Positions 1 through 64,000 of a stretch of 64,000 nucleotides of DNA are shown one piece after another. Positions within the stretch are counted from its first letter, which is position 1. Every line of letters starts with the position of its first letter. Under the pieces are notes generated by a model. The model was not told the origin of the DNA. It ran no database searches and was given only the letters and a program-made list of their open reading frames with translations. Origin of the DNA: Celeribacter persicus (GTDB lineage Bacteria; Pseudomonadota; Alphaproteobacteria; Rhodobacterales; Rhodobacteraceae). Location: NCBI RefSeq assembly GCF_003050785.1, contig NZ_QAOH01000017.1, forward strand, positions 1-64,000, given 5' to 3'. The position numbers were made by a program, and so were the translations under genes.

Positions 1-2
1 TG

Positions 3-269
3 TTTGAACTCGCGGCTGAACATCCTTCTTGTCATGTAGATTCTCCAGTTTCATTAACACCTTATCTCGGTGTCCACGAAACCGGCAGCAGCTCACAGAG
101 CCCAAAGAAACTCACGGTACAGCGAAAGATCGGTTCGCGGAAATTGAGTGTTACAGGGCAGGGCGGGAAGCTCTCGGTCGCTGCCACGGGGCTAACATTG
201 GATGAGGACATTCTCAGAGGTTTGAGTGATGTCATCGCTGAGTATTTGGAGAAACACGGATCGAAGTAA
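3..269 (+). CDS. repB: RepB-type plasmid partition protein, C-terminal part (5' end outside window)
   Basis: An open frame enters from the left edge and stops at TAA 267-269, giving about 88 residues that end in EYLEKHGSK. It lies just upstream of an antisense-RNA locus and repC, the position of repB in repABC operons. RepB is the centromere-binding partner of the ParA-like RepA. The visible tail has basic stretches and a short helical end, like the tail of the complete RepB at 54.3-55.3 kb, but the two tails differ in sequence, so the two loci have different partition proteins. The identification rests mainly on position. Confidence 0.7.
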   Translation, partial: FELAAEHPSCHVDSPVSLTPYLGVHETGSSSQSPKKLTVQRKIGSRKLSVTGQGGKLSVAATGLTLDEDILRGLSDVIAEYLEKHGSK

Positions 270-348
270 GAGGCAGGAGCCGCGGAGACGGTGGTCTTCG
301 ATCCAAACGAGGTAAGAAACAGGAGCGGATATGCTTTGAGATAACGGC

Positions 349-403
349 AAAAGAAAAGCCCCCAAGCTGAGGGCCTGAGAGCTTATCAAGATTAGTTTGG
401 TCG
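349..403 (-). ncRNA. repABC counter-transcribed RNA (incompatibility RNA), copy 1
   Basis: The repB-repC gap carries a minus-strand unit with a good sigma70-like promoter at 409-437. The transcript would run about 55 nt to a G+C-rich stem that ends in CTTTTCTTTT (complement of 349-358). In repABC plasmids a small antisense RNA from exactly this gap limits repC expression and sets incompatibility. The same layout recurs at 55322-55375 with differing bases in the presumed loop region. The RNA ends are estimates. Confidence 0.75.
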
Positions 404-408
404 CTATC

Positions 409-437
409 ACGATAGTTCTCCGGCGAATCACTGTCAA
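409..437 (-). promoter_or_regulatory. Promoter of antisense RNA, copy 1
   Basis: On the minus strand a consensus -35 TTGACA (432-437) and a -10 TATCGT (409-414) are separated by exactly 17 bp. The arrangement is conserved at the second locus (55382-55410), which supports a functional promoter. Confidence 0.7.
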
Positions 438-503
438 CAGCAACGCTCCTGAGCGAACGGGATTCTTTTGCCCTCCATCAAGCAAAGGAGGCGAGAACTA
501 TCC

Positions 504-1784
504 ATGAAACATACAGGTTGGCGCAAGCCGACACCGGGTCTTGGCATTGCAGAGCAGCTTGCCCAAGCCGGTGAACAGGTAGCTGTACCCAAAACACGGG
601 CCTTCGTGGCCGTAAAGCGGGTCGGTGCATACATTGGCCTCAAGCCCGGAGACATGATGCTCCTCGACACGCTCGGAGCCTTCACCCAGGCCCAGGACTG
701 GGAGGAGGGGCAGCGCCCGATCGTCTGGGCGTCGAACGCCTATCTGATGGAGCAGACGGGGTTCTCGCTCTCCGCGCTTAAGCGCCATGCCCGGCGCCTG
801 GCTGAGATTGGCGTGATCTCCTTCCAGGACAGCCCGAACGGCAAGCGCTGGGGCCGCAGGGACGCCGAGGGGCGCATCGTAGAGGCCTACGGCTTCGATC
901 TGTCGCCGCTTTCAGCCCGTGTCGAGGAGTTCGAGGCGCAGCACACCGAGCTTCAGGCCGAACGTGAGCTCTGCCAACGCCTGAAGCGCCAGATCACCGT
1001 GGCACGCCGCATGATCCGCGCGCGGATCGAGGCGGCCTTCAGCAGCGCGCTGCGCGGGCCCTGGACGCAGTTCACGGGGCTCTTCGAGGAGCTTCTGGAC
1101 CGGCTTCCGCGCCGCCATGAAGCGTCCGAGCAGCTTGCACGGCTGCTTAACTGGTTCAAGGAGCTCCAGGAGCGTGTGGAGGCTGCCTATCTCAAGGCAA
1201 CCGAGGTCGTCCAACCTGTGGAAAACACGCCGGAAACCAAGGCACAAGTCGCTATGAAGACTCAAGAAATGAACCCCAGGGAGGTCATTTCTGACCCTCA
1301 TATACTAATTACAAATCAACTTAATCCTGTAACTCGTAATTCCTCAGAAAATGAGGAAGTCGCGGTCGTGGTGCCCAATGCTCAGCCTGAAGATCAGGTT
1401 GATAGGGAGCTGGAAGAATGGGTGGCTGAGGTGCGCAAGAAGCGCGCCGCGCTGGATCTGCCCACTGTCATGCAGGCTTGTCCCGAATTCGCGTCCTGGG
1501 CCCGCAATATGGGCGGGTTCCTGAAGGATTGGGGCGATCTGCACCGGGTAGCTGGGCAACTCAGGCCTATGATCGGTGTGTCCGAGCATGCCTGGAACGT
1601 GGCGCAGGACCGTTTGGGCAAACAGGTGGCGACGGCGGCATTGGCGCTCGTTTTCGAGAAACATTGCGCGGGCGAAGTGTCCTCGCCGGGCGGCTATCTG
1701 CGCGGCATGGTCGAAAAGGCCGGGGCAGGGGAGTTGCATCTCGAGCGCAGCTTCTATGGCAGGCTCAGCGGGCAGGCGGCGTGA
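504..1784 (+). CDS. repC: Plasmid replication initiator RepC, copy 1
   Basis: A 426-residue RepC, the initiator of repABC replicons, expected to act at an origin within its own gene. The start at ATG 504 (MKHTGWRK) follows a strong AAAGGAGG ribosome site. The N-terminal half carries the winged-helix region (for example SLSALKRHARRLAEIGVISF); the middle is a variable A+T-rich segment and the C-terminal quarter is conserved. It has the same length as the RepC at 55475-56755 and is nearly identical to it outside residues of about 230-290. It is preceded by the antisense RNA and followed 12 bp later by the convergent recombinase end. No frameshift is visible, so it may be active. Confidence 0.92.
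   Translation: MKHTGWRKPTPGLGIAEQLAQAGEQVAVPKTRAFVAVKRVGAYIGLKPGDMMLLDTLGAFTQAQDWEEGQRPIVWASNAYLMEQTGFSLSALKRHARRLAEIGVISFQDSPNGKRWGRRDAEGRIVEAYGFDLSPLSARVEEFEAQHTELQAERELCQRLKRQITVARRMIRARIEAAFSSALRGPWTQFTGLFEELLDRLPRRHEASEQLARLLNWFKELQERVEAAYLKATEVVQPVENTPETKAQVAMKTQEMNPREVISDPHILITNQLNPVTRNSSENEEVAVVVPNAQPEDQVDRELEEWVAEVRKKRAALDLPTVMQACPEFASWARNMGGFLKDWGDLHRVAGQLRPMIGVSEHAWNVAQDRLGKQVATAALALVFEKHCAGEVSSPGGYLRGMVEKAGAGELHLERSFYGRLSGQAA
1297..1356. other. Putative origin of replication inside repC, copy 1
   Basis: Within a G+C-rich gene this stretch is strikingly A+T-rich (for example ATATACTAATTACAAAT). repABC plasmids are known to have oriV in an A+T-rich part of repC. The same spot in the second repC (56268-56328) is also A+T-rich. 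The assignment is by position and composition only. Confidence 0.5.
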
Positions 1785-1796
1785 TGGGGCAGCGGG

Positions 1797-2822
1797 TCAG
1801 AGACCGGCGGCCTTGGTCAGGTTCACGCGGAACCGGTCGCGGCGGCGCTGGTAGCGGCGGGTCATCTCGGCCGAGGCGTGCCCCAGCTGCTTCTGGACAT
1901 AGCGCTCGTCGACTTCTGCCGAACTGGCGAGGCCGGCGCGCAAGCTGTGACCGGAGAAGAGCGCCAGACGGTCCTTCTCCGGCAGGTCGGCCCGGATGCC
2001 GGCGTCCAGGACGGTGTGCTTGATCAGGCGCGAGACGTGTTTGTCGTTGAGCCGCTTTTCGAGTGCTTTGTTGCCGTCCCTCGAGGTGCCGACGAAGACC
2101 GGCCCGAAATCGATCCTGGCGAAGTGCAGCCATTGCTCGAGGGCATGCACGGGGCAGGTCTGTTCCTTGGAGCCGCGGCCGATCTCGACCTCGCGCCAGC
2201 CGGTCTTGGCATTGAGGGTGAGCAGGGCACCCTTGTCGAAGATCTCGATCCAGCCGCCGGACTCCGGCGTGTCGTCTTTGTGCACGTCGAGGCTGACGAT
2301 TTCCGAGCGGCGCAGACCTCCGGCGTATCCCAGAAGCAGGATCGCCCGATCCCGGAGTCCGCGCAGATCATATGGCAGGGTGGCGACCATCGCGAGGATG
2401 TCCTCGGCCTGGATCGCTTCCTTCTGCACCGGCGGGCGCGCGTGCTTGCGCTTGATCCCCGCCAGGACCGAAGCAATGTGGCGGTTCTTGCGATCGAGAG
2501 TGAACCCCCGTTGCGTATAGTTCCATGCCAGACCCGAGAGGCGACGCTCGATGGTGCTGACCGAGAGGGTAGGGGACCCGTTGGTCGGCGCGGCCAGGTC
2601 GGCCAGATACAAGCCGATCATCTCTGAAGACGGAGGTAAGGGCTCCGCACCCTTCAGCCTGCACCAACGCGCGAAGTGCTTCCAGTCGGCGGCATAGGCC
2701 TTGTTCGTGTTCTCGGCCGTCGAGGCTTTGGCGTAGTCCCGAGCGGTGTCGACCAGGCGGTCGAGTGTGCCGGAACCGGCGACATGCACGGGCAGGGTAA
2801 TCCGATCGTCATCCTCCCTCAT
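1797..2822 (-). CDS. Tyrosine site-specific recombinase, copy 1
   Basis: A tyrosine recombinase of about 341 residues. The start chosen is ATG 2822 (MREDDDRITL) behind GAGAGAGG; longer in-frame starts would run into the Tn3-family transposon. An N-terminal SAM-like core-binding domain is followed by a catalytic domain with Arg in GGLRRSE, HSLRAGL (HxxR), GHAS, and the nucleophile Tyr in MTRRYQRR. It ends 12 bp from repC in convergent orientation, as does its close relative at 56768. A plausible job is resolving plasmid multimers or cointegrates; the actual recombination site is not known. A dif-like sequence lies beside copy 2 but was not found here, where a transposon starts 110 bp upstream. 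Confidence 0.88.
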   Translation of the reverse strand: MREDDDRITLPVHVAGSGTLDRLVDTARDYAKASTAENTNKAYAADWKHFARWCRLKGAEPLPPSSEMIGLYLADLAAPTNGSPTLSVSTIERRLSGLAWNYTQRGFTLDRKNRHIASVLAGIKRKHARPPVQKEAIQAEDILAMVATLPYDLRGLRDRAILLLGYAGGLRRSEIVSLDVHKDDTPESGGWIEIFDKGALLTLNAKTGWREVEIGRGSKEQTCPVHALEQWLHFARIDFGPVFVGTSRDGNKALEKRLNDKHVSRLIKHTVLDAGIRADLPEKDRLALFSGHSLRAGLASSAEVDERYVQKQLGHASAEMTRRYQRRRDRFRVNLTKAAGL

Positions 2823-2931
2823 AGTAGAACCTCTCTCGTTGAGCTGAAGGCCTTCGGCCGGACATGGGTTCGCGCAGGTCGACGAGAGAGCATGCCAAAA
2901 TGCCAGGAAGCGTCCGAACCACCGCCAGTCT

Positions 2932-2970
2932 GGGGTCTGCTGCCGGACGGTGCTAAATCCTACGCTAAGC
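2932..2970. repeat. Left inverted repeat of the Tn3-family transposon
   Basis: This 39-bp end begins with GGGG and ends TACGCTAAGC, as in the Tn5393/Tn163-like branch of Tn3. The resolvase stop codon lies inside it. Confidence 0.9.
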
Positions 2971-3576
2971 CGATAAAACGCGCCTTCCGTGGTCCCTGAG
3001 GTTTCCGTTGGCATCGACGTAGCGATAGAGGGTCACCGGTTTGACGCCCAGCTCGGCCGCGAGGGCGGCGACTGAGGTGTCCCTGTTTGACATGGCCGCT
3101 TGGGCCAGGCGGACCTGAGCCTTGGTCAGTGCGAACTTTCGCCCGCCTTTTCGACCGCGCGCCCGGGCGGCTGCGAGACCTGCCATGGTGCGTTCCCGGA
3201 TCAGGTCGCGCTCGAACTCCGCCAGGGTCGCGAAGATGCCGAAGATCATGCGACCGGCCGAGGTGGTGGTGTCGATTTCAGCGCCTTGACCAGTCAGCAC
3301 GCGCAAGCCGATGCCGCGATCCGACAGGTCGCGCACGGTGTTGACCAAGTGGGTCAGCGTGCGCCCGAGCCTGTCCAGCTTCCAGACCACGAGAACATCC
3401 CCTTCCCGCAATGACCGCAGGCAGGCCTCCAGTCCTGGGCGATCATCGCGTGCGCCGGATGCCTGATCTTCGTAAATGCGTTCCGCGGGCACTCCTGCGG
3501 CGATCAGGGCGTCGCGCTGGAGATCCAGAGACTGCGACCCGTCAGCCTTGGAGATGCGTGCGTAGCCGATCAACAT
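2965..3576 (-). CDS. tnpR: Serine resolvase of the Tn3-family transposon
   Basis: A 203-residue small serine recombinase that resolves transposition cointegrates at res. The N-terminal catalytic domain begins MLIGYARIS, with the nucleophile Ser in YARIS and the active-site arginines around GARDDRPGL and WKLDRLGRT. The E-helix segment includes FGIFATLAEFERDLI. The C-terminal helix-turn-helix is near SVAALAAELGVKPVTLYRYV. It is divergent from tnpA across a 120-bp gap, and its stop lies within the left inverted repeat. Confidence 0.93.
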   Translation of the reverse strand: MLIGYARISKADGSQSLDLQRDALIAAGVPAERIYEDQASGARDDRPGLEACLRSLREGDVLVVWKLDRLGRTLTHLVNTVRDLSDRGIGLRVLTGQGAEIDTTTSAGRMIFGIFATLAEFERDLIRERTMAGLAAARARGRKGGRKFALTKAQVRLAQAAMSNRDTSVAALAAELGVKPVTLYRYVDANGNLRDHGRRVLSA

Positions 3577-3696
3577 GTTTCACAAACGTTCGTTTGAGGT
3601 GCTTTCGTGCGGCCGGTGCTTTTCGGCATCAACCCTGTTCCTTATCCCATATCTTAAACAGAATATCACAAACTATTCGCGGAAAGAAAAAGATAT
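3577..3696. promoter_or_regulatory. Predicted res site and divergent tnpR/tnpA promoters
   Basis: The 120-bp gap between divergent resolvase and transposase genes is where Tn3-family res sites lie. It is A+T-richer than its surroundings and contains an inverted repeat CAAACG-TT-CGTTTG (3583-3596) suitable for a resolvase dimer. Individual subsites were not resolved. Confidence 0.6.
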
Positions 3697-6588
3697 ATGG
3701 CACATCGCACAGTTCTGACCGACCGGCAGCGCGCAGCATTGTTCGATCTGCCGACCGTTGAGGCCGAGATGCTGCATCATTACACGCTGTCGGACGATGA
3801 CCTGGAAATCATCCGCGCCCGACGCCGTCCACACAACCGTTTCGGCTTTGCTCTGCAACTGTGCGCCTTGCGATATCCCGGTCGTCTGCTGACACCCGGT
3901 GAAGTCATTCCCTTGGCAGTTACGCGCTTTCTGGCCGCGCAGGTTGGCCTGAAGCCTGATGATCTGGCCGGTTACGCGACCCGTGAAGAGACCCGCCATG
4001 AACATCTGGCGACGCTCAGAGAGCAGTATGGCTACAGGATGTTTTCTGGGAGAGGGGCGCGCGACCTGAAGGGCTGGCTGCAGGATGCGGCCGAGGGTGC
4101 CCGTTCCAATGACGATCTGGCACGGCGCTTTGTCGAGCAGTGCCGGGCGACCCGAACCATACTGCCTGGCGTCACGATCATCGAGCGCCTATGCGCGGAC
4201 GCGCTTGTGGCTGCGGAGCGGCGGATCGAGTCCCGGATCGCGGAGCGGCTGGACGATGCCATGAGGACCCGCCTCGATGCCTTGCTGACGGAAGACGCTG
4301 GCGGATCGGTCACGCGGTTTGTCTGGCTGCGTCAATTCGAGGCCGGGCAGAACTCGGCCGACATGAACCGTCTTCTGGATCGGCTGGAATTCCTGCAACG
4401 CCTTGGGCTGACCGAGACGGTTCTGGCTGGGGTGCCGCCGCACCGGATTGCCCGACTTCGCAGGCAGGGAGAGCGATACTTCGCGGGCGATTTGCGAGAC
4501 ATTTCCGGTGATCGCCGTCTCGCCATCCTTGCCGTCTGCGTACTGGAATGGCGCAGCGCCCTTGCCGACGCCATTGTGGAGACCCATGACCGGATCGTCG
4601 GCAAGACCTGGCGCGAGGCGAAGTCCCGACGTGACGCTCGTGCGGAAGATGCCAAGGCAGCGCTAAAGGACACCTTGCAGTCCTTCGCCACCCTCGGTTC
4701 GGCGCTGCTGGAAGCCCATGAAGATCGCGCATCGCTCGAGGAGGCTGTCGACAATGCCGGTGGCTGGTTATCCCTCAAGGGGCTGGTCGCGACAGCGGCC
4801 CAGTTGACAGACACCCTGGCCGCCGACCCTCTGGCGCATGTCGGACATGGGTATCATCGCTTCCGCCGCTACGCACCGCGCATGCTGCGGACGCTCGACA
4901 TTCGCGCCGCGCCCGTGGCGGAACCGCTGCTGGCGGCGAGCACAATCATCGCGGGCACGGAGACGACGGAGATCCTGCCGCTGACGTTTCTGCGCCGGGG
5001 GTCGAAGTGGTTGCGGCACCTGAACGCGGATGGCGGCGATGCAGGCCGTCTGTGGGAAGTCGCGGTTCTGTTCCATCTGCGGGAATCCTTCCGCTCGGGC
5101 GATGTGTGGCTCGCCCATTCACGGCGGTTTGGCGACCTGAAGGAGGCGCTTGTTCCGGCAGAGGTTGCCCGCGCCACGCCGAAGCTAGCCATGCCGTTTG
5201 AGCCCGATATCTGGCTCGCCGACCGCAAGGCACGAATGTCCGACGCCCTGCGTCGCTTGGCGCGGGCTGCAAAGGCCGGGGCCATTCCGGGCGGGTCGAT
5301 CGAAGATGGTGTGCTGAAGATCGACCGCCTGACCGCCGCTGTTCCCGAAGAAGCCGAAGCCATGGTCCTCGACCTCTACAAGCGCCTGCCGGAAATCAGG
5401 GTCACGGATCTCTTGCTGGAAGTGGATGACGAGGTCGGGTTCACCGAAGCCTTCACGCATCTGCATACGGGTGTGCCTTGCAAGGACAGGATCGGCCTCT
5501 TGAACGTGCTGCTTGCCGAGGGACTGAACCTCGGCCTCAGCAAGATGGCAGGGGCTACCAACACCCATGACTACTTCCAGCTCTCCCGCCTGTCGCGATG
5601 GCATGTCGAAGGCGAGGCCATGTCGCGCGCACTGGCAAAGGTGATCGAGGCGCAGTCCGCGCTGCCGATGGCACGGTTCTGGGGTGCCGGACAAACGGCA
5701 TCGAGTGATGGGCAATTCTTCCCGACGACACGACAAGGCGAGGCGATGAACCTCATCAACGCCAAATACGGCCAAGAGCCCGGGCTGAAGGCCTACACCC
5801 ATGTGTCCGACCAGTTCGGCCCCTTCGCCACCCAGACCATCCCGGCCACGGTGAACGAAGCTCCCTACATTCTGGATGGCTTGCTGATGACGGGCGCGGG
5901 CCAGAATATCCGCGAGCAGTATGCCGACACGGGCGGCTTCACCGACCATGTCTTCGCGGTAACAGCCCTCTTGGGCTTCCAGTTCATCCCCCGCATCAGG
6001 GACCTGCCATTGAAGCGCCTCTATCTCTTCGACCCGGCAGCCTGCCCCAAAGAGCTGAAGGGGCTGATCGGCGGCAAGATCAAGGAACCCCTCGTCACGG
6101 CAAACTGGCCCGACATCCTGCGCAGCGCTGCCACCATGGTCGCGGGCGTCATGCCCCCGAGCCAATTGTTGCGGAAGTTCGCTGCCTATCCCCGACAGCA
6201 CGAGCTGGCCTTGGCCTTGCGCGAAATCGGACGTGTCGAGCGCACGCTCTTTATCATCGACTGGCTGCTCGATGCCGACATGCAGCGCCGCGCACAGATC
6301 GGGCTGAACAAAGGCGAGGCTCATCACGCTCTGAAAAACGCCCTACGCATCGGCCGCCAAGGGGAAATCCGCGACCGGTCCGCCGAAGGGCAGCACTTCC
6401 GCATGGCAGGCCTCAATCTGCTCGCCGCCATCATCATCTACTGGAACACCAAACATCTCGGGCAGGCAGTCACAAGCCGCCACCGCGCCGGTCTCGACTG
6501 TTCGCCCGGCCTTCTGGCTCACATCTCGCCCCTCGGATGGGCGCACATCTTACTCACAGGGGAGTACAGGTGGCCGAAAAGAGCTTAG
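3697..6588 (+). CDS. tnpA: Tn3-family transposase
   Basis: A 963-residue DDE transposase, close to the usual 950-1000 residues of the family. It has the N-terminal DUF4158 domain (MAHRTVLTDRQRAALFDLPT) and a C-terminal catalytic region with conserved stretches such as SSDGQFF, YTHVSDQFGPF, GGFTDHVFAV and LGWAHILLTGEYRW, the last being the typical Tn3 C-terminus. The stop lies at the start of the right inverted repeat. The frame is intact, so the element could still be mobile. Confidence 0.95.
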   Translation: MAHRTVLTDRQRAALFDLPTVEAEMLHHYTLSDDDLEIIRARRRPHNRFGFALQLCALRYPGRLLTPGEVIPLAVTRFLAAQVGLKPDDLAGYATREETRHEHLATLREQYGYRMFSGRGARDLKGWLQDAAEGARSNDDLARRFVEQCRATRTILPGVTIIERLCADALVAAERRIESRIAERLDDAMRTRLDALLTEDAGGSVTRFVWLRQFEAGQNSADMNRLLDRLEFLQRLGLTETVLAGVPPHRIARLRRQGERYFAGDLRDISGDRRLAILAVCVLEWRSALADAIVETHDRIVGKTWREAKSRRDARAEDAKAALKDTLQSFATLGSALLEAHEDRASLEEAVDNAGGWLSLKGLVATAAQLTDTLAADPLAHVGHGYHRFRRYAPRMLRTLDIRAAPVAEPLLAASTIIAGTETTEILPLTFLRRGSKWLRHLNADGGDAGRLWEVAVLFHLRESFRSGDVWLAHSRRFGDLKEALVPAEVARATPKLAMPFEPDIWLADRKARMSDALRRLARAAKAGAIPGGSIEDGVLKIDRLTAAVPEEAEAMVLDLYKRLPEIRVTDLLLEVDDEVGFTEAFTHLHTGVPCKDRIGLLNVLLAEGLNLGLSKMAGATNTHDYFQLSRLSRWHVEGEAMSRALAKVIEAQSALPMARFWGAGQTASSDGQFFPTTRQGEAMNLINAKYGQEPGLKAYTHVSDQFGPFATQTIPATVNEAPYILDGLLMTGAGQNIREQYADTGGFTDHVFAVTALLGFQFIPRIRDLPLKRLYLFDPAACPKELKGLIGGKIKEPLVTANWPDILRSAATMVAGVMPPSQLLRKFAAYPRQHELALALREIGRVERTLFIIDWLLDADMQRRAQIGLNKGEAHHALKNALRIGRQGEIRDRSAEGQHFRMAGLNLLAAIIIYWNTKHLGQAVTSRHRAGLDCSPGLLAHISPLGWAHILLTGEYRWPKRA

Positions 6589-8892
6589 CGTAGGATTTAG
6601 CACCGTCCGGCAGCAGACCCCAAGTGCTGTCAAAAGTGGCCCCAGAGCTTTGAGATCGACATTCAGTACGGTCGAACTGCGCGGTGTGCGCGACAGCACC
6701 ATGCGCTGGCCCGGGATTGGGCTGAGGACAAAATCCAACTCGCCGTCGGTCAGCCGGAAGCCGTCGTAATCGGCACTGGCCGCTTCGCCGTTCGGGAACA
6801 GAAGCTGGTTCGGTAGCGCGTCTAGAATCGATCGGGCTTTCGAGCCCCGGATCTGGCTTAGAAACTGGGTCATCATCACCACGACGACGTTCTTCTTTCG
6901 CGCGGTCACCAACCATTCCGCGAGTTTCTTGGCGAAGTATTCGTCGTCGAGAACCTTCCAGGTCTCGTCGATCAGGATTAGCGTCGGGCGCTTTTCTTCG
7001 ATCAGCATCTCGGTGCGGCGGAAGAGATAGCCGAGGATCGCGGTGCGCTCGGTGCCGAGATCGAGGATTTCTGTGAGATCGACGGCCGTCACATCGTGGC
7101 TGGTGAAATCCACCACCGGCTCGTCTGCCTCGCCAAAGACCCAGCCATACCGCCCTTCGGGTTCCCATTCGCTGATCCTCTGCGCCAGATCGAGGCCGTC
7201 GCCGACATCGCCGAAGAGTTCCTGAAACGCGCGGAAATTCCGCAACCCTTGCCGGGCTTTGCCGTTCTGGGAAATCGCTGACTTGAGGGCTTCGGATTGC
7301 AAGGGTGTCATCGGCCCGCTGCGCTGTTCGAGAAGTGCGACCAGCCAATCCAGAAACCATGCTTCGCCTCGCTCTCCAGACTCCGTGGCGAGCGGGTTCA
7401 GCCCGGTCGGACGTCCGGCACGGATTTCGGCATAGCGACCGCCAAGGGCGCGCACAGCCATTTTGAGGCCGGCTTCCTTGTCAAAGATGATCGTTCGGCC
7501 CCCTGCTCGTTGGGCCTGGGCTGCGAGGAAGGCGACAGTCGTGGTCTTGCCGCCGCCGGACTTGCCCAGGACGAGTGTGTGGCCGTTTGTCGGCTCCGCC
7601 ATCGGATCGCCGGGTTCATGGAAGCTGAACCGGTGCAGCGAGCCTTGCAGCGTCTGGAACAGCGTCAGCGGCGTTTGCCACGGCAAGCGTGCGGCTTCCG
7701 TCCCGGTATCAGCCGCATGCAGTGCCGCCATGTCGGCAAAGTTCAAGGACGAGACCGTCATGTCCCGTGCCCGGTAATCCATATTGCCGGGGTGCATGGC
7801 GAAGAACGCAGCTTCGAGTGCCGTGACCTCGCGGACCAAGCGCATGCCGTTCTGATGGGCGATGCCGCGGATGCGGGCGACCTCGGTATCGAGTGCTGCC
7901 TGATCGCCAGCAAAGACCGTGATCGTCATCTGGTGGATGCCAAACCCGAGCTCGCCGTTTTCCGACTTGTCGGCAGCCTCGAAGAGTTGCGCCTCAATCG
8001 TCGCGGCAATGTCTTCGGAGGCCCGCATTTGGGCCATGCGGCGTTTCACGCGCTCGGTGATACTGCCGCGCTCAATCGGCGTGTAGCTGTGCGTGATGAT
8101 GGTGTCGCGGCTGGCCCCAAGTGCATCAAGCATGCCGGGCCAAGTCGAGGTGGCGTAGGATTTGACATAGAGGACGGCGCCGACGCGCGGCGTGTCTGCC
8201 CCCTCCTCCACCGTGAACTGGCCTTTGCCGAAATGGATGGCGGCATCGCTGGCATCTTCAGCGATGATCCCAAAGGGGCTGCGGGATTTGCCGCGCAACT
8301 CGCCCGTCAGAAGAGAGGCACAAAAACCAATCAGGCTGCCATCGCTGATCTTGAGGCGGTGGGATTTCACACCAAGACCGGTCTCGAGGATCGAAACCAC
8401 TTCGCGCAACTCTTCCAACCTGCGGTCGGTATCCTCGCCCCAGACCTTTGCTGCCGCCTTGCCGAAGAACGGCACGACCAGCGGCGTAACTTGGCGCCGG
8501 ACCACTGTCAGGATGAGCACCGATTCCTGCAGATTGCGGCGCTGCAGCTCGGCGCCCCATGCTCGGTCGATGTCGGCGGCAAAGCTTTGGCCGTGGATGG
8601 GTTTCAGCTGGGCGTTGGCCGAACGCATCATCCGGTGCAAATAGAAGCTGAAACGCTCATCCAGCGTGTCGAGAAAGTGGGCGAATCCGGCCCGCAGGGC
8701 GGTGATGGCCGAAGACCCGGATGTGATCCCGTCGATGCCGGTCACCTCCAGCGAGATCATCAGCCCGTTGTCTCGCGTACGCACCACCTCGTCATCAAGC
8801 TCGATGACATAGGGCAGGTGCGCATAGATCTTCGGGTCCACCGGGATCAATGCCCGCGCCCTGCCCCGCAGACCCTCCCGTTCAAGAAACAT
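6550..8892 (-). pseudogene. virB4: VirB4-type conjugation ATPase, C-terminus replaced by transposon
   Basis: The frame encodes about 757 native residues of a type IV secretion VirB4 ATPase and then reads into the transposon end for its last 24 codons. Seen features are an N-terminal CagE/TrbE/VirB-type region starting MFLEREGLRGR, Walker A (LGKSGGGKTTT), Walker B (PTLILIDETW) and a motif near VVVMMTQFLSQI. VirB4 energises pilus assembly and DNA transfer at the inner membrane. It overlaps virB3 by 11 bp. Only the extreme C-terminus is lost, so a partly functional product cannot be excluded, but no downstream virB genes are present. Confidence 0.88.
6583..6621. repeat. Right inverted repeat of the Tn3-family transposon
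   Basis: Perfect 39-bp match, inverted, to 2932-2970. The last codons of the virB4 reading frame run through it, showing that the repeat replaced the native virB4 end. Confidence 0.9.
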
Positions 8893-9148
8893 GACGCCGA
8901 CCTTTCCGCAGGATGGCCATCGGCGTCACCTGCATCATGACCGCGAAGACATGATGCCCATTCGGGTTCAGCTTGGTGGCTACGCGCGCAAGCCCGTACC
9001 AGATCGGGGCGGTCAGGAACCACCAGACTGGCTTGAACAGAATGAAGGGCAGCACGGTCATCGCTCCCACTGCCATGGCATAGGGCATCGGCAGGCCAAG
9101 AAACTTGGCTTGCCGCGAGAGCCCGAGGATGACCGCGCTTTTCTCCAT
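8882..9148 (-). CDS. virB3: VirB3-like type IV secretion inner-membrane protein
   Basis: 88 residues starting MEKSAVILGL, with one or two hydrophobic segments (about residues 25-52, including AMAVGAMTVLPFILF). The length, membrane pattern and place immediately upstream of virB4 fit VirB3, a small inner-membrane part of the conjugation channel. It appears intact but belongs to a dismembered operon: virB4 is cut, and virB2 seems to survive only as a tail just upstream. Confidence 0.82.
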   Translation of the reverse strand: MEKSAVILGLSRQAKFLGLPMPYAMAVGAMTVLPFILFKPVWWFLTAPIWYGLARVATKLNPNGHHVFAVMMQVTPMAILRKGRRHVS

Positions 9149-9163
9149 GGTTCCTGCCCTGCT

Positions 9164-9340
9164 TCAGCTAAAGGACGAGCGCAGGTTTGCGACGATGGCG
9201 GGACCGGCGATGCCTTGCGCGGCGAAGGCTTCGTTTAGTTCGATAACGTCCAAATCGGCAGTCGTCAGACCAAGACGGGGCGCTTGTAGCTGATTTTCAA
9301 TGTCTGCATCGACACCGCTTACGCACAGATCCATGAACCC
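9164..9340 (-). pseudogene. Chimeric scrap: thiolase fragment joined to a probable VirB2 tail
   Basis: Translating the minus strand gives PRLGLTTADLDVIELNEAFAAQ, with the hallmark thiolase motif ELNEAFAAQ, followed without a break by GIAGPAIVANLRSSFS and a stop at 9164-9166. The last part looks like the C-terminus of a VirB2 pilin, which is expected upstream of virB3. The frame has no sensible start and is best read as a deletion junction between a fatty-acid or aromatic-CoA thiolase and virB2. The VirB2 reading is tentative. Confidence 0.55.
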
Positions 9341-9376
9341 GCAACCTCAAGCCCGTTAACGTGACAATACCTAGTA

Positions 9377-9630
9377 AAGTTCTCACCGCTGATCGCGGCG
9401 CAGGCGCAAGCCCGCAAGCGGCAGACCGCTAAGTCCTGGCGAGTGGACGAGACCTACATCAAGGTGAAAGGCCGGTGGAGTTACCTTTACCGGGCCGTGG
9501 ATCGCAACGGAAAAACCCTTGATTTCTTACTGTCAGAGCATCGGGACTTAGCGGCAGCGCGCCGGTTCTTGCATCGTGCGATTGCCACCAACGGCGTGCC
9601 AGACCGGGTGGTCATCGACAATTTGCGCGT
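9377..9630 (+). pseudogene. IS6-family transposase fragment
   Basis: About 85 residues (KFSPLIAAQ to PDRVVID) match the catalytic middle of an IS6/IS26-type DDE transposase, including WRVDETYIKVKG with the first catalytic Asp, YLYRAVDRNG and the second Asp in VVID. Both ends of the gene are missing: it begins next to the thiolase scrap and after VVID changes to unrelated sequence. IS6 elements cause adjacent deletions, which would explain the junctions on either side. Confidence 0.8.
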
Positions 9631-9657
9631 CCGTCAGTCAGAATATGTTGGTCATAA

Positions 9658-9681
9658 TTCAGCCTCCTTGCGGAGGCTGAA
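9658..9681. other. Perfect 10-bp hairpin between IS scrap and GST gene
   Basis: TTCAGCCTCC and GGAGGCTGAA are perfect complements around a 4-nt loop. There is no T-tract on either side. It may end the minus-strand catabolic operon, whose last gene stops at 9728, or be a repeat left by rearrangement. Confidence 0.4.
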
Positions 9682-9727
9682 TCACGCTGCACGGGCGAAA
9701 TCAATAGACCCTGACCCCAAGCCTACG

Positions 9728-10336
9728 TCAGGCGGGGGACAAGAGCCCTTCCTCTTTCAGAGCTTGCAGGACAGCCGGTCGTCCACCGATCCGCTGCGCG
9801 TATTCGACGAGCTTCGGCCAAGGAGACATGTCCATCTTGAGGAAGTTGCACCAACCGAGCACCGTGAAGAGATAGGCGTCGGCGACGGTGAAGCTGTCGC
9901 CGACAAGATAGCCGGCACTTCCAATGCGCTTCTCTGCTTCGGTCAGACGGTTGGCAGCCATTTTTTCGAAGAAAGGACGGGCTTCGACCGGCAGATCAGG
10001 ACGGAACAACGGCGCCATTGTCTTGTGAAGCTCTGTAGAGATGAAGTTCAGGGTTTCAAGAAGCTTCCAACGCTCATCTCCCGTCACCTTGCCGAGTTTT
10101 CCGTCTGCCTTGTCCGCAATGTATTGCAGCACAATGGCAGCCTCAGAGATCTTGGTCTCGCCATCGACGATGGTGGGGACCAGACCCAGTGGGTTGATCT
10201 TGCTATAGTCCTCACCATCGACCTTGTTTCCCGCCGGGTCCATCACGACCATTCGGCAAGTCGTGGGTATCTCCGCCTCCAGACAACTGATGTGAGCAGC
10301 CAACGAACAGGCCGCAGGTATGTAGTAGAGTTCCAT
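9728..10336 (-). CDS. Glutathione S-transferase family protein
   Basis: About 202 residues with an N-terminal thioredoxin-fold GST domain (MELYYIPAACSLAAH, the PGLVPT-like turn LGLVPTIVDG, and the SEA glutathione motif in KISEAAIVLQYI) and a C-terminal helical domain with GDSFTVADAYLFTVL. The start at ATG 10336 is preferred over an upstream GTG. The beta-class-like N-terminus resembles GSTs found in aromatic degradation operons of proteobacteria, where they are thought to detoxify reactive intermediates or dehalogenate. It is the last gene of the minus-strand run from 16494. The specific substrate is unknown. Confidence 0.85.
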   Translation of the reverse strand: MELYYIPAACSLAAHISCLEAEIPTTCRMVVMDPAGNKVDGEDYSKINPLGLVPTIVDGETKISEAAIVLQYIADKADGKLGKVTGDERWKLLETLNFISTELHKTMAPLFRPDLPVEARPFFEKMAANRLTEAEKRIGSAGYLVGDSFTVADAYLFTVLGWCNFLKMDMSPWPKLVEYAQRIGGRPAVLQALKEEGLLSPA

Positions 10337-10403
10337 TCTCACAGTGTTTCCTTCCTTTGTGTTTCAGCACAGGTACCCCGAAACTGCAGACGGAGTATAT
10401 GCC

Positions 10404-11066
10404 TCAGAAGCGCCAGACCAGACCGGTTCCGACAAGCAGAGGATCGAGCGTCGCACTACCTGTCGCTGACGGCCCGCCGACGCCCAATGTGCCCTTGACG
10501 TCGGCATCGAGCCAGATTTTCTTGACGTCGAAGTACATACCCATCCGCTCATTGATCATGCTTTCGAAACCGACCTGTAGAACGGCACCCCAAGCGTTTT
10601 CCGCCTCGAAGCCGGCCACATCTTGCCCTTCCGAATCAAGAATGATGGTATAGTTGATGCCCGCGCCGACATAGGGCTCGAACTTCGGATTACGGGTCGG
10701 AATGCGGTATTGGAGTGCGAGAATCGCAGGTGCGTAAGTCACATCCCCGAGATAGGCCCCAGCAAGGCTTCCTTCGCCGCGAATCTCTGCGGTAGGTGGG
10801 ATTCCGAATGTGAAGGTGGCGGAAATCTGCTCGTTGACGCGATAGCCGACATCGAAGCTCAACGAGTAGTTGTCGTCGACCGAAACATCGGCGCCCGGAA
10901 ATGGTTCACCTCCGACCGACAGTTCGGCACCGGGGCTGAAGAATATCCCCACGGGCCCCCCCCGGAGATACCAGCCGTTTTGGTCTGCATCCTGTGCTTG
11001 GGCAGCGCAAGTTTGGGCTAGAGCCAGACAAGCGCTGAGTGTTGCCGTATAGTAAGTTTTAAACAT
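10404..11066 (-). CDS. ompW: OmpW-family outer-membrane protein
   Basis: 220 residues with a signal peptide (MFKTYYTATLSACLALAQTCAAQAQ) and alternating beta-strand pattern ending in the outer-membrane signature LVWRF (C-terminal Phe). Motifs such as PAILALQYRI and KFEPYVGAGINYT are typical of the OmpW eight-stranded barrel. OmpW/AlkL relatives pass small hydrophobic molecules across the outer membrane and often sit in naphthalene or alkane clusters. It lies between the ferredoxin reductase and the GST, suggesting that it helps substrate entry. Confidence 0.9.
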   Translation of the reverse strand: MFKTYYTATLSACLALAQTCAAQAQDADQNGWYLRGGPVGIFFSPGAELSVGGEPFPGADVSVDDNYSLSFDVGYRVNEQISATFTFGIPPTAEIRGEGSLAGAYLGDVTYAPAILALQYRIPTRNPKFEPYVGAGINYTIILDSEGQDVAGFEAENAWGAVLQVGFESMINERMGMYFDVKKIWLDADVKGTLGVGGPSATGSATLDPLLVGTGLVWRF

Positions 11067-11142
11067 GTGTTTCCTCCCTATGTGTTGGACTTCTTGTTGA
11101 TGGCGTTGCCCAGGTCTTCGCCTGGTTGGGTATTCTTTGTGC

Positions 11143-12348
11143 TTACAGTAGCTTACGAAGGTCTGGTGCTGTGATCAGCGAGTCGTCAGTCACTGCGTAG
11201 CCCTTCGAGATGAGACGGCGAACGATCGCCATGTCGCGGGGCGCACCGAAACAGATGGCACCGACCAGCACATCGCCGATGACCGCGAAACGGGTGAACG
11301 ACCTTCCTTCGCCCTTCCGCACAAGTATAGTTCCCCCCTCTGGCTGGTTATCCCCGATCATCTGGATGTTGAGGTCGTATTGATCAGACCAGAACCAAGT
11401 GTTGATTGCATAGGGCTCCTTCTTCCCCAGCATGTTTCGTGCGGCGGCGGCGGCCTGGTCCTGCGCATTGGCCCAGGATTCCATCCGTGTCGGCTGGCCA
11501 TCGCCAACACGCATCGCCGCCACATCCCCGGCCGCGTAAATCAGCGGGTCGGACGTACGCAGAAATTCGTCAACGATGACACCATTGCCGGTCTCAAGGC
11601 CAGCCTCCCTCGCAATGGCATCATTAGCTATCGCGCCGATCCCGATAACGACCACGTCGACCGCCAGCATTTCCCCGTTTGATAGCGTCACGCTTTCAAC
11701 CTGATCCTCTCCGCCTACCGTCACGATCGAGGTATTCAAGTGGATCACGGTGCCATTGCTACGGTGGACAGCAGCCAAAGCGACGCCGACATCCGGTGGC
11801 AGACTGCGGGCGCAAAGCCGGTCGGCGAGTTCGACGACCACCGCTTCCATCCCGCTTTTTCGGGCTGTTGCTGCGACTTCAAGACCGATCCAACCCGCGC
11901 CAATCGACAAAAGCCGCTTTCCAGGCACCATTTGCGCGCGCAAACGCTCGGCATCAGCAATCGTACGCAGATAGAAAACATTGCCTTTGCCCTCGAAGGG
12001 GCCATCAAGCGTGCGGGCGCGACTACCGGTCGCGATCAGCAGGCGGTCATAGGGCAGGCTTGCTCCCGAGGAGAGCCGTACCACATGCGCGTCGCGGTCG
12101 ATTGCTTCGACGCGTTGGTTGAGCAGAAGGTCTATGCCAAGATTTTGCGCGGCCTCGGCGTTCAGCAAGCAAGTGCTCTGTGCGTCCGCCGCACCCTGAA
12201 GCACCGCCTTCGACAGCGGCGGTCGGTCATAAGGAAGGTGCCGTTCCTCCGAGAGGATCGTGACGGCGCCCTCGAAGCCTTCTGTTCGTAGCGTTTTCGC
12301 CGCGGTCACTGCAGCCAAGCCGCCGCCTATGATGATGATACGTTCCAT
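11143..12348 (-). CDS. FAD-dependent ferredoxin reductase (ring-dioxygenase or P450 electron transfer)
   Basis: 401 residues of the BphA4/TodA/putidaredoxin-reductase type. The FAD-binding GGGLAAVTAAKTLR is at residues 8-21, the HLPYDRPPLSK motif follows, a second Rossmann motif SIGAGWIGLEVAA binds NADH, and YAAGDVA closes the FAD site. It would pass electrons from NADH to the Rieske ferredoxin (28601) of the ring dioxygenase, to the [2Fe-2S] ferredoxin (16171), or to both. It is the only such reductase in the cluster, so sharing is likely but unproven. Confidence 0.9.
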   Translation of the reverse strand: MERIIIIGGGLAAVTAAKTLRTEGFEGAVTILSEERHLPYDRPPLSKAVLQGAADAQSTCLLNAEAAQNLGIDLLLNQRVEAIDRDAHVVRLSSGASLPYDRLLIATGSRARTLDGPFEGKGNVFYLRTIADAERLRAQMVPGKRLLSIGAGWIGLEVAATARKSGMEAVVVELADRLCARSLPPDVGVALAAVHRSNGTVIHLNTSIVTVGGEDQVESVTLSNGEMLAVDVVVIGIGAIANDAIAREAGLETGNGVIVDEFLRTSDPLIYAAGDVAAMRVGDGQPTRMESWANAQDQAAAAARNMLGKKEPYAINTWFWSDQYDLNIQMIGDNQPEGGTILVRKGEGRSFTRFAVIGDVLVGAICFGAPRDMAIVRRLISKGYAVTDDSLITAPDLRKLL

Positions 12349-12374
12349 CGGGGTCTTCCTCAGTCAATAATGCG

Positions 12375-12405
12375 GATGACGCGCAGACCTGTGCCGCGCG
12401 TCATC
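12375..12405. other. Intercistronic hairpin upstream of ferredoxin reductase
   Basis: GATGACGCGC and GCGCGTCATC form a perfect 10-bp stem with an 11-nt loop, between the extradiol dioxygenase and reductase genes. It has no T-tract, so a role in mRNA stability or processing is more likely than termination. Confidence 0.6.
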
Positions 12406-12448
12406 TGTTGATTACTTGTCCGCGCCTATGGCGCGTTCCTGTCCTGAG

Positions 12449-13354
12449 TTAGGAACCCACCTTGAAGCTCTCGGGGAACGGAGCCCCCCACGAGCTGAAG
12501 ATGCCCGGCTTGTCCGCGCTCCAGATGAACGGGCCTGCCTTGTGGTCCACACAACGCGGCATTTCCCCCGAAAGCTCATACCTGTTGCCATCCGGCGTGA
12601 AGAAATAGGAGTAGAGATTCGAGCCTACACCGTGCCGACCCGGGCCTGCTTCCGTCATGACCCCACCGCGTGCGACCTGATCGAGCATGAGCTTCATGTA
12701 TTCCATGTTCGGGATCGTCCATGCGAGATGGTCGAGCGTCTCATGCGGCGCGCCCGCAAACATTGCGACGTCATGGTGATAGTCGCCGACATGCATCCAG
12801 GCCGCAAGACGCCCTGCGCCTCCGGGGAACTCGACAATGTCAGAGGCATAGAAATCGACATGCTTGCGCAGGAATTCGATCGTCTGGGTCGCATCCGGAC
12901 CGACGCGCAGCGTGATATGGTCGAGGTCAAGCGGCGCCAGACCGCTCAGGTGGTTGGCCTTGCGAGCAGCCGGGTTATAGTAGTGCTTGCGCGCTTCGGA
13001 CCGCAGCAATGCAATCTGCATCTTCTGGTTCTGGGGCGGCAGATCGAATTCGATGATCTTCTCGACACCCGGATCGCAGTCCGTCATCTCCCGAACCTGG
13101 ACGCCGGCATCGGAAACCCGCTTGCTGTAGTGATTGAGGTCATCCTCATCATCCGCAGCGATCGCAAAGCTGATGACGCCGGTACCACCCTCGGTCACGG
13201 CCACATCGAAAGTTCCGTCGGTCCCGCAGGTCAGGTAAACAGTACCGTCTTGCCGAGCAATTTCCTCAAGCCCCAGTACAGTTGTGTGAAACCGCACCGA
13301 TTCCTCGAGGTTCTTAACCCGCAAGTGCGCGTGCGACAGTTTTTGAAGAGCCAT
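12449..13354 (-). CDS. Extradiol ring-cleavage dioxygenase (VOC superfamily)
   Basis: 301 residues with two vicinal-oxygen-chelate domains. The Fe(II) triad is visible in the C-terminal domain: His in LDHITLRV, His in LDHLAWTI and Glu in NRYELSGEM. It cleaves a catechol-type diol next to the hydroxyls. Its place next to a chromene-carboxylate isomerase and hydratase-aldolase implies a 1,2-dihydroxynaphthalene-like substrate (the NahC step), although the sequence does not look like classical Pseudomonas NahC and substrate assignment is inference. The start at ATG 13354 follows GGGGAGGAAT. Confidence 0.87.
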   Translation of the reverse strand: MALQKLSHAHLRVKNLEESVRFHTTVLGLEEIARQDGTVYLTCGTDGTFDVAVTEGGTGVISFAIAADDEDDLNHYSKRVSDAGVQVREMTDCDPGVEKIIEFDLPPQNQKMQIALLRSEARKHYYNPAARKANHLSGLAPLDLDHITLRVGPDATQTIEFLRKHVDFYASDIVEFPGGAGRLAAWMHVGDYHHDVAMFAGAPHETLDHLAWTIPNMEYMKLMLDQVARGGVMTEAGPGRHGVGSNLYSYFFTPDGNRYELSGEMPRCVDHKAGPFIWSADKPGIFSSWGAPFPESFKVGS

Positions 13355-13387
13355 ACTATTCCTCCCCTTGGATGGATGGCATTGATG

Positions 13388-13984
13388 TCAAAGCCCCTGT
13401 TGGAGCGTTCTTTCCATGAACATGAGGCGGTCGTTGCCCCACCACATCTGATCACCCACAATCATCGTGGGCGTACCAAACACACCTGCCTCATGCGCGG
13501 CCTGCGTGCTCGCCTCGTATTGGTCTGTAGCATCCTTCGATGAAACCCAAGCCGACAGAGCATCGGGATTCCAGCCGAACTGCTTCGCCAATTCATCCAG
13601 CAACGCCGGGTCAGCCAAGTCTGCACCCTTTCCCCAGACCCGGTCCCACGCAGTCCGGATGAAGGCTTCTCCCTCGCCTTTCGTCATTGCATAAAGAAAA
13701 GCCTTGTTGAGCTTCTCGGACGCGAGTGACTTCGGAAAGGTCAAAGGCAAACCATATTCCTCAGCCCAACGGTTGAGATCCTTGCTCAAATAGCGAATCT
13801 TCAACGGCAGGCTGACATTTGGTGGTGCGGTATTCCCCGCCATGAGTTTGAGTTGCGGCAGGTTCACGACATGGGGCCGAAACTCCAGACCGTATTGCTT
13901 GCAGATCCCCGGCACCTTGTGAAAGGCCAGATAAGCGAAGGGGCTCATGAAATCGAAGTAGAAGTCAAGATGCCGACTGGTCAC
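13388..13984 (-). CDS. 2-hydroxychromene-2-carboxylate isomerase (NahD-like)
   Basis: 198 residues of the kappa-class GST/DsbA-like isomerase family. The N-terminus [16 protein letters not shown] carries the catalytic Ser in the MSPF motif, and [20 protein letters not shown] is the typical C-terminal segment. The enzyme isomerises 2-hydroxychromene-2-carboxylate to trans-o-hydroxybenzylidenepyruvate with glutathione. It overlaps the hydratase-aldolase gene by 4 bp (ATGA), so the two are translationally coupled. Confidence 0.92.
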
Positions 13985-14976
13985 TTGCCGCTCTCCGTCT
14001 CAAGCTCCGCAGCGAGTTTTGCCCATTGACGCCCGGACTCGCGCGCGCCCTCCAGAGCCGTTGCGGGAACCAGGTGGTAGGGCGGACGGCAAGGTCCAGC
14101 GACCATCCAACCTGCCGCATCCATACGGGCCTTCTCGATGCCGATGTTATAGACCGAGAATTCCTTGAACGAGCCGTTGGGAAAGAGGGTCCGATAGGTG
14201 AAACCAATCCTGTCGGTCAGTTTTTTGGCTTGGGTCCAATCGCCAGTCTCTACCGCCTTGGCCACAAGGTCGCGAAGCTGGATCACAGGTGCTGGCCCGC
14301 AAACCGCGCCACTGGTCCAGAACGCCGTGCAGTGTTCGGGGTCGAGCCGGGCGGCGGCGTAATAGTCCACATCAAGCGGCATCAGTCGAATGCGGCGCTT
14401 GGTCAGGTTCAGGTCCGTATAGAGCGCTGCCGTGTTTATGTACTTGGCAGATACGATCTGCGGAATTTCGGAGATCTGCGCCCAGAAAGCACGCGGGAAC
14501 TCGAACTTGAATGCCTCGGGGTTGGCATATGCACAGATAGCCATGTCCGGGCACGCCTCGGCCACATCACGAAAGAACTGAACTGCTGTCGGCACATCAG
14601 GCTGAACCCACATCGGCGGCCCCATCATCACCCCGTTAAGCCCGATCTCGCGCGCGGCACGGGTCATGCTGATGGAGTCGCGGGTGTTAAGGGCGGTCGC
14701 CCCGCCGAAGATGGGAATGCGACCGCGACCGGCTTCGACCAGCGTGCGCATGAAGGCTTGCTTCTCTTGCCATGTTGTCGTGGCTCCCTCTCCCAGGGTG
14801 CCGAGAGAAAGAATCCCGTTCACACCAGAGGCGATCAGAGCCTCGACGACACGGGCCGTTTCGTCCAGATCGACCGTGTCTTCAGCGCGCGGATCCGACG
14901 CGTTGGGCTTGGACGGCGTGGGCATGATCGCCCAGCAACCTGTCACGTCATCGACCGTGAGCAGTTCATGTTTCAT
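13981..14976 (-). CDS. Hydratase-aldolase of the trans-o-hydroxybenzylidenepyruvate type (NahE/PhdJ-like)
   Basis: 331 residues of the dihydrodipicolinate synthase/N-acetylneuraminate lyase family, in the subgroup with NahE and PhdJ. Characteristic segments are [45 protein letters not shown], and the Schiff-base Lys in IVSAKYINT. It cleaves a benzylidenepyruvate to an aromatic aldehyde and pyruvate. With the isomerase downstream, salicylaldehyde (or a substituted form) is the likely product; the PhdJ reaction giving 2-carboxybenzaldehyde is the alternative. Confidence 0.92.
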
Positions 14977-15018
14977 GGCTTGAAGTCCCGATTTATGTGA
15001 GTTTTTTTTGCGTGGATT

Positions 15019-15049
15019 GGCATGGTGCGCAGCTAGGGCGCACCATGCC
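15019..15049. other. Intercistronic hairpin after gentisate-type dioxygenase
   Basis: GGCATGGTGCGC and GCGCACCATGCC make a perfect 12-bp stem with a 7-nt loop, between the bicupin dioxygenase stop and the hydratase-aldolase start. A run of eight T lies on the plus strand on the wrong side for termination of the minus-strand operon. Confidence 0.65.
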
Positions 15050-15060
15050 GGACAGTGTCA

Positions 15061-16125
15061 CTATGCGCCGAGCGGAACCGCGTTTCCACGGTCTTCCCGC
15101 CAAAGCCCGAGTTTCTCCTGGCAGACGCGATCGGAGTAAGAGAACAGCACTGCATCGCCGTCCGCCTCATGCGTGACGGTATGCCAGCTCGGAACGACGA
15201 ACAGATCCTTCGGACCCCATTCGTAAGTCTTTCCATTGATCACACTGCGACCGGTGCCTTCAGTGACGACAAAGACCGTTGCGTCTGTCGACCGATACGG
15301 CCGCGACTTGAAGCCTTTCGGAAGCAGTTGAAGGCAGGGCGAAATCGTCGGCATCGCCCAGCCGCCGTCGACCGGGTTGACATAGCGCATCTTGATACCG
15401 TGGAAGGGGTCGACCTCACCCTGCTTCAAAAGATGCTCGAGGCCTTCGCGCGAGCGTTCGTAAGGGTAATTGAAGATCGGCGACGCTACTCTGGTCGCTT
15501 CGTAGTCGACCGGAAGCATGTTGGCACCGTAGCGCCAGCTGCTGTCTTCGGGCTGGCGGGTAATTGGCTGCTGATCCGCGTGATGCTCTTCTGCGAAAGA
15601 GGCGTCGAACACCGACACGATTGGAATATCCAGACCGTCGAGCCAGATCATCGGCGCGTCGCTGTCATTGCCGTGGTCGTGCCAGGCTCCCGGCGGAGTG
15701 ATTACGAAATCGCCAAAGTTCATCACTGTGCGCTCGCCATCGACCGACGTATGCGCACCACTGCCCTCCATCACGAAGCGCAAAGCTGACTGGCTGTGGC
15801 GGTGCGCGGGGGCAACTTCGCCCGGCAGGACGATCTGAAGGCCAGCGTAAAGCGACGTGGTAATCCGGGACTGACCGCGCAGGCCTGGATTTTCAAGCAC
15901 AAGGACGCGCCGCTCGGCTTCCTTCGCCGTGATCAGACCGCCTGCTTCCAGCAGGTAGGATTTCGCCTCGTCGAAATGCCAAAGGTGGGGCAAGCAACCG
16001 CTTTTGGGCTCAGGAGTGATGATGTTCGACAAAACAGTCCAAAGTGGGGTATAGGACCCGCTATCGATCTTGTCGTAGAACATCTTTCGTTCTGCTGTTT
16101 CCACAGGCTTTTCGGTCAGCGACAT
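15061..16125 (-). CDS. Gentisate 1,2-dioxygenase-like bicupin ring-cleavage enzyme
   Basis: 354 residues with two cupin domains. The first has the iron-binding HRHSQSALRFVMEG and HDHG motifs; the second has FVVTEGTGRSVINGK and SWHTVTHEA. This is the gentisate 1,2-dioxygenase / 1-hydroxy-2-naphthoate dioxygenase / salicylate 1,2-dioxygenase family. Because maleylpyruvate isomerase and fumarylpyruvate hydrolase genes are nearby, gentisate (giving maleylpyruvate) is the best guess. Direct cleavage of salicylate, known for one member of the family in Pseudaminobacter, is an alternative that would explain the lack of a salicylate 5-hydroxylase. The start follows GGAGGATAAAT. Confidence 0.88.
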   Translation of the reverse strand: MSLTEKPVETAERKMFYDKIDSGSYTPLWTVLSNIITPEPKSGCLPHLWHFDEAKSYLLEAGGLITAKEAERRVLVLENPGLRGQSRITTSLYAGLQIVLPGEVAPAHRHSQSALRFVMEGSGAHTSVDGERTVMNFGDFVITPPGAWHDHGNDSDAPMIWLDGLDIPIVSVFDASFAEEHHADQQPITRQPEDSSWRYGANMLPVDYEATRVASPIFNYPYERSREGLEHLLKQGEVDPFHGIKMRYVNPVDGGWAMPTISPCLQLLPKGFKSRPYRSTDATVFVVTEGTGRSVINGKTYEWGPKDLFVVPSWHTVTHEADGDAVLFSYSDRVCQEKLGLWREDRGNAVPLGA

Positions 16126-16170
16126 ATTTATCCTCCGTTTGACGCGATCAGATAGAAAGCGTCACATATA

Positions 16171-16494
16171 TCAGAACTGGAACTCTGGGGTGGTGACGGT
16201 GAGACCATCAAGATCTGCTGTCAGGCGAATCTGGCAAGCAAGCCGGCTGCTGTCCTGCCTGTTGGCCGCAAACTCCAACATACTGGCTTCACCTTCGCTG
16301 GTCGGCGGAAGCAGAGAAAGCCACTTGGGGTCAACATAGACCTGACAGGTCGCGCATGCGCAAGCGCCGCCACAATCCGCATCAATTCCCGGCACGCCAG
16401 CCATCGTCGCAGCCTCCATCAGAGACTGCCCCTCGCGCGACGATACATCACGTCGCTCTCCCATCGAATCAATGAACACCACTTGGATCGACAT
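16171..16494 (-). CDS. [2Fe-2S] ferredoxin, adrenodoxin/putidaredoxin type
   Basis: 107 residues (MSIQVVFIDSMG...). Cluster ligands are Cys41, Cys47 and Cys50 (pattern C-x5-C-x2-C) and a fourth Cys near residue 87 in LACQIRL. This class passes electrons from an FAD reductase to a cytochrome P450, and a P450 is present at 18408. It is the first gene of the minus-strand operon that ends with the GST, 45 bp upstream of the bicupin dioxygenase. Confidence 0.92.
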   Translation of the reverse strand: MSIQVVFIDSMGERRDVSSREGQSLMEAATMAGVPGIDADCGGACACATCQVYVDPKWLSLLPPTSEGEASMLEFAANRQDSSRLACQIRLTADLDGLTVTTPEFQF

Positions 16495-16667
16495 AGAAAT
16501 TCTCCCTCCCAGCACGTCGTTACAATCGAAACTGCTCCACTCAAGGCAGGCTTGCCCACCCATTTGGGAACAATAACGACGAACTTATTCCTCCGTTTGG
16601 CTGCCTTTTTCGTGCCTAATCCCGCCTGACCATGGTCATTCAGGCGGATCAATGGCATAAACTAAGC

Positions 16668-16709
16668 ATGCATACTACCTTATATGCATATCTTGCTGCT
16701 GGTAGTCAA
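16668..16709 (-). promoter_or_regulatory. Predicted promoter and operator of the ferredoxin-dioxygenase operon
   Basis: On the minus strand TTGACT (16704-16709) is followed after 17-19 bp by CATATA/TATAAG. A perfect palindrome ATATGCATAT (16682-16691) overlaps the -10, and a second ATGCAT (16668-16673, within AGCATGCAT) lies 16 bp downstream. The divergent MarR gene starts at 16878, so these palindromes are candidate MarR operators. Confidence 0.45.
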
Positions 16710-16811
16710 GCGATTGATGGCCAAGGCCCTGACTCAGACATGACCAAACCCGAGCCCGGGTTTTCCGGTAACGCGCTCCAAGGGTAAAAGACGTCCATCT
16801 GCTGCCCGAGG

Positions 16812-16840
16812 TTGTCGGTGGTATCGAAGGGTGTTATGCT
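16812..16840 (+). promoter_or_regulatory. Predicted promoter of the MarR gene
   Basis: TTGTCG (16812-16817), a 17-bp spacer and TATGCT (16835-16840) lie 38 bp upstream of the marR start codon. Confidence 0.45.
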
Positions 16841-16877
16841 ATAAGCAATCAACAATGAAAAAGAAGATGGTCGGCGA

Positions 16878-17402
16878 ATGAAAGATGATACCGAGCGGAG
16901 ACCGCCCGAAACCCTAGGTGGCGACGCCGATTTTCGGATCATTAAGGACCATCCCGCGCATCTGATTCGGCGTAGCTACCAAGTCTTCTTGTGTGCCTTC
17001 GACGAGGCTATGGCTGGCCTGCCGTTGTCGCCTGTGAGCTGGATCATTATCGCAACAGTGCGAAATTTCCCGAGCCTGTCCGTGACTGAAGTTGCCCGGC
17101 GCGCCGCAATAGACAAGGCGAGCTGTGGACGAACTGCAAGCGCGCTTGAGAAGCGCGGGCTGCTTTCGATCAAGAAGAGTGATACGGATGGCAGAGAGAA
17201 ACTGCTCGACATCACCCCTGCTGGCGAGGAATTGTACGGCAAGGCGTTTATTCAGGTCATGAAGCTGAAGTCGCTGCTCTTGGATGAAATTGATCCAGAG
17301 GTGCAGCGTCAGTTCCTGACTTCCATGGCAGCGTTTGTTTATGCAACACGCAAGAACACACGACCGTCAATTCCGACCGCACGTGACGCCGACATGGATT
17401 GA
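16878..17402 (+). CDS. MarR-family transcriptional regulator
   Basis: 174 residues with the winged-helix core of MarR (LSVTEVARRAAIDKASCGRTASALEKRGLL as recognition region, followed by the wing around SDTDGREKLLDITPAG). MarR proteins usually repress and are released by aromatic acids. It is divergent from the ferredoxin-dioxygenase operon and convergent with an FAH-family gene, so it is the obvious local regulator of the catabolic island. The ligand is unknown; salicylate or gentisate would be typical. Confidence 0.9.
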   Translation: MKDDTERRPPETLGGDADFRIIKDHPAHLIRRSYQVFLCAFDEAMAGLPLSPVSWIIIATVRNFPSLSVTEVARRAAIDKASCGRTASALEKRGLLSIKKSDTDGREKLLDITPAGEELYGKAFIQVMKLKSLLLDEIDPEVQRQFLTSMAAFVYATRKNTRPSIPTARDADMD

Positions 17403-17420
17403 GACAGTCATAGCGATTGC

Positions 17421-17457
17421 AGCTGGCCACCCACAAGCAGATGGCCAGCTTTTCTTG
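17421..17457. terminator. Terminator between marR and the FAH-family gene
   Basis: AGCTGGCCA (17421-17429) and TGGCCAGCT (17442-17450) form a perfect 9-bp stem, followed on the plus strand by TTTTCTT. It sits in the 58-bp gap between convergent genes and may serve both, though the T-tract favours the marR side. Confidence 0.8.
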
Positions 17458-17460
17458 GCG

Positions 17461-18318
17461 TCAGGTGACGTCGATTTCCATCGAGCCGATCCGGTCGATC
17501 CAGGCATGGATCTTGTTGCCCGGCTCAATCTGCCCGACGCCCTCGGGCGTCCCGGTGAAGATGACGTCGCCCACTTCCAGTGTATAGAATCGGCTGGCCA
17601 TCTCGATCAGTTCCGGCACGCTCAGCACAAGATCACGCGTATTGGCCTTCTGCCTGGTGACGCCGTCCACCTTCAGTTCGAAGTCGAGCTGGGACGGATC
17701 GGTGATTTCATCGGCTGTTACAAGCCACGGTCCCAGCACCGAATAGCTGTCTATGGACTTGCGCATGCTGCGTTCCTCGGCGCCGCGCACCGTCATGTCA
17801 AGCCCGATCGCATATCCTGCGACGTACTCCAGCGCGCGCTCCGCTGACACCCTGTCGGCGCGTTTGCCGATGATGACCGCAAGTTCGATTTCGTGATCGC
17901 TGCGCCGATCAGGGAAGCGCAGTGTCACCGGCTCGGAGGGGCCGATAAGACTGCTGGTAGCCTTCAGAAACAGGCCGGTCTCGTGGATCACCCGCACTTG
18001 GGCTGCATTGCCCTGGTGCAGATCCTTCTGCGCGCGCGCCTCTTCCAGGTGCTTGACGTAGTTCACAGGCGCCGCGACAAGCTTGCCGGGGTTTGCAACC
18101 GGTGAATCGAAGGCCAGTTCACGGACTGGTCTGCGCTCTCCGGTCCTGGCAGCCACAAGGAATGCCTCCTTGAGCTGATCGAGATGTGCGATCAACGGGT
18201 CATGCCGCGGCAACGGGTAGCGCAGTTGCGGCAAAAGGTCGAGGGCCGAGGTGACATCGACAACCTCATCGTCCTGAACAAGACCGATACGGTCCTTGTG
18301 GAAGCGACAAATCTTCAT
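17461..18318 (-). CDS. Fumarylacetoacetate hydrolase-family protein (acylpyruvate-type hydrolase)
   Basis: 285 residues of the FAH superfamily: N-terminal cap followed by the hydrolase domain with APVNYVKHLEEA, the metal-binding acidic cluster in DHEIELAVIIGK, GYAIGLDMTVRGAEERSM and the FTGTPEGVGQIEPG signature. The family hydrolyses C-C bonds of acylpyruvates, or decarboxylates and isomerises related ring-cleavage products. A second, different FAH protein is at 22639. One of the two is probably fumarylpyruvate hydrolase; this one might act on maleylpyruvate, a methylated analogue, or a meta-cleavage product. Confidence 0.85.
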   Translation of the reverse strand: MKICRFHKDRIGLVQDDEVVDVTSALDLLPQLRYPLPRHDPLIAHLDQLKEAFLVAARTGERRPVRELAFDSPVANPGKLVAAPVNYVKHLEEARAQKDLHQGNAAQVRVIHETGLFLKATSSLIGPSEPVTLRFPDRRSDHEIELAVIIGKRADRVSAERALEYVAGYAIGLDMTVRGAEERSMRKSIDSYSVLGPWLVTADEITDPSQLDFELKVDGVTRQKANTRDLVLSVPELIEMASRFYTLEVGDVIFTGTPEGVGQIEPGNKIHAWIDRIGSMEIDVT

Positions 18319-18339
18319 TTCTTCTCCTTATCAACGGAC

Positions 18340-18381
18340 ACCCGGCCCGGCGATCCTGGGGTCGGGTCGCCGGGCCGGGGT
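18340..18381. other. Strong G+C-rich hairpin between P450 and FAH-family genes
   Basis: ACCCGGCCCGGCGA (18340-18353) pairs with TCGCCGGGCCGGGGT (18367-18381) with a single bulge. No T-tract follows on the minus strand. It lies just after the P450 stop and may stop or slow RNA decay between the two genes. Confidence 0.6.
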
Positions 18382-18407
18382 GACTAGTTCTCAGCGGTCG
18401 TCGCGGA

Positions 18408-19652
18408 TCAAGCCAAACGCACGGGGAGTTCTTCCAGACCTCTGAACCGTGTGTTGTGCTGAAAGCGAGCTTCGCCGTTGCGCACCAAGGTCGGCAGTTC
18501 CTTCAGCACGGACGCAAGGGCGATCGGGGCCTCCATCCTGGCAAGCGGCCGACCGAGGCAGACATGGATCCCCGCACCGAACGCGACATGATTGTTCGGG
18601 CGGCGCGCAAAATTCAGCCTGTCGGGGTCTTCGAACACACGCTCGTCCCTGTTCGCCGAAGCCTGGGCAAGAACCACCTCGGTGCCCGCCGGGATCGTGC
18701 CATTACCACTGGCAAGTTCCACATCGTTCGTCGTTCGCCGCCCCTGAAGCTGGAGCGGCGTGATGAAGCGGATCAACTCTTCGAGTGCCGTGGGCAGAGC
18801 AACCTCACCCTCGACCAGCTGACGCTTGCTCTCGGGGTCATCCATCAGGAAATGCATCGACTGAGAGATGAGGTTTGTCGTGGTCTCATGGCCGCCATTG
18901 AGCGTCACGATGCACATGTGAAGAATTTCGGCGTCACTGACCTCAACGCCATTTCGCTGCGCCGCAGCCATTGCGCAGAGGATGCTCTCGCTCGGGTCGA
19001 TCGTGCGGCGCGCCTTGATCTCGTCGAGAAATGGCAGGAGATAGCCCATGAATTCCGTTACTGCTTCATGGCCCTGCTTGATCGCTTCGACCGACACCTG
19101 CGGGTTGAGCGGGAAAAGCACCTTGCGCCCCACGCCCTGGATATAGTCAGCATCTTCAACCGGAATGCCGATGACCCTGCAAATGAGTGCAACCGGGATG
19201 CGGAAAGCGAAATCGCGCACGAAGTCGAACTCGCCCATTTGCTTGACCTTCTTGATCTCACGGTCAATCACGTCTTGGGTAAAGTCCGTCAGAGACTTGA
19301 TGGATGTCTGAGAGAAAAAGGGGTTGACGATATCGCGCAACCGGTCGTGATCGGGGTTGTCACGGAAGAGCATCGTCGATGTGTGATGCTCCAGCAGGGG
19401 GCCCTTGCCGAATTTTTTCTCGAAAAACTCACCTTTGTAAACAAGACCGGACAGGTCTCGCCATACTTGGCGTACGTCGTCGTAACGCGTCAGAAGCACA
19501 GTGCCATCTTCCTGTTGGTGAACAGGATCGCCGTCGCGCAACAGGCGAAAATAGGGGCTGGGATCGTCGAAATAGTCATCCGGCGGTGCCAACAGATTGA
19601 AAGCTTTGGCTTTCTCTGAAATTGTCTGATCGATTTTAGCGGTTCCGGTCAT
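18408..19652 (-). CDS. Cytochrome P450
   Basis: 414 residues of a soluble bacterial P450. The I-helix oxygen-binding motif is LNGGHETTTN, the K-helix ExxR is in EELIRF, and the haem-binding loop is FGAGIHVCLGRPLAR with the Cys ligand. It needs an external electron chain, available as the [2Fe-2S] ferredoxin at 16171 and the reductase at 11143. The start follows GGGAGGACAGA. Its substrate is not evident; hydroxylation of a salicylate-type intermediate or of an alkyl side chain would suit the cluster. It lies downstream of the CoA-transferase/lyase pair, separated by 126 bp. Confidence 0.93.
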   Translation of the reverse strand: MTGTAKIDQTISEKAKAFNLLAPPDDYFDDPSPYFRLLRDGDPVHQQEDGTVLLTRYDDVRQVWRDLSGLVYKGEFFEKKFGKGPLLEHHTSTMLFRDNPDHDRLRDIVNPFFSQTSIKSLTDFTQDVIDREIKKVKQMGEFDFVRDFAFRIPVALICRVIGIPVEDADYIQGVGRKVLFPLNPQVSVEAIKQGHEAVTEFMGYLLPFLDEIKARRTIDPSESILCAMAAAQRNGVEVSDAEILHMCIVTLNGGHETTTNLISQSMHFLMDDPESKRQLVEGEVALPTALEELIRFITPLQLQGRRTTNDVELASGNGTIPAGTEVVLAQASANRDERVFEDPDRLNFARRPNNHVAFGAGIHVCLGRPLARMEAPIALASVLKELPTLVRNGEARFQHNTRFRGLEELPVRLA

Positions 19653-19778
19653 TCTGTCCTCCCTGACCCCTACATCGTGAGTAGCTCAAAATGTAAGCGG
19701 TGATAAGCATGCTGTCAATTTTCAACTTGAACGCAGCTTCGCTTTTGCTGTCGTTCGGGATGGCTTGTCGTTCTTGCG

Positions 19779-20687
19779 CTACGCCCTCACCGGCGCAGCA
19801 CCTTCCCCTGCCGCGATCACGCTCCGGCCGCAATTCGCGCCCGGCAGCGCTTGGACGAGCGCAGCGATCGGCGCCAATGCTGCTAGGTCAACGCCGGTTT
19901 CCACGCCGCAATCCCGGAACAGGCTCACGACATCCTCGGTAGCGACGTTGCCGCTGGCGCCGGGGGCATAGGGGCAGCCACCAAGCCCGCCGATCGCGGA
20001 ATCGAACACGCGGACACCCTGATCATAGGCCGCGCGCACATTCGCCGTGCCATGGCCGTAGGTATCATGCGCATGCATCGCCCAAGCGGAAACGGAGGGA
20101 AAGCGCGCCATCGCCGCCCTGAACAATTCCGCGACCTGCGCCGGTTCGCCGCGGCCAGTCGTGTCGCATAGGCAGATCTCGGCATCGGGGCAGATTTCCA
20201 GCGCGCGTTCCAGAAGATCGAGCACGGCGTTGGCAGGTGTCACCCCCTCGAACGGGCAATGGAATGCGGTGGCGAGGTTGAACCGCAGCCGCAGCCCATC
20301 GGGCGCCTCGGCGACAAGCCGGGCGTAATCGGCGAGGGCCTCATCCGGCGTGGCGCGCACGTTCGAACGGCTGTGGCTTTCCGAGACCGAGATGACATAG
20401 GACAGAAACTCCGCTCCCGCCGTGATTGCCTTCAGGCCATAGCGGGCATTGGGAACCAGGACCTGCGGCACGACATGACCCTGGGCCAGAACATCGGCCA
20501 GAACCTCGCCGGCGTCGGTGAGTTGAGGAATGGCGCGCGGACTGACGAAGGAGGTGATCTCCATCCGTTTCAATCCTGCAGCGGCAAGGTCGCGGATCAC
20601 GGCGATCTTGGTCTCGGTCGGGATGAAGGGGCCGATGTTCTGGAACCCGTCGCGCGGGCCGACTTCGACGATCTGGACGGCAGTCAT
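19779..20687 (-). CDS. HMG-CoA lyase-family enzyme, possible citramalyl-CoA lyase
   Basis: 302 residues with the family signatures EVGPRDGFQN (N-terminal, catalytic Arg and Asp), HAHDTYGHGTAN (metal-binding His pair) and GLGGCPYAPGASGNVATED (catalytic Cys loop). The family cleaves 3-hydroxy-3-methylglutaryl-CoA or related 3-hydroxy-acyl-CoAs. It overlaps the class III CoA-transferase gene by 4 bp. That pairing is known for D-citramalate conversion to acetyl-CoA and pyruvate (R-citramalyl-CoA lyase is an HMG-CoA-lyase homologue), so a citramalyl-CoA lyase role is proposed; leucine catabolism is less likely in this setting. Confidence 0.85.
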   Translation of the reverse strand: MTAVQIVEVGPRDGFQNIGPFIPTETKIAVIRDLAAAGLKRMEITSFVSPRAIPQLTDAGEVLADVLAQGHVVPQVLVPNARYGLKAITAGAEFLSYVISVSESHSRSNVRATPDEALADYARLVAEAPDGLRLRFNLATAFHCPFEGVTPANAVLDLLERALEICPDAEICLCDTTGRGEPAQVAELFRAAMARFPSVSAWAMHAHDTYGHGTANVRAAYDQGVRVFDSAIGGLGGCPYAPGASGNVATEDVVSLFRDCGVETGVDLAALAPIAALVQALPGANCGRSVIAAGEGAAPVRA

Positions 20688-21928
20688 GCTATTACTCCCT
20701 TCTGGTAGAGCAACTTGATTTCATCCTGCGAGTAGCCCGCGATCTCTGCCAGAACGGCTGCGGTATCTTGTCCGACCTCCGGGCCGGTGCAGCGGATCGT
20801 GCCGGGGGAATCGGGGAAATGCGGCACAATGCCGGGATGAAGCAGGTCGCCATGTAGCGGGTCGCTGACTTCGCGCACCATGCCACGCGCGCGGAACTGC
20901 GGATCATCGGCAATTTCTGCGGCAGTGTAGATCAGCGTCGAAGGGATGTCTGCCTTGGCCAGAAGCTCTGTCAGTCGTCCGGCATCGAACCGCCGGGACC
21001 AGGCGGAAATGGCCTCGTCGAGTTCGTCGACGTGCTTGAGGCGGCCCGCATTGGTCTGCAACTCCGGTCGTACCGCCAGATCCTCGCGCCCGATCAACGC
21101 TGTCAGCCGCTGAAACAGAAGATCTGAATTCGCAGCGACAATGACCCAACGGCCGTCTGCCGAGGGATAGGCGCTGGTGGGAGCCGCCGACGCGATGCGC
21201 GCGCCGACGGGTTGGCGCACAAGGCCGAGCGCACCGTACTCCGTGACGATCCCTTCCGTGAGCGACAGCACGGCTTCTGTAAGCGCTACATCGACGGTGT
21301 TGATGTCCCCATCCTCGGCTCCGCCGCTGCCCGTCCGGCCGTCTCGGCGCAAAAGACCGGCGAGAACGCCGATCGCGGCGTAAAGTCCGGCAACGGAATC
21401 GCCGATGCTGATGCCGACGCGTGGCGGCGGCAGATTGGTGGTGCCGGGAGCATGGTCGGTCAGGTGACGCAATCCGCCGATCGCCTCGCCAATGACGCCA
21501 AAAGCGGCGCGGTCACGCAATGGGCCAGTCTGTCCGTAACCCGAGACATGGGCCACTACGAGACCTGGCCGCAGTTCCTGCAGCCTTTTACGATCGAAGC
21601 CGAGACGCGCCAGGCCCCCGGGGCGCTGATTCTCGATCAGCGCATCAGAGCGCGCGATGATCCGTCCCACGGCCTCGACTCCTTCGGGGCTTTTGAGATC
21701 AACCGCGACCGAACGCTTGTTGCGGCCATGAACGCTCCACCACAGTGACGCGCCGTTGGATTGCGCGCCCCAGCCCCGCACAGGATCCCCATCGGGCGGT
21801 TCGATCTTGATGATCTCGGCGCCAAGATCGCCGAGAATGCGAGTGGCGAACGGAGCGGCGATGAAGTGGCCGATTTCGACAATGCGGAGGCCGCTAAGGG
21901 GTGGCGGGGCTTCTGGTCTGGTGTTCAT
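20684..21928 (-). CDS. Class III (CaiB/BaiF) CoA-transferase
   Basis: 414 residues beginning with the family's LSGLRIVEIGHFIAAPFATRILGDLGAEIIKIEPP pattern; the catalytic Asp is expected in GISIGDSVAGLYA near residue 175. The family moves CoA between short dicarboxylic or hydroxy acids. Translational coupling to the HMG-CoA-lyase-like gene suggests that it activates the acid the lyase then splits, for example citramalate. The donor (succinyl-CoA or acetyl-CoA) cannot be told. Confidence 0.88.
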   Translation of the reverse strand: MNTRPEAPPPLSGLRIVEIGHFIAAPFATRILGDLGAEIIKIEPPDGDPVRGWGAQSNGASLWWSVHGRNKRSVAVDLKSPEGVEAVGRIIARSDALIENQRPGGLARLGFDRKRLQELRPGLVVAHVSGYGQTGPLRDRAAFGVIGEAIGGLRHLTDHAPGTTNLPPPRVGISIGDSVAGLYAAIGVLAGLLRRDGRTGSGGAEDGDINTVDVALTEAVLSLTEGIVTEYGALGLVRQPVGARIASAAPTSAYPSADGRWVIVAANSDLLFQRLTALIGREDLAVRPELQTNAGRLKHVDELDEAISAWSRRFDAGRLTELLAKADIPSTLIYTAAEIADDPQFRARGMVREVSDPLHGDLLHPGIVPHFPDSPGTIRCTGPEVGQDTAAVLAEIAGYSQDEIKLLYQKGVIA

Positions 21929-21994
21929 GTGTCCTCGTCGAGATATCCGGCGTCTCGCTCGCTTCAGGAGAGTCCGGCTTCTGTTGGTGTTGCG

Positions 21995-22642
21995 TCATAC
22001 CGCATCTGGTTGGTGTGCTGGCGCGGCCTCACGGAAAGCGGGCAGCGCATCGGCTGCATCGAATATCCGCGCGATGGTGGGCCAACGGCTTGTATCAATG
22101 TCGAAACGTCGGTTGTTCCAGACCTGGGCATAGAGGCAGCAATCCGCGAGCCCCGGCGTATCACCATGACAGAAACGCCCGGTGCGACTGTCCTGCGCCA
22201 GCATGATTTCAAGCGGATCAAAGGTGGTTTCGACCCATTCCGTGAACCAGGCTTTCTGAGCAGCCTCGTCGGCACCGAATTGCTCGGTCAGGCGAGTCAG
22301 GACGCGCAGGTTGTTCAGGGGGTGGATCTCGCAGGCGATCATGTATGAAAGCGCGCGCACACGTGCCCGCCCGTCTGCCCCCTCAGGCAAGAGCCGCGGT
22401 CCGGGTTGGGTTTCGTCGAGCCATTCGATGATGGCAAGCGACTGCACAAGAACCTGGCCATCGTCGCTTTCCAGAACCGGCACAAGTCCGGCGGGGTTCA
22501 GCGCCAGGAATTCGGGCGTACGGGTTTCACCTTTGCGCAGGGCATAGGGCACATATTCATAGGCGATGCCCTTGAGGTTGAGGGCAGCGCGCAGCCGCGT
22601 CGAGGTCGATGAGCGGAAGAAATTATGAAGGCGGAAGGTCAT
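21995..22642 (-). CDS. Maleylpyruvate isomerase (zeta-class GST)
   Basis: 215 residues with the zeta-class GST N-terminus FFRSSTSTRLRAALNLKGI (the S-x-C/T-x-R region that binds glutathione), NPAGLVPVLESDDGQVLVQS, and EIHPLNNLRVL, a segment shared by maleylacetoacetate and maleylpyruvate isomerases. It turns maleylpyruvate into fumarylpyruvate with glutathione. The start chosen (MTFRLHNFF, 22642) overlaps the upstream hydrolase stop by 4 bp, so isomerase and hydrolase are coupled steps. Confidence 0.9.
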   Translation of the reverse strand: MTFRLHNFFRSSTSTRLRAALNLKGIAYEYVPYALRKGETRTPEFLALNPAGLVPVLESDDGQVLVQSLAIIEWLDETQPGPRLLPEGADGRARVRALSYMIACEIHPLNNLRVLTRLTEQFGADEAAQKAWFTEWVETTFDPLEIMLAQDSRTGRFCHGDTPGLADCCLYAQVWNNRRFDIDTSRWPTIARIFDAADALPAFREAAPAHQPDAV

Positions 22643-23349
22643 TCGACGTGTCCCTTCGCGCGCGGCCCGATGGTCGTGGTAATCTCTCCAAGCCCACTGA
22701 TTGAGACGACGCATACATCGCCCACCTGCATCGCGCCGACGCCCGCAGGCGTGCCTGTCATCACCAGATCGCCGGGCCGGATCTCCATTGACTGCGACAG
22801 GATCGAGATGATCTCTGGCACCGACCAGATCAGGTCTTGCAGATCGGCGCTTTGCTTGACGGCACCATTTAGCGTCAACTGGATCCGGCCCTGCTCGGGC
22901 TTGCCGACCGGCGCGCCAGTGTGGATCGGACCGATCACCGCCGAGCGATCAAACGCCTTGCCCCAGTCCCAGGGCCGTCCTGCCGCACGGGCAGCAAGCT
23001 GCAAGTCCCGTCGCGTCAGGTCGTTGCCGATGGCGTAGCCGAAGATGTGGTCGCGCGCCTGTTCCTCGGGAATATCCGTGCCAGCCTTGCCGATGGCGAT
23101 CACCAGTTCGGCTTCATAGTGGAAGTTCTGCGTTTCGGGCGGATAGGCGACGACCTGCCCATCTTCGACAACGGCATCGGCGGGTTTGGTGAAGAAAAAC
23201 GGCGGATCGCGATCCGGGTCCTTGCCCATCTCTCGTGCATGCTCGGCATAGTTGCGTCCGACGCAGAAGATCCGACGCACAGGGAAACGCTCGTCCCGAC
23301 CGGCGATAGGCAGGCTGACGGCAGGCGGCAGCGGGAAACTGTAATTCAT
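22639..23349 (-). CDS. Fumarylpyruvate hydrolase (FAH family)
   Basis: 236 residues, starting MNYSFPLPP behind GAGGAAAGGA. Short single-domain FAH architecture with FPVRRIFCVGRNYAEHAREMG, the acidic metal site in FHYEAELVIAIG, and MTGTPAGVGAMQVGD. The N-terminal block and the length match NagK-type fumarylpyruvate hydrolases, which give fumarate and pyruvate. Coupling to maleylpyruvate isomerase strongly supports this step. Confidence 0.9.
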   Translation of the reverse strand: MNYSFPLPPAVSLPIAGRDERFPVRRIFCVGRNYAEHAREMGKDPDRDPPFFFTKPADAVVEDGQVVAYPPETQNFHYEAELVIAIGKAGTDIPEEQARDHIFGYAIGNDLTRRDLQLAARAAGRPWDWGKAFDRSAVIGPIHTGAPVGKPEQGRIQLTLNGAVKQSADLQDLIWSVPEIISILSQSMEIRPGDLVMTGTPAGVGAMQVGDVCVVSISGLGEITTTIGPRAKGHVE

Positions 23350-23408
23350 GGAGGTTATTGTCCTTTCCTCGTGGTCGTAATTCAGTAATGTGGCATCGTA
23401 GGATGCAG

Positions 23409-25349
23409 TCATGTCGGCACTATCGCCCTGCGCAGAAACCGAAGTGCCACCATGATTGCGACACCCAGGCCATGGAGCATGAGGGTGTATCCGCCACCCA
23501 ATGCTTCCGGCATAAGAAGCAGCACTCCGCCAAAGCCCAGAGCTGCGCGTTCGTAGCCTGACAACATGCCCCCGAACCAGCCAACCATGGCGGCGGATAT
23601 GGCATAAACCCCAATTGCCGCAGCAGACGTGGCCAGAAAGATTTCAACCGGGGTTCCCTGCATCAGCAGGGCGGGCGAGACCACGAAGATGAAGGGAATG
23701 ATGTAGGCTGTCCAGCCTAGCCGCATCGCAACGAATGCTGTCTGCATCGGCGGGGCCCCGGCCAGCGCGGCGGCAAAGAAGGCGCCGATGCCGACAGGCG
23801 GGGTCACCATTGACATCATGCCGAGGTAGAAGATGAAGAAATGGGCGGCCATCGGTGTGATCCCGGCCTCTACCAGAGGCGGGGTAAGAAGGACCGCCAG
23901 CAAAAGATAGACGGCAACCGTCGGCATCCCCATGCCAAGAACAACACTGGCAATGGCCGTGAGGAGCAAGAGCAGCGGAAGGCTGCCCCGACCGATCTCG
24001 GCCAGCGCGAACGTGCCGGCAAAGCCCAACCCGGTGATGTTGAGAACACCGATGATGAAGCCGGCGGCAGCGGCGATCATCAGGATCTCGGTCATGGAGA
24101 TGCCGGCTTCGGCGAGCGATTGCCAGATCATGCGCAGAGTGATGCGCCGGCCACCATAGCCGTATGCGACGCCGCAGATCAGGGCAACGCCGGCCGCCCA
24201 GAGGGCCGCCGTTTCCGGTCGCTGGCCCAGCCAGAACATGCCGACCACGATCACTGCAAACGGCAGGATGAAGATACCCCCGCGACGCAGAGTGTCGAGC
24301 GCAGAAGGAATTTCATCCTCACGCAGGGGGGCGATGTTGGCCTTGGCGGCCTCAAGATCAACCTGACAGTACACCGCAAAGTAATAGAGCGCGGCCGGGA
24401 TGATCGCTGCAATCGCGACCTGCGCATAGGAAACGCCCAGGAAATCGGCCATAAGGAAAGCGACTGCGCCCATGACCGGGGGGGCGATCTGCCCTCCGGT
24501 CGAGGCGACGGCCTCGACTGCGGCAGCCATCCGGGGCCGATATCCCGAGCGGATCATCAGCCGGATGGTGACGACGCCGGTCGCGACGATGTTGGACACC
24601 ACAACCCCGGAGATCGTGCCGAAAAGCGTCGAGGCCAGGATCGAGATCTTGGCCGCTCCGCCGCGGCGGCGCCCCAGCGCGGCAAGCGCGATGTCGTTGA
24701 AGAACTCGCCCCCCCCCGCCCGCACGAGGATCTGCCCGAACAGCACGAACGCGGCGACGACCGTTACCGACACGTTCATGGTAAGGCCGAGCATGCCATT
24801 GGCATCGAACCCGATATAGGAAAGCAGACGATCCGGTGAGACCTGCCGCGTTTGCATCGCACCCTGAATCATGTGGCCGATCATCCCGTAGCCCCCGATG
24901 AAAAGCACCACCACGACGAGCGCCCAGCCCACCACCCGCCGCAGCCCCTCAAGCACCAGCAGGACAAGCATCCCGGACATGATCACGATATCGACCGGGG
25001 CGGACATCACCCGCGAGACGATATCGGCATAGTTTATGGCAACATATAGCGAAAGACCAAGCCCCAGGACGGCAAGAATCCAGTCGATGGTTCTACCACC
25101 GTCCGCCGGAACATTCTCGTCGCTGCCGCGTGGATCCTTCTCGCCGACGCTGCTTCTGTCGATCAGGAACACCAGGCCCAGCCCAAGCCCCAGGGCGACG
25201 GCCAATATCTGCTCGACATAGACGCTCAGCCCGAGGCGGCTCGGCGCGTCGAACCCCACAGCGACGGCCAGCAGCGAAAGTGCCACCGCCTGGGTTTGGA
25301 CGGCAATCCGACGAAATGTTGGCAGCCGACTGCCAGTTGTCTGAGTCAA
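23409..25349 (-). CDS. TRAP transporter fused permease (TAXI type, DctQM fusion)
   Basis: About 646 residues, almost entirely membrane helices, fusing the small (DctQ) and large (DctM) TRAP permease subunits as is normal for TAXI systems. Motifs include GQIAPPVMGAVAFLMADFLG and LGMGMPTVAVYLLLAVL. No ATG is near the 5' end; a TTG at 25349 sits 8 nt after GGAGG and is the likely start. It pairs with the solute-binding protein gene 81 bp upstream. Uptake of an aromatic or dicarboxylic acid linked to the island is probable. Confidence 0.9.
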   Translation of the reverse strand: MTQTTGSRLPTFRRIAVQTQAVALSLLAVAVGFDAPSRLGLSVYVEQILAVALGLGLGLVFLIDRSSVGEKDPRGSDENVPADGGRTIDWILAVLGLGLSLYVAINYADIVSRVMSAPVDIVIMSGMLVLLVLEGLRRVVGWALVVVVLFIGGYGMIGHMIQGAMQTRQVSPDRLLSYIGFDANGMLGLTMNVSVTVVAAFVLFGQILVRAGGGEFFNDIALAALGRRRGGAAKISILASTLFGTISGVVVSNIVATGVVTIRLMIRSGYRPRMAAAVEAVASTGGQIAPPVMGAVAFLMADFLGVSYAQVAIAAIIPAALYYFAVYCQVDLEAAKANIAPLREDEIPSALDTLRRGGIFILPFAVIVVGMFWLGQRPETAALWAAGVALICGVAYGYGGRRITLRMIWQSLAEAGISMTEILMIAAAAGFIIGVLNITGLGFAGTFALAEIGRGSLPLLLLLTAIASVVLGMGMPTVAVYLLLAVLLTPPLVEAGITPMAAHFFIFYLGMMSMVTPPVGIGAFFAAALAGAPPMQTAFVAMRLGWTAYIIPFIFVVSPALLMQGTPVEIFLATSAAAIGVYAISAAMVGWFGGMLSGYERAALGFGGVLLLMPEALGGGYTLMLHGLGVAIMVALRFLRRAIVPT

Positions 25350-25430
25350 AGCCTGTTTCCTCCACAATGAGCGAATGCAAAAAGGACTGCGCCGGGAAAT
25401 CTCCCGGCCCAGCCCTCCGTCATAACCGTG

Positions 25431-26402
25431 TCAGTCAACAGCGCGAATGGCGACGCCCCGCTCGGCGAAGAAGGCCGCTGCACCAGGGTGATATTCCACA
25501 CCCGGATAATCGACATAGGCGGTTTCAATGTTCATCACGCGAAGCGGAGGATAGGCATCGCCGATCGCACCCACATTGTCGAAAATCGAGGCCAGCAGCG
25601 CCTTGACCTGTTCGTCGGACACATGCTCACCAGCAACAAGGACGTTGTCCCATGTCAGCATCATCATCGGCGCATCGACACCCACCCGCACCGGCGAGGG
25701 CGTCACCTCTGAGAAGTAATAGGCCGGGCGAAACTTGCGAATCGTTTCGAGCGCCTGCTCATCCGAGGCGACCTGAAGATAGCGGACCCCGCCCACCATT
25801 GCGCCGACCTCAGCGACCTTCGGCCCGCCGACAGCGAAGAAGGCCGCATCCGTCAGACCCGAGGCCAGAGCATCGACATTGCGAATGATATCGGGGATCG
25901 GCACTTCAACCACTTCACCATAGCTGATCCCGTCCGCCTCGAGAAGCGCACTCACCAGCGGACGGTTCAGCGGGAAAGCCTCCCAGCCCGAGGGCACACG
26001 CTTTCCGGCAAGATCGGAGACCCGCGTCATGCCGGAATCTGCCCGGACGAACAGCCCTACCGCAAAGGGATTGATCTTGGCCACAACACGCAGATTCGGC
26101 AGAGCCGCCGAGTAGTCACCCTCCCCGGCGACCGCTACGATCATGTCATTGATGTCGGTCATCGTGAATTCGGCGTCTTTGCTGTCGACGGCCTGAAGCA
26201 TCTGCGCGTTGCCGCTATATGCCTGAACAACCAGCCGCCCGCCGCCGCTTTTCTGGGCCTCGGCCGCAATGACCGAAGCCATCGTATTCCACACCGAACC
26301 CGCAGGAGGTGTCGTGATCGATGTAACCTGTGCGGAGGCACCGCCAGCCGCCGTCACTGCAAATACCATCGCGCCAAAAACGCGCGTCAAAAACATCCTC
26401 AT
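25431..26402 (-). CDS. TAXI-family TRAP solute-binding protein
   Basis: About 323 residues, with a signal peptide (MRMFLTRVFGAMVFAVTAAGGASA) for the periplasm. TAXI family traits include ITTPPAGSVWNTMASVIAAE near the N-terminus and a ligand-binding core around AGKRVPSGW. The start at ATG 26402 follows GGGGCGAGAAG. It is divergent from the ring-hydroxylating dioxygenase operon across a 180-bp shared regulatory region. Confidence 0.9.
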   Translation of the reverse strand: MRMFLTRVFGAMVFAVTAAGGASAQVTSITTPPAGSVWNTMASVIAAEAQKSGGGRLVVQAYSGNAQMLQAVDSKDAEFTMTDINDMIVAVAGEGDYSAALPNLRVVAKINPFAVGLFVRADSGMTRVSDLAGKRVPSGWEAFPLNRPLVSALLEADGISYGEVVEVPIPDIIRNVDALASGLTDAAFFAVGGPKVAEVGAMVGGVRYLQVASDEQALETIRKFRPAYYFSEVTPSPVRVGVDAPMMMLTWDNVLVAGEHVSDEQVKALLASIFDNVGAIGDAYPPLRVMNIETAYVDYPGVEYHPGAAAFFAERGVAIRAVD

Positions 26403-26463
26403 CTTCTCGCCCCCTATGCTGAACTCGCTCCTCCGCAAGCGCTTCTTCTTACCAGTTACGGCC

Positions 26464-26492
26464 TTGCTTGGAAAGCATGCTTTTCATATTGC
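26464..26492 (+). promoter_or_regulatory. Predicted promoter with embedded palindrome, ring-dioxygenase operon
   Basis: TTGCTT (26464-26469), a 17-bp spacer and TATTGC (26487-26492) precede the dioxygenase alpha gene by about 90 bp. The spacer holds a perfect 12-bp palindrome AAAGCATGCTTT (26472-26483), whose core AGCATGC also occurs in the promoter at 16668. A repressor bound here would block transcription; identity of the regulator is inference. Confidence 0.4.
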
Positions 26493-26581
26493 CAGCGGCC
26501 CCGCAAAGCGGTAACACTCCTTCCCACGCGTCTGCGAGGAGCTGGTGCGGCGGAAATCGATTCCAGAGGGAGGAGCCTACG

Positions 26582-27946
26582 ATGAACGTAAAGGCAAATG
26601 TTGGCGCGACGGGCGCTTATTCTGATGCCGAAATTCTTGCAATGATTGACGAGAAGAACGGCAAGTACGACCCTAAGATCTATGTTGACGAGGCTCTTTA
26701 TCGTCTTGAGCTTGAGCGCATTTTTGCGCGCACCTGGATTTGCATGGGTCACGAATCGCAGATCCCGAAGCCGGGCGACTTCACGACCGCCTACATTGGC
26801 GAGGATCCTGTGGTCGTTGTGCGCCAGAAGGACGCCAGCATCCGGGTGTTCCTAAACCAGTGCCAGCACCGCGGAATGAGGATCTGCCGGGCCGATTCGG
26901 GCAACGCTAAGTCCTTTACATGTACCTACCATGGTTGGGCATACAATCAGGGTGGCGATCTGGTAAGCGTCCCGATGGAGAAGGAAGCCTTCGGTGGTTG
27001 CCTGAACAAGGCGGAGTGGGGACCGAAGCAGGCGCGCGTCGAAACCTACAAGGGCCTGATTTTTGCCAACTGGGACGCCGACGCGCCTCCGCTCGACGAA
27101 TACCTGGGTGACGTCAAATTCTATATGGACATTATGCTCGACCGCTGTGAGGAGGGGACCGAGGCGATCCCCGGCATCCAGAAGTGGGTCATTCCCTGCA
27201 ACTGGAAGTTCGCGGCAGAGCAGTTCGCTTCGGACGCTTATCATGCAGGCACCACCTCACACCTGTCCGGCATCATGGCCGGTGTGCCGGAAGATGTGGA
27301 TATTACCCAGGTTGCCCCTCCGACGGAGGGCTTGAATGTCCATTTGGAGAACGGCCATGGTTGCGGCCTCTTCTTGCGCAACCCGATGTTCTACATGACT
27401 ATTGTTGGGCCGAAGGTGACGGAATACCTGACGACCGGGCCAGCATACGAGGAGGCAGTGCGGCGTTTGGGTCAGGGACGAGCGGACGTGAACCTTTGCC
27501 ATACCAACGTCTTCCCGAACCTGTCGTTCCTGGCAGGGATCAACACGGTCCGGATGTGGCAGCCTCGCGGTCCGAACGAGATCGAGGTCTGGACCTTCAC
27601 TCTCGTTGACAAAACTGCCCCGCAGGAGATCAAGGATGAATGGCGTCGCCATACATCGCGCACTTTCTCGGCGGGCGGCGTGTTCGAGCAGGATGATGGC
27701 GAAAACTGGTGCGACATCCAGCAAGTGCTGCGCGGCCATGTTGCCCAAAACCAGAAGTTCAACATCGAGATGGGCTCGCATACAGTGACGGCCGATAATC
27801 CTGAGGGCTTCCCCGGGCTGAGCTTCGCCTACACCTATAGTGAGGAGTCGGCGCGAGGCGTGTACCGTTATTGGACGCAGATCATGACCGCACCGGATTG
27901 GGATGCAATCCGCCGGATCGAGCAACGGCCGCTCGCGGCAGAGTAA
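26582..27946 (+). CDS. Ring-hydroxylating dioxygenase, alpha subunit (biphenyl/toluene type)
   Basis: 454 residues. The Rieske [2Fe-2S] ligands are in CQHRGM and CTYHGW (about residues 100-125), and the mononuclear iron site is DAYHAGTTSH, with His-x5-His spacing as in biphenyl/toluene dioxygenases rather than the x4 spacing of Pseudomonas naphthalene dioxygenase. QKWVIPCNWKFAAEQF, HPRGPNE-like QPRGPNEIEVW and VFEQDDGENW are also BphA1-like. It inserts O2 as a cis-diol into an aromatic ring. It leads an operon with beta, ferredoxin, dehydrogenase and aldehyde dehydrogenase genes. The start follows GAGGGAGGAG. Confidence 0.94.
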   Translation: MNVKANVGATGAYSDAEILAMIDEKNGKYDPKIYVDEALYRLELERIFARTWICMGHESQIPKPGDFTTAYIGEDPVVVVRQKDASIRVFLNQCQHRGMRICRADSGNAKSFTCTYHGWAYNQGGDLVSVPMEKEAFGGCLNKAEWGPKQARVETYKGLIFANWDADAPPLDEYLGDVKFYMDIMLDRCEEGTEAIPGIQKWVIPCNWKFAAEQFASDAYHAGTTSHLSGIMAGVPEDVDITQVAPPTEGLNVHLENGHGCGLFLRNPMFYMTIVGPKVTEYLTTGPAYEEAVRRLGQGRADVNLCHTNVFPNLSFLAGINTVRMWQPRGPNEIEVWTFTLVDKTAPQEIKDEWRRHTSRTFSAGGVFEQDDGENWCDIQQVLRGHVAQNQKFNIEMGSHTVTADNPEGFPGLSFAYTYSEESARGVYRYWTQIMTAPDWDAIRRIEQRPLAAE

Positions 27947-27984
27947 CGTTCAATCGGCGGCAAATGTCCGCTTATGTATCAAAC

Positions 27985-28008
27985 GTCTGCCGATACGCCT
28001 CGGCAGAC
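27985..28008. other. Intercistronic hairpin between dioxygenase alpha and beta genes
   Basis: GTCTGCCGA and TCGGCAGAC form a perfect 9-bp stem with a 6-nt loop, 38 bp after the alpha stop and 24 bp before the beta start. There is no T-tract; it could tune the alpha to beta mRNA ratio. Confidence 0.6.
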
Positions 28009-28032
28009 ACTTTACGATGAGGGAGGAATAAG

Positions 28033-28906
<874 letters not shown>

Positions 28907-28937
28907 AAAACAGCGTCAAAAACAGGGAGGAATTACA

Positions 28938-29771
28938 ATGCAACTCAAGGATCAAGTCGCGCTCGTGACGGGCGGAGGGTCCGGTCTTGGACTCGCCATC
29001 GTGGAACGCTTCGTCGAGGAAGGCGCACGTGTTGCAATCTTTGACCGCTCGCAAGAGCGCATCGACGACGCGGTGAAAGCGTTTGGCGACAAGGTCGTCG
29101 GCATCGCGGGCGACGTTCGCAAAGTGGACGACAACAATCGGGCGGTGGCCGAGTGCGTCAGCGCCTTCGGCAAGCTCGACACGTTCGTCGGAAATGCGGG
29201 CATCTGGGACTACTCGAAAACCATGGTCTCGACAGAAGATGACGAACTGTCATCTGCTTTCGACGAGATGTTCGCCATCAACGTCAAGGGCTATGTCCTT
29301 GGAGCCAAGGCGGCATTGCCAGAGCTTTACAAGACCAAGGGCCACATGATCTTTACCGCGTCGAACGCTGCCTTTTATCCAGGCGGTGGCGGTGTTCTTT
29401 ACACGGCAACGAAGCATGCGGTGGTCGGCATGATCAAGCAGATGGCGCATGAATTTGCACCGCACGTACGGGTCAATGGCGTCGCGCCAGGTGGTATCGG
29501 TGGCAGCAACCTCGCCGGAACCAGTGCCCTTTCGCAAGAGGGAATCAAGTTTTCCGATATTCCGCTCGACGACCTGATGAAGCAAATGCTGCCGCTTGAA
29601 CGTGCATTCAATGCGCGGGAATATGCTGGCGCCTACGCCTTCTTCGCCAATCGTCGCGACAATACGCCGGGCACTGGTGCCGTACTGAATTTCGACGGCG
29701 GTATCGGCATGCGGGGCTTTGGGTCTCCGAATATGGGCGCAGAGCTCGTTGCAAAGTTCGGCGCAATTTAA
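28938..29771 (+). CDS. cis-dihydrodiol dehydrogenase (short-chain dehydrogenase)
   Basis: 277 residues. The NAD-binding motif is TGGGSGLGLA (residues 11-20), NAGIWD follows, and the catalytic Ser/Tyr/Lys are in TASNAAF and YTATKHA. The C-terminal NFDGGIGMRGF is characteristic of BphB/NahB-type cis-dihydrodiol dehydrogenases. It restores aromaticity, giving the diol for extradiol cleavage. The ATG at 28938 follows AGGGAGGAAT. Confidence 0.92.
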   Translation: MQLKDQVALVTGGGSGLGLAIVERFVEEGARVAIFDRSQERIDDAVKAFGDKVVGIAGDVRKVDDNNRAVAECVSAFGKLDTFVGNAGIWDYSKTMVSTEDDELSSAFDEMFAINVKGYVLGAKAALPELYKTKGHMIFTASNAAFYPGGGGVLYTATKHAVVGMIKQMAHEFAPHVRVNGVAPGGIGGSNLAGTSALSQEGIKFSDIPLDDLMKQMLPLERAFNAREYAGAYAFFANRRDNTPGTGAVLNFDGGIGMRGFGSPNMGAELVAKFGAI

Positions 29772-29779
29772 CCATAGCC

Positions 29780-29804
29780 GTGCGCACGGATAGGCCGTGC
29801 GCAC
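29780..29804. other. Intercistronic hairpin before the aldehyde dehydrogenase gene
   Basis: GTGCGCACGG and CCGTGCGCAC are perfect complements around a 5-nt loop, just after the dehydrogenase stop. Without a T-tract it is more likely an mRNA-stabilising or processing element than a terminator. Confidence 0.6.
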
Positions 29805-29898
29805 AGTTGAAACTGGGTCGTTCTCTGGACGAATCCTCGCGAGGCTTTTGGCTGACGCAGGTTTCAAGAACAGAGAAGTAAACTTAAGAGGACATGGA

Positions 29899-31350
29899 AT
29901 GACTATTCAGCTCTATATCGACAATGAGGCGCAGAATGCCACAGGCAACGCCACATTTGAACGCCGCTCACCTGTAAGTGGCGAAGTCGTGACGCGTGGC
30001 GCAGCTGCCACGCCAGGGGATGCCGTGGCCGCGATCGAATCTGCCGAACGCGCCTTTGCGTCCTGGTCGCAGACTGGTCCGGGCCATCGCCGCGCCCTGC
30101 TCATGAAGGCCGCGGAAGAGATCGAAAAGCGCACGGAAGATTTCGTTGTCGCCATGAAAGCCGAAGTCGGGGCAGGCGAACTCTGGGCACGCTTCAATGT
30201 CATGCTCGCGGCGAATGTTTTCCGCGAAGCCGCAGCGATGACCACGCAGATTCAGGGCAGCACTATCCCGTCTGACAAGCCGGGCACGTTGTCGATGACC
30301 GTGAGACAGCCGGTAGGTGTGATCCTGTCGATCGTGCCTTGGAACGGGCCGATTGTGCTGGCAGCGCGGGCCATTGCCTATCCGCTGATGTGCGGCAACA
30401 CCGTTGTTTTCCGCGCCTCGGAAACCTCTCCCAAGACCCATGTGCTGGTTGCTGAGGCCGTCCATGCGGCCGGTTTTCCCGCAGGAACGCTCAACTTCGT
30501 GATCAACGACCCAAAGGACGCACCCGAAGTCGTAGAGGCAATGATCGCGCATCCAGCCGTGCGGCGTGTCAACTTCACCGGTTCGACGCATGTTGGCCGG
30601 ATCATTGCTGCGGCTTGTGGCCGCCATCTCAAGCGTAGCCTGATGGAACTCGGCGACAAGTCCCCCATGGTGGTCCTCGCGGATGCGGATATCGACGGCG
30701 CAGTGAATGCGACCATCTTCGGTGCCTTCCTCTATCAGGGCCAGATCTGCATGACGACAGAGCGTGCCATCGTCGATGAGTCTGTCGCCGATGCGTTCGT
30801 CGAGAAACTCGCCGCGCGGGCAGCACAGCTGGAGGCGGGCGATCCACGCACTCAGGCGGCTTGCGCGCTTGGTCCGATCATCAGCCAGGGCGCAGTTAAT
30901 CACCTGAACGGTTTGCTTGCCGACGCGACCGAAAAAGGTGCGAAGATACGGACTGGCGGGCTTGCAGACAGCACCCTGATGTCGCCGACTGTGCTCGATG
31001 GTGTCACATCCAAGATGCGCATCTACTCCGAGGAAGCCTTTGGTCCGATCTTGCAGGTGATCCGTGTCAACGGCGCGGACGAAGCTGTTCGGGTGGCCAA
31101 TGACACTGAATACGGCCTGTCTGCTGCTGTCTTCGGGACAGACATGGTCCACGCACTTGATGTCGCAATGCGCCTTCAGACGGGTTCAGTGCACATCAAC
31201 GGCTCCACCGTCTCGAATGAAGCCCAAGCGCCTTATGGCGGCACGAAGGCCAGCGGTTGGGGCCAGTTCGACAGCACTGCGGTGATTGATGAATTCACCG
31301 AGCTGAAGTGGATTACGATCGAACAGCCGTCCCAACAGTATCCCCTGTAA
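29899..31350 (+). CDS. Aldehyde dehydrogenase, salicylaldehyde dehydrogenase-like
   Basis: 483 residues of the NAD-dependent ALDH superfamily. SIVPWNGPIVLAAR is the cofactor region, LMELGDKSPMVVLADADID holds the general-base Glu, and FLYQGQICMTTER the nucleophilic Cys. These blocks resemble NahF/DoxF salicylaldehyde dehydrogenases. It would oxidise the aldehyde from the hydratase-aldolase to salicylate. The start at ATG 29899 follows AAGAGG. It is last in the dioxygenase operon. Confidence 0.88.
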   Translation: MTIQLYIDNEAQNATGNATFERRSPVSGEVVTRGAAATPGDAVAAIESAERAFASWSQTGPGHRRALLMKAAEEIEKRTEDFVVAMKAEVGAGELWARFNVMLAANVFREAAAMTTQIQGSTIPSDKPGTLSMTVRQPVGVILSIVPWNGPIVLAARAIAYPLMCGNTVVFRASETSPKTHVLVAEAVHAAGFPAGTLNFVINDPKDAPEVVEAMIAHPAVRRVNFTGSTHVGRIIAAACGRHLKRSLMELGDKSPMVVLADADIDGAVNATIFGAFLYQGQICMTTERAIVDESVADAFVEKLAARAAQLEAGDPRTQAACALGPIISQGAVNHLNGLLADATEKGAKIRTGGLADSTLMSPTVLDGVTSKMRIYSEEAFGPILQVIRVNGADEAVRVANDTEYGLSAAVFGTDMVHALDVAMRLQTGSVHINGSTVSNEAQAPYGGTKASGWGQFDSTAVIDEFTELKWITIEQPSQQYPL

Positions 31351-31362
31351 GGCAGGCCAGAA

Positions 31363-31432
31363 ACCGGGCGGATGAGGTTGGGAAAATGATTGCCATCGGT
31401 GATGGTGATGATCCTATTCGCATCCGCCCGGT
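31363..31432. repeat. 12-bp inverted repeat at the island's right boundary
   Basis: ACCGGGCGGATG (31363-31374) and CATCCGCCCGGT (31421-31432) are perfect complements 46 bp apart. The right arm ends where an IS fragment begins. It may be a long-loop terminator for the dioxygenase operon or the trace of a recombination event. Confidence 0.45.
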
Positions 31433-31785
31433 CAGAATCTGTCGGCTGGAGTGGGCAAAAGCTGGTGGGTCTCATCCGGAATGCGGTCATCGCCCAGTTC
31501 GATCCCGGCAAAGCGGCGCATCGCCTGGCTGTCGTAGAGGGTCTCCTCGGCCATCGGGTCGCTCAGAGCATACCAGTTCCGAAGGAAATAGACCCGCAGC
31601 ATCACCTCCAGAGCCATCGGTGGCCGACCGCCCTTTGGCCCGGCCTTGGGATAGTGCGGCACGATCAGCGCAAGCAGCCGAACCCACGGCACCACCGCAT
31701 CCATCTCCGCCAAGAACAACTCCCGCCGCGTCCGTTTCTTCTTCATGGCGTCGCGCAGGCCGGGAAGAGCGGGCTGTTTCGGCAT
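31432..31785 (-). pseudogene. IS5-family transposase, N-terminal fragment
   Basis: 117 residues (MPKQPALPG to GDDRIPDET) match the N-terminal DUF772-type domain of IS5-family transposases (GGRPPMALEVMLRVYFLRNWY, DSQAMRRFAGIEL). The catalytic domain is absent: homology ends at about 31460 and the frame stops at 31432. Only the upstream IS end survives (31840-31857). Confidence 0.85.
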
Positions 31786-31839
31786 CGCAAGGACTCCTTG
31801 CAGGGACACCCAAGTCTACCAGATCACGCCAAAAGTGGT

Positions 31840-31857
31840 GGGTTTTTCAGACGTTCC
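31840..31857. repeat. Surviving end of the truncated IS5-family element
   Basis: Read on the minus strand this is GGAACGTCTGAAAAACCC, the style of an IS5-family terminal repeat, placed upstream of the transposase fragment. It touches the stop codon of the E1 gene at 31858. The matching opposite end is missing. Confidence 0.6.
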
Positions 31858-34230
31858 TTAAACAACGGCAATCTTGCGCCCTGTTGTCAAGCCATTGATC
31901 TTCTCTATCATACTTTGCGCATCAATTTTGTAGTATTGGTACAGCTCGCCAATAGTCCCAGTCTGCCCAAAGCGTTCCACACCCAACGGAATCGTCTGGT
32001 GGCCCTGAACCGCACCGAGCCATGACAATGTCGCGGGGTGTCCGTCAATTACCGTGAGAAGGCGGCAATGCGGCGGCAAATCTTGCAAGAGGCGTTCAAC
32101 ATGACTAGTCGCGCCCTGCTGGCCACGTGCCCGAGCGCGCTGTGCCGCCGTCCAGCCCGCGCTCAGCCGATCCGCCGAGGTAACGGCCAGCACGCCGATG
32201 TCACGCCTCGCATCGGCCATCGCGCCTGCGGCGCGGATCGCTTCGGGCGCAATGACACCTTGATAAGCGATCACCACCTCGCAGTTGGGTCCGGGCCGAC
32301 GCAACCAATAAGCGCCGTCTATAGTTCCTTGCTGCCAATCCCCATTCGGGCGCTTGCCGGGCTGTTCCACCGGGTTCGTCGAGAGCCGCAGATAGACGGA
32401 GCCGCCGGCTTCATCGCGCAGCCAGGTGCGCTCGTCAGGATTGCCTGAACCGTCCCGCTGGAGATAGCCTAAGGCCCACTCCATGATAACTGCCAATTCA
32501 TCGGCAAAGGCGGGCTCAAAGGCGGCCAGTCCGTCTTGGCTCATCCCGATCAAGGGTGTGCCGATAGATTGATGCGCACCGCCTTCGGGTGCCAGCGTAA
32601 CGCCCGAGGGCGTACCTACCACCATGAACCGCGCGTCCTGATAGCAAGCGTAGTTCAAAGCATCGAGCCCGCGCGCCACGAAAGGATCGTAGAGTGTCCC
32701 GATCGGGATCAGCCGCTTGCCGAACAGTGAATGCGACAGCCCCGCCGCCGCCAGCAACAGAAACAGGTTCATCTCGGCGATGCCAAGTTCGATGTGTTGA
32801 CCTTTCGGCGTGAATTCCCATTTCGCGGTTGAGGGGATGCGATGCTCGATAAAGGCATCGGCCTGCTCAGTGCGGGCAAACAGCTTGCGCCGGTTCACCC
32901 AGGGGCCGAGATTGGTGGTGCCGGTCACGTCGGGCGACATCGTCACGATGCGCTCCGCCATAAGGCTGTCGCCTTTGGACAAATCATCAAGGATCTTGCC
33001 GAATGCCATCTGTGTCGATATCTCGCGGTCAGATGACAGGGCAATCTCGGGAACCGGCAATACCGCGTCGGTGAAGCGGCGACGACCTTTGGCAAAAAAG
33101 GGCACCTTGTCGAGGAACTTTTGCAGCGCGGCGGCGTCTGGCACGGTGGCGAACTTGTCCCACTCCTGCCCCGCCGGCACGCCCATATGTTGTTGCCAGT
33201 CGGCCATCTGGTTCTTGGTCATTAAGCCACCGTGGTTGTCCTTGTGGCCCGCAATGGGTGTGCCCCAGCCCTTGATCGTATAAGCAAGAAAACATGTGGG
33301 ACGGTCGTCGGTGACATTGGCAAACACCTCGGCCATGGTCTCGACACAGTTGCCGCCAAGATTCTCCATCAGCGCCGCGAGTTCCGTATCATTGCGCTTG
33401 CCGATCAGCGCCGTCACCGGCCCCTGATCACCAAGATCATCCATCAACCGTTTGCGCCAGACCGCGCCGCCCTGATAGGTCAGGGCGGAATATTGCTGGT
33501 TCGGGCAGGCGTCGATCCAATCGCGCAGGGCGTTGCCACCCTCTTCTTCAAAGGCCGCGCGCTGCAGAGCGCCGTACTTCACGCGAATGACATTCCAGCT
33601 GAAAGCTTCGAAGATTTTTTCTACTCGCGAAAACAGGCCTTCGCGCACCACACCGTCTAATGACTGGCGGTTGTAGTCGATGATCCACCAGCAGTTGCGC
33701 AGATCGTTCTTCCAGCCCTCTTGCAACGCTTCATAGATATTACCTTCGTCCAGTTCGGCATCGCCGACCAGCGCCACATGGCGGCCAGCAGCCAGGTCGC
33801 TGCTCCAGTCTTTGGCCATCAAGTAATCCTGTACGATCGACCCGAAAGCGGTAATCGCCACGCCCAACCCTACAGAGCCGGTCGAATAATCCACGTCGTC
33901 CACATCCTTGGTGCGGCTGGGATAGCTTTGCACGCCCTCGAACCCGCGAAAGTTCTTCATCTTATCAAGCGTTTGATGACCCATCAGGTATTGCATGGCA
34001 TGAAAGATCGGCGAGGCGTGCGGCTTTACCGCTACGCGATCTTCGGGTCGCAGCGCGGAAAAGTATAGCGCCGTCATGATCGACACCATCGAGGCCGAGC
34101 TGGCTTGATGGCCACCAACCTTGATTCCGTCTACCTTTGGCCGGATGTGGTTGGCGTGATGAATCATCCAATGCGACAACCACAACAAACGGTCCTGAAG
34201 CGTTTTGAGATGGACTGTGTCAGATGTCAT
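31858..34230 (-). CDS. Homodimeric 2-oxoacid dehydrogenase E1-like / transketolase-family protein (MdeB-like)
   Basis: 790 residues with the AceE-type layout: thiamine diphosphate site with GDAELDEGNIYEAL in the N-terminal half, a middle pyrimidine-binding domain (QHIELGIAEMNLFLLL), and a C-terminal transketolase domain. It resembles MdeB, the E1 homologue linked to 2-oxobutyrate use beside methionine gamma-lyase in Pseudomonas. The divergent Lrp-type gene fits the MdeR position, but no lyase gene is present. The start MTSDTVHLK follows GAGGG. The IS end abuts the stop codon, so a few C-terminal residues may be altered. Confidence 0.82.
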   Translation of the reverse strand: MTSDTVHLKTLQDRLLWLSHWMIHHANHIRPKVDGIKVGGHQASSASMVSIMTALYFSALRPEDRVAVKPHASPIFHAMQYLMGHQTLDKMKNFRGFEGVQSYPSRTKDVDDVDYSTGSVGLGVAITAFGSIVQDYLMAKDWSSDLAAGRHVALVGDAELDEGNIYEALQEGWKNDLRNCWWIIDYNRQSLDGVVREGLFSRVEKIFEAFSWNVIRVKYGALQRAAFEEEGGNALRDWIDACPNQQYSALTYQGGAVWRKRLMDDLGDQGPVTALIGKRNDTELAALMENLGGNCVETMAEVFANVTDDRPTCFLAYTIKGWGTPIAGHKDNHGGLMTKNQMADWQQHMGVPAGQEWDKFATVPDAAALQKFLDKVPFFAKGRRRFTDAVLPVPEIALSSDREISTQMAFGKILDDLSKGDSLMAERIVTMSPDVTGTTNLGPWVNRRKLFARTEQADAFIEHRIPSTAKWEFTPKGQHIELGIAEMNLFLLLAAAGLSHSLFGKRLIPIGTLYDPFVARGLDALNYACYQDARFMVVGTPSGVTLAPEGGAHQSIGTPLIGMSQDGLAAFEPAFADELAVIMEWALGYLQRDGSGNPDERTWLRDEAGGSVYLRLSTNPVEQPGKRPNGDWQQGTIDGAYWLRRPGPNCEVVIAYQGVIAPEAIRAAGAMADARRDIGVLAVTSADRLSAGWTAAQRARARGQQGATSHVERLLQDLPPHCRLLTVIDGHPATLSWLGAVQGHQTIPLGVERFGQTGTIGELYQYYKIDAQSMIEKINGLTTGRKIAVV

Positions 34231-34357
34231 TTTCGGCCCTCGCATTCAAAGCTTGAAGTGTTGCGAGACTAGCAACAATAGTCTGACGCTTCTCGCCTAT
34301 TTTACGAAGATTTTATGTGTTATGTGGTGACAGTAGCCACTATTTCGGAAAAACTTG

Positions 34358-34879
34358 ATGATTAGCACCAACCTTGATTCTTACGATGTGGGTATTCTGC
34401 ATGTCCTGCAGCGTAACGGACGTGCCACAATCAACGAACTGGCCGAAGCCGTCGGACTTAGTCCATCCCCGGTGGCCCGCAGGCTGCGCATTTTAGAGAA
34501 TGCGGGCGTGATCACAGGCTATGCTGCGCTGATCGACGAAACTGCTTTGGGTTATGAATTTTCCGTGTTTGTCTCGGTCAAACTTGACCGTCAAGTGGAC
34601 GACGCACTGGCCAGCTTCGAAGCCGCGGTGTGCAGCTTTCCTGAAGTTGTCGATTGTTGGCTGATGACCGGCAACCGCGACTATCTGCTGCGCATTGCAA
34701 CGCGCGGGCCTTCCGATTTTGAACGCTTCCTAACCAGCACCTTCACCAAAGTTTCAGGTGTAGCATCTATTGAAAGCTCAATCCCACTGAGACGCGTCAA
34801 GGCAGGCTTGTCACGCACGCTGAAACTTGATGCCAAAGGATATCAAAGGCAAACAACAACTGGGCGTGGTGGATCCTAA
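34358..34879 (+). CDS. Lrp/AsnC-family transcriptional regulator
   Basis: 173 residues: an N-terminal helix-turn-helix (LDSYDVGILHVLQRNGRATINELAEAVGLS and SPVARRLRILENAGVI) and a C-terminal RAM ligand-binding domain (EVVDCWLMTGNRDYLLRI). It is divergent from the E1-like gene, 128 bp away, and is expected to control it in response to an amino acid or 2-oxoacid. The ATG at 34358 overlaps a possible TTG one codon earlier. Confidence 0.9.
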   Translation: MISTNLDSYDVGILHVLQRNGRATINELAEAVGLSPSPVARRLRILENAGVITGYAALIDETALGYEFSVFVSVKLDRQVDDALASFEAAVCSFPEVVDCWLMTGNRDYLLRIATRGPSDFERFLTSTFTKVSGVASIESSIPLRRVKAGLSRTLKLDAKGYQRQTTTGRGGS

Positions 34880-35309
34880 ACGAGATCTCTTGGCACTGTC
34901 ATTTGTGGACGTATATGGACCCCGCCTGATTGCAACAGGCTAACTTGGTCTGGTTCGGCGATCACGATTGCAGACGTATATCCGGCTTCCTTGAGCGGCC
35001 CGATGTTTCGTCGCCGCGAGCCCCGATGGATTTCCGCGCGCTTCTTCCTCATTGGCTCCAAGGCATCGGCTTTCGCCGCGCCGGTCCACACATCAGGTTC
35101 AAGAAGCGATCAGGGTGACCCTTTCACCATCTCCTGCCAGTTGTTGCAACCTTTCGGGGAGCGCGTGTCAACGGCGGAGTAAAAACCAGCCACGTGGCGG
35201 CGCAAAATCAGGCCAATGACGGGCGCCAGGCGCCATGGCGCGCGCGCTTGTCACATAGCTGGCGCGTGCCATGGCGCTTGGCCCGCAGGGCCAATCCTGT
35301 GGCGGATGA
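34880..35309. other. Gene-free stretch with a palindromic repeat
   Basis: No convincing gene is seen in these 430 bp. At 35229-35277 two near-palindromic units centred on GCGCCATGGC form an imperfect long inverted repeat. The stretch probably consists of insertion scar sequence between the regulator and the IS21 remnant. Confidence 0.4.
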
Positions 35310-36074
35310 TCAGGTTGGGGCTTCGGCCTTTCGGGCGCGGCTTTGGGCGAGCCGATAGCTGTCGCCGTTCATCTCGAGGATGTTGACGTGATGCGTCAGT
35401 CGATCGAGCAGTGCGCCAGTCAAGCGTTCGGTGCCGAAGGTCTCGGTCCATTCGTCGAACGGCAGGTTGCTGGTGATCAGCGTGGCCCCGCGCTCATAGC
35501 GCTGCGAGATCACCTCGAACAGTAGCTCGGCACCGGTCTTGGAGAGCGGCACGAAGCCCAACTCGTCGATGATGAGCAGCTTGACGGCGGCCAGCTGCTT
35601 TTGCAGGCAGAGCAGGCGACGTTCGTCGCGGGCCTCCATCAGTTCGTTGACCAGCGCGGCGGCGGTGATGAAGCTGACCGGCAGCCCCTTCTGGCAGGCG
35701 GCCAGCCCCAGCCCGAGGGCAATATGGGTCTTGCCTGTGCCGCTGGGCCCCAAGGCGATGACGTTCTCGCGTCGGTCGATCCATTCGCAGCGGGCAAGTT
35801 CCAGCACCTGCATCTTGTTGAGCTTCGGGATCGCCTTGAAGTCGAAGCTGTCGAGGCTCTTTGTGGCTGGGAACTTCGCAGCCTTGATCCGCCGTTCGAT
35901 CATCCTACGCTCGCGGTCGATCAGTTCCAGCTCGACGAGACGCGCCAGGAACTGGACGTGATCCCGACCCTCGGCGGCGCATTGGCGGGCAAGCTTGTCG
36001 TATTCCCGAAGGAAGGTGGGCAGCTTCAGCGTCTTGAGATGATCCGCGAGCAGGATCTTCGGGGCCACGGTCAT
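35310..36074 (-). CDS. istB: IS21-family helper ATPase IstB
   Basis: 254 residues starting MTVAPKILLADHLK. AAA+ motifs are Walker A GPSGTGKTHIA and Walker B LLIIDELGFVPLS, followed by TSNLPFDEW and LLDRLTHHVNILE, all typical of IstB. IstB assists the IstA transposase. The start overlaps the istA stop by 4 bp (ATGA), the standard IS21 arrangement. It appears intact, but its partner is only a remnant, so the element is not autonomous. Confidence 0.94.
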   Translation of the reverse strand: MTVAPKILLADHLKTLKLPTFLREYDKLARQCAAEGRDHVQFLARLVELELIDRERRMIERRIKAAKFPATKSLDSFDFKAIPKLNKMQVLELARCEWIDRRENVIALGPSGTGKTHIALGLGLAACQKGLPVSFITAAALVNELMEARDERRLLCLQKQLAAVKLLIIDELGFVPLSKTGAELLFEVISQRYERGATLITSNLPFDEWTETFGTERLTGALLDRLTHHVNILEMNGDSYRLAQSRARKAEAPT

Positions 36075-36172
36075 GCTGCATCCTCCGACAGCAGGGACAT
36101 GTAGCTGGCCGCGGACGTGGTCTCGACGTTCGCCCGAGGCACGTAGGGGTAGACATCGAGGTCCAGCTTCGG
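36071..36172 (-). pseudogene. istA: IS21-family IstA, 3' remnant
   Basis: The minus strand encodes the last 33 residues of IstA (from PKLDLDVYPY to LSEDAA) with TGA at 36071-36073 overlapping the istB start. The rest is gone, cut at the 72-bp palindromic element. Confidence 0.8.
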
Positions 36173-36244
36173 GGGGTCTGATGCCGGGAAAATCAAAAAC
36201 GCTCATGAGAGCGTACTATTTTGCCCCCTCCGGCATCAGACCCC
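36173..36244. repeat. 72-bp palindromic element with Tn3-like GGGGTC ends
   Basis: GGGGTCTGATGCCGG (36173-36187) and its complement (36230-36244) are outward-facing perfect 15-bp ends; a second stem ACGCTC/GAGCGT lies inside. From the right end the sequence runs GGGGTC, an AGGGGGC block, then TACGCT, a layout close to Tn3/Tn5393-type inverted repeats. It separates truncated istA from truncated merF and supplies the merF stop. It could be a tiny Tn3-derived element or a fused pair of transposon ends. No 5-bp duplication flanks it. Confidence 0.6.
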
Positions 36245-36429
36245 TAGATGGTCAGGCCGATAAAAAACGCCAGCGCGGGCAGCAGCACATAGTCGAGCCA
36301 ACCCAGCCAGGCCGACAGGCCCACGGCGCCGAGAAGAACGACCAGGATCGGCGTGAAGCAGCAGAGCGCTGCGATGACGGTGCCGACGACACCTGTTGCA
36401 ATCAGCTTGCGGTCTGTCCGCTCGGTCAT
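36244..36429 (-). pseudogene. merF: Mercury transport protein MerF, C-terminally truncated
   Basis: 61 residues (MTERTDRKLIATG...) cover the two membrane helices and the Hg-binding pair in ALCCFTPILVV. Known MerF proteins are about 80 residues and continue beyond FIGLTI with a second Cys pair; here a stop appears at the edge of the palindromic element, removing that tail. It starts 4 bp after merP. Confidence 0.85.
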
Positions 36430-36433
36430 CCCG

Positions 36434-36739
36434 TCAACCCGAGACGCGCGCCGGGTAGCCTGCATTGGCCGACGCGGTCGCGATCGCCTCGGCGCTGGTC
36501 GCGGCGGTGTCGAAGACGACAGTAGCGGTGCGCGCCTCGAAGTCGATCTCGACCGCGTGCACGCCTTCGACGCCCTCCATCGCGCGCTTCACGGTGACCG
36601 GACACAGCGCACAGGTCATATTGTCCACCGCGAAGGTGAGGGTCTGCTCGGCGGCGACGGTTTGCGCGACGGCAGGGATGGCCGTGATGGGTGCTGTGGC
36701 GGTCAGGCCGAACAGAACAAGGGCAAGGATCGTCTTCAT
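36434..36739 (-). CDS. merP: Periplasmic mercuric-ion-binding protein MerP
   Basis: 101 residues: a signal peptide (MKTILALVLFGLTATAPITA, cleavage near AVAQ) and an HMA domain with the Hg(II)-binding motif MTCALC. It hands Hg(II) to MerT. It looks intact, though its partners MerT and MerF are damaged. Confidence 0.92.
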   Translation of the reverse strand: MKTILALVLFGLTATAPITAIPAVAQTVAAEQTLTFAVDNMTCALCPVTVKRAMEGVEGVHAVEIDFEARTATVVFDTAATSAEAIATASANAGYPARVSG

Positions 36740-36757
36740 GAGGGTGTCCTTTCGAGA

Positions 36758-37147
36758 TCAGTAGAGAAGCGGAGCCCACCAGTCGATGGTGAGTGCAGCG
36801 AGGACGAGGATCAGGGAGGTCCAGAGAGCGGACTTGGTGATGCGCGCCGAGGATGGGCGCGCGCAGTAGGAACCGGGCTCGCAGACGGTCGGTTTGCGGA
36901 AATAGACCTGCCGGAATCCCGCCCCGATGAAGCCGAGCGCAATCACGGCGAAGATCGGCTTGAAGGGCTCCAGCGCCGTCAGGTTGCCGATCCAGGCCCC
37001 CGAGATGCCGAGGGTCAGCAGCACCAATGGTCCGACACAGCAGGCCGAGGCGAGAAAGGCGCCCATCACCCCGCCCGCCGCAAGCTAGCCCTTTCGGGCG
37101 GGGCGATCCGCTGCTGAGGTGTCAGTTCTGTCGTCTGTCAGCGCCAT
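36758..37147 (-). pseudogene. merT: Mercuric transport protein MerT with an in-frame amber stop
   Basis: The gene properly starts at ATG 37147 (MALTDDRTD), behind AAAGGTG. TAG at 37087-37085 stops it after 20 codons, and the frame then continues LAAGGVMGAFLASACCVGPL, the expected MerT sequence with its Cys pair in the first helix. Restart at GTG 37069 or ATG 37066 would give about 103 residues lacking the N-terminus. The rest, including the cytoplasmic Cys pair region (PTVCEPGSYC) and the last helix, is intact. Confidence 0.85.
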
Positions 37148-37178
37148 GTCGCGCACCTTTCGTCTGTGGTTGACGATG

Positions 37179-37209
37179 GGTGTAGGGTCTGTAGTAGCTA
37201 CAGGCTCAA
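37179..37209 (-). promoter_or_regulatory. mer promoter and MerR operator
   Basis: On the minus strand TTGAGC (37204-37209) and TACACC (37179-37184) are 19 bp apart, the long spacing that defines MerR-family promoters. The spacer contains the dyad CTGTAG-TAG-CTACAG (37189-37203), the operator MerR binds and untwists when Hg(II) is present. Confidence 0.85.
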
Positions 37210-37222
37210 GAGGAAAACCCCC

Positions 37223-37639
37223 ATGATCGATCACGAAAGCGAGAGCAGCTTAACACGCGGCGACCTGGCCCGGGCGACCGGATGCAACATCGAGACGATC
37301 CGCTATTACGAGAAAACCGGCCTGCTGCCCGACCCGCCGCGCAGCGCCGCAGGCTACCGGATATATTCCGCCGCACACGCCACGCGCCTTCGCTTCATCC
37401 TGCGCGCCCGCGAGCTCGGGTTCTCGATGGAGGACATTCGCGGGCTGATGGGGCTCAACGATGGTGCCGCGCCGACCTGCGCCGAGGTCAAGGAGCGGAC
37501 AGAACGTCACCTTGCGGACGTGCGGGCGAAGATCTCGGATCTCCGGCGGATCGAATCCGTCCTCGCTGCAACGGCATCCAGGTGTTCTGGCGCCGAAGTC
37601 CCCAACTGTCCGGTGCTCGACGCGATTTCTGGAAACTGA
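37223..37639 (+). CDS. merR: Mercury-responsive regulator MerR
   Basis: 138 residues, start MIDHESESS behind AAGAGG. N-terminal winged helix GDLARATGCNIETIRYYEKTGLLP, then a dimerisation helix, with metal-ligand cysteines in APTCAEVKE and further C-terminal in SRCSGAEVPNC. It is divergent from merTPF. No merA (mercuric reductase) is in the window, so full resistance is unlikely from this locus. Confidence 0.92.
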   Translation: MIDHESESSLTRGDLARATGCNIETIRYYEKTGLLPDPPRSAAGYRIYSAAHATRLRFILRARELGFSMEDIRGLMGLNDGAAPTCAEVKERTERHLADVRAKISDLRRIESVLAATASRCSGAEVPNCPVLDAISGN

Positions 37640-37696
37640 AAACTATGACACGAACTTCCCGAACTCTTGAAGCTCCCATGCATCGAACTGGAAGAT

Positions 37697-38650
37697 TCAA
37701 GATCGTGCCGCTACCCATATCTTGAATCGCCCCTGGCCGGTCACCTCGCGGATAAGGCCTCGCGCTTCCATCCAGGCAATATTGCGTTGAACGGCGGCAC
37801 GGCTAGCGTTGGTCAGGACCTCGCCCATCGGGGCAGAGACAAGGGGCCATTCGGTAAGCACAGCGCGCAAGGCGCGCGGAGTCTTTCCCGAGAGCGCGGT
37901 CATCTCGGTTTCTGCCCGCGCTGACCATGCCTCGATATCGTCAAGGTGCCGCATTGCGGTCAGGCATGCGGTCTCCATCCCGTCAAGCCAGCGCGCCAGA
38001 CGGTCAGCGGGTGGGCCGCTGGCGCGCAGCCCCCCTGCCCCGCCCATAGCCAGAGGTGCAAAGACGGCGCCCCCGCCCTCGCTGGCCACAATCCGCGCGG
38101 CTGTGACTGCCGCTTCCATTCGATCGCCCTGCTGCCCAAGGCCCGCAAGGCTCCAGAGGTGATAACCCGCGCAGGCACGGGTTATCGGGTGCAGCTCGGC
38201 GGCTTGCGCCATCAGGTTCAGCCAACCGCCCGCGCGATCCGCGAAAGGCTCGGCGTCATCGACCATGTTCTTGGGATCGCGACGATCGAGGAAGGCAGAA
38301 AGGTCCACCTTTGGGCCTGGTCCCCCTGTCAGACGACGTACCGCCCAACCGACACGCGCCAGTGCTGCGGGGTCCTCTTGAACGCCTGACAGGCGCATGG
38401 ATATCCAAATAGCAATGCGATCCGGGCCAATGCGGTCACCCGCGAACCAGCTGAGGTCGGCAGCCTCGATCAGGGCAAGCCTGTGCCGCCATCCTTCCGG
38501 GCTGCGCTTCAGGCGGTCGTCCAGCGCGCCGACGCGACCGGCCACACGGGCAAGACGCGCGGCATGACCCGCCTCTGCTTTCCGCCAATCGTCGAGGACC
38601 TCGCCTTCACGCAGTTCGGCCCGTGGTCCTGGTGGCAAGGTGATCCGCAA
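37697..38650 (-). CDS. Plasmid DUF1612/helix-turn-helix (RHE_PE00001-like) protein
   Basis: About 317 residues. No ATG lies near the 5' end; TTG 38650 is a nominal start, and the N-terminus may be truncated. The middle (LSWFAGDRIGPDRIAIWISMRLSGV) and the C-terminal winged-helix part (LTEWPLVSAPMGEVLTNASRAAVQRNIAWMEARGLIREVTGQGRFKIW seen in pieces) match a family common near repABC genes in rhizobia and Rhodobacterales. Function is unknown; DNA binding is likely. It is divergent from the ParB-like gene at 38744. Confidence 0.6.
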   Translation of the reverse strand: MRITLPPGPRAELREGEVLDDWRKAEAGHAARLARVAGRVGALDDRLKRSPEGWRHRLALIEAADLSWFAGDRIGPDRIAIWISMRLSGVQEDPAALARVGWAVRRLTGGPGPKVDLSAFLDRRDPKNMVDDAEPFADRAGGWLNLMAQAAELHPITRACAGYHLWSLAGLGQQGDRMEAAVTAARIVASEGGGAVFAPLAMGGAGGLRASGPPADRLARWLDGMETACLTAMRHLDDIEAWSARAETEMTALSGKTPRALRAVLTEWPLVSAPMGEVLTNASRAAVQRNIAWMEARGLIREVTGQGRFKIWVAARS

Positions 38651-38743
38651 TTGGAATAGAGCCAGAGAAAGGGAAGCCCGGGTGCCGGGCTTGAAAGGAT
38701 AGAGAGAGTCTCATCCGGGTCCGGCGTGACAAGGACCCTGACC

Positions 38744-40915
38744 ATGGCCAAGACCTCAACCCGCCCGAAACCCGCCACCGCGAAGAAAACCGGAGCCGCC
38801 GGATCGACCGCGACTGACGGCGCTACCGACATCCGTCTAATCCCGCTCGATCAACTGGAACCGAGCCCTCTCAACGTTCGAAAAGTTGCGGCAAGTGCCA
38901 GCGACGACGCTGAACTGCTCGCCAGCATCCGCGAGACAGGCATTAAGCAGAACCTGGTGGTTCATGTGTTGTCAGAGACACGATTTGCGGTCGATGCCGG
39001 CGGCCGTCGCCTCAAGGCGCTGAAGCAGCTTGCCGAAGACGGCGTGATCCCCTCAGACCACCCGGTGCCTTGCCTCGTCGAGGACGAGCGCAACGCCATC
39101 CTCACCTCTGCCACGGAGAACCTCCAGCGCGCTGCGATGCACCCAGCAGACCAGTTCGAGGCTTTTGAGGCGCTGATCGGTGAGGGTCGCACCGAGGACG
39201 AGATCGCGCTGAAATTCGGTGTCTCCGTCGACCTGGTGCGCCGCCGCCTCAAACTCGCCCGTGTCGCGCCCGAGATCATCGAACAGTTCCGTGCGGGTGG
39301 CCTTACCCTCGAATGCGTCATGGCCTTCACGCTGACAGACGATCATGATCGCCAGCTTGCGGTCTGGAACGCGATGAAGGGCGGCTATCACATCCATCCG
39401 CAGAGCATTAAACGCCAGCTGACCGAGACCGCGCATTCAGCGAACTCGGCCTTGGGGCGTTTTGTCGGCATCAAGGCCTACGAAGCTGCAGGTGGCGTTC
39501 TTTTGCGCGATCTCTTCGACGATCGCGCCAGCGCCCATATGGAAAACCCCGAGCTCCTAGAGCGTCTGGCCATCGAGAAGCTGCAGGCCGCGGCCAAGCC
39601 CTTTGAGGCCGCGTGGAAATGGGTCGAAGTGCATCTCTCGGTGGATTACGGCGCGTTTCGCAGTTTCGGGCGGGTCTATCCGCAGGATATCGATCCTGAT
39701 CCGGACCTGCTCGCTGAAGAGGAACGCCTCATCGCGCGCGAGGAAGAACTGGCGGCGCAGAATGACGGCGAGGATTGGACCGACGCCGAAACCGAGGAAT
39801 ACTACGCCATCGAGCCGCGGCTCCGCGAGATCGAGGCCTTGCAGCGCGAACGGCAACCTTACGCAAACGAAGATCGCGCTATCGCCGGTGTCGTTCTGAC
39901 AATCGGCCATGACGGGGCGTTACGCGTCGAGAAGGGCCTCGTGCGTCCCGAGGATATTCCCGCCGCGCCCGAGCCCGAAGAGATCACTGCAGATGCGGGT
40001 GATGCCCCATCCCCTGCCCGCCCACACGTGACGCCGCCGACCTCCTCCACGCCGGTGCCGAGCTCGAACCCGGCCGCGACGTTGCGCAAGGCGGACGGGA
40101 TTTCGGCGAGCCTGGCCGACGATCTGCGCGCGACGCGCCAGTACATCCTCAGGGCGCATCTGGCGGCGGATTTCGAGGTGGCGTTCGATGCGATGCTCTA
40201 TGCGCTCTGCGAACAGGCTTTGGGGCGGTCCTACAACAACGAGGCGCTCGACATCTCGATCCGTCCTTTCCAGGCGCAAAACCGCGAGGTACTGCATGCG
40301 GATACCGTCGCCCAGAAAATGCTCGAGGCGCTGGAACAGGACCTCGCCACCGACTGGATGACCTTGGAGAAACCAGAGGACTTCCAGGCGATGTCGGCGC
40401 TGCCTCTTGCCGACAAGCAAGCGCTTTTCGCCTGGGCGACGGGTCTGGCAGTCAAGCCGCAGCTTTCCTCCGACAATCGCCCCTCCCCGATCATCGAGGA
40501 GATCGGCGGGCGGCTTGACGTCGATGTGGCGGCATGCTGGCGCCCGACCGCGCAGAACTACTGGGGTCGGGTCAACAAGGGCCATGCCGTGGCCACGGCG
40601 CGCAAACTGATTGGTGACGATTACGCCGAGGATCGCAATCGCGAGCGCAAGGGCGATATCGCAGCCGCGATGGAACGGGCTTTCGCGGAAACGGCCGGCG
40701 AGACGGAAGGCTTCGACGCCGCAACGGTTGCCAGGACGACGCGCTGGCTGCCTGACGGGCTGCTGTTTGCCGGTGCGACGGAGGCCGGTGCCGACTTGGG
40801 CAACGATGCGCCGGAGGCCGAGGAGGGGGATTTGTCCGCCGAAGATTCTCTGACCGACGCCGAGAGCGATGAACCGTCGTCCTTGCCCGCCTTCCTGAGC
40901 GAGGATGCGGCCTGA
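38744..40915 (+). CDS. Large ParB/Spo0J-domain plasmid protein
   Basis: 723 residues starting MAKTSTRPKPATAKK. Residues about 30-210 form a ParB N-terminal domain: LIPLDQLEPSPLNVRK, the TENLQRAAMHPADQFEAFEAL block (the ParB arginine-box region) and a helix-turn-helix at EDEIALKFGVSVDLVRRRLKLA. A long acidic C-terminal half follows. Such large ParB-like proteins are widespread on alphaproteobacterial plasmids and integrative elements, often without a ParA next to them. A role in gene control, partition or establishment is possible. It opens the accessory backbone module. Confidence 0.88.
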   Translation: MAKTSTRPKPATAKKTGAAGSTATDGATDIRLIPLDQLEPSPLNVRKVAASASDDAELLASIRETGIKQNLVVHVLSETRFAVDAGGRRLKALKQLAEDGVIPSDHPVPCLVEDERNAILTSATENLQRAAMHPADQFEAFEALIGEGRTEDEIALKFGVSVDLVRRRLKLARVAPEIIEQFRAGGLTLECVMAFTLTDDHDRQLAVWNAMKGGYHIHPQSIKRQLTETAHSANSALGRFVGIKAYEAAGGVLLRDLFDDRASAHMENPELLERLAIEKLQAAAKPFEAAWKWVEVHLSVDYGAFRSFGRVYPQDIDPDPDLLAEEERLIAREEELAAQNDGEDWTDAETEEYYAIEPRLREIEALQRERQPYANEDRAIAGVVLTIGHDGALRVEKGLVRPEDIPAAPEPEEITADAGDAPSPARPHVTPPTSSTPVPSSNPAATLRKADGISASLADDLRATRQYILRAHLAADFEVAFDAMLYALCEQALGRSYNNEALDISIRPFQAQNREVLHADTVAQKMLEALEQDLATDWMTLEKPEDFQAMSALPLADKQALFAWATGLAVKPQLSSDNRPSPIIEEIGGRLDVDVAACWRPTAQNYWGRVNKGHAVATARKLIGDDYAEDRNRERKGDIAAAMERAFAETAGETEGFDAATVARTTRWLPDGLLFAGATEAGADLGNDAPEAEEGDLSAEDSLTDAESDEPSSLPAFLSEDAA

Positions 40916-40951
40916 CGCGGCGAAGACCGATCTGATCACGACATGAACTTT

Positions 40952-40981
40952 GGGCCGCCCTCGCGCAGAGGGCGGCCCTTT
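40952..40981 (+). terminator. Hairpin terminator after the ParB-like gene
   Basis: GGGCCGCCCTC (40952-40962) and GAGGGCGGCCC (40968-40978) form a perfect 11-bp stem with a 5-nt loop followed by TTT. Confidence 0.75.
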
Positions 40982-41041
40982 CCCGCTGACGGGTTTCACG
41001 CAGCCGGTGTCGGATCGGCTGGCCCGTCCCGGAGATATCCC

Positions 41042-41422
41042 ATGACCACCACACTCGATCTCGATCCCGTCAAGGAAGCCGCACTGATTGCCGCTCATAA
41101 TGATGCCTTTCGCCGCTCCATCCTCGGGACCACCCCCTCCGTCGATGCGCCGCAGGGCCAGTTCGTCATGACGCGCGGCGTTTCAGCACTTGGGCCTGAA
41201 GCCCAGCTTGTTCTCACCCGCCGCGTTGCTTCGTTTGATGCGTTCAACGCTGACAGCGATCCTCATGGCTGGCACGAGATGGGGGTCATCGACCTCGATG
41301 GCACGACAGTCTGGTTCAAGCTCGACCTGTTCGACACCGACTACATGTACGGCTCGCCCGAGCCATCCGACCCGGAACAAACGCGCCGGGTCCTGACCCT
41401 GCTTCTGCCGTCGGAATACTGA
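41042..41422 (+). CDS. DUF3768-family protein
   Basis: 126 residues (MTTTLDLDPVKE...). Conserved blocks IAAHNDAFRRSI, QFVMTRGVSAL and GWHEMGVIDLDGTTVWFKLDLFD fit DUF3768, a small family on alphaproteobacterial plasmids and integrative elements. Function is unknown. A hairpin with TTT flanks it on each side. Confidence 0.82.
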   Translation: MTTTLDLDPVKEAALIAAHNDAFRRSILGTTPSVDAPQGQFVMTRGVSALGPEAQLVLTRRVASFDAFNADSDPHGWHEMGVIDLDGTTVWFKLDLFDTDYMYGSPEPSDPEQTRRVLTLLLPSEY

Positions 41423-41447
41423 CGCCCCTCTTCACCAACATCTCCTC

Positions 41448-41477
41448 GGACCGTCCTTGCACCAAGGGCGGTCCTTT
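41448..41477 (+). terminator. Hairpin terminator after the DUF3768 gene
   Basis: GGACCGTCCTT (41448-41458) pairs with AAGGGCGGTCC (41464-41474) with one wobble, and TTT follows. It closely resembles the hairpin at 40952. Confidence 0.7.
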
Positions 41478-41537
41478 CGCGCTGGCGGGTTCCAAGGGGC
41501 GCGATACCCGCGTCCCGCCCGCCGCAGGAGACCAGAG

Positions 41538-41834
41538 ATGGCCAAGACACTCGACTACCAGATCACCCTCTATCCCGCACATCGCGATGGCGCCTTCGTT
41601 GTTACCCAGTTCCAGATGCTGGCGAGCTACCCCGAGAAGCGCATTCAAGCCGCGGGCATGGACGACCTGATCGACCAGGTGACGCAGTTCGCGATGGAGC
41701 ACGGCGAGAGCTGCAGCGCCTCGGTGCGCTGTCTCGCCCCGCGCAAACCGCCGGGGTTCAAGCGCGCGACCGACAACCTCTATTTCAACCTGGTTGACCG
41801 GACGGCTGAGCAGCGCGGCGCGGCGGCAGCCTGA
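41538..41834 (+). CDS. Small hypothetical plasmid protein
   Basis: 98 residues starting MAKTLDYQITLYPAHRDG behind CAGGAGAC. It is mixed alpha/beta by eye, with no recognised motif and no membrane segment. It sits between two hairpins in the plasmid accessory module and is likely co-inherited with the DUF3768 and DUF6878 genes. Function is unknown. Confidence 0.75.
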   Translation: MAKTLDYQITLYPAHRDGAFVVTQFQMLASYPEKRIQAAGMDDLIDQVTQFAMEHGESCSASVRCLAPRKPPGFKRATDNLYFNLVDRTAEQRGAAAA

Positions 41835-41854
41835 AGCCCCGCAGGAAACTTCCT

Positions 41855-41879
41855 GGGCGACCTCGCGTAATGGTCGCCC
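41855..41879. terminator. Hairpin between small plasmid genes
   Basis: GGGCGACC and GGTCGCCC form a perfect 8-bp stem with a 9-nt loop; CTCCCCTTTCC follows, a weak T-tract. Confidence 0.5.
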
Positions 41880-41911
41880 TCCCCTTTCCTCAATTCCAAA
41901 GGATCAAAGAC

Positions 41912-42295
41912 ATGACACAAGAGACTGATTTCTACGCGCAGATACTAGAATCCCAGAGGCGTGCTGCCGAACAGCGGGTAGAAACCCGCGCGGCGCTTCT
42001 TTCCGAACTGCGCACCCTCGGCGTAACGAACATCGAGGTGCAATACGAAGGCTACGGCGATTCCGGCAATGTCGAGGATGTCGTTGTGACCCCTGACACG
42101 ATCACCCTGACGGAAGAGCTGCGGCGCCGGGCCGAAGATTTCGGCTGGGACTTTGCCTATGCGCTGAGCCCTGGGTTTGAGAACAACGAGGGCGGCTATG
42201 GCGAACTCACCTGGGCGCTCGAGACCGACAAGATCGATGTCAGCCACTCGAACCGCTATATCGAAACCAATACCACCGAACATGAAGGGCTCTGA
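41912..42295 (+). CDS. DUF6878-like plasmid protein
   Basis: 127 residues (MTQETDFYAQILES...), acidic, with ALLSELRTLGVTNIEVQYEGYGDSGNVEDV (here seen as consecutive blocks) and GFENNEGGYGELTWAL near the C-terminus, traits I associate with DUF6878. No function is known. Its stop lies 1 bp before the next start, so the two genes are transcribed together. Confidence 0.72.
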   Translation: MTQETDFYAQILESQRRAAEQRVETRAALLSELRTLGVTNIEVQYEGYGDSGNVEDVVVTPDTITLTEELRRRAEDFGWDFAYALSPGFENNEGGYGELTWALETDKIDVSHSNRYIETNTTEHEGL

Positions 42296-42296
42296 C

Positions 42297-42773
42297 ATGG
42301 CACATCCCCTCCACCACGCCGAAAGCTCTGCCCGAAAATTCGGCGGTGTTCCAGACGACTATCAGTTCGTGCATGACTGGTTTGACTCATCCAAAGAGCA
42401 CCTAGGCCTTTTCGTTCACAGAGCCCAAAAACACCATACCGTCGGGATCTATGATGCCGAGCGGGTGTTCGGTCGCAGCCTGACCAACAGCGCGGGCCGG
42501 GTCGTCCCGATCCGCTGGATTGGCGAGCAGCATGTGCGCGAAGACTGCCAGGGGCGCATCCCGTCGCTGGCCGACTGGCTCGGACGCATTCAGCCTGAGC
42601 CTTGGATGGCCAATGGCCGGATCGACAACGACCCGACGCAGATCTGCAGCGATCCACGCGCCGTCTGGATCGAGGCGGTCTCCAATCACCAGACAATTCT
42701 CGGTTTCGAAGACTGGCTTCTCAAGGTCTCTGTCGAGCACGTCCAGCACCGCCAGAACCGCGCCGCCGCCTGA
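42297..42773 (+). CDS. DUF6915-like plasmid protein
   Basis: 158 residues starting MAHPLHHAESSARKFGG. It contains YQFVHDWFDSSKEHLGLFVHRAQKHHTVGIYDAERVFG (as successive blocks), a His-rich stretch, and RWIGEQHVREDCQGRIPSLADWL. This resembles DUF6915, a family of mobile-element proteins without known role. It follows the preceding gene by one base. Confidence 0.7.
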   Translation: MAHPLHHAESSARKFGGVPDDYQFVHDWFDSSKEHLGLFVHRAQKHHTVGIYDAERVFGRSLTNSAGRVVPIRWIGEQHVREDCQGRIPSLADWLGRIQPEPWMANGRIDNDPTQICSDPRAVWIEAVSNHQTILGFEDWLLKVSVEHVQHRQNRAAA

Positions 42774-42811
42774 TCCGCCGAGCGGCAAACTCACCAACCA
42801 CCTGACCACGT

Positions 42812-42861
42812 CGCAATCGACCCGCATGGGCCTTAACCGGCTCGGCGGGTCGATTGCGTTT
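42812..42861 (+). terminator. Strong terminator after the DUF6915-like gene
   Basis: CGCAATCGACCCG (42812-42824) and CGGGTCGATTGCG (42846-42858) are perfect 13-bp arms with a 21-nt loop, followed by TTTC. Confidence 0.8.
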
Positions 42862-42878
42862 CAAGAAAGAATATCGAC

Positions 42879-43523
42879 ATGCAAGACCCCGTCTACGAGG
42901 AGGCCCGCCTAGGCCATACCATCAAAATCTACCATGACCCGGATGCAGAAAGCCCACGGGAGTGGTCCAACCTCGGCACGCTGATCTGCTGGCATGGACG
43001 CTATCGGCTGGGGGACAGCCACCGGTTCGACTGCCCCGAGGCGTTCCTGCGAGATCTTGCGGGCGTCTCGGATCAGAGCGATCTCTCACTGGATCGCCTC
43101 CGCGAGCGCGCCGAGCGCAAGGCAATCATCTTGCCCGTGTATCTCTACGACCATTCCGGCCTCGCGATGAACACCATCGGGTTCCATTGTCCGTGGGATT
43201 CCGGCCAAGTTGGCTTCGTATACGTAACGCTCGAAACGGTTCGAAAGGAGTTCGGCGCGAAGCGAGTCACCAAGGCGATGCGCGAAAAGGCCAAGGACAT
43301 TCTGCGCGCTGAGATCGTCACCTTCGATGCCTACCTCGGCGGACGGGTTTATGGCTATGTCGTCGAGCGTGACGGTGAAGAGATCGACGCCTGTTGGGGG
43401 TTCTTCGAGCACTATAAGCTGGACTGCCTGTCCGAGGCTCGGGCGGTTGTAGATCCTCTGATTTTGCGAGAGGTACAAAGACCCGCCGCTGCGGAACAGG
43501 GCGCAAGCCCACCCCCGAGTTGA
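42879..43523 (+). CDS. Hypothetical plasmid protein
   Basis: 214 residues starting MQDPVYEEARLGHTIKIYHD. Recognisable blocks are LGTLICWHGRYRLGD, LPVYLYDHSGLAMNT, and a C-terminal part ending in a region rich in Ala and Pro. Similar proteins occur on phages and plasmids; no function is known. It is followed 50 bp later by the parD-like gene. Confidence 0.72.
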   Translation: MQDPVYEEARLGHTIKIYHDPDAESPREWSNLGTLICWHGRYRLGDSHRFDCPEAFLRDLAGVSDQSDLSLDRLRERAERKAIILPVYLYDHSGLAMNTIGFHCPWDSGQVGFVYVTLETVRKEFGAKRVTKAMREKAKDILRAEIVTFDAYLGGRVYGYVVERDGEEIDACWGFFEHYKLDCLSEARAVVDPLILREVQRPAAAEQGASPPPS

Positions 43524-43573
43524 AACGCCCACAATACTCATATATCTTATTCATGCGTATTACGGAGGTGAGC

Positions 43574-43825
43574 ATGGCAAGCACAAGCGTCACACTTGGC
43601 CCCCATTGGGACGAATTCATCGCCCTGATGCTTAAAGAGGGGCGTTACGGGTCAACCAGCGAGTTGATCCGCGCCTCTCTGCGCCTGATGGAGGAGCAGG
43701 AAGGTCAGCGGGCGCGGCTTCGCGTTGCGCTGATGGAGGGCAAACAATCCGGTGACGCCGGTCCGCTTGACATGGATGAGATCAAGCGCGACGCGCGGAG
43801 CCGCTCTGGCGCTTCTGATGCGTGA
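43574..43825 (+). CDS. parD: ParD-like antitoxin
   Basis: 83 residues. The N-terminal ribbon-helix-helix (STSVTLGPHWDEFIALMLKEGRYGSTSELIRASLRLMEE, as successive blocks) binds DNA, and the C-terminal half should wrap the toxin. It overlaps parE by 8 bp, giving a classic antitoxin-first operon. Confidence 0.9.
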   Translation: MASTSVTLGPHWDEFIALMLKEGRYGSTSELIRASLRLMEEQEGQRARLRVALMEGKQSGDAGPLDMDEIKRDARSRSGASDA

Positions 43826-44117
43826 CATTCATCACTCTCAGGCGGCAAAATCCGATCTCCTCGACATCTGGGTCGAGACCGACCGACAGTGGGGCGAGGC
43901 GCAGGCGGATCGTTATCTCGACGACATCGAGCGTGCCCTGCAGGGATTGATCGCCAATCCTCAAATTGGGTCTGACTGTTCCGATCTCTTGCAGGGTGCG
44001 CGCAAACTGATCACGGGTCGGCACCTCGTGTTCTACGAGGTGGACCCGGACAGGATCTTCGTGATCCGGGTCCTGCATCAGTCCATGGATGTGCCGCGGC
44101 ATCTGCGGCCGTTCTGA
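43818..44117 (+). CDS. parE: ParE-family toxin
   Basis: 99 residues of the RelE/ParE fold (SQAAKSDLLDIWVETDRQWGE, YLDDIERALQGLIANPQIG, HLVFYEVDPDRIFVIRVLHQSMD as blocks). ParE toxins poison DNA gyrase. With ParD it forms a plasmid addiction module. Confidence 0.9.
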   Translation: MRDIHHSQAAKSDLLDIWVETDRQWGEAQADRYLDDIERALQGLIANPQIGSDCSDLLQGARKLITGRHLVFYEVDPDRIFVIRVLHQSMDVPRHLRPF

Positions 44118-44168
44118 CACCGGTCAAACACGCAGCGGGGCATTGCCATGAAAGAGCAAGAGGCAGGG

Positions 44169-44189
44169 CGGGAGGGGTGACCCCTCCCG
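44169..44189. other. Hairpin upstream of the methylase-helicase gene
   Basis: CGGGAGGGG and CCCCTCCCG form a perfect 9-bp stem with a 3-nt loop. No T-tract follows. It sits 52 bp after parE and 54 bp before the methylase-helicase start. Confidence 0.5.
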
Positions 44190-44243
44190 GGTGAGAGAGT
44201 GCGCGCGGGGCTTGGGGCCAACCCTCAACCCCGGAGATTGCCG

Positions 44244-47200
44244 ATGAACGCTCACCCCCATTCCGTCCAACTTGCAACCGAGCCCGACGCCCCTGCCCTG
44301 CCAGAGGCTCCGGGCTTCGCCCAACACCTGATGCAGGTTGCGAAAGCCCTCGTCCCCCTGTTCGAGGCGGGCAGGTCCATCGACGCCGCCGCCCTTCGCA
44401 CTGCGATGGAGCAAGCCTTCGGTGCCAGCGACACCAGCGGCTCCTGGATCTGGAAGGATGCTTACGAAGCCGCAGAGGTCGCCCAGATCCTGATGCTCGC
44501 GCGCTACGGCGCACTGATGCAACGTCAAGCCGGCTCCCCCCAGGCCTTCCTCACCATGATCGAACGTCTTGCCGCTCTTGCCCCGTCTCACACACGGCGT
44601 TCCGAAGACAGCGTGCGCTTGCAACAATTCTCGACCCCTCTTCCGCTCGCGGCCATTGTTGCGCAGGCGGCGGGGTTTCGGGGCGACGACCTGGTGCTCG
44701 AGCCTTCGGCCGGGACCGGCATGCTGGCGATCTTCGCCCGGATTTCCGGTGCTCGCCTGGCGCTGAATGAACTTGCGGAAACCCGCCGCGCCCTGCTGGG
44801 ACAGCTGTTCCCCGGTGCCGTCGTCTCGGATCACGATGCCGCGTCGATCGACGACCGGCTGGATCGGTCGATCACGCCCTCTGTCATCGTGATGAACCCG
44901 CCCTTCTCCGCAGCGAACCATGTCGAGGGTAAGTTCCGGCAGGCCACCAGTCAGCACGTTCTGTCCGCCCTGTCACGCCTTTCGCCAGGTGGGCGTCTCG
45001 TCGTTATCACGGGCGAGGGTTTTCGCCCCTCGACGAAATCCTTCCAGTCGACGTTTCAGCGGATCGGCCAAAGCGCCGATGTGGTGTTTTCCGCCGCGAT
45101 CGACGGCAAGGTCTTCGCGCGACACGGCACCACGATCGACACGCGGCTGACGGTGATCGACAAGCGTGCGACTGGCGCTGATGAGATCGCATCGGTCGAA
45201 AGCGAGGCCGTCTACCATCCGATCTGCGCGACCACGGGTGAACTTCTCGCGTCAGTTCTGACCCATTGCCCGGTGCGCCGCAGCCCTCCACCCTGCCCAA
45301 CCAGCACAGCCCTGTCGGCTCCGACCGCTTCGACCCGCACCAACCTGCAGGCCCTGCGCAATGCCGCGCGCAAGGAAACCCGTGCCCTTGCCGAAGAACG
45401 CGCAAGGCACCCGTTTGACGATATCGCGACGGCCCCGATCGACTACCTGCCGAAGGCTTGGAGCCAACCCGACGGCACGCTGCAGGACACGGTCTACGAG
45501 GCCTATGACCTTCAGGCGATCAGGATCGATGGCGCGGCGGAACATCCGACCGCGCTGGTGCAATCCACCGCTATGGCCTCGGTGCCGCCGCCCGTGCCGA
45601 CCTATCGTCCCATCCTGCCGAAGAACCTCGTTCAGGACGGCCTTCTTTCTGCGCCGCAGCTGGAAAGTGTCATCTATGCGGGCAATGCCCACGAGACGCA
45701 CCTGAAGAGCTGGTTCAAGCGCGGCGAGATCGAAGGCCAGTTGATGGCGGCGGCCGAGGGCGACGAAGGCGCGTTTCGCCTGCGCAAGGGCTGGTTCCTG
45801 GGTGACGGCACCGGCTGCGGCAAGGGGCGGCAGGTCGCGGGCATCATCCTCGACAACTGGCTGCAGGGACGCCGACGGGCGGTCTGGGTCTCGAAGAGCG
45901 ACAAGCTCATCGAGGATGCGCGGCGCGACTGGATGGCGCTTGGGGGGCGCGAGATCGATATCGTGCCACTGTCGAAATTCCGCCAGGGGAGCGATATCCG
46001 TCTCCCAGAGGGCATCCTCTTCGTCACCTATGCCACCCTGCGTTCTGCTGAACGCGACGGGAAAGCCTCCCGCCTCGATCAGGTGACGTCCTGGCTTGGC
46101 GAGGGGTTCAACGGGGTCATCGCTTTCGACGAAAGCCACGCCATGGCGAATGCCGCCGGCGAAAAGTCCGACCGCGGCGACAAAAAGGCCTCCCAGCAGG
46201 GTCTTGCGGGCCTCGCGTTGCAAAACGCGGTTCCGGATGCGCGGGTGCTCTACGTCTCGGCCACCGGCGCGACGGTCGTCGGCAATCTCGCCTATGCTTC
46301 CCGCCTTGGCCTTTGGGGCACCGGGGATTTTCCCTTCGTGACAAGGCCTGAGTTTGTCGCCGCGATGGAGGCCGGGGGAATTGCGGCCATGGAGATGATC
46401 TCGCGCGACCTGAAGGCGCTCGGGCTTTATCTGGCACGCTCGCTCTCCTATGCCGGGGTCGAGTACGAGATGCTGGTGCACGAGCTGACGCCCGCCCAGG
46501 TCGCGATCTATGACAGCTATGCCGACGCCTACCAGATCATCCACACCAACTTGGAGGCCGCCCTTCAGGCCTCGGGTATTTCCTCCGAGACCGGTACGCT
46601 GAACCCTCAGGCGAAATCCGCTGCGCGCTCGGCCTTCGAGAGCAACAAGCAGCGTTTCTTCAATCATCTCATCACCGCCATGAAATGCCCCTCGCTGATC
46701 CGCTCTATCGAGGCGGACCTCGCGGCGGGGCATTCTGCAGTGATCCAGGTGGTTTCGACCAGCGAAGCGGTGATGGAACGGCGACTCGAGGATATCCCGC
46801 CTTCGGAGTGGGATGATCTGCAGGTCGATTTTACGCCCAGGGAGAACATCATGGATTACCTGATGCACTCCTTCCCGACGCAACTCTTCGAGCCCTACAC
46901 CGACGAGAACGGCGATCTGCGCTCGCGCCTTGCCCTCGATGGCGATGGCAACCCGATCATCTGCCGCGAGGCGGAGCGGCGGCGGGACGATCTTGTCCAG
47001 CATCTGGGTGCCCTCGCCCCGGTGCAGGGCGCGCTCGACCAGATCCTCTGGCATTTCGGCGGGGAGGCGGTGGCCGAGGTCACCGGACGCAAGCGGCGCA
47101 TCGTAAAAACGCGTGAGGGGCGGCTCAAGGTCGAGAACCGCCCCGCCTCCTCCAACCTCGGCGAGACGCAGGCCTTCATGGATGAAGCCAAGCGCATCCT

Positions 47201-48641
47201 GATCTTCTCCGATGCCGGTGGCACCGGGCGCAGCTACCACGCCGATCTTGGGGCAAAGAACCAGCGCCTCCGGGTGCATTACCTCCTGGAACCCGGCTGG
47301 AAGGCCGACAATGCGATCCAGGGGCTGGGGCGTACCAACCGCACCAATCAGGCGCAACCACCGCTCTTTCGACCCGTTGCGACCAATGTGAAGGGGGAGA
47401 AGCGGTTTCTTTCCACCATCGCGCGTCGCCTCGACACGCTGGGGGCGATCACCAAGGGGCAACGCGAGACGGGCGGCCAGAACATGTTCCGCGCAGAGGA
47501 CAATCTCGAAAGCCCCTACGCCCGCGCTGCGCTGCGCCAGTTCTTCTACAAGCTGCGGGCGGGCAAGATCGATGCCTGCTCCTACGCGAAGTTTCAGGAG
47601 ATGACCGGGCTGACGCTCGATGAGGTGGATGGCACGATGAAAGAGAATCTGCCGCCGATCCAGCAGTTCCTGAATCGCTGCCTTGCGCTGAGGATCGACA
47701 TGCAGGACGCGATCTTTGAGGCCTTCGGCGGGTTTCTTTCGGCAATCATCGAGGACGCGCGCCAGGCAGGCACGCTCGATATCGGTCTCGAAACCTTGCG
47801 CGCGGAGAAGTTCGAGATCGTCGATCGCAAGGTGATCTTCGAGCACGAGGCGACGGGCGCAACGGCGACCGCGCTGACCGTCGAGCGCACCGATCGCAAT
47901 GATCCGCTGACCCTGCCCCGGGTCAAAGCCATCTGCTCCGATACAAAAGGTGCGACGCTCTGCTGGAACACCTCCTCCAAACGCGCGGCCCTGATGGTGA
48001 AGGCGCCGGCCTTCATGGACGAGGATGGTGTGCCAATCCTTCGGGTGAAGCTCTTGCGGCCCATGGCCACCGAGATCCTCGCGCTGACCGAGTTCTCGAA
48101 ATCGCACTGGGAAGAGATCGATGATGCCATGTTCGAACAGCTCTGGCAGGCCGAGGTTGACGCGGTGCCGGAGTTCACCACCTCGAAGATCACGCTGATC
48201 TGCGGCCTCCTTCTGCCGATCTGGGATCGGCTTCCCGCTGACAACATGCGCATCTACCGCCTGCAGACCGAGGATGGGGAACGCGCCATCGGCCGTCTTG
48301 TCAGCCAAGAGCAGCTTCTCAATGTCTACGCGCGGCTCGGCCTCGATTGTCAGATCGAGATGAAACCGCAGGAGGTCTTCGCCGCGGTGATGGAAGCCAG
48401 AACGACCCTGAACCTCCTCGGCGGCTATCAGCTGCGCCGGTCGCTGGTCATGGGGCAGCCGAGGCTTGAGCTGATAGGTGCTTCAGGCGCGGCCCTGCCC
48501 GGACTGAAGGCAATGGGCTGTTTCACGGAAGTGATCCAGTGGAAGACGCGGGTGTTCATTCCGGTCGACGGCATCGAGGTGCTGACACGGATCCTTGCCG
48601 AGCATCCGGTTGGCGCCGGCACATCGGAGGCCGCCGCATGA
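44244..48641 (+). CDS. Methyltransferase-Strawberry notch-type helicase fusion
   Basis: 1465 residues, start MNAHPHSVQLATE behind GGAG. Residues about 130-290 are a class I methyltransferase with LEPSAGTGMLAIFA (SAM site) and the catalytic NPPF in VIVMNPPFS. A superfamily 2 helicase follows: Walker A DGTGCGKGRQVAG, DESH box IAFDESHAM, and motif VI GRTNRTNQ, then the Strawberry notch C-terminal domain. Plasmids, phages and integrative elements carry this fusion; phage P1 DarB, an anti-restriction factor, has a similar combination. Protection of incoming DNA is the most attractive role but is not proven here. The next gene overlaps by 4 bp. Confidence 0.92.
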   Translation: MNAHPHSVQLATEPDAPALPEAPGFAQHLMQVAKALVPLFEAGRSIDAAALRTAMEQAFGASDTSGSWIWKDAYEAAEVAQILMLARYGALMQRQAGSPQAFLTMIERLAALAPSHTRRSEDSVRLQQFSTPLPLAAIVAQAAGFRGDDLVLEPSAGTGMLAIFARISGARLALNELAETRRALLGQLFPGAVVSDHDAASIDDRLDRSITPSVIVMNPPFSAANHVEGKFRQATSQHVLSALSRLSPGGRLVVITGEGFRPSTKSFQSTFQRIGQSADVVFSAAIDGKVFARHGTTIDTRLTVIDKRATGADEIASVESEAVYHPICATTGELLASVLTHCPVRRSPPPCPTSTALSAPTASTRTNLQALRNAARKETRALAEERARHPFDDIATAPIDYLPKAWSQPDGTLQDTVYEAYDLQAIRIDGAAEHPTALVQSTAMASVPPPVPTYRPILPKNLVQDGLLSAPQLESVIYAGNAHETHLKSWFKRGEIEGQLMAAAEGDEGAFRLRKGWFLGDGTGCGKGRQVAGIILDNWLQGRRRAVWVSKSDKLIEDARRDWMALGGREIDIVPLSKFRQGSDIRLPEGILFVTYATLRSAERDGKASRLDQVTSWLGEGFNGVIAFDESHAMANAAGEKSDRGDKKASQQGLAGLALQNAVPDARVLYVSATGATVVGNLAYASRLGLWGTGDFPFVTRPEFVAAMEAGGIAAMEMISRDLKALGLYLARSLSYAGVEYEMLVHELTPAQVAIYDSYADAYQIIHTNLEAALQASGISSETGTLNPQAKSAARSAFESNKQRFFNHLITAMKCPSLIRSIEADLAAGHSAVIQVVSTSEAVMERRLEDIPPSEWDDLQVDFTPRENIMDYLMHSFPTQLFEPYTDENGDLRSRLALDGDGNPIICREAERRRDDLVQHLGALAPVQGALDQILWHFGGEAVAEVTGRKRRIVKTREGRLKVENRPASSNLGETQAFMDEAKRILIFSDAGGTGRSYHADLGAKNQRLRVHYLLEPGWKADNAIQGLGRTNRTNQAQPPLFRPVATNVKGEKRFLSTIARRLDTLGAITKGQRETGGQNMFRAEDNLESPYARAALRQFFYKLRAGKIDACSYAKFQEMTGLTLDEVDGTMKENLPPIQQFLNRCLALRIDMQDAIFEAFGGFLSAIIEDARQAGTLDIGLETLRAEKFEIVDRKVIFEHEATGATATALTVERTDRNDPLTLPRVKAICSDTKGATLCWNTSSKRAALMVKAPAFMDEDGVPILRVKLLRPMATEILALTEFSKSHWEEIDDAMFEQLWQAEVDAVPEFTTSKITLICGLLLPIWDRLPADNMRIYRLQTEDGERAIGRLVSQEQLLNVYARLGLDCQIEMKPQEVFAAVMEARTTLNLLGGYQLRRSLVMGQPRLELIGASGAALPGLKAMGCFTEVIQWKTRVFIPVDGIEVLTRILAEHPVGAGTSEAAA

Positions 48642-49684
48642 GCGCGCGCCACAGTATCGCGGACCTCTCGGCCGATCTGGCAGACCATGCCGAGAGTTTC
48701 TGCCGCCAGTATTTCCCCGAGGGGCGCAAGCTGGGTAATTATTGGCAGGTCGGCGACACGTCCGGTGCAAAGGGCCAGAGCCTCGCCATCCGTCTGCAGG
48801 CGCAGGGTGGTCGTAAAGCCGGGTCCTGGCAAGATTTCGCGACGGGTGAATATGGCGACCTGATCGACCTGCTGCACGAGCGGCTCGGTTCAACCACGTT
48901 GAAGGAAACGCTGAGAGCAGCCCGATCCTTTCTCGGCGAAGCTCCCTGCCCTGCCGTACCTCGAGACACCCAAAGGGCTGAGCGCCCGGATGCAGCCTCC
49001 AGCAAACGCATCGCGCGGGCGCGCAAACTTTTCGCCGCGGGCAAGCCGGTCCTTGGAACCCTCGCCGCCACCTATCTGCAAGGGCGCGGCATCACGCGCT
49101 TCGGTCCCGCGATCCGCTATCACCCACGGGTCTTCCTCAGGCAGGGCGAGGACGGCGCCGATCCGCCGGAACGGGCCCCTGCCCTACTCGCAAAGATCAC
49201 CGACAATCGGGGTCAGATCACCGGATGCGCAAGGGTCTATCTCGACCCGTCCACCGGCGGTTTGGCCGAGATCGAGAGCCCGAAACGGATCCTCGGGCAG
49301 CTGCACGGCCATGCCATCCGCTTCTGGTCCGGCTCACCTCGCAGCGATCTCATCGTCGGCGAAGGGCTCGAGAACACCCTCTCGGTCGGAACCGCCCTGC
49401 CAGAATTCGACCTCGCCTCCTGTCTCACCGCCACCCATCTCGGCCTCTTCATCCCGCCGCCGGGGATCACGCGCATCTGGATCGTGCGAGACAATGACGA
49501 AGCTGGACGTAACGCATCAACGAGATTTCGTAACCAATTGGAATCTATTGGAATTGCCTGTGGTGATCTCGTGCCGAACATGGGCGATTTCAACGACGAT
49601 CTGCGGGCTTTTGGCAAGGATGCGCTGCGCCGCTCCCTGCTCGAGGCCATGAAAACACAAGGTCTGGAGATCGAGGACGGCTGA
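48638..49684 (+). CDS. Toprim-domain protein (plasmid primase-like, DUF7146-type)
   Basis: 348 residues starting MSARHSIADLSADLADHAESF. The N-terminal part has YWQVGDTSGAKGQSLAIRL and the plasmid primase-like WQDFATGEYGDLIDLL; the C-terminal toprim domain has LIVGEGLENTLS (conserved Glu) and WIVRDNDEAGRNA (the D-x-D). It may prime DNA synthesis after transfer. Its ATGA overlap with the helicase gene implies that the two work together in processing incoming DNA. Confidence 0.87.
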   Translation: MSARHSIADLSADLADHAESFCRQYFPEGRKLGNYWQVGDTSGAKGQSLAIRLQAQGGRKAGSWQDFATGEYGDLIDLLHERLGSTTLKETLRAARSFLGEAPCPAVPRDTQRAERPDAASSKRIARARKLFAAGKPVLGTLAATYLQGRGITRFGPAIRYHPRVFLRQGEDGADPPERAPALLAKITDNRGQITGCARVYLDPSTGGLAEIESPKRILGQLHGHAIRFWSGSPRSDLIVGEGLENTLSVGTALPEFDLASCLTATHLGLFIPPPGITRIWIVRDNDEAGRNASTRFRNQLESIGIACGDLVPNMGDFNDDLRAFGKDALRRSLLEAMKTQGLEIEDG

Positions 49685-49982
49685 CCGCCAACCTCCCCGG
49701 GGATGTCCGACTGGGCAAAGGGTCCGCAGGTTCGATCTGATCCCGTTTGGAAAAGGGGAGCGATGGACCGGCGGGTCGGGGCTGAGTGCCCCTCGCCCGG
49801 GCAGCAATGCGCCCCGAACCAGAAAATTCCCCTGAGCCTTCGGCTCATTCCTCGCGGGAACAATTTTCCGGCCCGCGGCGCATTCTCCGCTGCGCTCCGA
49901 TCCTGACGGATGCGGCCCGGTCGCCGCCGGTCCTGGTATCGCCCCATCCAAATCGGGTCAGATCAAACAGAGGAACCAGACA
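49685..49982. other. Leader region upstream of the DUF2493 gene
   Basis: 298 bp without a gene. It contains CATTCCTCGCGG (49846-49857) and CTCCGCTGCGCT (49885-49896), a motif pair repeated with nearly equal spacing at 52049-52097 upstream of another plasmid gene. A shared regulatory leader is likely. Confidence 0.5.
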
Positions 49983-50894
49983 ATGCCCCATCAGACAGAC
50001 ATCCAAGAGGAAACCGGCGTCACCTCCGCCATCCTCGACCACCTGGCACTTCACGGCGCAACACCGGGACCCGGCGAGACCGATCACCGCCCCCTGCCCC
50101 AACCTGATGAGGTCGATCTCGCCATGGCGACCCTCTTCGACACCACCATCGGCCTCCTCACCGGCAGCCAATTGGAAGACAATCTCGAAGAGATGCTCTG
50201 GTCCCTCACCTCGATCTTCCATCGCCGGCTGACCCATATCCAGAAGCTCCTCGACGACAACGAATTCGAGGTCCGGGAAAGTCTGGCAATCCAGGACGGC
50301 TCCGAGGTCGCCTCGGTCGAGCTCGAGCGCCTCCAGATGATCGGGCTCAAGCTCTGGGACCATCGTGACGCCTTCGAACAGATGCGCGATCTGGCCGTGG
50401 ACCACTTCTCGGCCGCCACCGGTTCACCCTGGCTGCCCCGCACCGGATCAAAGGTCTCCCATCGCGGTCTCACCTCCGCCGTGGTGGACAGCCGGGCCTA
50501 TCTCTCGGCCAAGCGCCGCAAGGAGACCGAGGTACACTGCCCCGAAGGCACGCGGATCGCTTTCTCGGGCGGGGACTATCAGGCTTACGATCTGATCTGG
50601 TCCGTCCTCGATGCCACCCATGCGAAATACCCCGACATGGTGCTCTTGCACGGAGGCACGCCCAAGGGCGCCGAGATGATCGCGGCCCGCTGGGCAGATA
50701 CCCGTGGCGTCACCCAGGTGGTCTTCAAGCCCGACTGGAAGAACCACGGCAAGGCCGCCCCCTTCAAGCGCAACGACAAGATGCTCGAGACCATGCCGCA
50801 GGGTCTGATTGCCACGCCCGGTTCGGGCATCACCGAGAACATCGTCGACAAGGCCCGCAAGCTCGGAATCCGCATCAAGAGGATCGGGGCTTAG
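49983..50894 (+). CDS. DUF2493 / SLOG-fold protein
   Basis: 303 residues. The N-terminal half is helical (EVDLAMATLFDTTIGLLTG and on); the C-terminal 110 residues form a Rossmann-like SLOG domain (IAFSGGDYQAYDLIWSVLDATHAKYPDMVLLHGGTPKGAEMIAARWAD, seen as GGDYQ, LHGGTPKGAE) ending in PGSGITENIVDKARKLGI. Such proteins may bind nucleotides or DNA processing intermediates and are very common on alphaproteobacterial conjugative plasmids. Function is unknown. Confidence 0.87.
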   Translation: MPHQTDIQEETGVTSAILDHLALHGATPGPGETDHRPLPQPDEVDLAMATLFDTTIGLLTGSQLEDNLEEMLWSLTSIFHRRLTHIQKLLDDNEFEVRESLAIQDGSEVASVELERLQMIGLKLWDHRDAFEQMRDLAVDHFSAATGSPWLPRTGSKVSHRGLTSAVVDSRAYLSAKRRKETEVHCPEGTRIAFSGGDYQAYDLIWSVLDATHAKYPDMVLLHGGTPKGAEMIAARWADTRGVTQVVFKPDWKNHGKAAPFKRNDKMLETMPQGLIATPGSGITENIVDKARKLGIRIKRIGA

Positions 50895-50902
50895 GCCCCG
50901 GT

Positions 50903-51196
50903 TCACGCCCCGCGCAAGAGGTCCTGTACGACGGAAGGCTTCTTGGCGATCAATGCCAGCAGAACCTGTGCTGGGCCTGTCGGGTGCCGGCGCCCGTGTT
51001 CCCAGTTCAGGAGCGTACCTTTCGCGACGCCAATGCTCTTCGCAAACTCGGCCTGGGACAGGCCCGTCCGTTGCCGGACTTCGGCGACATCGACCTCCGC
51101 CACGGACACTTCATGCACTTTGGCGTCGGCCAAATCACCATTCGCGAAGGCCAGAGCCTCTTCGAGGCCCTTGGATACGGATTCAAATGCACTCAT
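50903..51196 (-). CDS. XRE-family antitoxin (HigA/NadS-like)
   Basis: 97 residues with a helix-turn-helix near RTGLSQAEFAKSIGVAKGTLLNWEHGRRHPTGPA (key blocks LSQAEFA, GTLLNWE). It overlaps the toxin gene by 4 bp, so here the toxin comes first, as in hig-type modules. It probably represses its own operon. Confidence 0.87.
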   Translation of the reverse strand: MSAFESVSKGLEEALAFANGDLADAKVHEVSVAEVDVAEVRQRTGLSQAEFAKSIGVAKGTLLNWEHGRRHPTGPAQVLLALIAKKPSVVQDLLRGA

Positions 51197-51546
51197 GTTG
51201 CGTCTCCATATTTCGCGACAAGCGCCTTGCTCATCTCTACCGCAGCAGCCTGTTCGGTCTTTGACAGGTTGGCTTTCTCATTCTTGGCGAAGACCGTGAT
51301 CAGAAAGATCGGCATATGGGTCCCGCCAAAGACATACACCGTCCTGAAGCCGCCGCTCTTGCCGCTCCCCTCTCTCGGAATGCGGACCTTGCGCAGCCCG
51401 CCGCCGAGAGAGATGCCCGCTTCCGGATTGGCGGCAATGAAGTTGATCGCCGCCTCACGTTCCTGGTCCGACATGATTGCCTTGGCGCGCCTTTGGAATT
51501 CGGGCAGTTCGACCACTGTTTGCAATCGCGTCATGTTAAGTTCCAT
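51193..51546 (-). CDS. RelE/HigB-type toxin
   Basis: About 117 residues of the RelE superfamily (ELPEFQRRAKAIMSDQE, GLRKVRIPREGSGKSGGFRTVYV, IFLITVFAKNEKANLS as blocks). Starts at MELN (51546) or MTRL (51534) are both possible. The putative mRNA interferase is paired with the XRE protein that follows, a second addiction module in this plasmid. Confidence 0.87.
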   Translation of the reverse strand: MELNMTRLQTVVELPEFQRRAKAIMSDQEREAAINFIAANPEAGISLGGGLRKVRIPREGSGKSGGFRTVYVFGGTHMPIFLITVFAKNEKANLSKTEQAAAVEMSKALVAKYGDAT

Positions 51547-52170
51547 ATAGGTTTCGGCGGCGTATGTGTCAATGACGTATAGCATGCACACTGGAAGGGC
51601 AAGTCAGCGACGGTTGCACGAGTCAGGCAGTATGCCCTTTCAGTTGGTTGCGGCGACCAATGGCCAAGTGTCCTGTCGTATGTATTGACCGAACCGACCA
51701 GCCGGGCTCTCATTTCGGGCGATTGGATGGTTGCGGTGTCACGTGACGACCCGGCCTTTCGTTCCACGCTCTGACCGCCTCGAGTACTCATCTGCATCGT
51801 GGGCGCTTTCGCGAAGACAATGGGCGCGGTAGTGATCCTGTGGATGCGACTTTGACGTCTGGGTTTTGTCTTATCAGCGATCAGTTTAGAAGGGTGCCAA
51901 GGTCCCTGGCATCTCCCTCGTCTGTTCACTCACCTTCCTTCGTGGCCCCCGCACTTCTCCCTTTGTCTGAGTTGCATGACATGCTGGTCGCAGCTGTCGT
52001 CCCGTCCACAAAGGTTGTCGCCGATCTTTTTCCCCTGACCCTGCGGGCCATTCCTCGCGGAGCAAAAAGACCGGCGCCTGCCCCTCTCCGCTGCGCTTCG
52101 CCTTCGGTGTGGCCGGGCCTTGGCCAGCTGCAAGGTGACCATCATTGCAACGCAAACAAGGAGAAGAGCA
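51547..52170. other. Long non-coding stretch upstream of the DUF736 gene
   Basis: 624 bp in which no convincing gene is seen. Its last 120 bp hold the leader motif pair CATTCCTCGCGG (52049-52060) and CTCCGCTGCGCT (52086-52097) shared with 49846-49896. The remaining sequence shows nothing recognisable. Confidence 0.5.
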
Positions 52171-52509
52171 ATGACCACGAACTGCATCAAATTCACCAGC
52201 GCCGACATCGAAACCGCCAAGGGCGTCGGCTCCATCTCGACCCTGACCTTCGACCTCGACATCACGGTCGAACCCGTCGCGAGCACGAACCCGATGGCCC
52301 CCACGCACCGCGTCCTCGGCCGCTCCCCGCGCGGCAAGCTGGTCGAGTGCGGCGGCATCTGGAAGAAGCAGAACAAGGAGACCGGCGCTGACTACTACAC
52401 GCTGACCATCCGCGACCATGGCTTCAACGCCAACCTCGGCAAGGCCGCGAACCAGGACGATCTGTCCCTGCAGGCCGTCATCCCCTGGGGGCCGAAAGAC
52501 GCCGCGTGA
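52171..52509 (+). CDS. DUF736-family protein
   Basis: 112 residues starting MTTNCIKFTSADIETAKGVG behind AAGGAGAAGAG. DUF736 proteins are small, widespread on alphaproteobacterial plasmids, and often sit near conjugation or replication genes; the blocks GSISTLTFDLDI, GAIWKK-like GGIWKKQNKETG and YYTLTI are visible. Function is unknown. Confidence 0.85.
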   Translation: MTTNCIKFTSADIETAKGVGSISTLTFDLDITVEPVASTNPMAPTHRVLGRSPRGKLVECGGIWKKQNKETGADYYTLTIRDHGFNANLGKAANQDDLSLQAVIPWGPKDAA

Positions 52510-53003
52510 CGCAAAGAATCGGCTGGGGCAACCCAGCCGATTTCCGCTGCCTTCTAGGCCCCCGAAACGACTTGGTTATATGTTGGTCTGCCGTGATTGA
52601 AGAGCGGAACGGCAGCAAATGATCATAGTCCGTTTGTAAGGCCCGGCCGATACTGTTCGTTTTGGCACCCTAGGTTTCGAGGTGCTGTCGGGCGTTTCGA
52701 GTCCTAGATCTGCATGTGTTTTGACAGCCGTGCAGTCGCATAAATTCAAAATAAAACAGATGGTTACAGAGGTATCGCCGCGAGACATGACCCAATATCT
52801 GCGTCGAAGATGTCGCTATTGTCCCTATATATTGAGTCGCGGTGTTCCGTGATCGCTACAGGTTGTCGCCGCATCTAAACCGCCTGGTGCATCGAGTGGG
52901 TTCGAACCTCTGGGTGAAAATCGTTGTTAAGACTCATTTTTCCGTGTAGATGACACTTTAAAGAGCGAAATCGCTGAAAAAGCGATATTTAGAGGGCAGG
53001 CGG
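52510..53003. other. Upstream region of the second repABC operon
   Basis: 494 bp without a gene. It holds one copy of TTTTGACAGCCGTGCAG (52719-52735), found twice more between repA and repB, and a dyad ATCGCT-GAAAA-AGCGAT (52970-52986) just before repA that could be a RepA/RepB operator. The repA ribosome site is GAGGGCAGG. Confidence 0.5.
52719..52735 (+). repeat. TTTTGACAGCC repeat, copy 1
   Basis: TTTTGACAGCCGTGCAG, identical over 17 bp to 54222-54238. Candidate partition or operator site of the repABC locus. Confidence 0.6.
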
Positions 53004-54215
53004 ATGCGAGATAGGTCATTCAAGGCTGATACGAAGGATCAACCCTTCGACGAGATCATCCTTCAGCAGGGAGAGTTGATTTCTGACCGTCTCAATATGT
53101 TGCGGCAAGAACAGTATCCTCCAGATGCCCAGAAAGGTCTACGTCAGTTTTCGCTGGCGGAGGTTGCCTACTATCTTGGCGTAACCCAGTCGACCATCAA
53201 GAAGCTTCACCTCGAGGGCAAAGGCCCCGAGCCTGAAACGTCGTCATCCGGAAGGCGTAGCTACTCTGCGGAGCAGATGCTCGAGCTGAGAGCTTATCTG
53301 GACAAACATGGTCGGCCCGGCAAGCGTCGATATGTGCCCTACCGACAGCCAGGCGAAGAGTTGCACGTTGTGTCTGTCGTGAACTTCAAAGGGGGCAGCG
53401 GAAAGACCACCACCGCAGCTCATCTCGCTCAGCATTTGGCGCTGAAGGGGCATCGCGTTCTTGCGATCGACTTGGATCCTCAAGCTTCGCTGACAGCTTT
53501 GCACGGTATTCAGCCTGAACTCGACAACGTGCCATCGTTGTATGAGACACTACGGTATGATGACGAGCGCAAGCCCATCTCCGAAGTAATCCGACCGACA
53601 AACTTTCCAAATCTGGATATCGTTCCGGCAAGCCTCGAACTGCAAGAGTACGAATATGATACCCCGGTTGCACTGACGAGCAGCGACCCCCATGAGGGCC
53701 GAACCTTCTTCACTCGGATATCCAAAGCGCTCGGCGAGGTTGATGAGCGCTATGATGTGGTCGTAATCGACTGCCCCCCTCAGTTGGGCTACCTGACGCT
53801 CACCGCTCTGACGGCCTCATCTTCGGTGATTGTGACCGTCCATCCTCAGATGCTGGACGTCATGTCGATGAGCCAGTTTCTTCTGATGTTGGGCGGGATC
53901 ATGAAGACGATCCGTGACGCTGGAGCGAACATGCGCCTGAAGTGGTTCCGTTACCTCGTAACGCGATTTGAACCGACGGACGGCCCCCAAAAGCAGATGG
54001 TCGGGTTCCTCCAGGCAATGTTTCCAAATCAGATGCTGTCGGCTCCAGTGTTGAAATCGACCGCGATATCCGACGCAGGGATCACGAAGCAGACGCTCTA
54101 CGAAGTCGAGCGGTCGCAGTTTGTCCGGACCACCTATGATCGCGCTGTCACTTCTTTGAACGACGTGAACGACGAGATCGCAGAGCTGATTCACAAGGCC
54201 TGGGGGCGCGAATGA
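53004..54215 (+). CDS. repA: RepA (ParA-type partition ATPase)
   Basis: 403 residues. An N-terminal DNA-binding part includes FSLAEVAYYLGVTQSTIKKL, followed by a deviant Walker A ATPase domain: NFKGGSGKTTTAAHLA, then AIDLDPQASLTAL and VVIDCPPQLGYLTL. RepA and RepB segregate the plasmid and repress their own operon. The start ATG 53004 lies 9 bp after the ribosome site. It is followed after 103 bp by repB. Confidence 0.94.
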   Translation: MRDRSFKADTKDQPFDEIILQQGELISDRLNMLRQEQYPPDAQKGLRQFSLAEVAYYLGVTQSTIKKLHLEGKGPEPETSSSGRRSYSAEQMLELRAYLDKHGRPGKRRYVPYRQPGEELHVVSVVNFKGGSGKTTTAAHLAQHLALKGHRVLAIDLDPQASLTALHGIQPELDNVPSLYETLRYDDERKPISEVIRPTNFPNLDIVPASLELQEYEYDTPVALTSSDPHEGRTFFTRISKALGEVDERYDVVVIDCPPQLGYLTLTALTASSSVIVTVHPQMLDVMSMSQFLLMLGGIMKTIRDAGANMRLKWFRYLVTRFEPTDGPQKQMVGFLQAMFPNQMLSAPVLKSTAISDAGITKQTLYEVERSQFVRTTYDRAVTSLNDVNDEIAELIHKAWGRE

Positions 54216-54221
54216 CCGACA

Positions 54222-54263
54222 TTTTGACAGCCGTGCAGATCTCCGATTTTGACAGCCTTGCAA
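54222..54263 (+). repeat. Two TTTTGACAGCC repeats in the repA-repB gap
   Basis: TTTTGACAGCCGTGCAG (54222-54238) and TTTTGACAGCCTTGCAA (54247-54263) are direct repeats exactly 25 bp apart, with a third copy at 52719. In repABC plasmids parS sites may lie in this gap, so these are candidate RepB-binding sites, although they are not palindromic. Confidence 0.6.
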
Positions 54264-54318
54264 CTGATCGGATGAGCGCAGAGCGTGGGCTGGATCGCAA
54301 AGCAAAGGAGTTAGCTTG

Positions 54319-55314
54319 ATGGCTCGGAAAGACCTCCTGAAAAGCGTCATGAGCGGTTCCCCTGAGCAACCCAAGGATTCTGGCCGCTCTGGTTACGCAA
54401 TGCGCGGTGCTTCGAAGTCGATGAAAGTTTCAATCGACAGCCTCGCGGAGAACTCGAAGCGTCTCCTCGAAGGGGAAACGATTGTGGAGATCGATCCACA
54501 ATTGATCGACGTGTCCTTTGTCTCGGATCGCCTCAGTGATGACGATCAGGCGTTCGATGAACTGAAGGCATCGATCGCTGCCGGCCGCCAGGACACACCA
54601 GTATTGCTTCGCCCGCATCCGGAATTAGACGGCCGCTATATGATCGTCTTCGGGCATCGCCGTGTGCGAGTTGCGTCGGCGCTCAACCGTAAGGTTCGCG
54701 CTGTTGTCAAACCAATGGACGATGTGGCGCACATTCTTGCTCAAGGGCAGGAAAATACGGCACGCGCAGATCTCTCGTTCATCGAGAAGGCGCTGTTCGC
54801 GAAGAATCTCTTGGATATGGGGCAGGCAAAGGATGTGATCCAAGCCGCGTTGACCATTGATGGGACACTGCTTTCGCGCATGCTCTCGGTGGCTCAGAAC
54901 GTTCCGCGGGACGTTATCGAGCAGATTGGCCCAGCCAAGCAGATCGGACGGGATCGTTGGGAGGATTTCAAAAAGCTGGCTTTGGAGCCCGCGAATGACA
55001 AGATCCTGAAAGTAGCCTTGGAGTTTGACGGGTTTCAGCATCTCGATAGTGATGCTCGCTTCGAGTTCTTGCACAGCAAACTGGCAGAAGCCGGCAGGGC
55101 GCCGAAGCGCCGTAAAGCACGCGCTGCGCCCAAAAAACGCACCTGGACCGCCGGCAAAGGCCGCATCAAAGGCGTCATCGGGCGGTCCGGTAAGGCATTC
55201 AGTATTTCGCTAACGGCGCAAGATTCAACCGAGTTCGGGGACTTTCTCTCCGGTCGACTGGATCAGCTCTACAGCGATTTCCTCGCGACAAAAGAGGAGC
55301 AGTCGGAACAATGA
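54319..55314 (+). CDS. repB: RepB (ParB-type centromere-binding protein)
   Basis: 331 residues, start ATG 54319 (MARKDLLKS) behind AAAGGAG. A ParB nuclease-like N-terminal region (PVLLRPHPELDGRYMIVFGHRRVRVA, TARADLSFIEKALFAKNLLD) is followed by a helix-turn-helix around IQAALTIDGTLLSRMLSVAQ and a plasmid-type C-terminus rich in basic residues (RRKARAAPKKR). It partners RepA. Its tail differs from that of the RepB fragment at the left edge. Confidence 0.93.
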   Translation: MARKDLLKSVMSGSPEQPKDSGRSGYAMRGASKSMKVSIDSLAENSKRLLEGETIVEIDPQLIDVSFVSDRLSDDDQAFDELKASIAAGRQDTPVLLRPHPELDGRYMIVFGHRRVRVASALNRKVRAVVKPMDDVAHILAQGQENTARADLSFIEKALFAKNLLDMGQAKDVIQAALTIDGTLLSRMLSVAQNVPRDVIEQIGPAKQIGRDRWEDFKKLALEPANDKILKVALEFDGFQHLDSDARFEFLHSKLAEAGRAPKRRKARAAPKKRTWTAGKGRIKGVIGRSGKAFSISLTAQDSTEFGDFLSGRLDQLYSDFLATKEEQSEQ

Positions 55315-55321
55315 TCTAGGC

Positions 55322-55375
55322 AAAAGAAAAGCCCCCAAGCAGTGTGGCCTGAGAGCTAATCTGAAAAGTTTGGTC
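55322..55375 (-). ncRNA. repABC counter-transcribed RNA, copy 2
   Basis: This minus-strand unit, in the repB-repC gap, begins about 7 nt after a TTGACA-17-TATCTT promoter and ends at a G+C-rich stem followed by CTTTTCTTTT (complement of 55322-55331). It matches copy 1 in promoter and terminator but differs in the central bases, as expected for RNAs of different incompatibility. Ends are estimates. Confidence 0.75.
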
Positions 55376-55381
55376 GCTTAG

Positions 55382-55410
55382 AAGATACCTCTCCCACGAA
55401 TCACTGTCAA
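55382..55410 (-). promoter_or_regulatory. Promoter of antisense RNA, copy 2
   Basis: Minus-strand -35 TTGACA (55405-55410) and -10 TATCTT (55382-55387) with 17-bp spacing. Confidence 0.7.
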
Positions 55411-55474
55411 CGACGAACGCTCCTGAGCGAACGGCTTTCTTTTGCCTCCAACTAACCGGAGGTGAGATACAGGC

Positions 55475-56755
55475 ATGAAACATACAGGTTGGCGCAAGCC
55501 GACACCGGGTCTTGGGGTTGCTGAGCAACTTGCCCAAGCCGGTGAACGGGTAGCAGTACCCAAAACACGGGCCTTCGTGGCACTCAAGCGCGTGGGGGCA
55601 CATATCGGCCTGAAAGCCGGCGACATGATGCTCCTCGATACACTGGGGGCCTTCACTCAGGCCCAGGATTGGGAGGAGGGGCAGCGTCCGATCGTCTGGG
55701 CGTCGAACGCCTATCTGATGGAGCAAACGGGTTTTTCGCTGTCTGCCCTCAAGCGCCACGCGCGGCGCCTTGCTGAGATCGGCGTGATCTCCTTCCAGGA
55801 TAGCCCCAATGGCAAGCGGTGGGGCCGCAGGGACGCAGAGGGGCGGATCGTCGAGGCCTATGGCTTCGATCTGTCGCCGCTTTCAGCCCGTGTCGAGGAG
55901 TTCGAGGAACTGCATGCCGATTTGCAGGCCGAGCGCGAACTCTGCCAGCGCCTGAAGCGCCAGATCACTGTGGCGCGCCGGATGATCCGAGCCCGGATCG
56001 AGGCAGCTCTCAGCAGCGCGTTGCGCGGGCCCTGGAGGCAATTCACGGGGCTTTTCGAAGAGCTTCTCGACCGGCTACCGCGCCGACACGAAGCGTCCGA
56101 ACAGCTGGTGCGCTTGTTCACATGGTTCAAGGAACTCCAGGAACGGGTTGAGGCGGCCTATCTCAAAGCGACGGGCGCGGCGAAACCTGTGGAAAACACC
56201 GATGATAAAGATGCCCAAGTCATGGAGAAGACTCAAGAAATGAACCCCAGGGAGGTCATTTCTGAACCTCATATACTAATTACAAACCAACTTGATCCTG
56301 TAACTAGTAATTCCTCTGAAAAAGAGGAAGCTGCGGGTGTGGTGCCCAATGCGCCACCGGAAGAGCGGGTTGACAGGGAGCTGGAAGACTGGGTTGCCGA
56401 GGTGCGCAAGAAGCGCACAGCGCTCGACCTGCCGACAATCATGCAGGCCTGTCCGGAATTCGCGTCCTGGGCGCGGAATTTGGGTGGATTCCTCAAGGAT
56501 TGGGGCGATCTGCACCGGGTTGCCGGTCAACTCAGGCCGATGATCGGGATCTCTGAGCATGCCTGGAACGTGGCGCAGGACCGAATGGGCACCCAGGTGG
56601 CCACGGCCGCGTTTGCCCTCGTCTTCGAGAAGCACAGTGCGGGCGAGGTTGCCTCGCCGGGCGGCTATCTGCGGGGCATGGTAGAGAAAGCCGGGGCAGG
56701 GGAGCTGCATCTCGAGCGCAGCTTCTATGGTAGGCTCAGTGGGCAGGCGGCGTGA
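55475..56755 (+). CDS. repC: Plasmid replication initiator RepC, copy 2
   Basis: 426 residues, the same length as copy 1 and nearly identical to it apart from residues of about 230-290. The start ATG 55475 follows CCGGAGGTGAG. The winged-helix region and conserved C-terminus (GGYLRGMVEKAGAGELHLE) are intact. It completes a repA-repB-repC operon. The presence of two similar RepC genes on one sequence suggests a cointegrate or a duplicated replicon block. Confidence 0.93.
   Translation: MKHTGWRKPTPGLGVAEQLAQAGERVAVPKTRAFVALKRVGAHIGLKAGDMMLLDTLGAFTQAQDWEEGQRPIVWASNAYLMEQTGFSLSALKRHARRLAEIGVISFQDSPNGKRWGRRDAEGRIVEAYGFDLSPLSARVEEFEELHADLQAERELCQRLKRQITVARRMIRARIEAALSSALRGPWRQFTGLFEELLDRLPRRHEASEQLVRLFTWFKELQERVEAAYLKATGAAKPVENTDDKDAQVMEKTQEMNPREVISEPHILITNQLDPVTSNSSEKEEAAGVVPNAPPEERVDRELEDWVAEVRKKRTALDLPTIMQACPEFASWARNLGGFLKDWGDLHRVAGQLRPMIGISEHAWNVAQDRMGTQVATAAFALVFEKHSAGEVASPGGYLRGMVEKAGAGELHLERSFYGRLSGQAA
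56268..56328. other. Putative origin of replication inside repC, copy 2
   Basis: An A+T-rich stretch in an otherwise G+C-rich gene, at the same place as in copy 1 (for example ATATACTAATTACAAAC). oriV within repC is known for repABC plasmids. Confidence 0.5.
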
Positions 56756-56767
56756 TAGGGCAGGGGC

Positions 56768-57865
56768 TCAGAGACCGGCGGCTTTGGTCAGGTTTACCCG
56801 GAACCTGTCGCGGCGCCGCTGATAGCGGCGGGTCATCTCGGCCGAGGCGTGGCCAAGCTGCTTCTGGACGTAGCGCTCGTCGACTTCGGCGGAGCTGGCG
56901 AGACCGGCGCGCAACGAATGGCCGGAGAACAGCGCCAGGCGGTCTTTCTCAGGCAGGTCCGACCGGATGCCGGCGTCCAGAACCGTGCGCTTGATCAGGC
57001 GCGCGACATGCTTGTCGTTCAGTCTCGTTTCCAATGCGCGTTTGCCATCGCGCGAGGTGCCGACGAAGATTGGACCGAAGTCGATCTTGGCGAAGTGCAG
57101 CCATTGTTCGAGCGCATGCACGGGGCAGGTTTGATCCTTCGAGCCGCGTCCGATCTCGACCTCACGCCAGCCGGTCTTGGCATTGAGGGTGAGCAGGGCG
57201 CCTTTGTCGAAGATCTCGATCCAACCGCCGGAATCCGGTGTGTCGTCCTTATGTACGTCGAGGCTGACGATTTCCGACCGACGCAGACCACCTGCATAGC
57301 CGAGGAGCAAGATGGCCCGATCCCGCAGCCCGCGCAGGTCGAAAGCAAGGGTGGCTACCATCGCGAGGATGTCCTCGGCCAGGATCGCTTCCTTCTGCAC
57401 CGGCGGACGGGCGTGTTTGCGTTTGATCCCGGCCAGTACGGTGGCGATGTGGCGGTTCTTGCGATCGAGAGTGAACCCTCGCTGCGCGTAGTTCCAACCG
57501 AGGCCGGAAAGGCGGCGTTCGATTGTCGATACCGAAAGGGCAGGGGAGAGGCCCGAACCGGACGCCAGGTCCGCAAGGTAGAGCCCGATCATTTCGGGCG
57601 ACGGGGGCAGAGGCTCCGCGCCCTTCATCCGGCACCATCGCGCGAAATGCGCCCAGTCTTTCGCATAGGCCTTCAGCGTCTTGTCCGAGGCCGCGGCGCG
57701 GGCATAGTCGCGCGCGGTGTCCACCAGCCGATCAAGGGTGCCAGAGCCGGCCACAAAGGACGGCAGGCTTAAAGCGTCGCCGTCACGGTGATCTCTCTCG
57801 TTGTCCTCGTTGACCGAAGACCCGTTTGGCGCGGATGAGCTCGATTTCTCGTTGTTTTCTGACAT
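56768..57865 (-). CDS. Tyrosine site-specific recombinase, copy 2
   Basis: 365 residues from MSENNEKSS (57865). The catalytic set is GGLRRSE, HSLRAGL, GHAS and MTRRYQRR, identical to copy 1; the N-terminal 40 residues differ. It ends 12 bp from repC, convergent. A dif-like 11-7-11 bp site lies directly upstream (57886-57914). Resolution of plasmid multimers is the likely task. Confidence 0.9.
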   Translation of the reverse strand: MSENNEKSSSSAPNGSSVNEDNERDHRDGDALSLPSFVAGSGTLDRLVDTARDYARAAASDKTLKAYAKDWAHFARWCRMKGAEPLPPSPEMIGLYLADLASGSGLSPALSVSTIERRLSGLGWNYAQRGFTLDRKNRHIATVLAGIKRKHARPPVQKEAILAEDILAMVATLAFDLRGLRDRAILLLGYAGGLRRSEIVSLDVHKDDTPDSGGWIEIFDKGALLTLNAKTGWREVEIGRGSKDQTCPVHALEQWLHFAKIDFGPIFVGTSRDGKRALETRLNDKHVARLIKRTVLDAGIRSDLPEKDRLALFSGHSLRAGLASSAEVDERYVQKQLGHASAEMTRRYQRRRDRFRVNLTKAAGL

Positions 57866-57885
57866 ATCGCAGAGCATATTACTTC

Positions 57886-57914
57886 ATGTCCGATAATGCA
57901 AACTTATTGGACAT
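57886..57914. promoter_or_regulatory. dif/core-like site for the tyrosine recombinase
   Basis: ATGTCCGATAA (57886-57896) and TTATTGGACAT (57904-57914) are 11-bp inverted arms with one mismatch around a 7-bp spacer TGCAAAC. This is the architecture of Xer/Cre-type recombination sites (11-bp arms, 6-8-bp centre), 21 bp upstream of the recombinase start. An alternative is an operator controlling that gene. Confidence 0.5.
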
Positions 57915-57990
57915 AAACAGGAACGACAAGGCGGGGCGGTTTATGTACTATTTACTGGTGGAAAGCGCCGCGACGATGTAGGCTTCCGGC

Positions 57991-58875
57991 ATGACATTTG
58001 CCCGGCCCGATCACATGAGCGACCTCGACACGATACCCCGAATGCCCGCTTGGGTCACCTCTGCACGCGCTGAAACCCTTGAAGATGTTGCGTTTTTGTC
58101 GGGCGCGGCGCTGAACCACCTGCATCTTGTGCTAGGACGCGCGGAGGTGCCCCAAGCCTTGTTGCGGGACCGGCTCGCGCTGCGCGCAGCGGAGGCCTGT
58201 GTCGCGTTTTCGGGGCGCCTGGAGAGAGCAGGGGATCTGCGCGACGCGGTGCATTTATTGCGCTCTGGCGATCTGCCGGGACCGGCTGGCGAGACCTGCC
58301 TCGCCTGGCGGCGCGCGGTGGAGCGGCCTGTGTCGACCAAGGCTCTGGGTCGAGCCTTGCCGGCCTTCGAGTCGGGCAAGATCGCGATGTGGCTCAATGC
58401 AGGGAAGGGGGCGCCGGTGATTCGGGCCGCGATGGTGCTGGAGGCCGTGCTAACGGAGGCGCCACGCGCTGACGTAGCTTCGCTGGTCCTCGCGGATGTG
58501 GCTCTCGCCCAAACATTCGGTTGGGATCATCTCGTGCCGCTGCTGGCCGCAGGCCTGAAACGCGCCGAATTGCGCAAACAGGGCGATGACCTTCGCCTTG
58601 CTTGTTATCGCGCTGTTGTCTCCTCGGTGGTCGAAGCAGTGCGCCTCGCGGCAGATCTCGCGCGCCGGGCGGCGCATCTGAAGGCAGTCGCACCCAAGCT
58701 GCGGGCCAAGGGGGCAGGAGAAGCGGTCGAGATGTTCCTGACCCGTGATGCGATGGCACCTTCGGCTTTGCCTTTGCCGGATCGCGCCGCGCGGCGGCTC
58801 TGTGACCGGCTGGTCGACCTCGGCGCGGTGCGCGAGCTGACCGGGCGCGACACCTTTCGGCTTTACGGGGTGTAG
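57991..58875 (+). CDS. DUF1403-family plasmid protein
   Basis: 294 residues starting MTFARPDHMSDLDTIPRMPAW. It is Ala/Leu/Arg-rich and helical, and ends VDLGAVRELTGRDTFRLYGV, resembling the winged-helix end of the protein at 37697. DUF1403 genes are regularly found just before a plasmid scpB in Rhizobiales and Rhodobacterales, as here (2 bp gap). A role with ScpB in plasmid organisation or maintenance can be inferred; biochemical function is unknown. Confidence 0.82.
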   Translation: MTFARPDHMSDLDTIPRMPAWVTSARAETLEDVAFLSGAALNHLHLVLGRAEVPQALLRDRLALRAAEACVAFSGRLERAGDLRDAVHLLRSGDLPGPAGETCLAWRRAVERPVSTKALGRALPAFESGKIAMWLNAGKGAPVIRAAMVLEAVLTEAPRADVASLVLADVALAQTFGWDHLVPLLAAGLKRAELRKQGDDLRLACYRAVVSSVVEAVRLAADLARRAAHLKAVAPKLRAKGAGEAVEMFLTRDAMAPSALPLPDRAARRLCDRLVDLGAVRELTGRDTFRLYGV

Positions 58876-58877
58876 CG

Positions 58878-59334
58878 ATGGCGAAGGATCGCTCTGACCC
58901 CGAACTGGATCGCGAGCTGGCCGACCTGCCGCCAGAGCTGCGCTGGCGCGAATGGATGCGCCGGATCGAGGCGGTGCTCTTCGCCTCTGCCGCGCCGGTG
59001 CCGCGCGACGACCTCGCGCGCGTCGTGGGGCAGGGGGTGTCGATTGACCTGCTGGTCGAGGACCTCAGCGCCGATTTGGAGAGGAGGGCGTTCGAAATCG
59101 CGCAGGTCGCCGGCGGGTGGATTTTCCGGACCCTACCTGCCTACGCCCCTGCGATCCGCGCGGCGGCAGATGTCGGTAATCAATTACTGGACTTGAGTGA
59201 ATTCGACGTCGCAGTTCTGGCCGCCATCGCCTACCATCAGCCGATCACGCGCGACGGGCTCAAGGACATCTTCGGCAAGGAGATCAGCCGCGACCTGATC
59301 GGCCGGCTGCATGCGCGCGACTTGATCGGGACCG
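58878..59334 (+). pseudogene. scpB: Plasmid ScpB-like protein, 5' part interrupted by tni element
   Basis: The first 152 codons (MAKDRSDPELDRELADLPPEL) encode a ScpB winged-helix protein: WMRRIEAVLFASAAPVPRDDLARVVG and LDLSEFDVAVLAAIAYHQPITRDGLKDIFG as recognisable blocks. ScpB is a kleisin-associated subunit of SMC complexes; plasmid versions sit near repABC. The transposon end begins at 59335; the frame then meets a stop at 59349-59351. The 3' part resumes at 62934. Confidence 0.88.
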
Positions 59335-59402
59335 TGTCACTTAGCACTTAAATGTGAGAATGCGGTCGATTTGAAGATTTTTGGCACTTTAAGCTGAGAA
59401 TC
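59335..59402. repeat. Left end of tni element: inverted repeat and two TniA-binding-type repeats
   Basis: The terminal TGTCACTTAGCACTTAAA overlaps a 21-bp unit TTAGCACTTAAATGTGAGAA (59341 on); a second unit TTGGCACTTTAAGCTGAGAA (59381-59400) follows exactly 40 bp later. They share the core GCACTT..A...GAGAAT. Confidence 0.8.
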
Positions 59403-59416
59403 ATCTGGCCCGGGTT

Positions 59417-60268
59417 TCATATCAGTTGGAACTGCTGGGGTGGTCCCCACTCGATCGCCGGGCTTACCAAATGGTCTGTCGCCATGACAAAGCGCTTTCT
59501 GTTCTCGCCCATCATGTGCCCGTGCAGCATCTTCAGCATCGGTGGCCCTGCGCGGTCAATGATCGCCACGCCTGCCAGGAGCGCGGGTCGGATGCAGAGT
59601 GGCAGGATGGGGTGTTTTGGCGAATGTGGAAACGAAGTCTCCCTGGCCAGTATGGCATCGAAATCGGGGACGATGGCGCCGAGGAGCCGGTAGCGCCAGA
59701 GATCGCCGTCACGCGGGGGCGGCCAGGGGATGCGGCGCATGAGCAGAAGCCGCGCGATCTCCAGAGGTGGCAGCCATGTTTCCACGCGGCGCTCTGCGTG
59801 GTTGTTCAACAAGGTCTCACCGCGACGTGCTGCCGCGCGATATGGCTCAAGCGTCCGTTCGCCGTCACTGGTGGTCTTGTCCTGGTAGGGTTCCCCACAG
59901 TGCGAGCAAGTGATCCGCCACCCCTGCAATTCGCTTCTAAGAATTGGCGGAGGGCTGACATCGGTTTGAGTGCACCGCCCGCAACGCTGCATTGGACTCT
60001 TGGCGATGAACCGGTGAGCCGCTTTGGGGGCACCCGCGAAGCTCAGGCTGCGTACAAGTTGCGGGCTGACACCGAACATCCCCGCAATCCGGTTCGCTTG
60101 GGCGTTGGTCAGGGAAAAATCGATTGCCTCAAGGGATGTCGCATCCGGCAATCCATGGCGCAACATGGTCAACGGCGTGACGCCATAGAAGTCCGCGTGG
60201 CGACTGATCCAGGATGACAGGACTTCGCCGCGCAGAGGTGGCAAGGTGACGGGCAGGGGTCCCGTCAT
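59417..60268 (-). CDS. tniQ: TniQ-family target-selection protein
   Basis: 283 residues. The N-terminal TniQ domain begins LPPLRGEVLSSWISRHADFYG and has zinc-type cysteine pairs in CGRCTQTD and CSHCGEP. TniQ/TnsD proteins help choose the target. It overlaps tniB by 4 bp. The length fits stand-alone TniQ of Tn5053-like elements. Confidence 0.9.
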   Translation of the reverse strand: MTGPLPVTLPPLRGEVLSSWISRHADFYGVTPLTMLRHGLPDATSLEAIDFSLTNAQANRIAGMFGVSPQLVRSLSFAGAPKAAHRFIAKSPMQRCGRCTQTDVSPPPILRSELQGWRITCSHCGEPYQDKTTSDGERTLEPYRAAARRGETLLNNHAERRVETWLPPLEIARLLLMRRIPWPPPRDGDLWRYRLLGAIVPDFDAILARETSFPHSPKHPILPLCIRPALLAGVAIIDRAGPPMLKMLHGHMMGENRKRFVMATDHLVSPAIEWGPPQQFQLI

Positions 60269-61146
60269 GCGAAGACCGCTTCGGCATCAAATGCAGGCAC
60301 CCAAGCCTCGACGGCGCCGTCGGTGATGTGTTCGGTCCCGCTCTCGATAGCCTCGATCGCAAGACTGCCCAGCATCTGGAAGATGTTCGCCGTGATACCG
60401 TCCGTAATCTGCAGAATGCGCCGCAGGGATTTCGGCGTCAGCACAGAGGGTCGCCGCAATGGCGTATTGCGCAGGATCGACGCGATCAGCGTCTCGAAGT
60501 CTTCGTTGGCGGCCCAACGGTTCAGGGTGAGTTGCTCGAAGCGTCGCGCAAGTTGAACGTCACCGCCGATGGCTTCCCGGGCGTCGTTCACGCCGAAGCA
60601 GACCAGTGAGATTTGGAGCCGATTGCTGAGAAAGCGCAGCATGTTGAGCACGATACGTTGCTCTCGATAGGTCCCGGCGAGGATGTTGTGGACCTCGTCG
60701 ATGACCAGAACCTGGGTGCCGATTGCCTTCATAATCCGCAGCGTCGCCTGTTCCATCTGAGCAATATCGGCCCGCGGTGCCTGGGGTGCGCCGAGGAGGG
60801 AAAGCAGTTCACCATAGAAGCGCCGCTCGCCGGGGCGGCTAACCATTTCCATGGCCAGGACCGGTGTCTTCAGAATCCCGGTACGGCGATCAAGATGTGG
60901 CGGATGCTGATCGCGGAAGCGTTGCATGATCATGGTCTTGCCCATCCCGCTGTCGCCATAGATCGCGACAGACGGCATGCGGGAACCTCTCGGATGATCA
61001 AGGAGCGCCTCGAGGCGATCGAGGGCTTGCTTTGCGCGAGGGTAGAGAACCCAACGGCGGGACCTGATGGCGCGAATGCGTCCCGCCTGGGGTTCAGACA
61101 GCAGGGCTGCCGCGTCGGCGGTAAGATGAGGGTGATCGTTCGTCAT
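60265..61146 (-). CDS. tniB: TniB AAA+ ATPase
   Basis: 293 residues with Walker A GDSGMGKTMI, Walker B VLVIDEVHNIL and the TniB/TnsC-like core LRFLSNRLQISLVCFGV. It bridges target and transposase during transposition. It lies 12 bp after tniA and overlaps tniQ, so all three genes form one operon. Confidence 0.93.
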   Translation of the reverse strand: MTNDHPHLTADAAALLSEPQAGRIRAIRSRRWVLYPRAKQALDRLEALLDHPRGSRMPSVAIYGDSGMGKTMIMQRFRDQHPPHLDRRTGILKTPVLAMEMVSRPGERRFYGELLSLLGAPQAPRADIAQMEQATLRIMKAIGTQVLVIDEVHNILAGTYREQRIVLNMLRFLSNRLQISLVCFGVNDAREAIGGDVQLARRFEQLTLNRWAANEDFETLIASILRNTPLRRPSVLTPKSLRRILQITDGITANIFQMLGSLAIEAIESGTEHITDGAVEAWVPAFDAEAVFA

Positions 61147-61158
61147 TATGGCTCCAGC

Positions 61159-62772
61159 TCATTCGGTGTCCTCAACAAAAGGCACCGGTTTGCTGGAGTC
61201 GACACCACGGAGCGTGCCCGTATCCCGGAGGTCGTCGGCACGCCTCGGCTGAGCTTTGCCGCGCCGCACGGCAGCGGTTCTGTTTACGGCCTCATCAACC
61301 AACTTCCGCTGTTCGAGTGCGGTCCTCACAACCGCGCGGCTATCGACTTCACGCCGCCCTTTCTCACGCAGGGTGCGACGCGCCGTCAAAGCCTCGTGCA
61401 GGGAAATGGGTGCCAGGGTCAGGTCCGCGTAGCGGGCTTCGACGAAGTTGCCTGAGGGCCGCCGCACGAACACACGCGACATATCACGCGGATCATACTT
61501 CACGAGAAGCCGCCGCTCAGTCCGGCCGACATCGGCGCTGAGTGCGGCTGACCAGTAGCGCAGATCGAACAGGTGAATGCCGGTTGGACGCAAGGTCCGT
61601 TCCTGCTCCGGCAGGAAAGAGACCCAGAACTGCAATCGATCCTCAGGCAGCCGCAGAGGGATCTCGCCTTCATGGTCCCACCAGACGGCGAGGGGAGGGC
61701 GGCTCAGCGAGCTGTGGATGGATTGATGATAGGACCCGACAATGTCGAGGGCGATATAGCGCTCCAACTCGCGCAGGGTCAGCGCCGCATGTTTTCTTGA
61801 ATCATACTCCGCGAGGTCCTGAGCGTTGCTGAAGGTCGTACCGGGCAACAGGTGCAGCCGTCCCATCTGGGTGCCGATCAAACGCTCGATATGTCCGCCG
61901 AAGCGCGGCGTACCCGGCGGTCGCCAGTCGATCGCAATGCCTGCATTCTCGCAGCCACGTTTGAACGCGCGACTCCGGAAATCCGCGCCATTGTCCACAT
62001 GCACCCGGTCGGGAAGGCCGGCCACGGGCCAGGGCTCTTCGATCTCGCGCGCTTTGAGCCAGGCCGTCTTGTCATAGACCGAATGCAGCAGGCATAGGCT
62101 CGTCGAAAGCCGGGATGGCGCATCCATGGTCAAGTAGAAGCCCGTCACCATACGGCTAAAGACATCCATGGCCAGGGTCAGCCACGGTCGTCCGATTGGT
62201 TCGCGGGTTTCCTCATCGACGACAAAGATGTCGGCCTTCGTGTGATCGATCTGAACAATCTCGAGGGGTCGGGAGGTGCTCAGTGTTCCCGGGACCGCCG
62301 TCGTTGCTTTTACGGTCCGCGTTTCGCCCCGACGCTGCGCCCGGTGGCGCAGGTCCAGGTCGCCCAGCCGCCGCTCGATCGTTCGGCGATGCGGCGACTT
62401 CAATCCTGCCGAAGCGCAATCCGTTTCAATGTCCCGCACCAGCTGCGAGACCGGTGGCCGGGTCGGTTTCAGATAGTACGTGCGGATTGCCTTCTCGATG
62501 ATCTCCTCGCGCCGAGCATCCAAAGCGCGATGGCCCGTCGGGCGTCCGCGCTTGGTCTCAACGAGCGACATGACAGTTCCGTCCGCCCGAAACCGCCTCA
62601 GCAAACGGTAGGTCGTCGCTTGGCTGACCTGCAGTTCGGAGGCAAGATCGGCAATAGCGGCCACTGTTGACTCACCGGAACTGGATTCCAGGAATCTGCG
62701 GATCGCAGCCGCACGGCGACAGGCTTCTGCCCACACGGCGTCGTCTATCTCGTATAGAAGTGGTTCGGTCAC
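61159..62772 (-). CDS. tniA: TniA DDE transposase
   Basis: 537 residues from GTG 62772 (a TTG 30 bp further upstream is an alternative, inside the end repeats). N-terminal helix-turn-helix (ELQVSQATTYRLLRRFR), then an rve catalytic core with Asp in VQIDHTKAD, Asp in VHVDNGADF and Glu in GGHIERLIGT, and the Mu-type C-terminal beta-barrel around LLVKYDPRDMSRVFVR. It recognises the end repeats and joins them to the target. Length is normal for TniA. Confidence 0.94.
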   Translation of the reverse strand: MTEPLLYEIDDAVWAEACRRAAAIRRFLESSSGESTVAAIADLASELQVSQATTYRLLRRFRADGTVMSLVETKRGRPTGHRALDARREEIIEKAIRTYYLKPTRPPVSQLVRDIETDCASAGLKSPHRRTIERRLGDLDLRHRAQRRGETRTVKATTAVPGTLSTSRPLEIVQIDHTKADIFVVDEETREPIGRPWLTLAMDVFSRMVTGFYLTMDAPSRLSTSLCLLHSVYDKTAWLKAREIEEPWPVAGLPDRVHVDNGADFRSRAFKRGCENAGIAIDWRPPGTPRFGGHIERLIGTQMGRLHLLPGTTFSNAQDLAEYDSRKHAALTLRELERYIALDIVGSYHQSIHSSLSRPPLAVWWDHEGEIPLRLPEDRLQFWVSFLPEQERTLRPTGIHLFDLRYWSAALSADVGRTERRLLVKYDPRDMSRVFVRRPSGNFVEARYADLTLAPISLHEALTARRTLREKGRREVDSRAVVRTALEQRKLVDEAVNRTAAVRRGKAQPRRADDLRDTGTLRGVDSSKPVPFVEDTE

Positions 62773-62800
62773 AATGAGAACCCGACAAAATCGGAGCCAC

Positions 62801-62928
62801 AATTATCGAATTAAGGGCTAAAGTCCAGTCTCCATTATTAATTTAAGTGCCAATTCTCACATTTAGGGGCAAAGCTAAGTCATTGAAATAAGGAAGATCA
62901 GATTATCATCTTTAAGTGCTAAGTGACA
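62801..62928. repeat. Right end of tni element: inverted repeat and four TniA-binding-type repeats
   Basis: Read inward on the minus strand, units occur at 62922-62901 (TTAGCACTTAAAGATGATAA), 62872-62852 (TTTGCCCCTAAATGTGAGAA), 62853-62832 (TTGGCACTTAAATTAATAAT) and 62822-62801 (TTTAGCCCTTAATTCGATAA). The inner two abut. Two sites at one end and four at the other resemble Tn7-type end architecture. Confidence 0.75.
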
Positions 62929-62933
62929 GACCG

Positions 62934-63091
62934 GGCCAAGGTCGCCCCGGCGAGGGGCTCCCTACACCTTTGTGACGACCGAGCAGTTTCTCGTGGCGTT
63001 CGGGTTAGAGAGCCTTCGCGATCTTCCGGATCGGGAGCAGTTGGCGGATGCGGGGGTTGTCGACGAAGCACCACAAGTCGATTTCGGGTAA
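62934..63091 (+). pseudogene. scpB: Plasmid ScpB-like protein, 3' part
   Basis: After one GACCG copy the frame continues GPRSPRRGAPYTFVTTEQFLV (in pieces) and AFGLESLRDLPDREQLADAG to TAA 63089-63091. TTEQFLVAFGLESLRDLP is the typical ScpB C-terminal block. Joining 59334 to 62934 gives an unbroken protein of about 204 residues. Confidence 0.88.
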
Positions 63092-63724
63092 CCAGCTGCC
63101 GATGCAGAGGGTGAAGTCCGCCGTTCTGCTTATCGTTTCATTTGCGGTGCACCGATTCATCCGCGGGCCAAGAAAGCCGCACGATTACAATGTGATAATC
63201 GTTTCAGGATTTCCAAACGAAGCCTCATGCATCTATTGGCGACAGGGTATTCCCTCCTCGTCGTTGTCGGCGGATTCCGGAAGTTCGCTGCAACCGCGAT
63301 GCGACGCGGCAGCTTCATTGAGAGCTGACATTCAGATTGCGTTGCACCGCGAATTTTTCTGCGCGGTCGCAAGGCTGACCGGAGCCTGGATTGACCAACG
63401 CGGCGATTTGAACCGACGTCTGAAAGCCGGTGGAAGCGGTCATGCGAAAACGATCTTTGCATCTAACTCGTGATGGATAGTGTCGATTTAAGCGAGTATT
63501 CAGTATTTCGACGGACGTCGAAGGGCAGTTTGTGTAGATGCTTCGATCGCGCAAATCGGCATTGTGTTGCGTGGGCGGCGGAAAGTCTTTTGATTAAGCG
63601 GTTCTGGGGCTTGGGTGGCCAAAGCACCGGCCTCGTTGCTGCATGGCTCGGCGATCGTACTGATGATGAGCGATTATGCGGTAACATGCCAGCAAGCGCG
63701 AAGGTGCTGATGCTCCTCGAATTG
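63092..63724. other. Stretch without a recognised gene
   Basis: 633 bp between the scpB end and the kinase end. Several short open frames exist but none has a convincing ribosome site or recognisable product. A T-rich pocket lies near 63480-63520. Confidence 0.5.
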
Positions 63725-64000
63725 TCACTCCCTTTGCATCATGCCTTGCGCGAGGTCTCCGGCGGGGGCTGCCGGTAGCTTGATGGAGGCCTCGAAACCG
63801 GAAGACCTGCCCGGACGCGGAGATGCCAAGCTGAGCGGACTACCGATCCGGTTCGCGATGGCGGCGACGATGGCGAGGCCCAGCCCACTGCCGTCGGTGC
63901 TTGCACTTGCACGCTCAAAACGGGCGGTGAGGCGGTCAAGGGTGTCACGGGAGAGAACAGGACCATCATTCGCGACGACAAGCCGCCCCTCCGCCGTCAG
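63725..64000 (-). CDS. Sensor histidine kinase, C-terminal end (5' part outside window)
   Basis: The minus strand from the right edge is open for 91 codons to TGA at 63725-63727. It reads VVANDGPVLSRDTLDRLTARF and then GSGLGLAIVAAIANRIG, the N-, F- and G-box region of a histidine kinase HATPase domain. The product would be a two-component sensor; its signal and partner lie beyond the window. Confidence 0.85.
   Translation of the reverse strand: MTAEGRLVVANDGPVLSRDTLDRLTARFERASASTDGSGLGLAIVAAIANRIGSPLSLASPRPGRSSGFEASIKLPAAPAGDLAQGMMQRE

Follow-up and report, generated by a model that had tools for sequence, protein, structure and literature searches.

The enzymes known to convert salicylate to gentisate are the Rieske oxygenase NagGH, with nagG and nagH together making up salicylate 5-hydroxylase, and the flavin-dependent salicylyl-CoA hydroxylase. 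The nag operon of Delftia, nearly identical to that of Cupriavidus (Ralstonia) U2, carries nagG and nagH, and the Delftia genome and plasmid pWWU2 hold a separate P450-reductase-ferredoxin-GDO2-FPH2 operon, for whose P450 no role is given in the section considered here. The PAH clusters of Roseobacteraceae and Rhizobiaceae described by Abe et al. (2024; PMC11705938) were divided into types whose dioxygenases are more than 93% identical within one type (concatenated large and small subunits), and strains with the type B cluster are reported to degrade naphthalene or phenanthrene (their Table 2). In the parts of that paper considered here, the route below salicylate is called unknown, and no role is given to the P450, the [2Fe-2S] ferredoxin, the HMG-CoA lyase or the CoA-transferase; 8 of the 21 entries in its Table 1, these four included, are marked as unrelated to known aromatic-degrading enzymes.

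We analysed a window of 64,000 nucleotides (positions 1–64,000 of NZ_QAOH01000017.1, assembly GCF_003050785.1, Celeribacter persicus), in which a catabolic cluster occupies positions 9728–31350 (Table 1). This cluster is the published type B cluster (PMC11705938): it matches the named type B strains in gene order and orientation, its genes are identical in kind with nothing material differing beyond a few percent of sequence, and each of the 21 entries listed for the type A strain MA-2 in the published Table 1 has its equivalent in the window. The copies in Actibacterium, Thioclava and Salipiger each form a single collinear block with the window cluster at 97–98% DNA identity, and a collinear cluster is likewise present on an annotated Actibacterium plasmid and in the strains given as type B. 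The Neorhizobium copy is 86–91% identical and has transketolase-like and transposase genes between the ferredoxin and MarR genes. The alpha subunit alone is 96.4% identical to that of Actibacterium and 90.5% to that of Neorhizobium petrolearium over an over-long ORF. At E ≤ 1e-150 it was found in 1 of 394 family genomes, namely its own, in a draw over 393 genera that missed other known carriers and has little bearing on within-genus frequency. The presence of repABC at 53004–56755 identifies the replicon as a plasmid, and the locus is best explained as a catabolic cluster for naphthalene-class aromatics that is carried on this plasmid and has spread horizontally.

Table 1. Genes of the cluster, with coordinates in the window and the evidence for each assignment
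Gene product	Coordinates	Strand	Evidence
Glutathione S-transferase (GstA-like)	9728..10336	-	GstA 159 bits, below cut-off 198; start per Actibacterium annotation
OmpW-family outer membrane porin	10404..11066	-	82 bits
FAD ferredoxin reductase, HcaD type	11143..12348	-	HcaD 372 bits, below cut-off 450
Extradiol dioxygenase, catechol-2,3-dioxygenase-like	12449..13354	-	TIGR03211 150 bits, below cut-off 320; BphC model 52 bits
NahD-type 2-hydroxychromene-2-carboxylate isomerase	13388..13984	-	DSBA 172 bits; 39–41% to naphthalene-cluster homologues
NahE-type hydratase-aldolase	13981..14976	-	DHDPS 83 bits; 61% to naphthalene-cluster homologues
Gentisate 1,2-dioxygenase (GDO)	15061..16125	-	TIGR02272 562 bits, cut-off 442
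Putidaredoxin/adrenodoxin-type [2Fe-2S] ferredoxin, proposed P450 partner	16171..16494	-	Ferredoxin VI 1.4e-30, putidaredoxin 5.5e-22; C-x5-C-x2-C
MarR-family regulator	16878..17402	+	Family profile matches
FAA-hydrolase family, HbzF-type maleylpyruvate hydrolase	17461..18318	-	178 bits; named from 70–71% type A homologue (PMC11705938 Table 1)
Cytochrome P450, proposed salicylate 5-hydroxylase	18408..19652	-	108 bits; GDO linkage; clade
HMG-CoA-lyase-family enzyme, proposed (R)-citramalyl/malyl-CoA lyase	19779..20687	-	277.5 bits, cut-off 246; context
Class III CoA-transferase	20684..21928	-	349 bits; 4-bp overlap with lyase gene
NagL-type maleylpyruvate isomerase	21995..22642	-	TIGR01262 263 bits, cut-off 171
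NagK-type fumarylpyruvate hydrolase	22639..23349	-	FAA_hydrolase 215 bits
TRAP transporter fused permease	23409..25349	-	539 bits, cut-off 321
TAXI-family TRAP solute-binding protein	25431..26417	-	125 bits, cut-off 84
Ring-hydroxylating dioxygenase alpha subunit, biphenyl/toluene type	26582..27946	+	Profiles, motifs, 64% to BphA1
Ring-hydroxylating dioxygenase beta subunit	28033..28590	+	Family profiles
Rieske ferredoxin of dioxygenase	28601..28906	+	75 bits
cis-Dihydrodiol dehydrogenase, BphB/HcaB type	28938..29771	+	BphB_TodD 387.5 bits, below cut-off 460; PRK06200 364 bits, cut-off 330
Aldehyde dehydrogenase, inferred NahF role (salicylaldehyde)	29899..31350	+	487 bits; position in the cluster; 70% to type A homologue annotated NahF (PMC11705938); among matches listed, no NCBIfam model reaching its own cut-off

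The original prediction had described a plasmid-borne mosaic of a biphenyl-type dioxygenase, naphthalene-type ring processing and a gentisate lower route, with its own transporter and porin (here the TRAP/TAXI and OmpW genes). Every part that it named was located in the window, and the layout does differ from those of nah, phn and bph. The predicted divergence of the gene blocks also stands, but not their number: instead of two blocks there are three plus a regulator, the minus-strand genes lying in two blocks divided by the divergent MarR gene. A novel layout is rejected, as the same conserved arrangement occurs in the named type B strains and is already published (PMC11705938). The proposed comparison with marine PAH clusters thus yielded an identical known cluster in gene content and order, but the literature parts examined describe none of the type B proteins at the enzyme level. 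The P450, the [2Fe-2S] ferredoxin, the HMG-CoA-lyase/CoA-transferase pair and the second FAA hydrolase had gone unmentioned in the prediction.

Judging from the gene families, the main route almost certainly runs from naphthalene to salicylate, with gentisate lower steps. A His-x5-His iron spacing is a mark of biphenyl/toluene-type dioxygenases, and the alpha subunit has it (D-x2-H-x5-H), as predicted. The subunit also carries the Rieske motif C-x-H-x17-C-x2-H and matches a Rhodococcus BphA1 at 64% identity; with the beta subunit, the Rieske ferredoxin and the FAD reductase the set is complete. The extradiol enzyme is closer to catechol 2,3-dioxygenase than to BphC (Table 1). The isomerase and hydratase-aldolase proved to be of the naphthalene type, the homologues of the NahE-like aldolase belonging to the naphthalene clusters of Paraburkholderia aromaticivorans BN5 and Sphingobium JS3065. 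The Rieske dioxygenase, with its own ferredoxin and FAD reductase, would form the cis-diol, which the BphB-type dehydrogenase would convert to 1,2-dihydroxynaphthalene; the extradiol enzyme would then open the ring, and NahD, NahE and the aldehyde dehydrogenase would give salicylate. In the lower steps GDO would cleave gentisate, and NagL and NagK would carry the product to fumarate and pyruvate.

For the step between these two parts, gene context points to the P450 and the putidaredoxin-like ferredoxin as a likely salicylate 5-hydroxylase, in which the P450, with electrons from the ferredoxin, would hydroxylate salicylate at C5 to give gentisate. The P450 carries the heme-thiolate signature F-x2-G-x-H-x-C-x-G (read by eye) and ExxR, and the ferredoxin is of the putidaredoxin/adrenodoxin type, so both class I P450 components are present. 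The one FAD reductase in the cluster is the probable electron donor of the Rieske dioxygenase and may also supply the P450 ferredoxin. The cluster has no NagGH-type second Rieske alpha/beta pair, with one alpha only in the window, and for the salicylyl-CoA 5-hydroxylase route there was no AMP-binding or FAD_binding_3 match among cluster proteins. The whole genome has three dioxygenase alphas, of which the two beyond the window are one BenA-like and one on contig C2. In the literature parts examined (open-licence papers only), no P450 is assigned the role of salicylate 5-hydroxylase.

Comparison of P450 loci longer than 8 kb shows that a GDO homologue lies within 12 kb of all 6 distinct P450s that are at least 45% identical, vs. 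0 of 63 below 45%. These GDO-linked P450s form one clade (support 100/99), which covers only about four independent contexts; in the same tree the placement of L071, L106 and other long branches is unsure. The ferredoxin gene stands directly upstream of GDO in both type A and type B. Also in favour of the P450 step, a related gentisate module in Antarctobacter has a flavin hydroxylase, a 3-hydroxybenzoate 6-monooxygenase, at the place that the P450 takes in these clusters, and the P450 carrier Sagittula MA-2 grows on salicylate and gentisate (PMC11705938). On two near-identical Pseudonocardia plasmids the P450 overlaps a GDO-like gene by 4 bp; genes for a reductase and an aromatic-acid transporter come next, and the 31–32 kb read contain no gene of an upper pathway. 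Genome G362 has a P450 (57%), a ferredoxin (51%) and, about 6 kb from the P450 and beyond an ABC transporter, a GDO-like gene, and the 20 kb read likewise lack genes of an upper pathway; five dioxygenase alphas lie elsewhere in that genome, and an upper pathway may be present at another site. As neither of these two contexts adds upper-pathway genes to its P450 and GDO-like genes in the sequence covered, a role of the P450 as upper-pathway PAH monooxygenase is not favoured. In a search of 390 order genomes, 94 matched the P450 at E ≤ 1e-60, of which four (its own included) were at least 58% identical and the rest at most 39%; the stricter E ≤ 1e-95 left a single hit, its own genome, among 385 genomes of the class and again among 398 of the phylum.

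With scores of 232 bits (G362, 34% identity to the window GDO) and 272 bits (Pseudonocardia, 38%), the two GDO-like proteins do not reach the GDO model's threshold of 442 and may have another acid as substrate. That the P450 makes gentisate from a different acid, such as 3-hydroxybenzoate or benzoate, is improbable: the Pseudonocardia and G362 contexts cannot tell the substrate, and in Antarctobacter a 3-hydroxybenzoate 6-monooxygenase (3HB6H) fills the slot of the P450, but salicylate is the end product of the upper pathway in the window, and for 3-hydroxybenzoate a 3HB6H-NagK-NagL-GDO cluster is already present on the chromosome. We give as little credence to a GDO that cleaves salicylate or 1-hydroxy-2-naphthoate directly, making 5-hydroxylation needless and the P450 accessory. 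Such cleavage of 1-hydroxy-2-naphthoate was proposed for the MA-2 GDO from docking and 26.3% identity to PhdI (PMC11705938), and the atypical GDO of Pseudaminobacter salicylatoxidans accepts salicylates and 1-hydroxy-2-naphthoate too; the window GDO, however, is far over the equivalog cut-off (562 vs. 442), is encoded with homologues of NagL and NagK, the enzymes next after gentisate cleavage, and has the P450-type ferredoxin gene directly upstream in types A and B.

Somewhat less unlikely, though still doubtful, is that an enzyme elsewhere in the genome turns salicylate to gentisate (or catechol) and that the P450 does another job, e.g., hydroxylation of 1-hydroxy-2-naphthoate or of alkyl side chains. 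The genome has ten strong FAD_binding_3 matches, the contig C2 alpha lies near reductase-like and SDR genes, and an sdgC-like gene has been named for Neorhizobium Rsf11 in another paper. Sagittula MA-2 has an annotated chromosomal salicylate 1-hydroxylase, invoked for the 1-hydroxy-2-naphthoate step (PMC11705938); a second cupin-FAD monooxygenase locus is present in that strain. However, five of the ten FAD monooxygenases were classified, including one 3-hydroxybenzoate 6-monooxygenase and one MhpA-like, and none of the five reaches the salicylate 1-monooxygenase cut-off (best among the matches listed, 214 vs. 446); the 3HB6H of Martelella AD-3 had no activity on salicylate in the published work considered, and two contexts combine P450 relatives with GDO-like genes where the sequence covered holds no upper PAH pathway.

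Beside the proposed P450 step, gene context suggests a second branch, for which we put the chances at even, in which the CoA-transferase and lyase would salvage citramalate or D-malate. The HbzF-type hydrolase would act directly to give maleate or citraconate, which would be hydrated, perhaps by housekeeping LeuCD; the hydrated acid would be activated by the CoA-transferase and then cleaved by the HMG-CoA-lyase-like enzyme, a scheme that would suit methylated substrates. The (R)-citramalyl-CoA lyase of Chloroflexus belongs to the HMG-CoA lyase (HMGL) family, and the window enzyme, a proposed (R)-citramalyl/malyl-CoA lyase, has the HMG-CoA lyase signature with GGCPYAPGASGN. Relatives form operons of CoA-transferase (CoAT), HMGL, leuC and leuD in Sphingobium AntQ-1 and MI1205, in AntQ-1 on the same plasmid as homologues of GDO and HbzF, and an Advenella plasmid has a leuD gene between GDO-like and HbzF-like genes. 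Against the second branch, the window cluster has no leuCD-like gene, and NagL and NagK already suffice for gentisate. Four family genomes have HMGL relatives of 48–53% identity with no GDO nearby (one of the four stretches ends at a contig end), which makes it less likely that HMGL is firmly tied to gentisate. A CoA-transferase homologue is found in all four stretches, adjacent and 59% identical in one (L154) and 40–42% identical and 3–5 kb off elsewhere. As the only full-length match to its own sequence in the genome (next best partial, E = 2.5e-7), the lyase may have a housekeeping role, but it sits with HbzF and CoA-transferase in type A, type B and Antarctobacter, and the reading as an ordinary leucine-degradation enzyme is not favoured.

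Taken together, the balance tips slightly towards type A and B clusters encoding a novel form of salicylate 5-hydroxylase in which a class I P450 works with its own putidaredoxin-like ferredoxin, as founders of a gentisate-making P450 family that includes the Pseudonocardia proteins, paired with a CoA-dependent citramalate/malate salvage for alkylated gentisates. The cluster, already known (PMC11705938) and little studied, appears to move as a unit that enables marine bacteria to grow on petroleum aromatics; gene context gives specific candidate roles to four of its genes, those for the P450, the [2Fe-2S] ferredoxin, the HMG-CoA lyase and the CoA-transferase. If correct, the P450 would join the known salicylate-to-gentisate enzymes and serve as a marker gene for gentisate-route PAH degraders.

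Among known systems, plasmid p6 of Sagittula sp. MA-2 (type A) shares two pairings with the window, P450 next to HbzF and ferredoxin next to GDO, whereas its gene order differs and protein identity is 49–75% over the 20 proteins compared. Plasmid pSMS3-3 of Antarctobacter heliothermus has the order HbzF-CoAT-HMGL-3HB6H-GDO plus TAXI/TRAP genes, with homologues of HbzF, CoA-transferase, HMG-CoA lyase and GDO at 56, 54, 55 and 65% identity and TRAP/TAXI homologues at 43 and 25%; NagL was not found on it and NagK matched the HbzF-type gene only, and the flavin enzyme 3HB6H stands where the window cluster has P450 and ferredoxin. The biphenyl pathway features BphD-type hydrolysis. The Rhodococcus biphenyl system shares with the window the alpha subunit (64%), His-x5-His, and a Rieske ferredoxin and FAD reductase, whereas the window dioxygenase is coupled to a naphthalene-type isomerase and aldolase, without that hydrolysis. 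In the U2 nag operon, too, naphthalene is degraded through salicylate and then gentisate, by NagIKL functions; the nearly identical Delftia operon has nagGH, whereas the window has one dioxygenase alpha only.

Twenty translated ORFs of the window were scanned against NCBIfam and Pfam to assign families, supplemented by further Pfam scans and motif checks. The original prediction had described a mosaic island combining a biphenyl-type dioxygenase, naphthalene-type ring processing and a gentisate lower pathway; NCBIfam, Pfam and motif checks found all the genes it named, each at the position given. The cluster itself is already known (type B of the published PAH clusters, PMC11705938), and Celeribacter persicus carries one more copy. 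In 2-kb windows, its G+C content is about 55-60%, but 61-64% at about 20-26 kb; outside the cluster it is mostly 60-65%, with lower values near 33-36 and 51-56 kb. The contig carries a repABC set and a VirB4-like gene and is therefore a plasmid. The surroundings of the cluster and of the repABC set include transposase genes and an IS21 helper gene, consistent with repeated movement.

Genes of the cluster from left to right, and other features of the window
Feature	Position	Strand	Basis
GST, OmpW, FAD ferredoxin reductase, extradiol dioxygenase	leftmost genes, in this order	-	NCBIfam/Pfam/motifs
NahD-type isomerase, NahE-type aldolase, gentisate 1,2-dioxygenase (GDO), [2Fe-2S] ferredoxin	next rightward	-	NCBIfam/Pfam/motifs
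MarR gene	right of [2Fe-2S] ferredoxin gene	+	NCBIfam/Pfam/motifs
FAA hydrolase (HbzF type), cytochrome P450, HMG-CoA-lyase-like, class III CoA-transferase	right of MarR	-	NCBIfam/Pfam/motifs
NagL, NagK, TRAP permease, TAXI binding protein	right of CoA-transferase	-	NCBIfam/Pfam/motifs
Dioxygenase alpha, beta, Rieske ferredoxin, dihydrodiol dehydrogenase, aldehyde dehydrogenase	rightmost genes	+	NCBIfam/Pfam/motifs
HMG-CoA lyase	19779-20687 (C17)		
Transketolase/E1-like gene, adjoining the cluster	31858-34245	-	
VirB4-like gene	6550-8892		Pfam
repABC set	53004-56755		Pfam
Tn3 transposase	3697-6588		
IS21 helper IstB	35310-36206		
TniQ/Mu-type transposase genes	59417-62802		
Large Strawberry-notch-like helicase adjoining Toprim/DUF7146 protein	44199-49684		

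The P450 is the probable gentisate-forming enzyme on three grounds: its linkage, its phylogeny, and contexts where the sequence read contains no upper pathway. Only loci of more than 8 kb with distinct P450 relatives were counted: a GDO homologue lay within 12 kb in 6 of 6 loci with a P450 at least 45% identical (98, 98, 91, 65, 57 and 49%) vs. 0 of 63 loci below 45% (Fisher's test, p = 1.3 × 10−6 with near-identical copies merged to four contexts; the loci are non-independent and their flanks unequal in length). Among loci of any length with a P450 below 45%, GDO was found in 0 of 95, and a ferredoxin match and an HbzF match in 1 of 95 each. Judged by sequence identity, the P450 clade on plasmids is sharply bounded among the matches listed: five of the best 20 of 1,306 plasmid matches exceeded 48% identity and the remaining 15 lay at 32-35%, and queries with the P450s of genome G362 and Pseudonocardia returned the same five plasmid records before identity fell to 37% among the matches listed. 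In a midpoint-rooted tree of 40 of the 74 aligned sequences (the six GDO-linked P450s and their 34 nearest others; long branches, including L071 and L106, were flagged), the six cluster together (support 100/99; 200 of 200 bootstrap trees). They share 29 invariant alignment positions that are rare (<15%) in the 68 others, some of them in gap-rich ends.

On two near-identical Pseudonocardia plasmids, the P450 and a GDO-like gene overlap by 4 bp, and genes for a reductase and an aromatic-acid transporter come next; upper-pathway genes were not found in the stretch read around the P450. Nor were they found in that of G362, where ferredoxin, P450, ABC transporter, GDO-like, FAA hydrolase and MarR genes occur together. 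Five dioxygenase alphas lie at other sites in G362, so that genome may still have an upper pathway elsewhere.

Other routes from salicylate in the C. persicus genome are less likely, given its dioxygenase alphas, its second gentisate cluster and its FAD monooxygenases. Of the three alphas, one belongs to the cluster, another is BenA-like (722 bits against a cut-off of 781) and the third is unassigned. The second, chromosomal cluster (C1, L130 8184-11922) has the order 3HB6H-NagK-NagL-GDO, in which 3-hydroxybenzoate 6-monooxygenase (3HB6H) exceeds its NCBIfam cut-off and the homologues reach 70-71% identity for NagK and NagL and 37% for GDO. Among ten strong FAD_binding_3 matches in the genome, none of the five classified FAD monooxygenases reached the salicylate 1-monooxygenase cut-off. 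A separate locus on C23 (L129), with hydrolase, flavin reductase and FAD monooxygenase genes, resembles nicotinate degradation by eye; its monooxygenase matched no named family at its cut-off among the matches listed. Sagittula MA-2 (p3) and P11 have in common a locus (9995-13259 of both L139 and L138) that encodes a cupin with 45% identity to the window GDO, an FAD monooxygenase of 550 aa and an RraA-like protein; in MA-2 it may be another aromatic-acid locus.

The HbzF, CoA-transferase and lyase genes adjoin one another in type A clusters and are contiguous in Antarctobacter; in type B, the P450 gene lies between HbzF and the CoA-transferase/lyase pair. On Sphingobium AntQ-1 plasmid pl4, CoA-transferase (57%), lyase (57%), leuC and leuD form an overlapping operon, and GDO (43%) and HbzF (58%) homologues lie at a separate site. 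Sphingobium MI1205 groups the same four genes; the stretch around them gave no match to GDO. On an Advenella plasmid, leuD has a GDO-like gene (32%) on one side and an HbzF homologue (56%) on the other. These leuC/leuD contexts would suit a branch in which maleate or citraconate is hydrated, receives CoA and undergoes retro-Claisen cleavage. No leuCD-like gene occurs in the cluster. GDO was not found near lyase relatives (48-53%) in four genomes of the family, which counts against a tight lyase-gentisate link. The plasmid lyase is the sole full-length self-match in its genome; the other three hits are weak and do not span its whole length. The transketolase/E1-like gene also lies within the Neorhizobium copy of the cluster, and in genome G1273 (L157 2978-6555) a 72% homologue overlaps a gene for a CoA-transferase, with an HMG-CoA lyase about 3 kb downstream; the transketolase/E1-like gene may be functionally tied to the pair. 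Both the P450 and the CoA-transferase/lyase roles are proposals of this analysis from gene context, and no statement of either was found in the portions of the literature searched on the subject.

On the Antarctobacter heliothermus plasmid pSMS3-3, HbzF (56% identity to the window), CoA-transferase (54%), HMG-CoA lyase (55%), 3HB6H and GDO (65%) are consecutive and accompanied by TAXI and TRAP genes; a flavin hydroxylase (538 vs. the NCBIfam cut-off of 459 for 3HB6H) takes the slot held by the P450 in the window cluster. Within 7 kb on either side of nine plasmid GDO homologues, PLSDB annotation gave a 3HB6H or FAD monooxygenase in six, naphthalene-type genes in two and neither in Massilia, with a P450 in none of the nine. 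The [2Fe-2S] ferredoxin of the window belongs to the putidaredoxin class, whose members serve P450s, and the Rieske ferredoxin of the dioxygenase is a separate gene. In gene content, the cluster parallels the P450-reductase-ferredoxin-GDO2-FPH2 operon described for Delftia and pWWU2 in PMC10146988.
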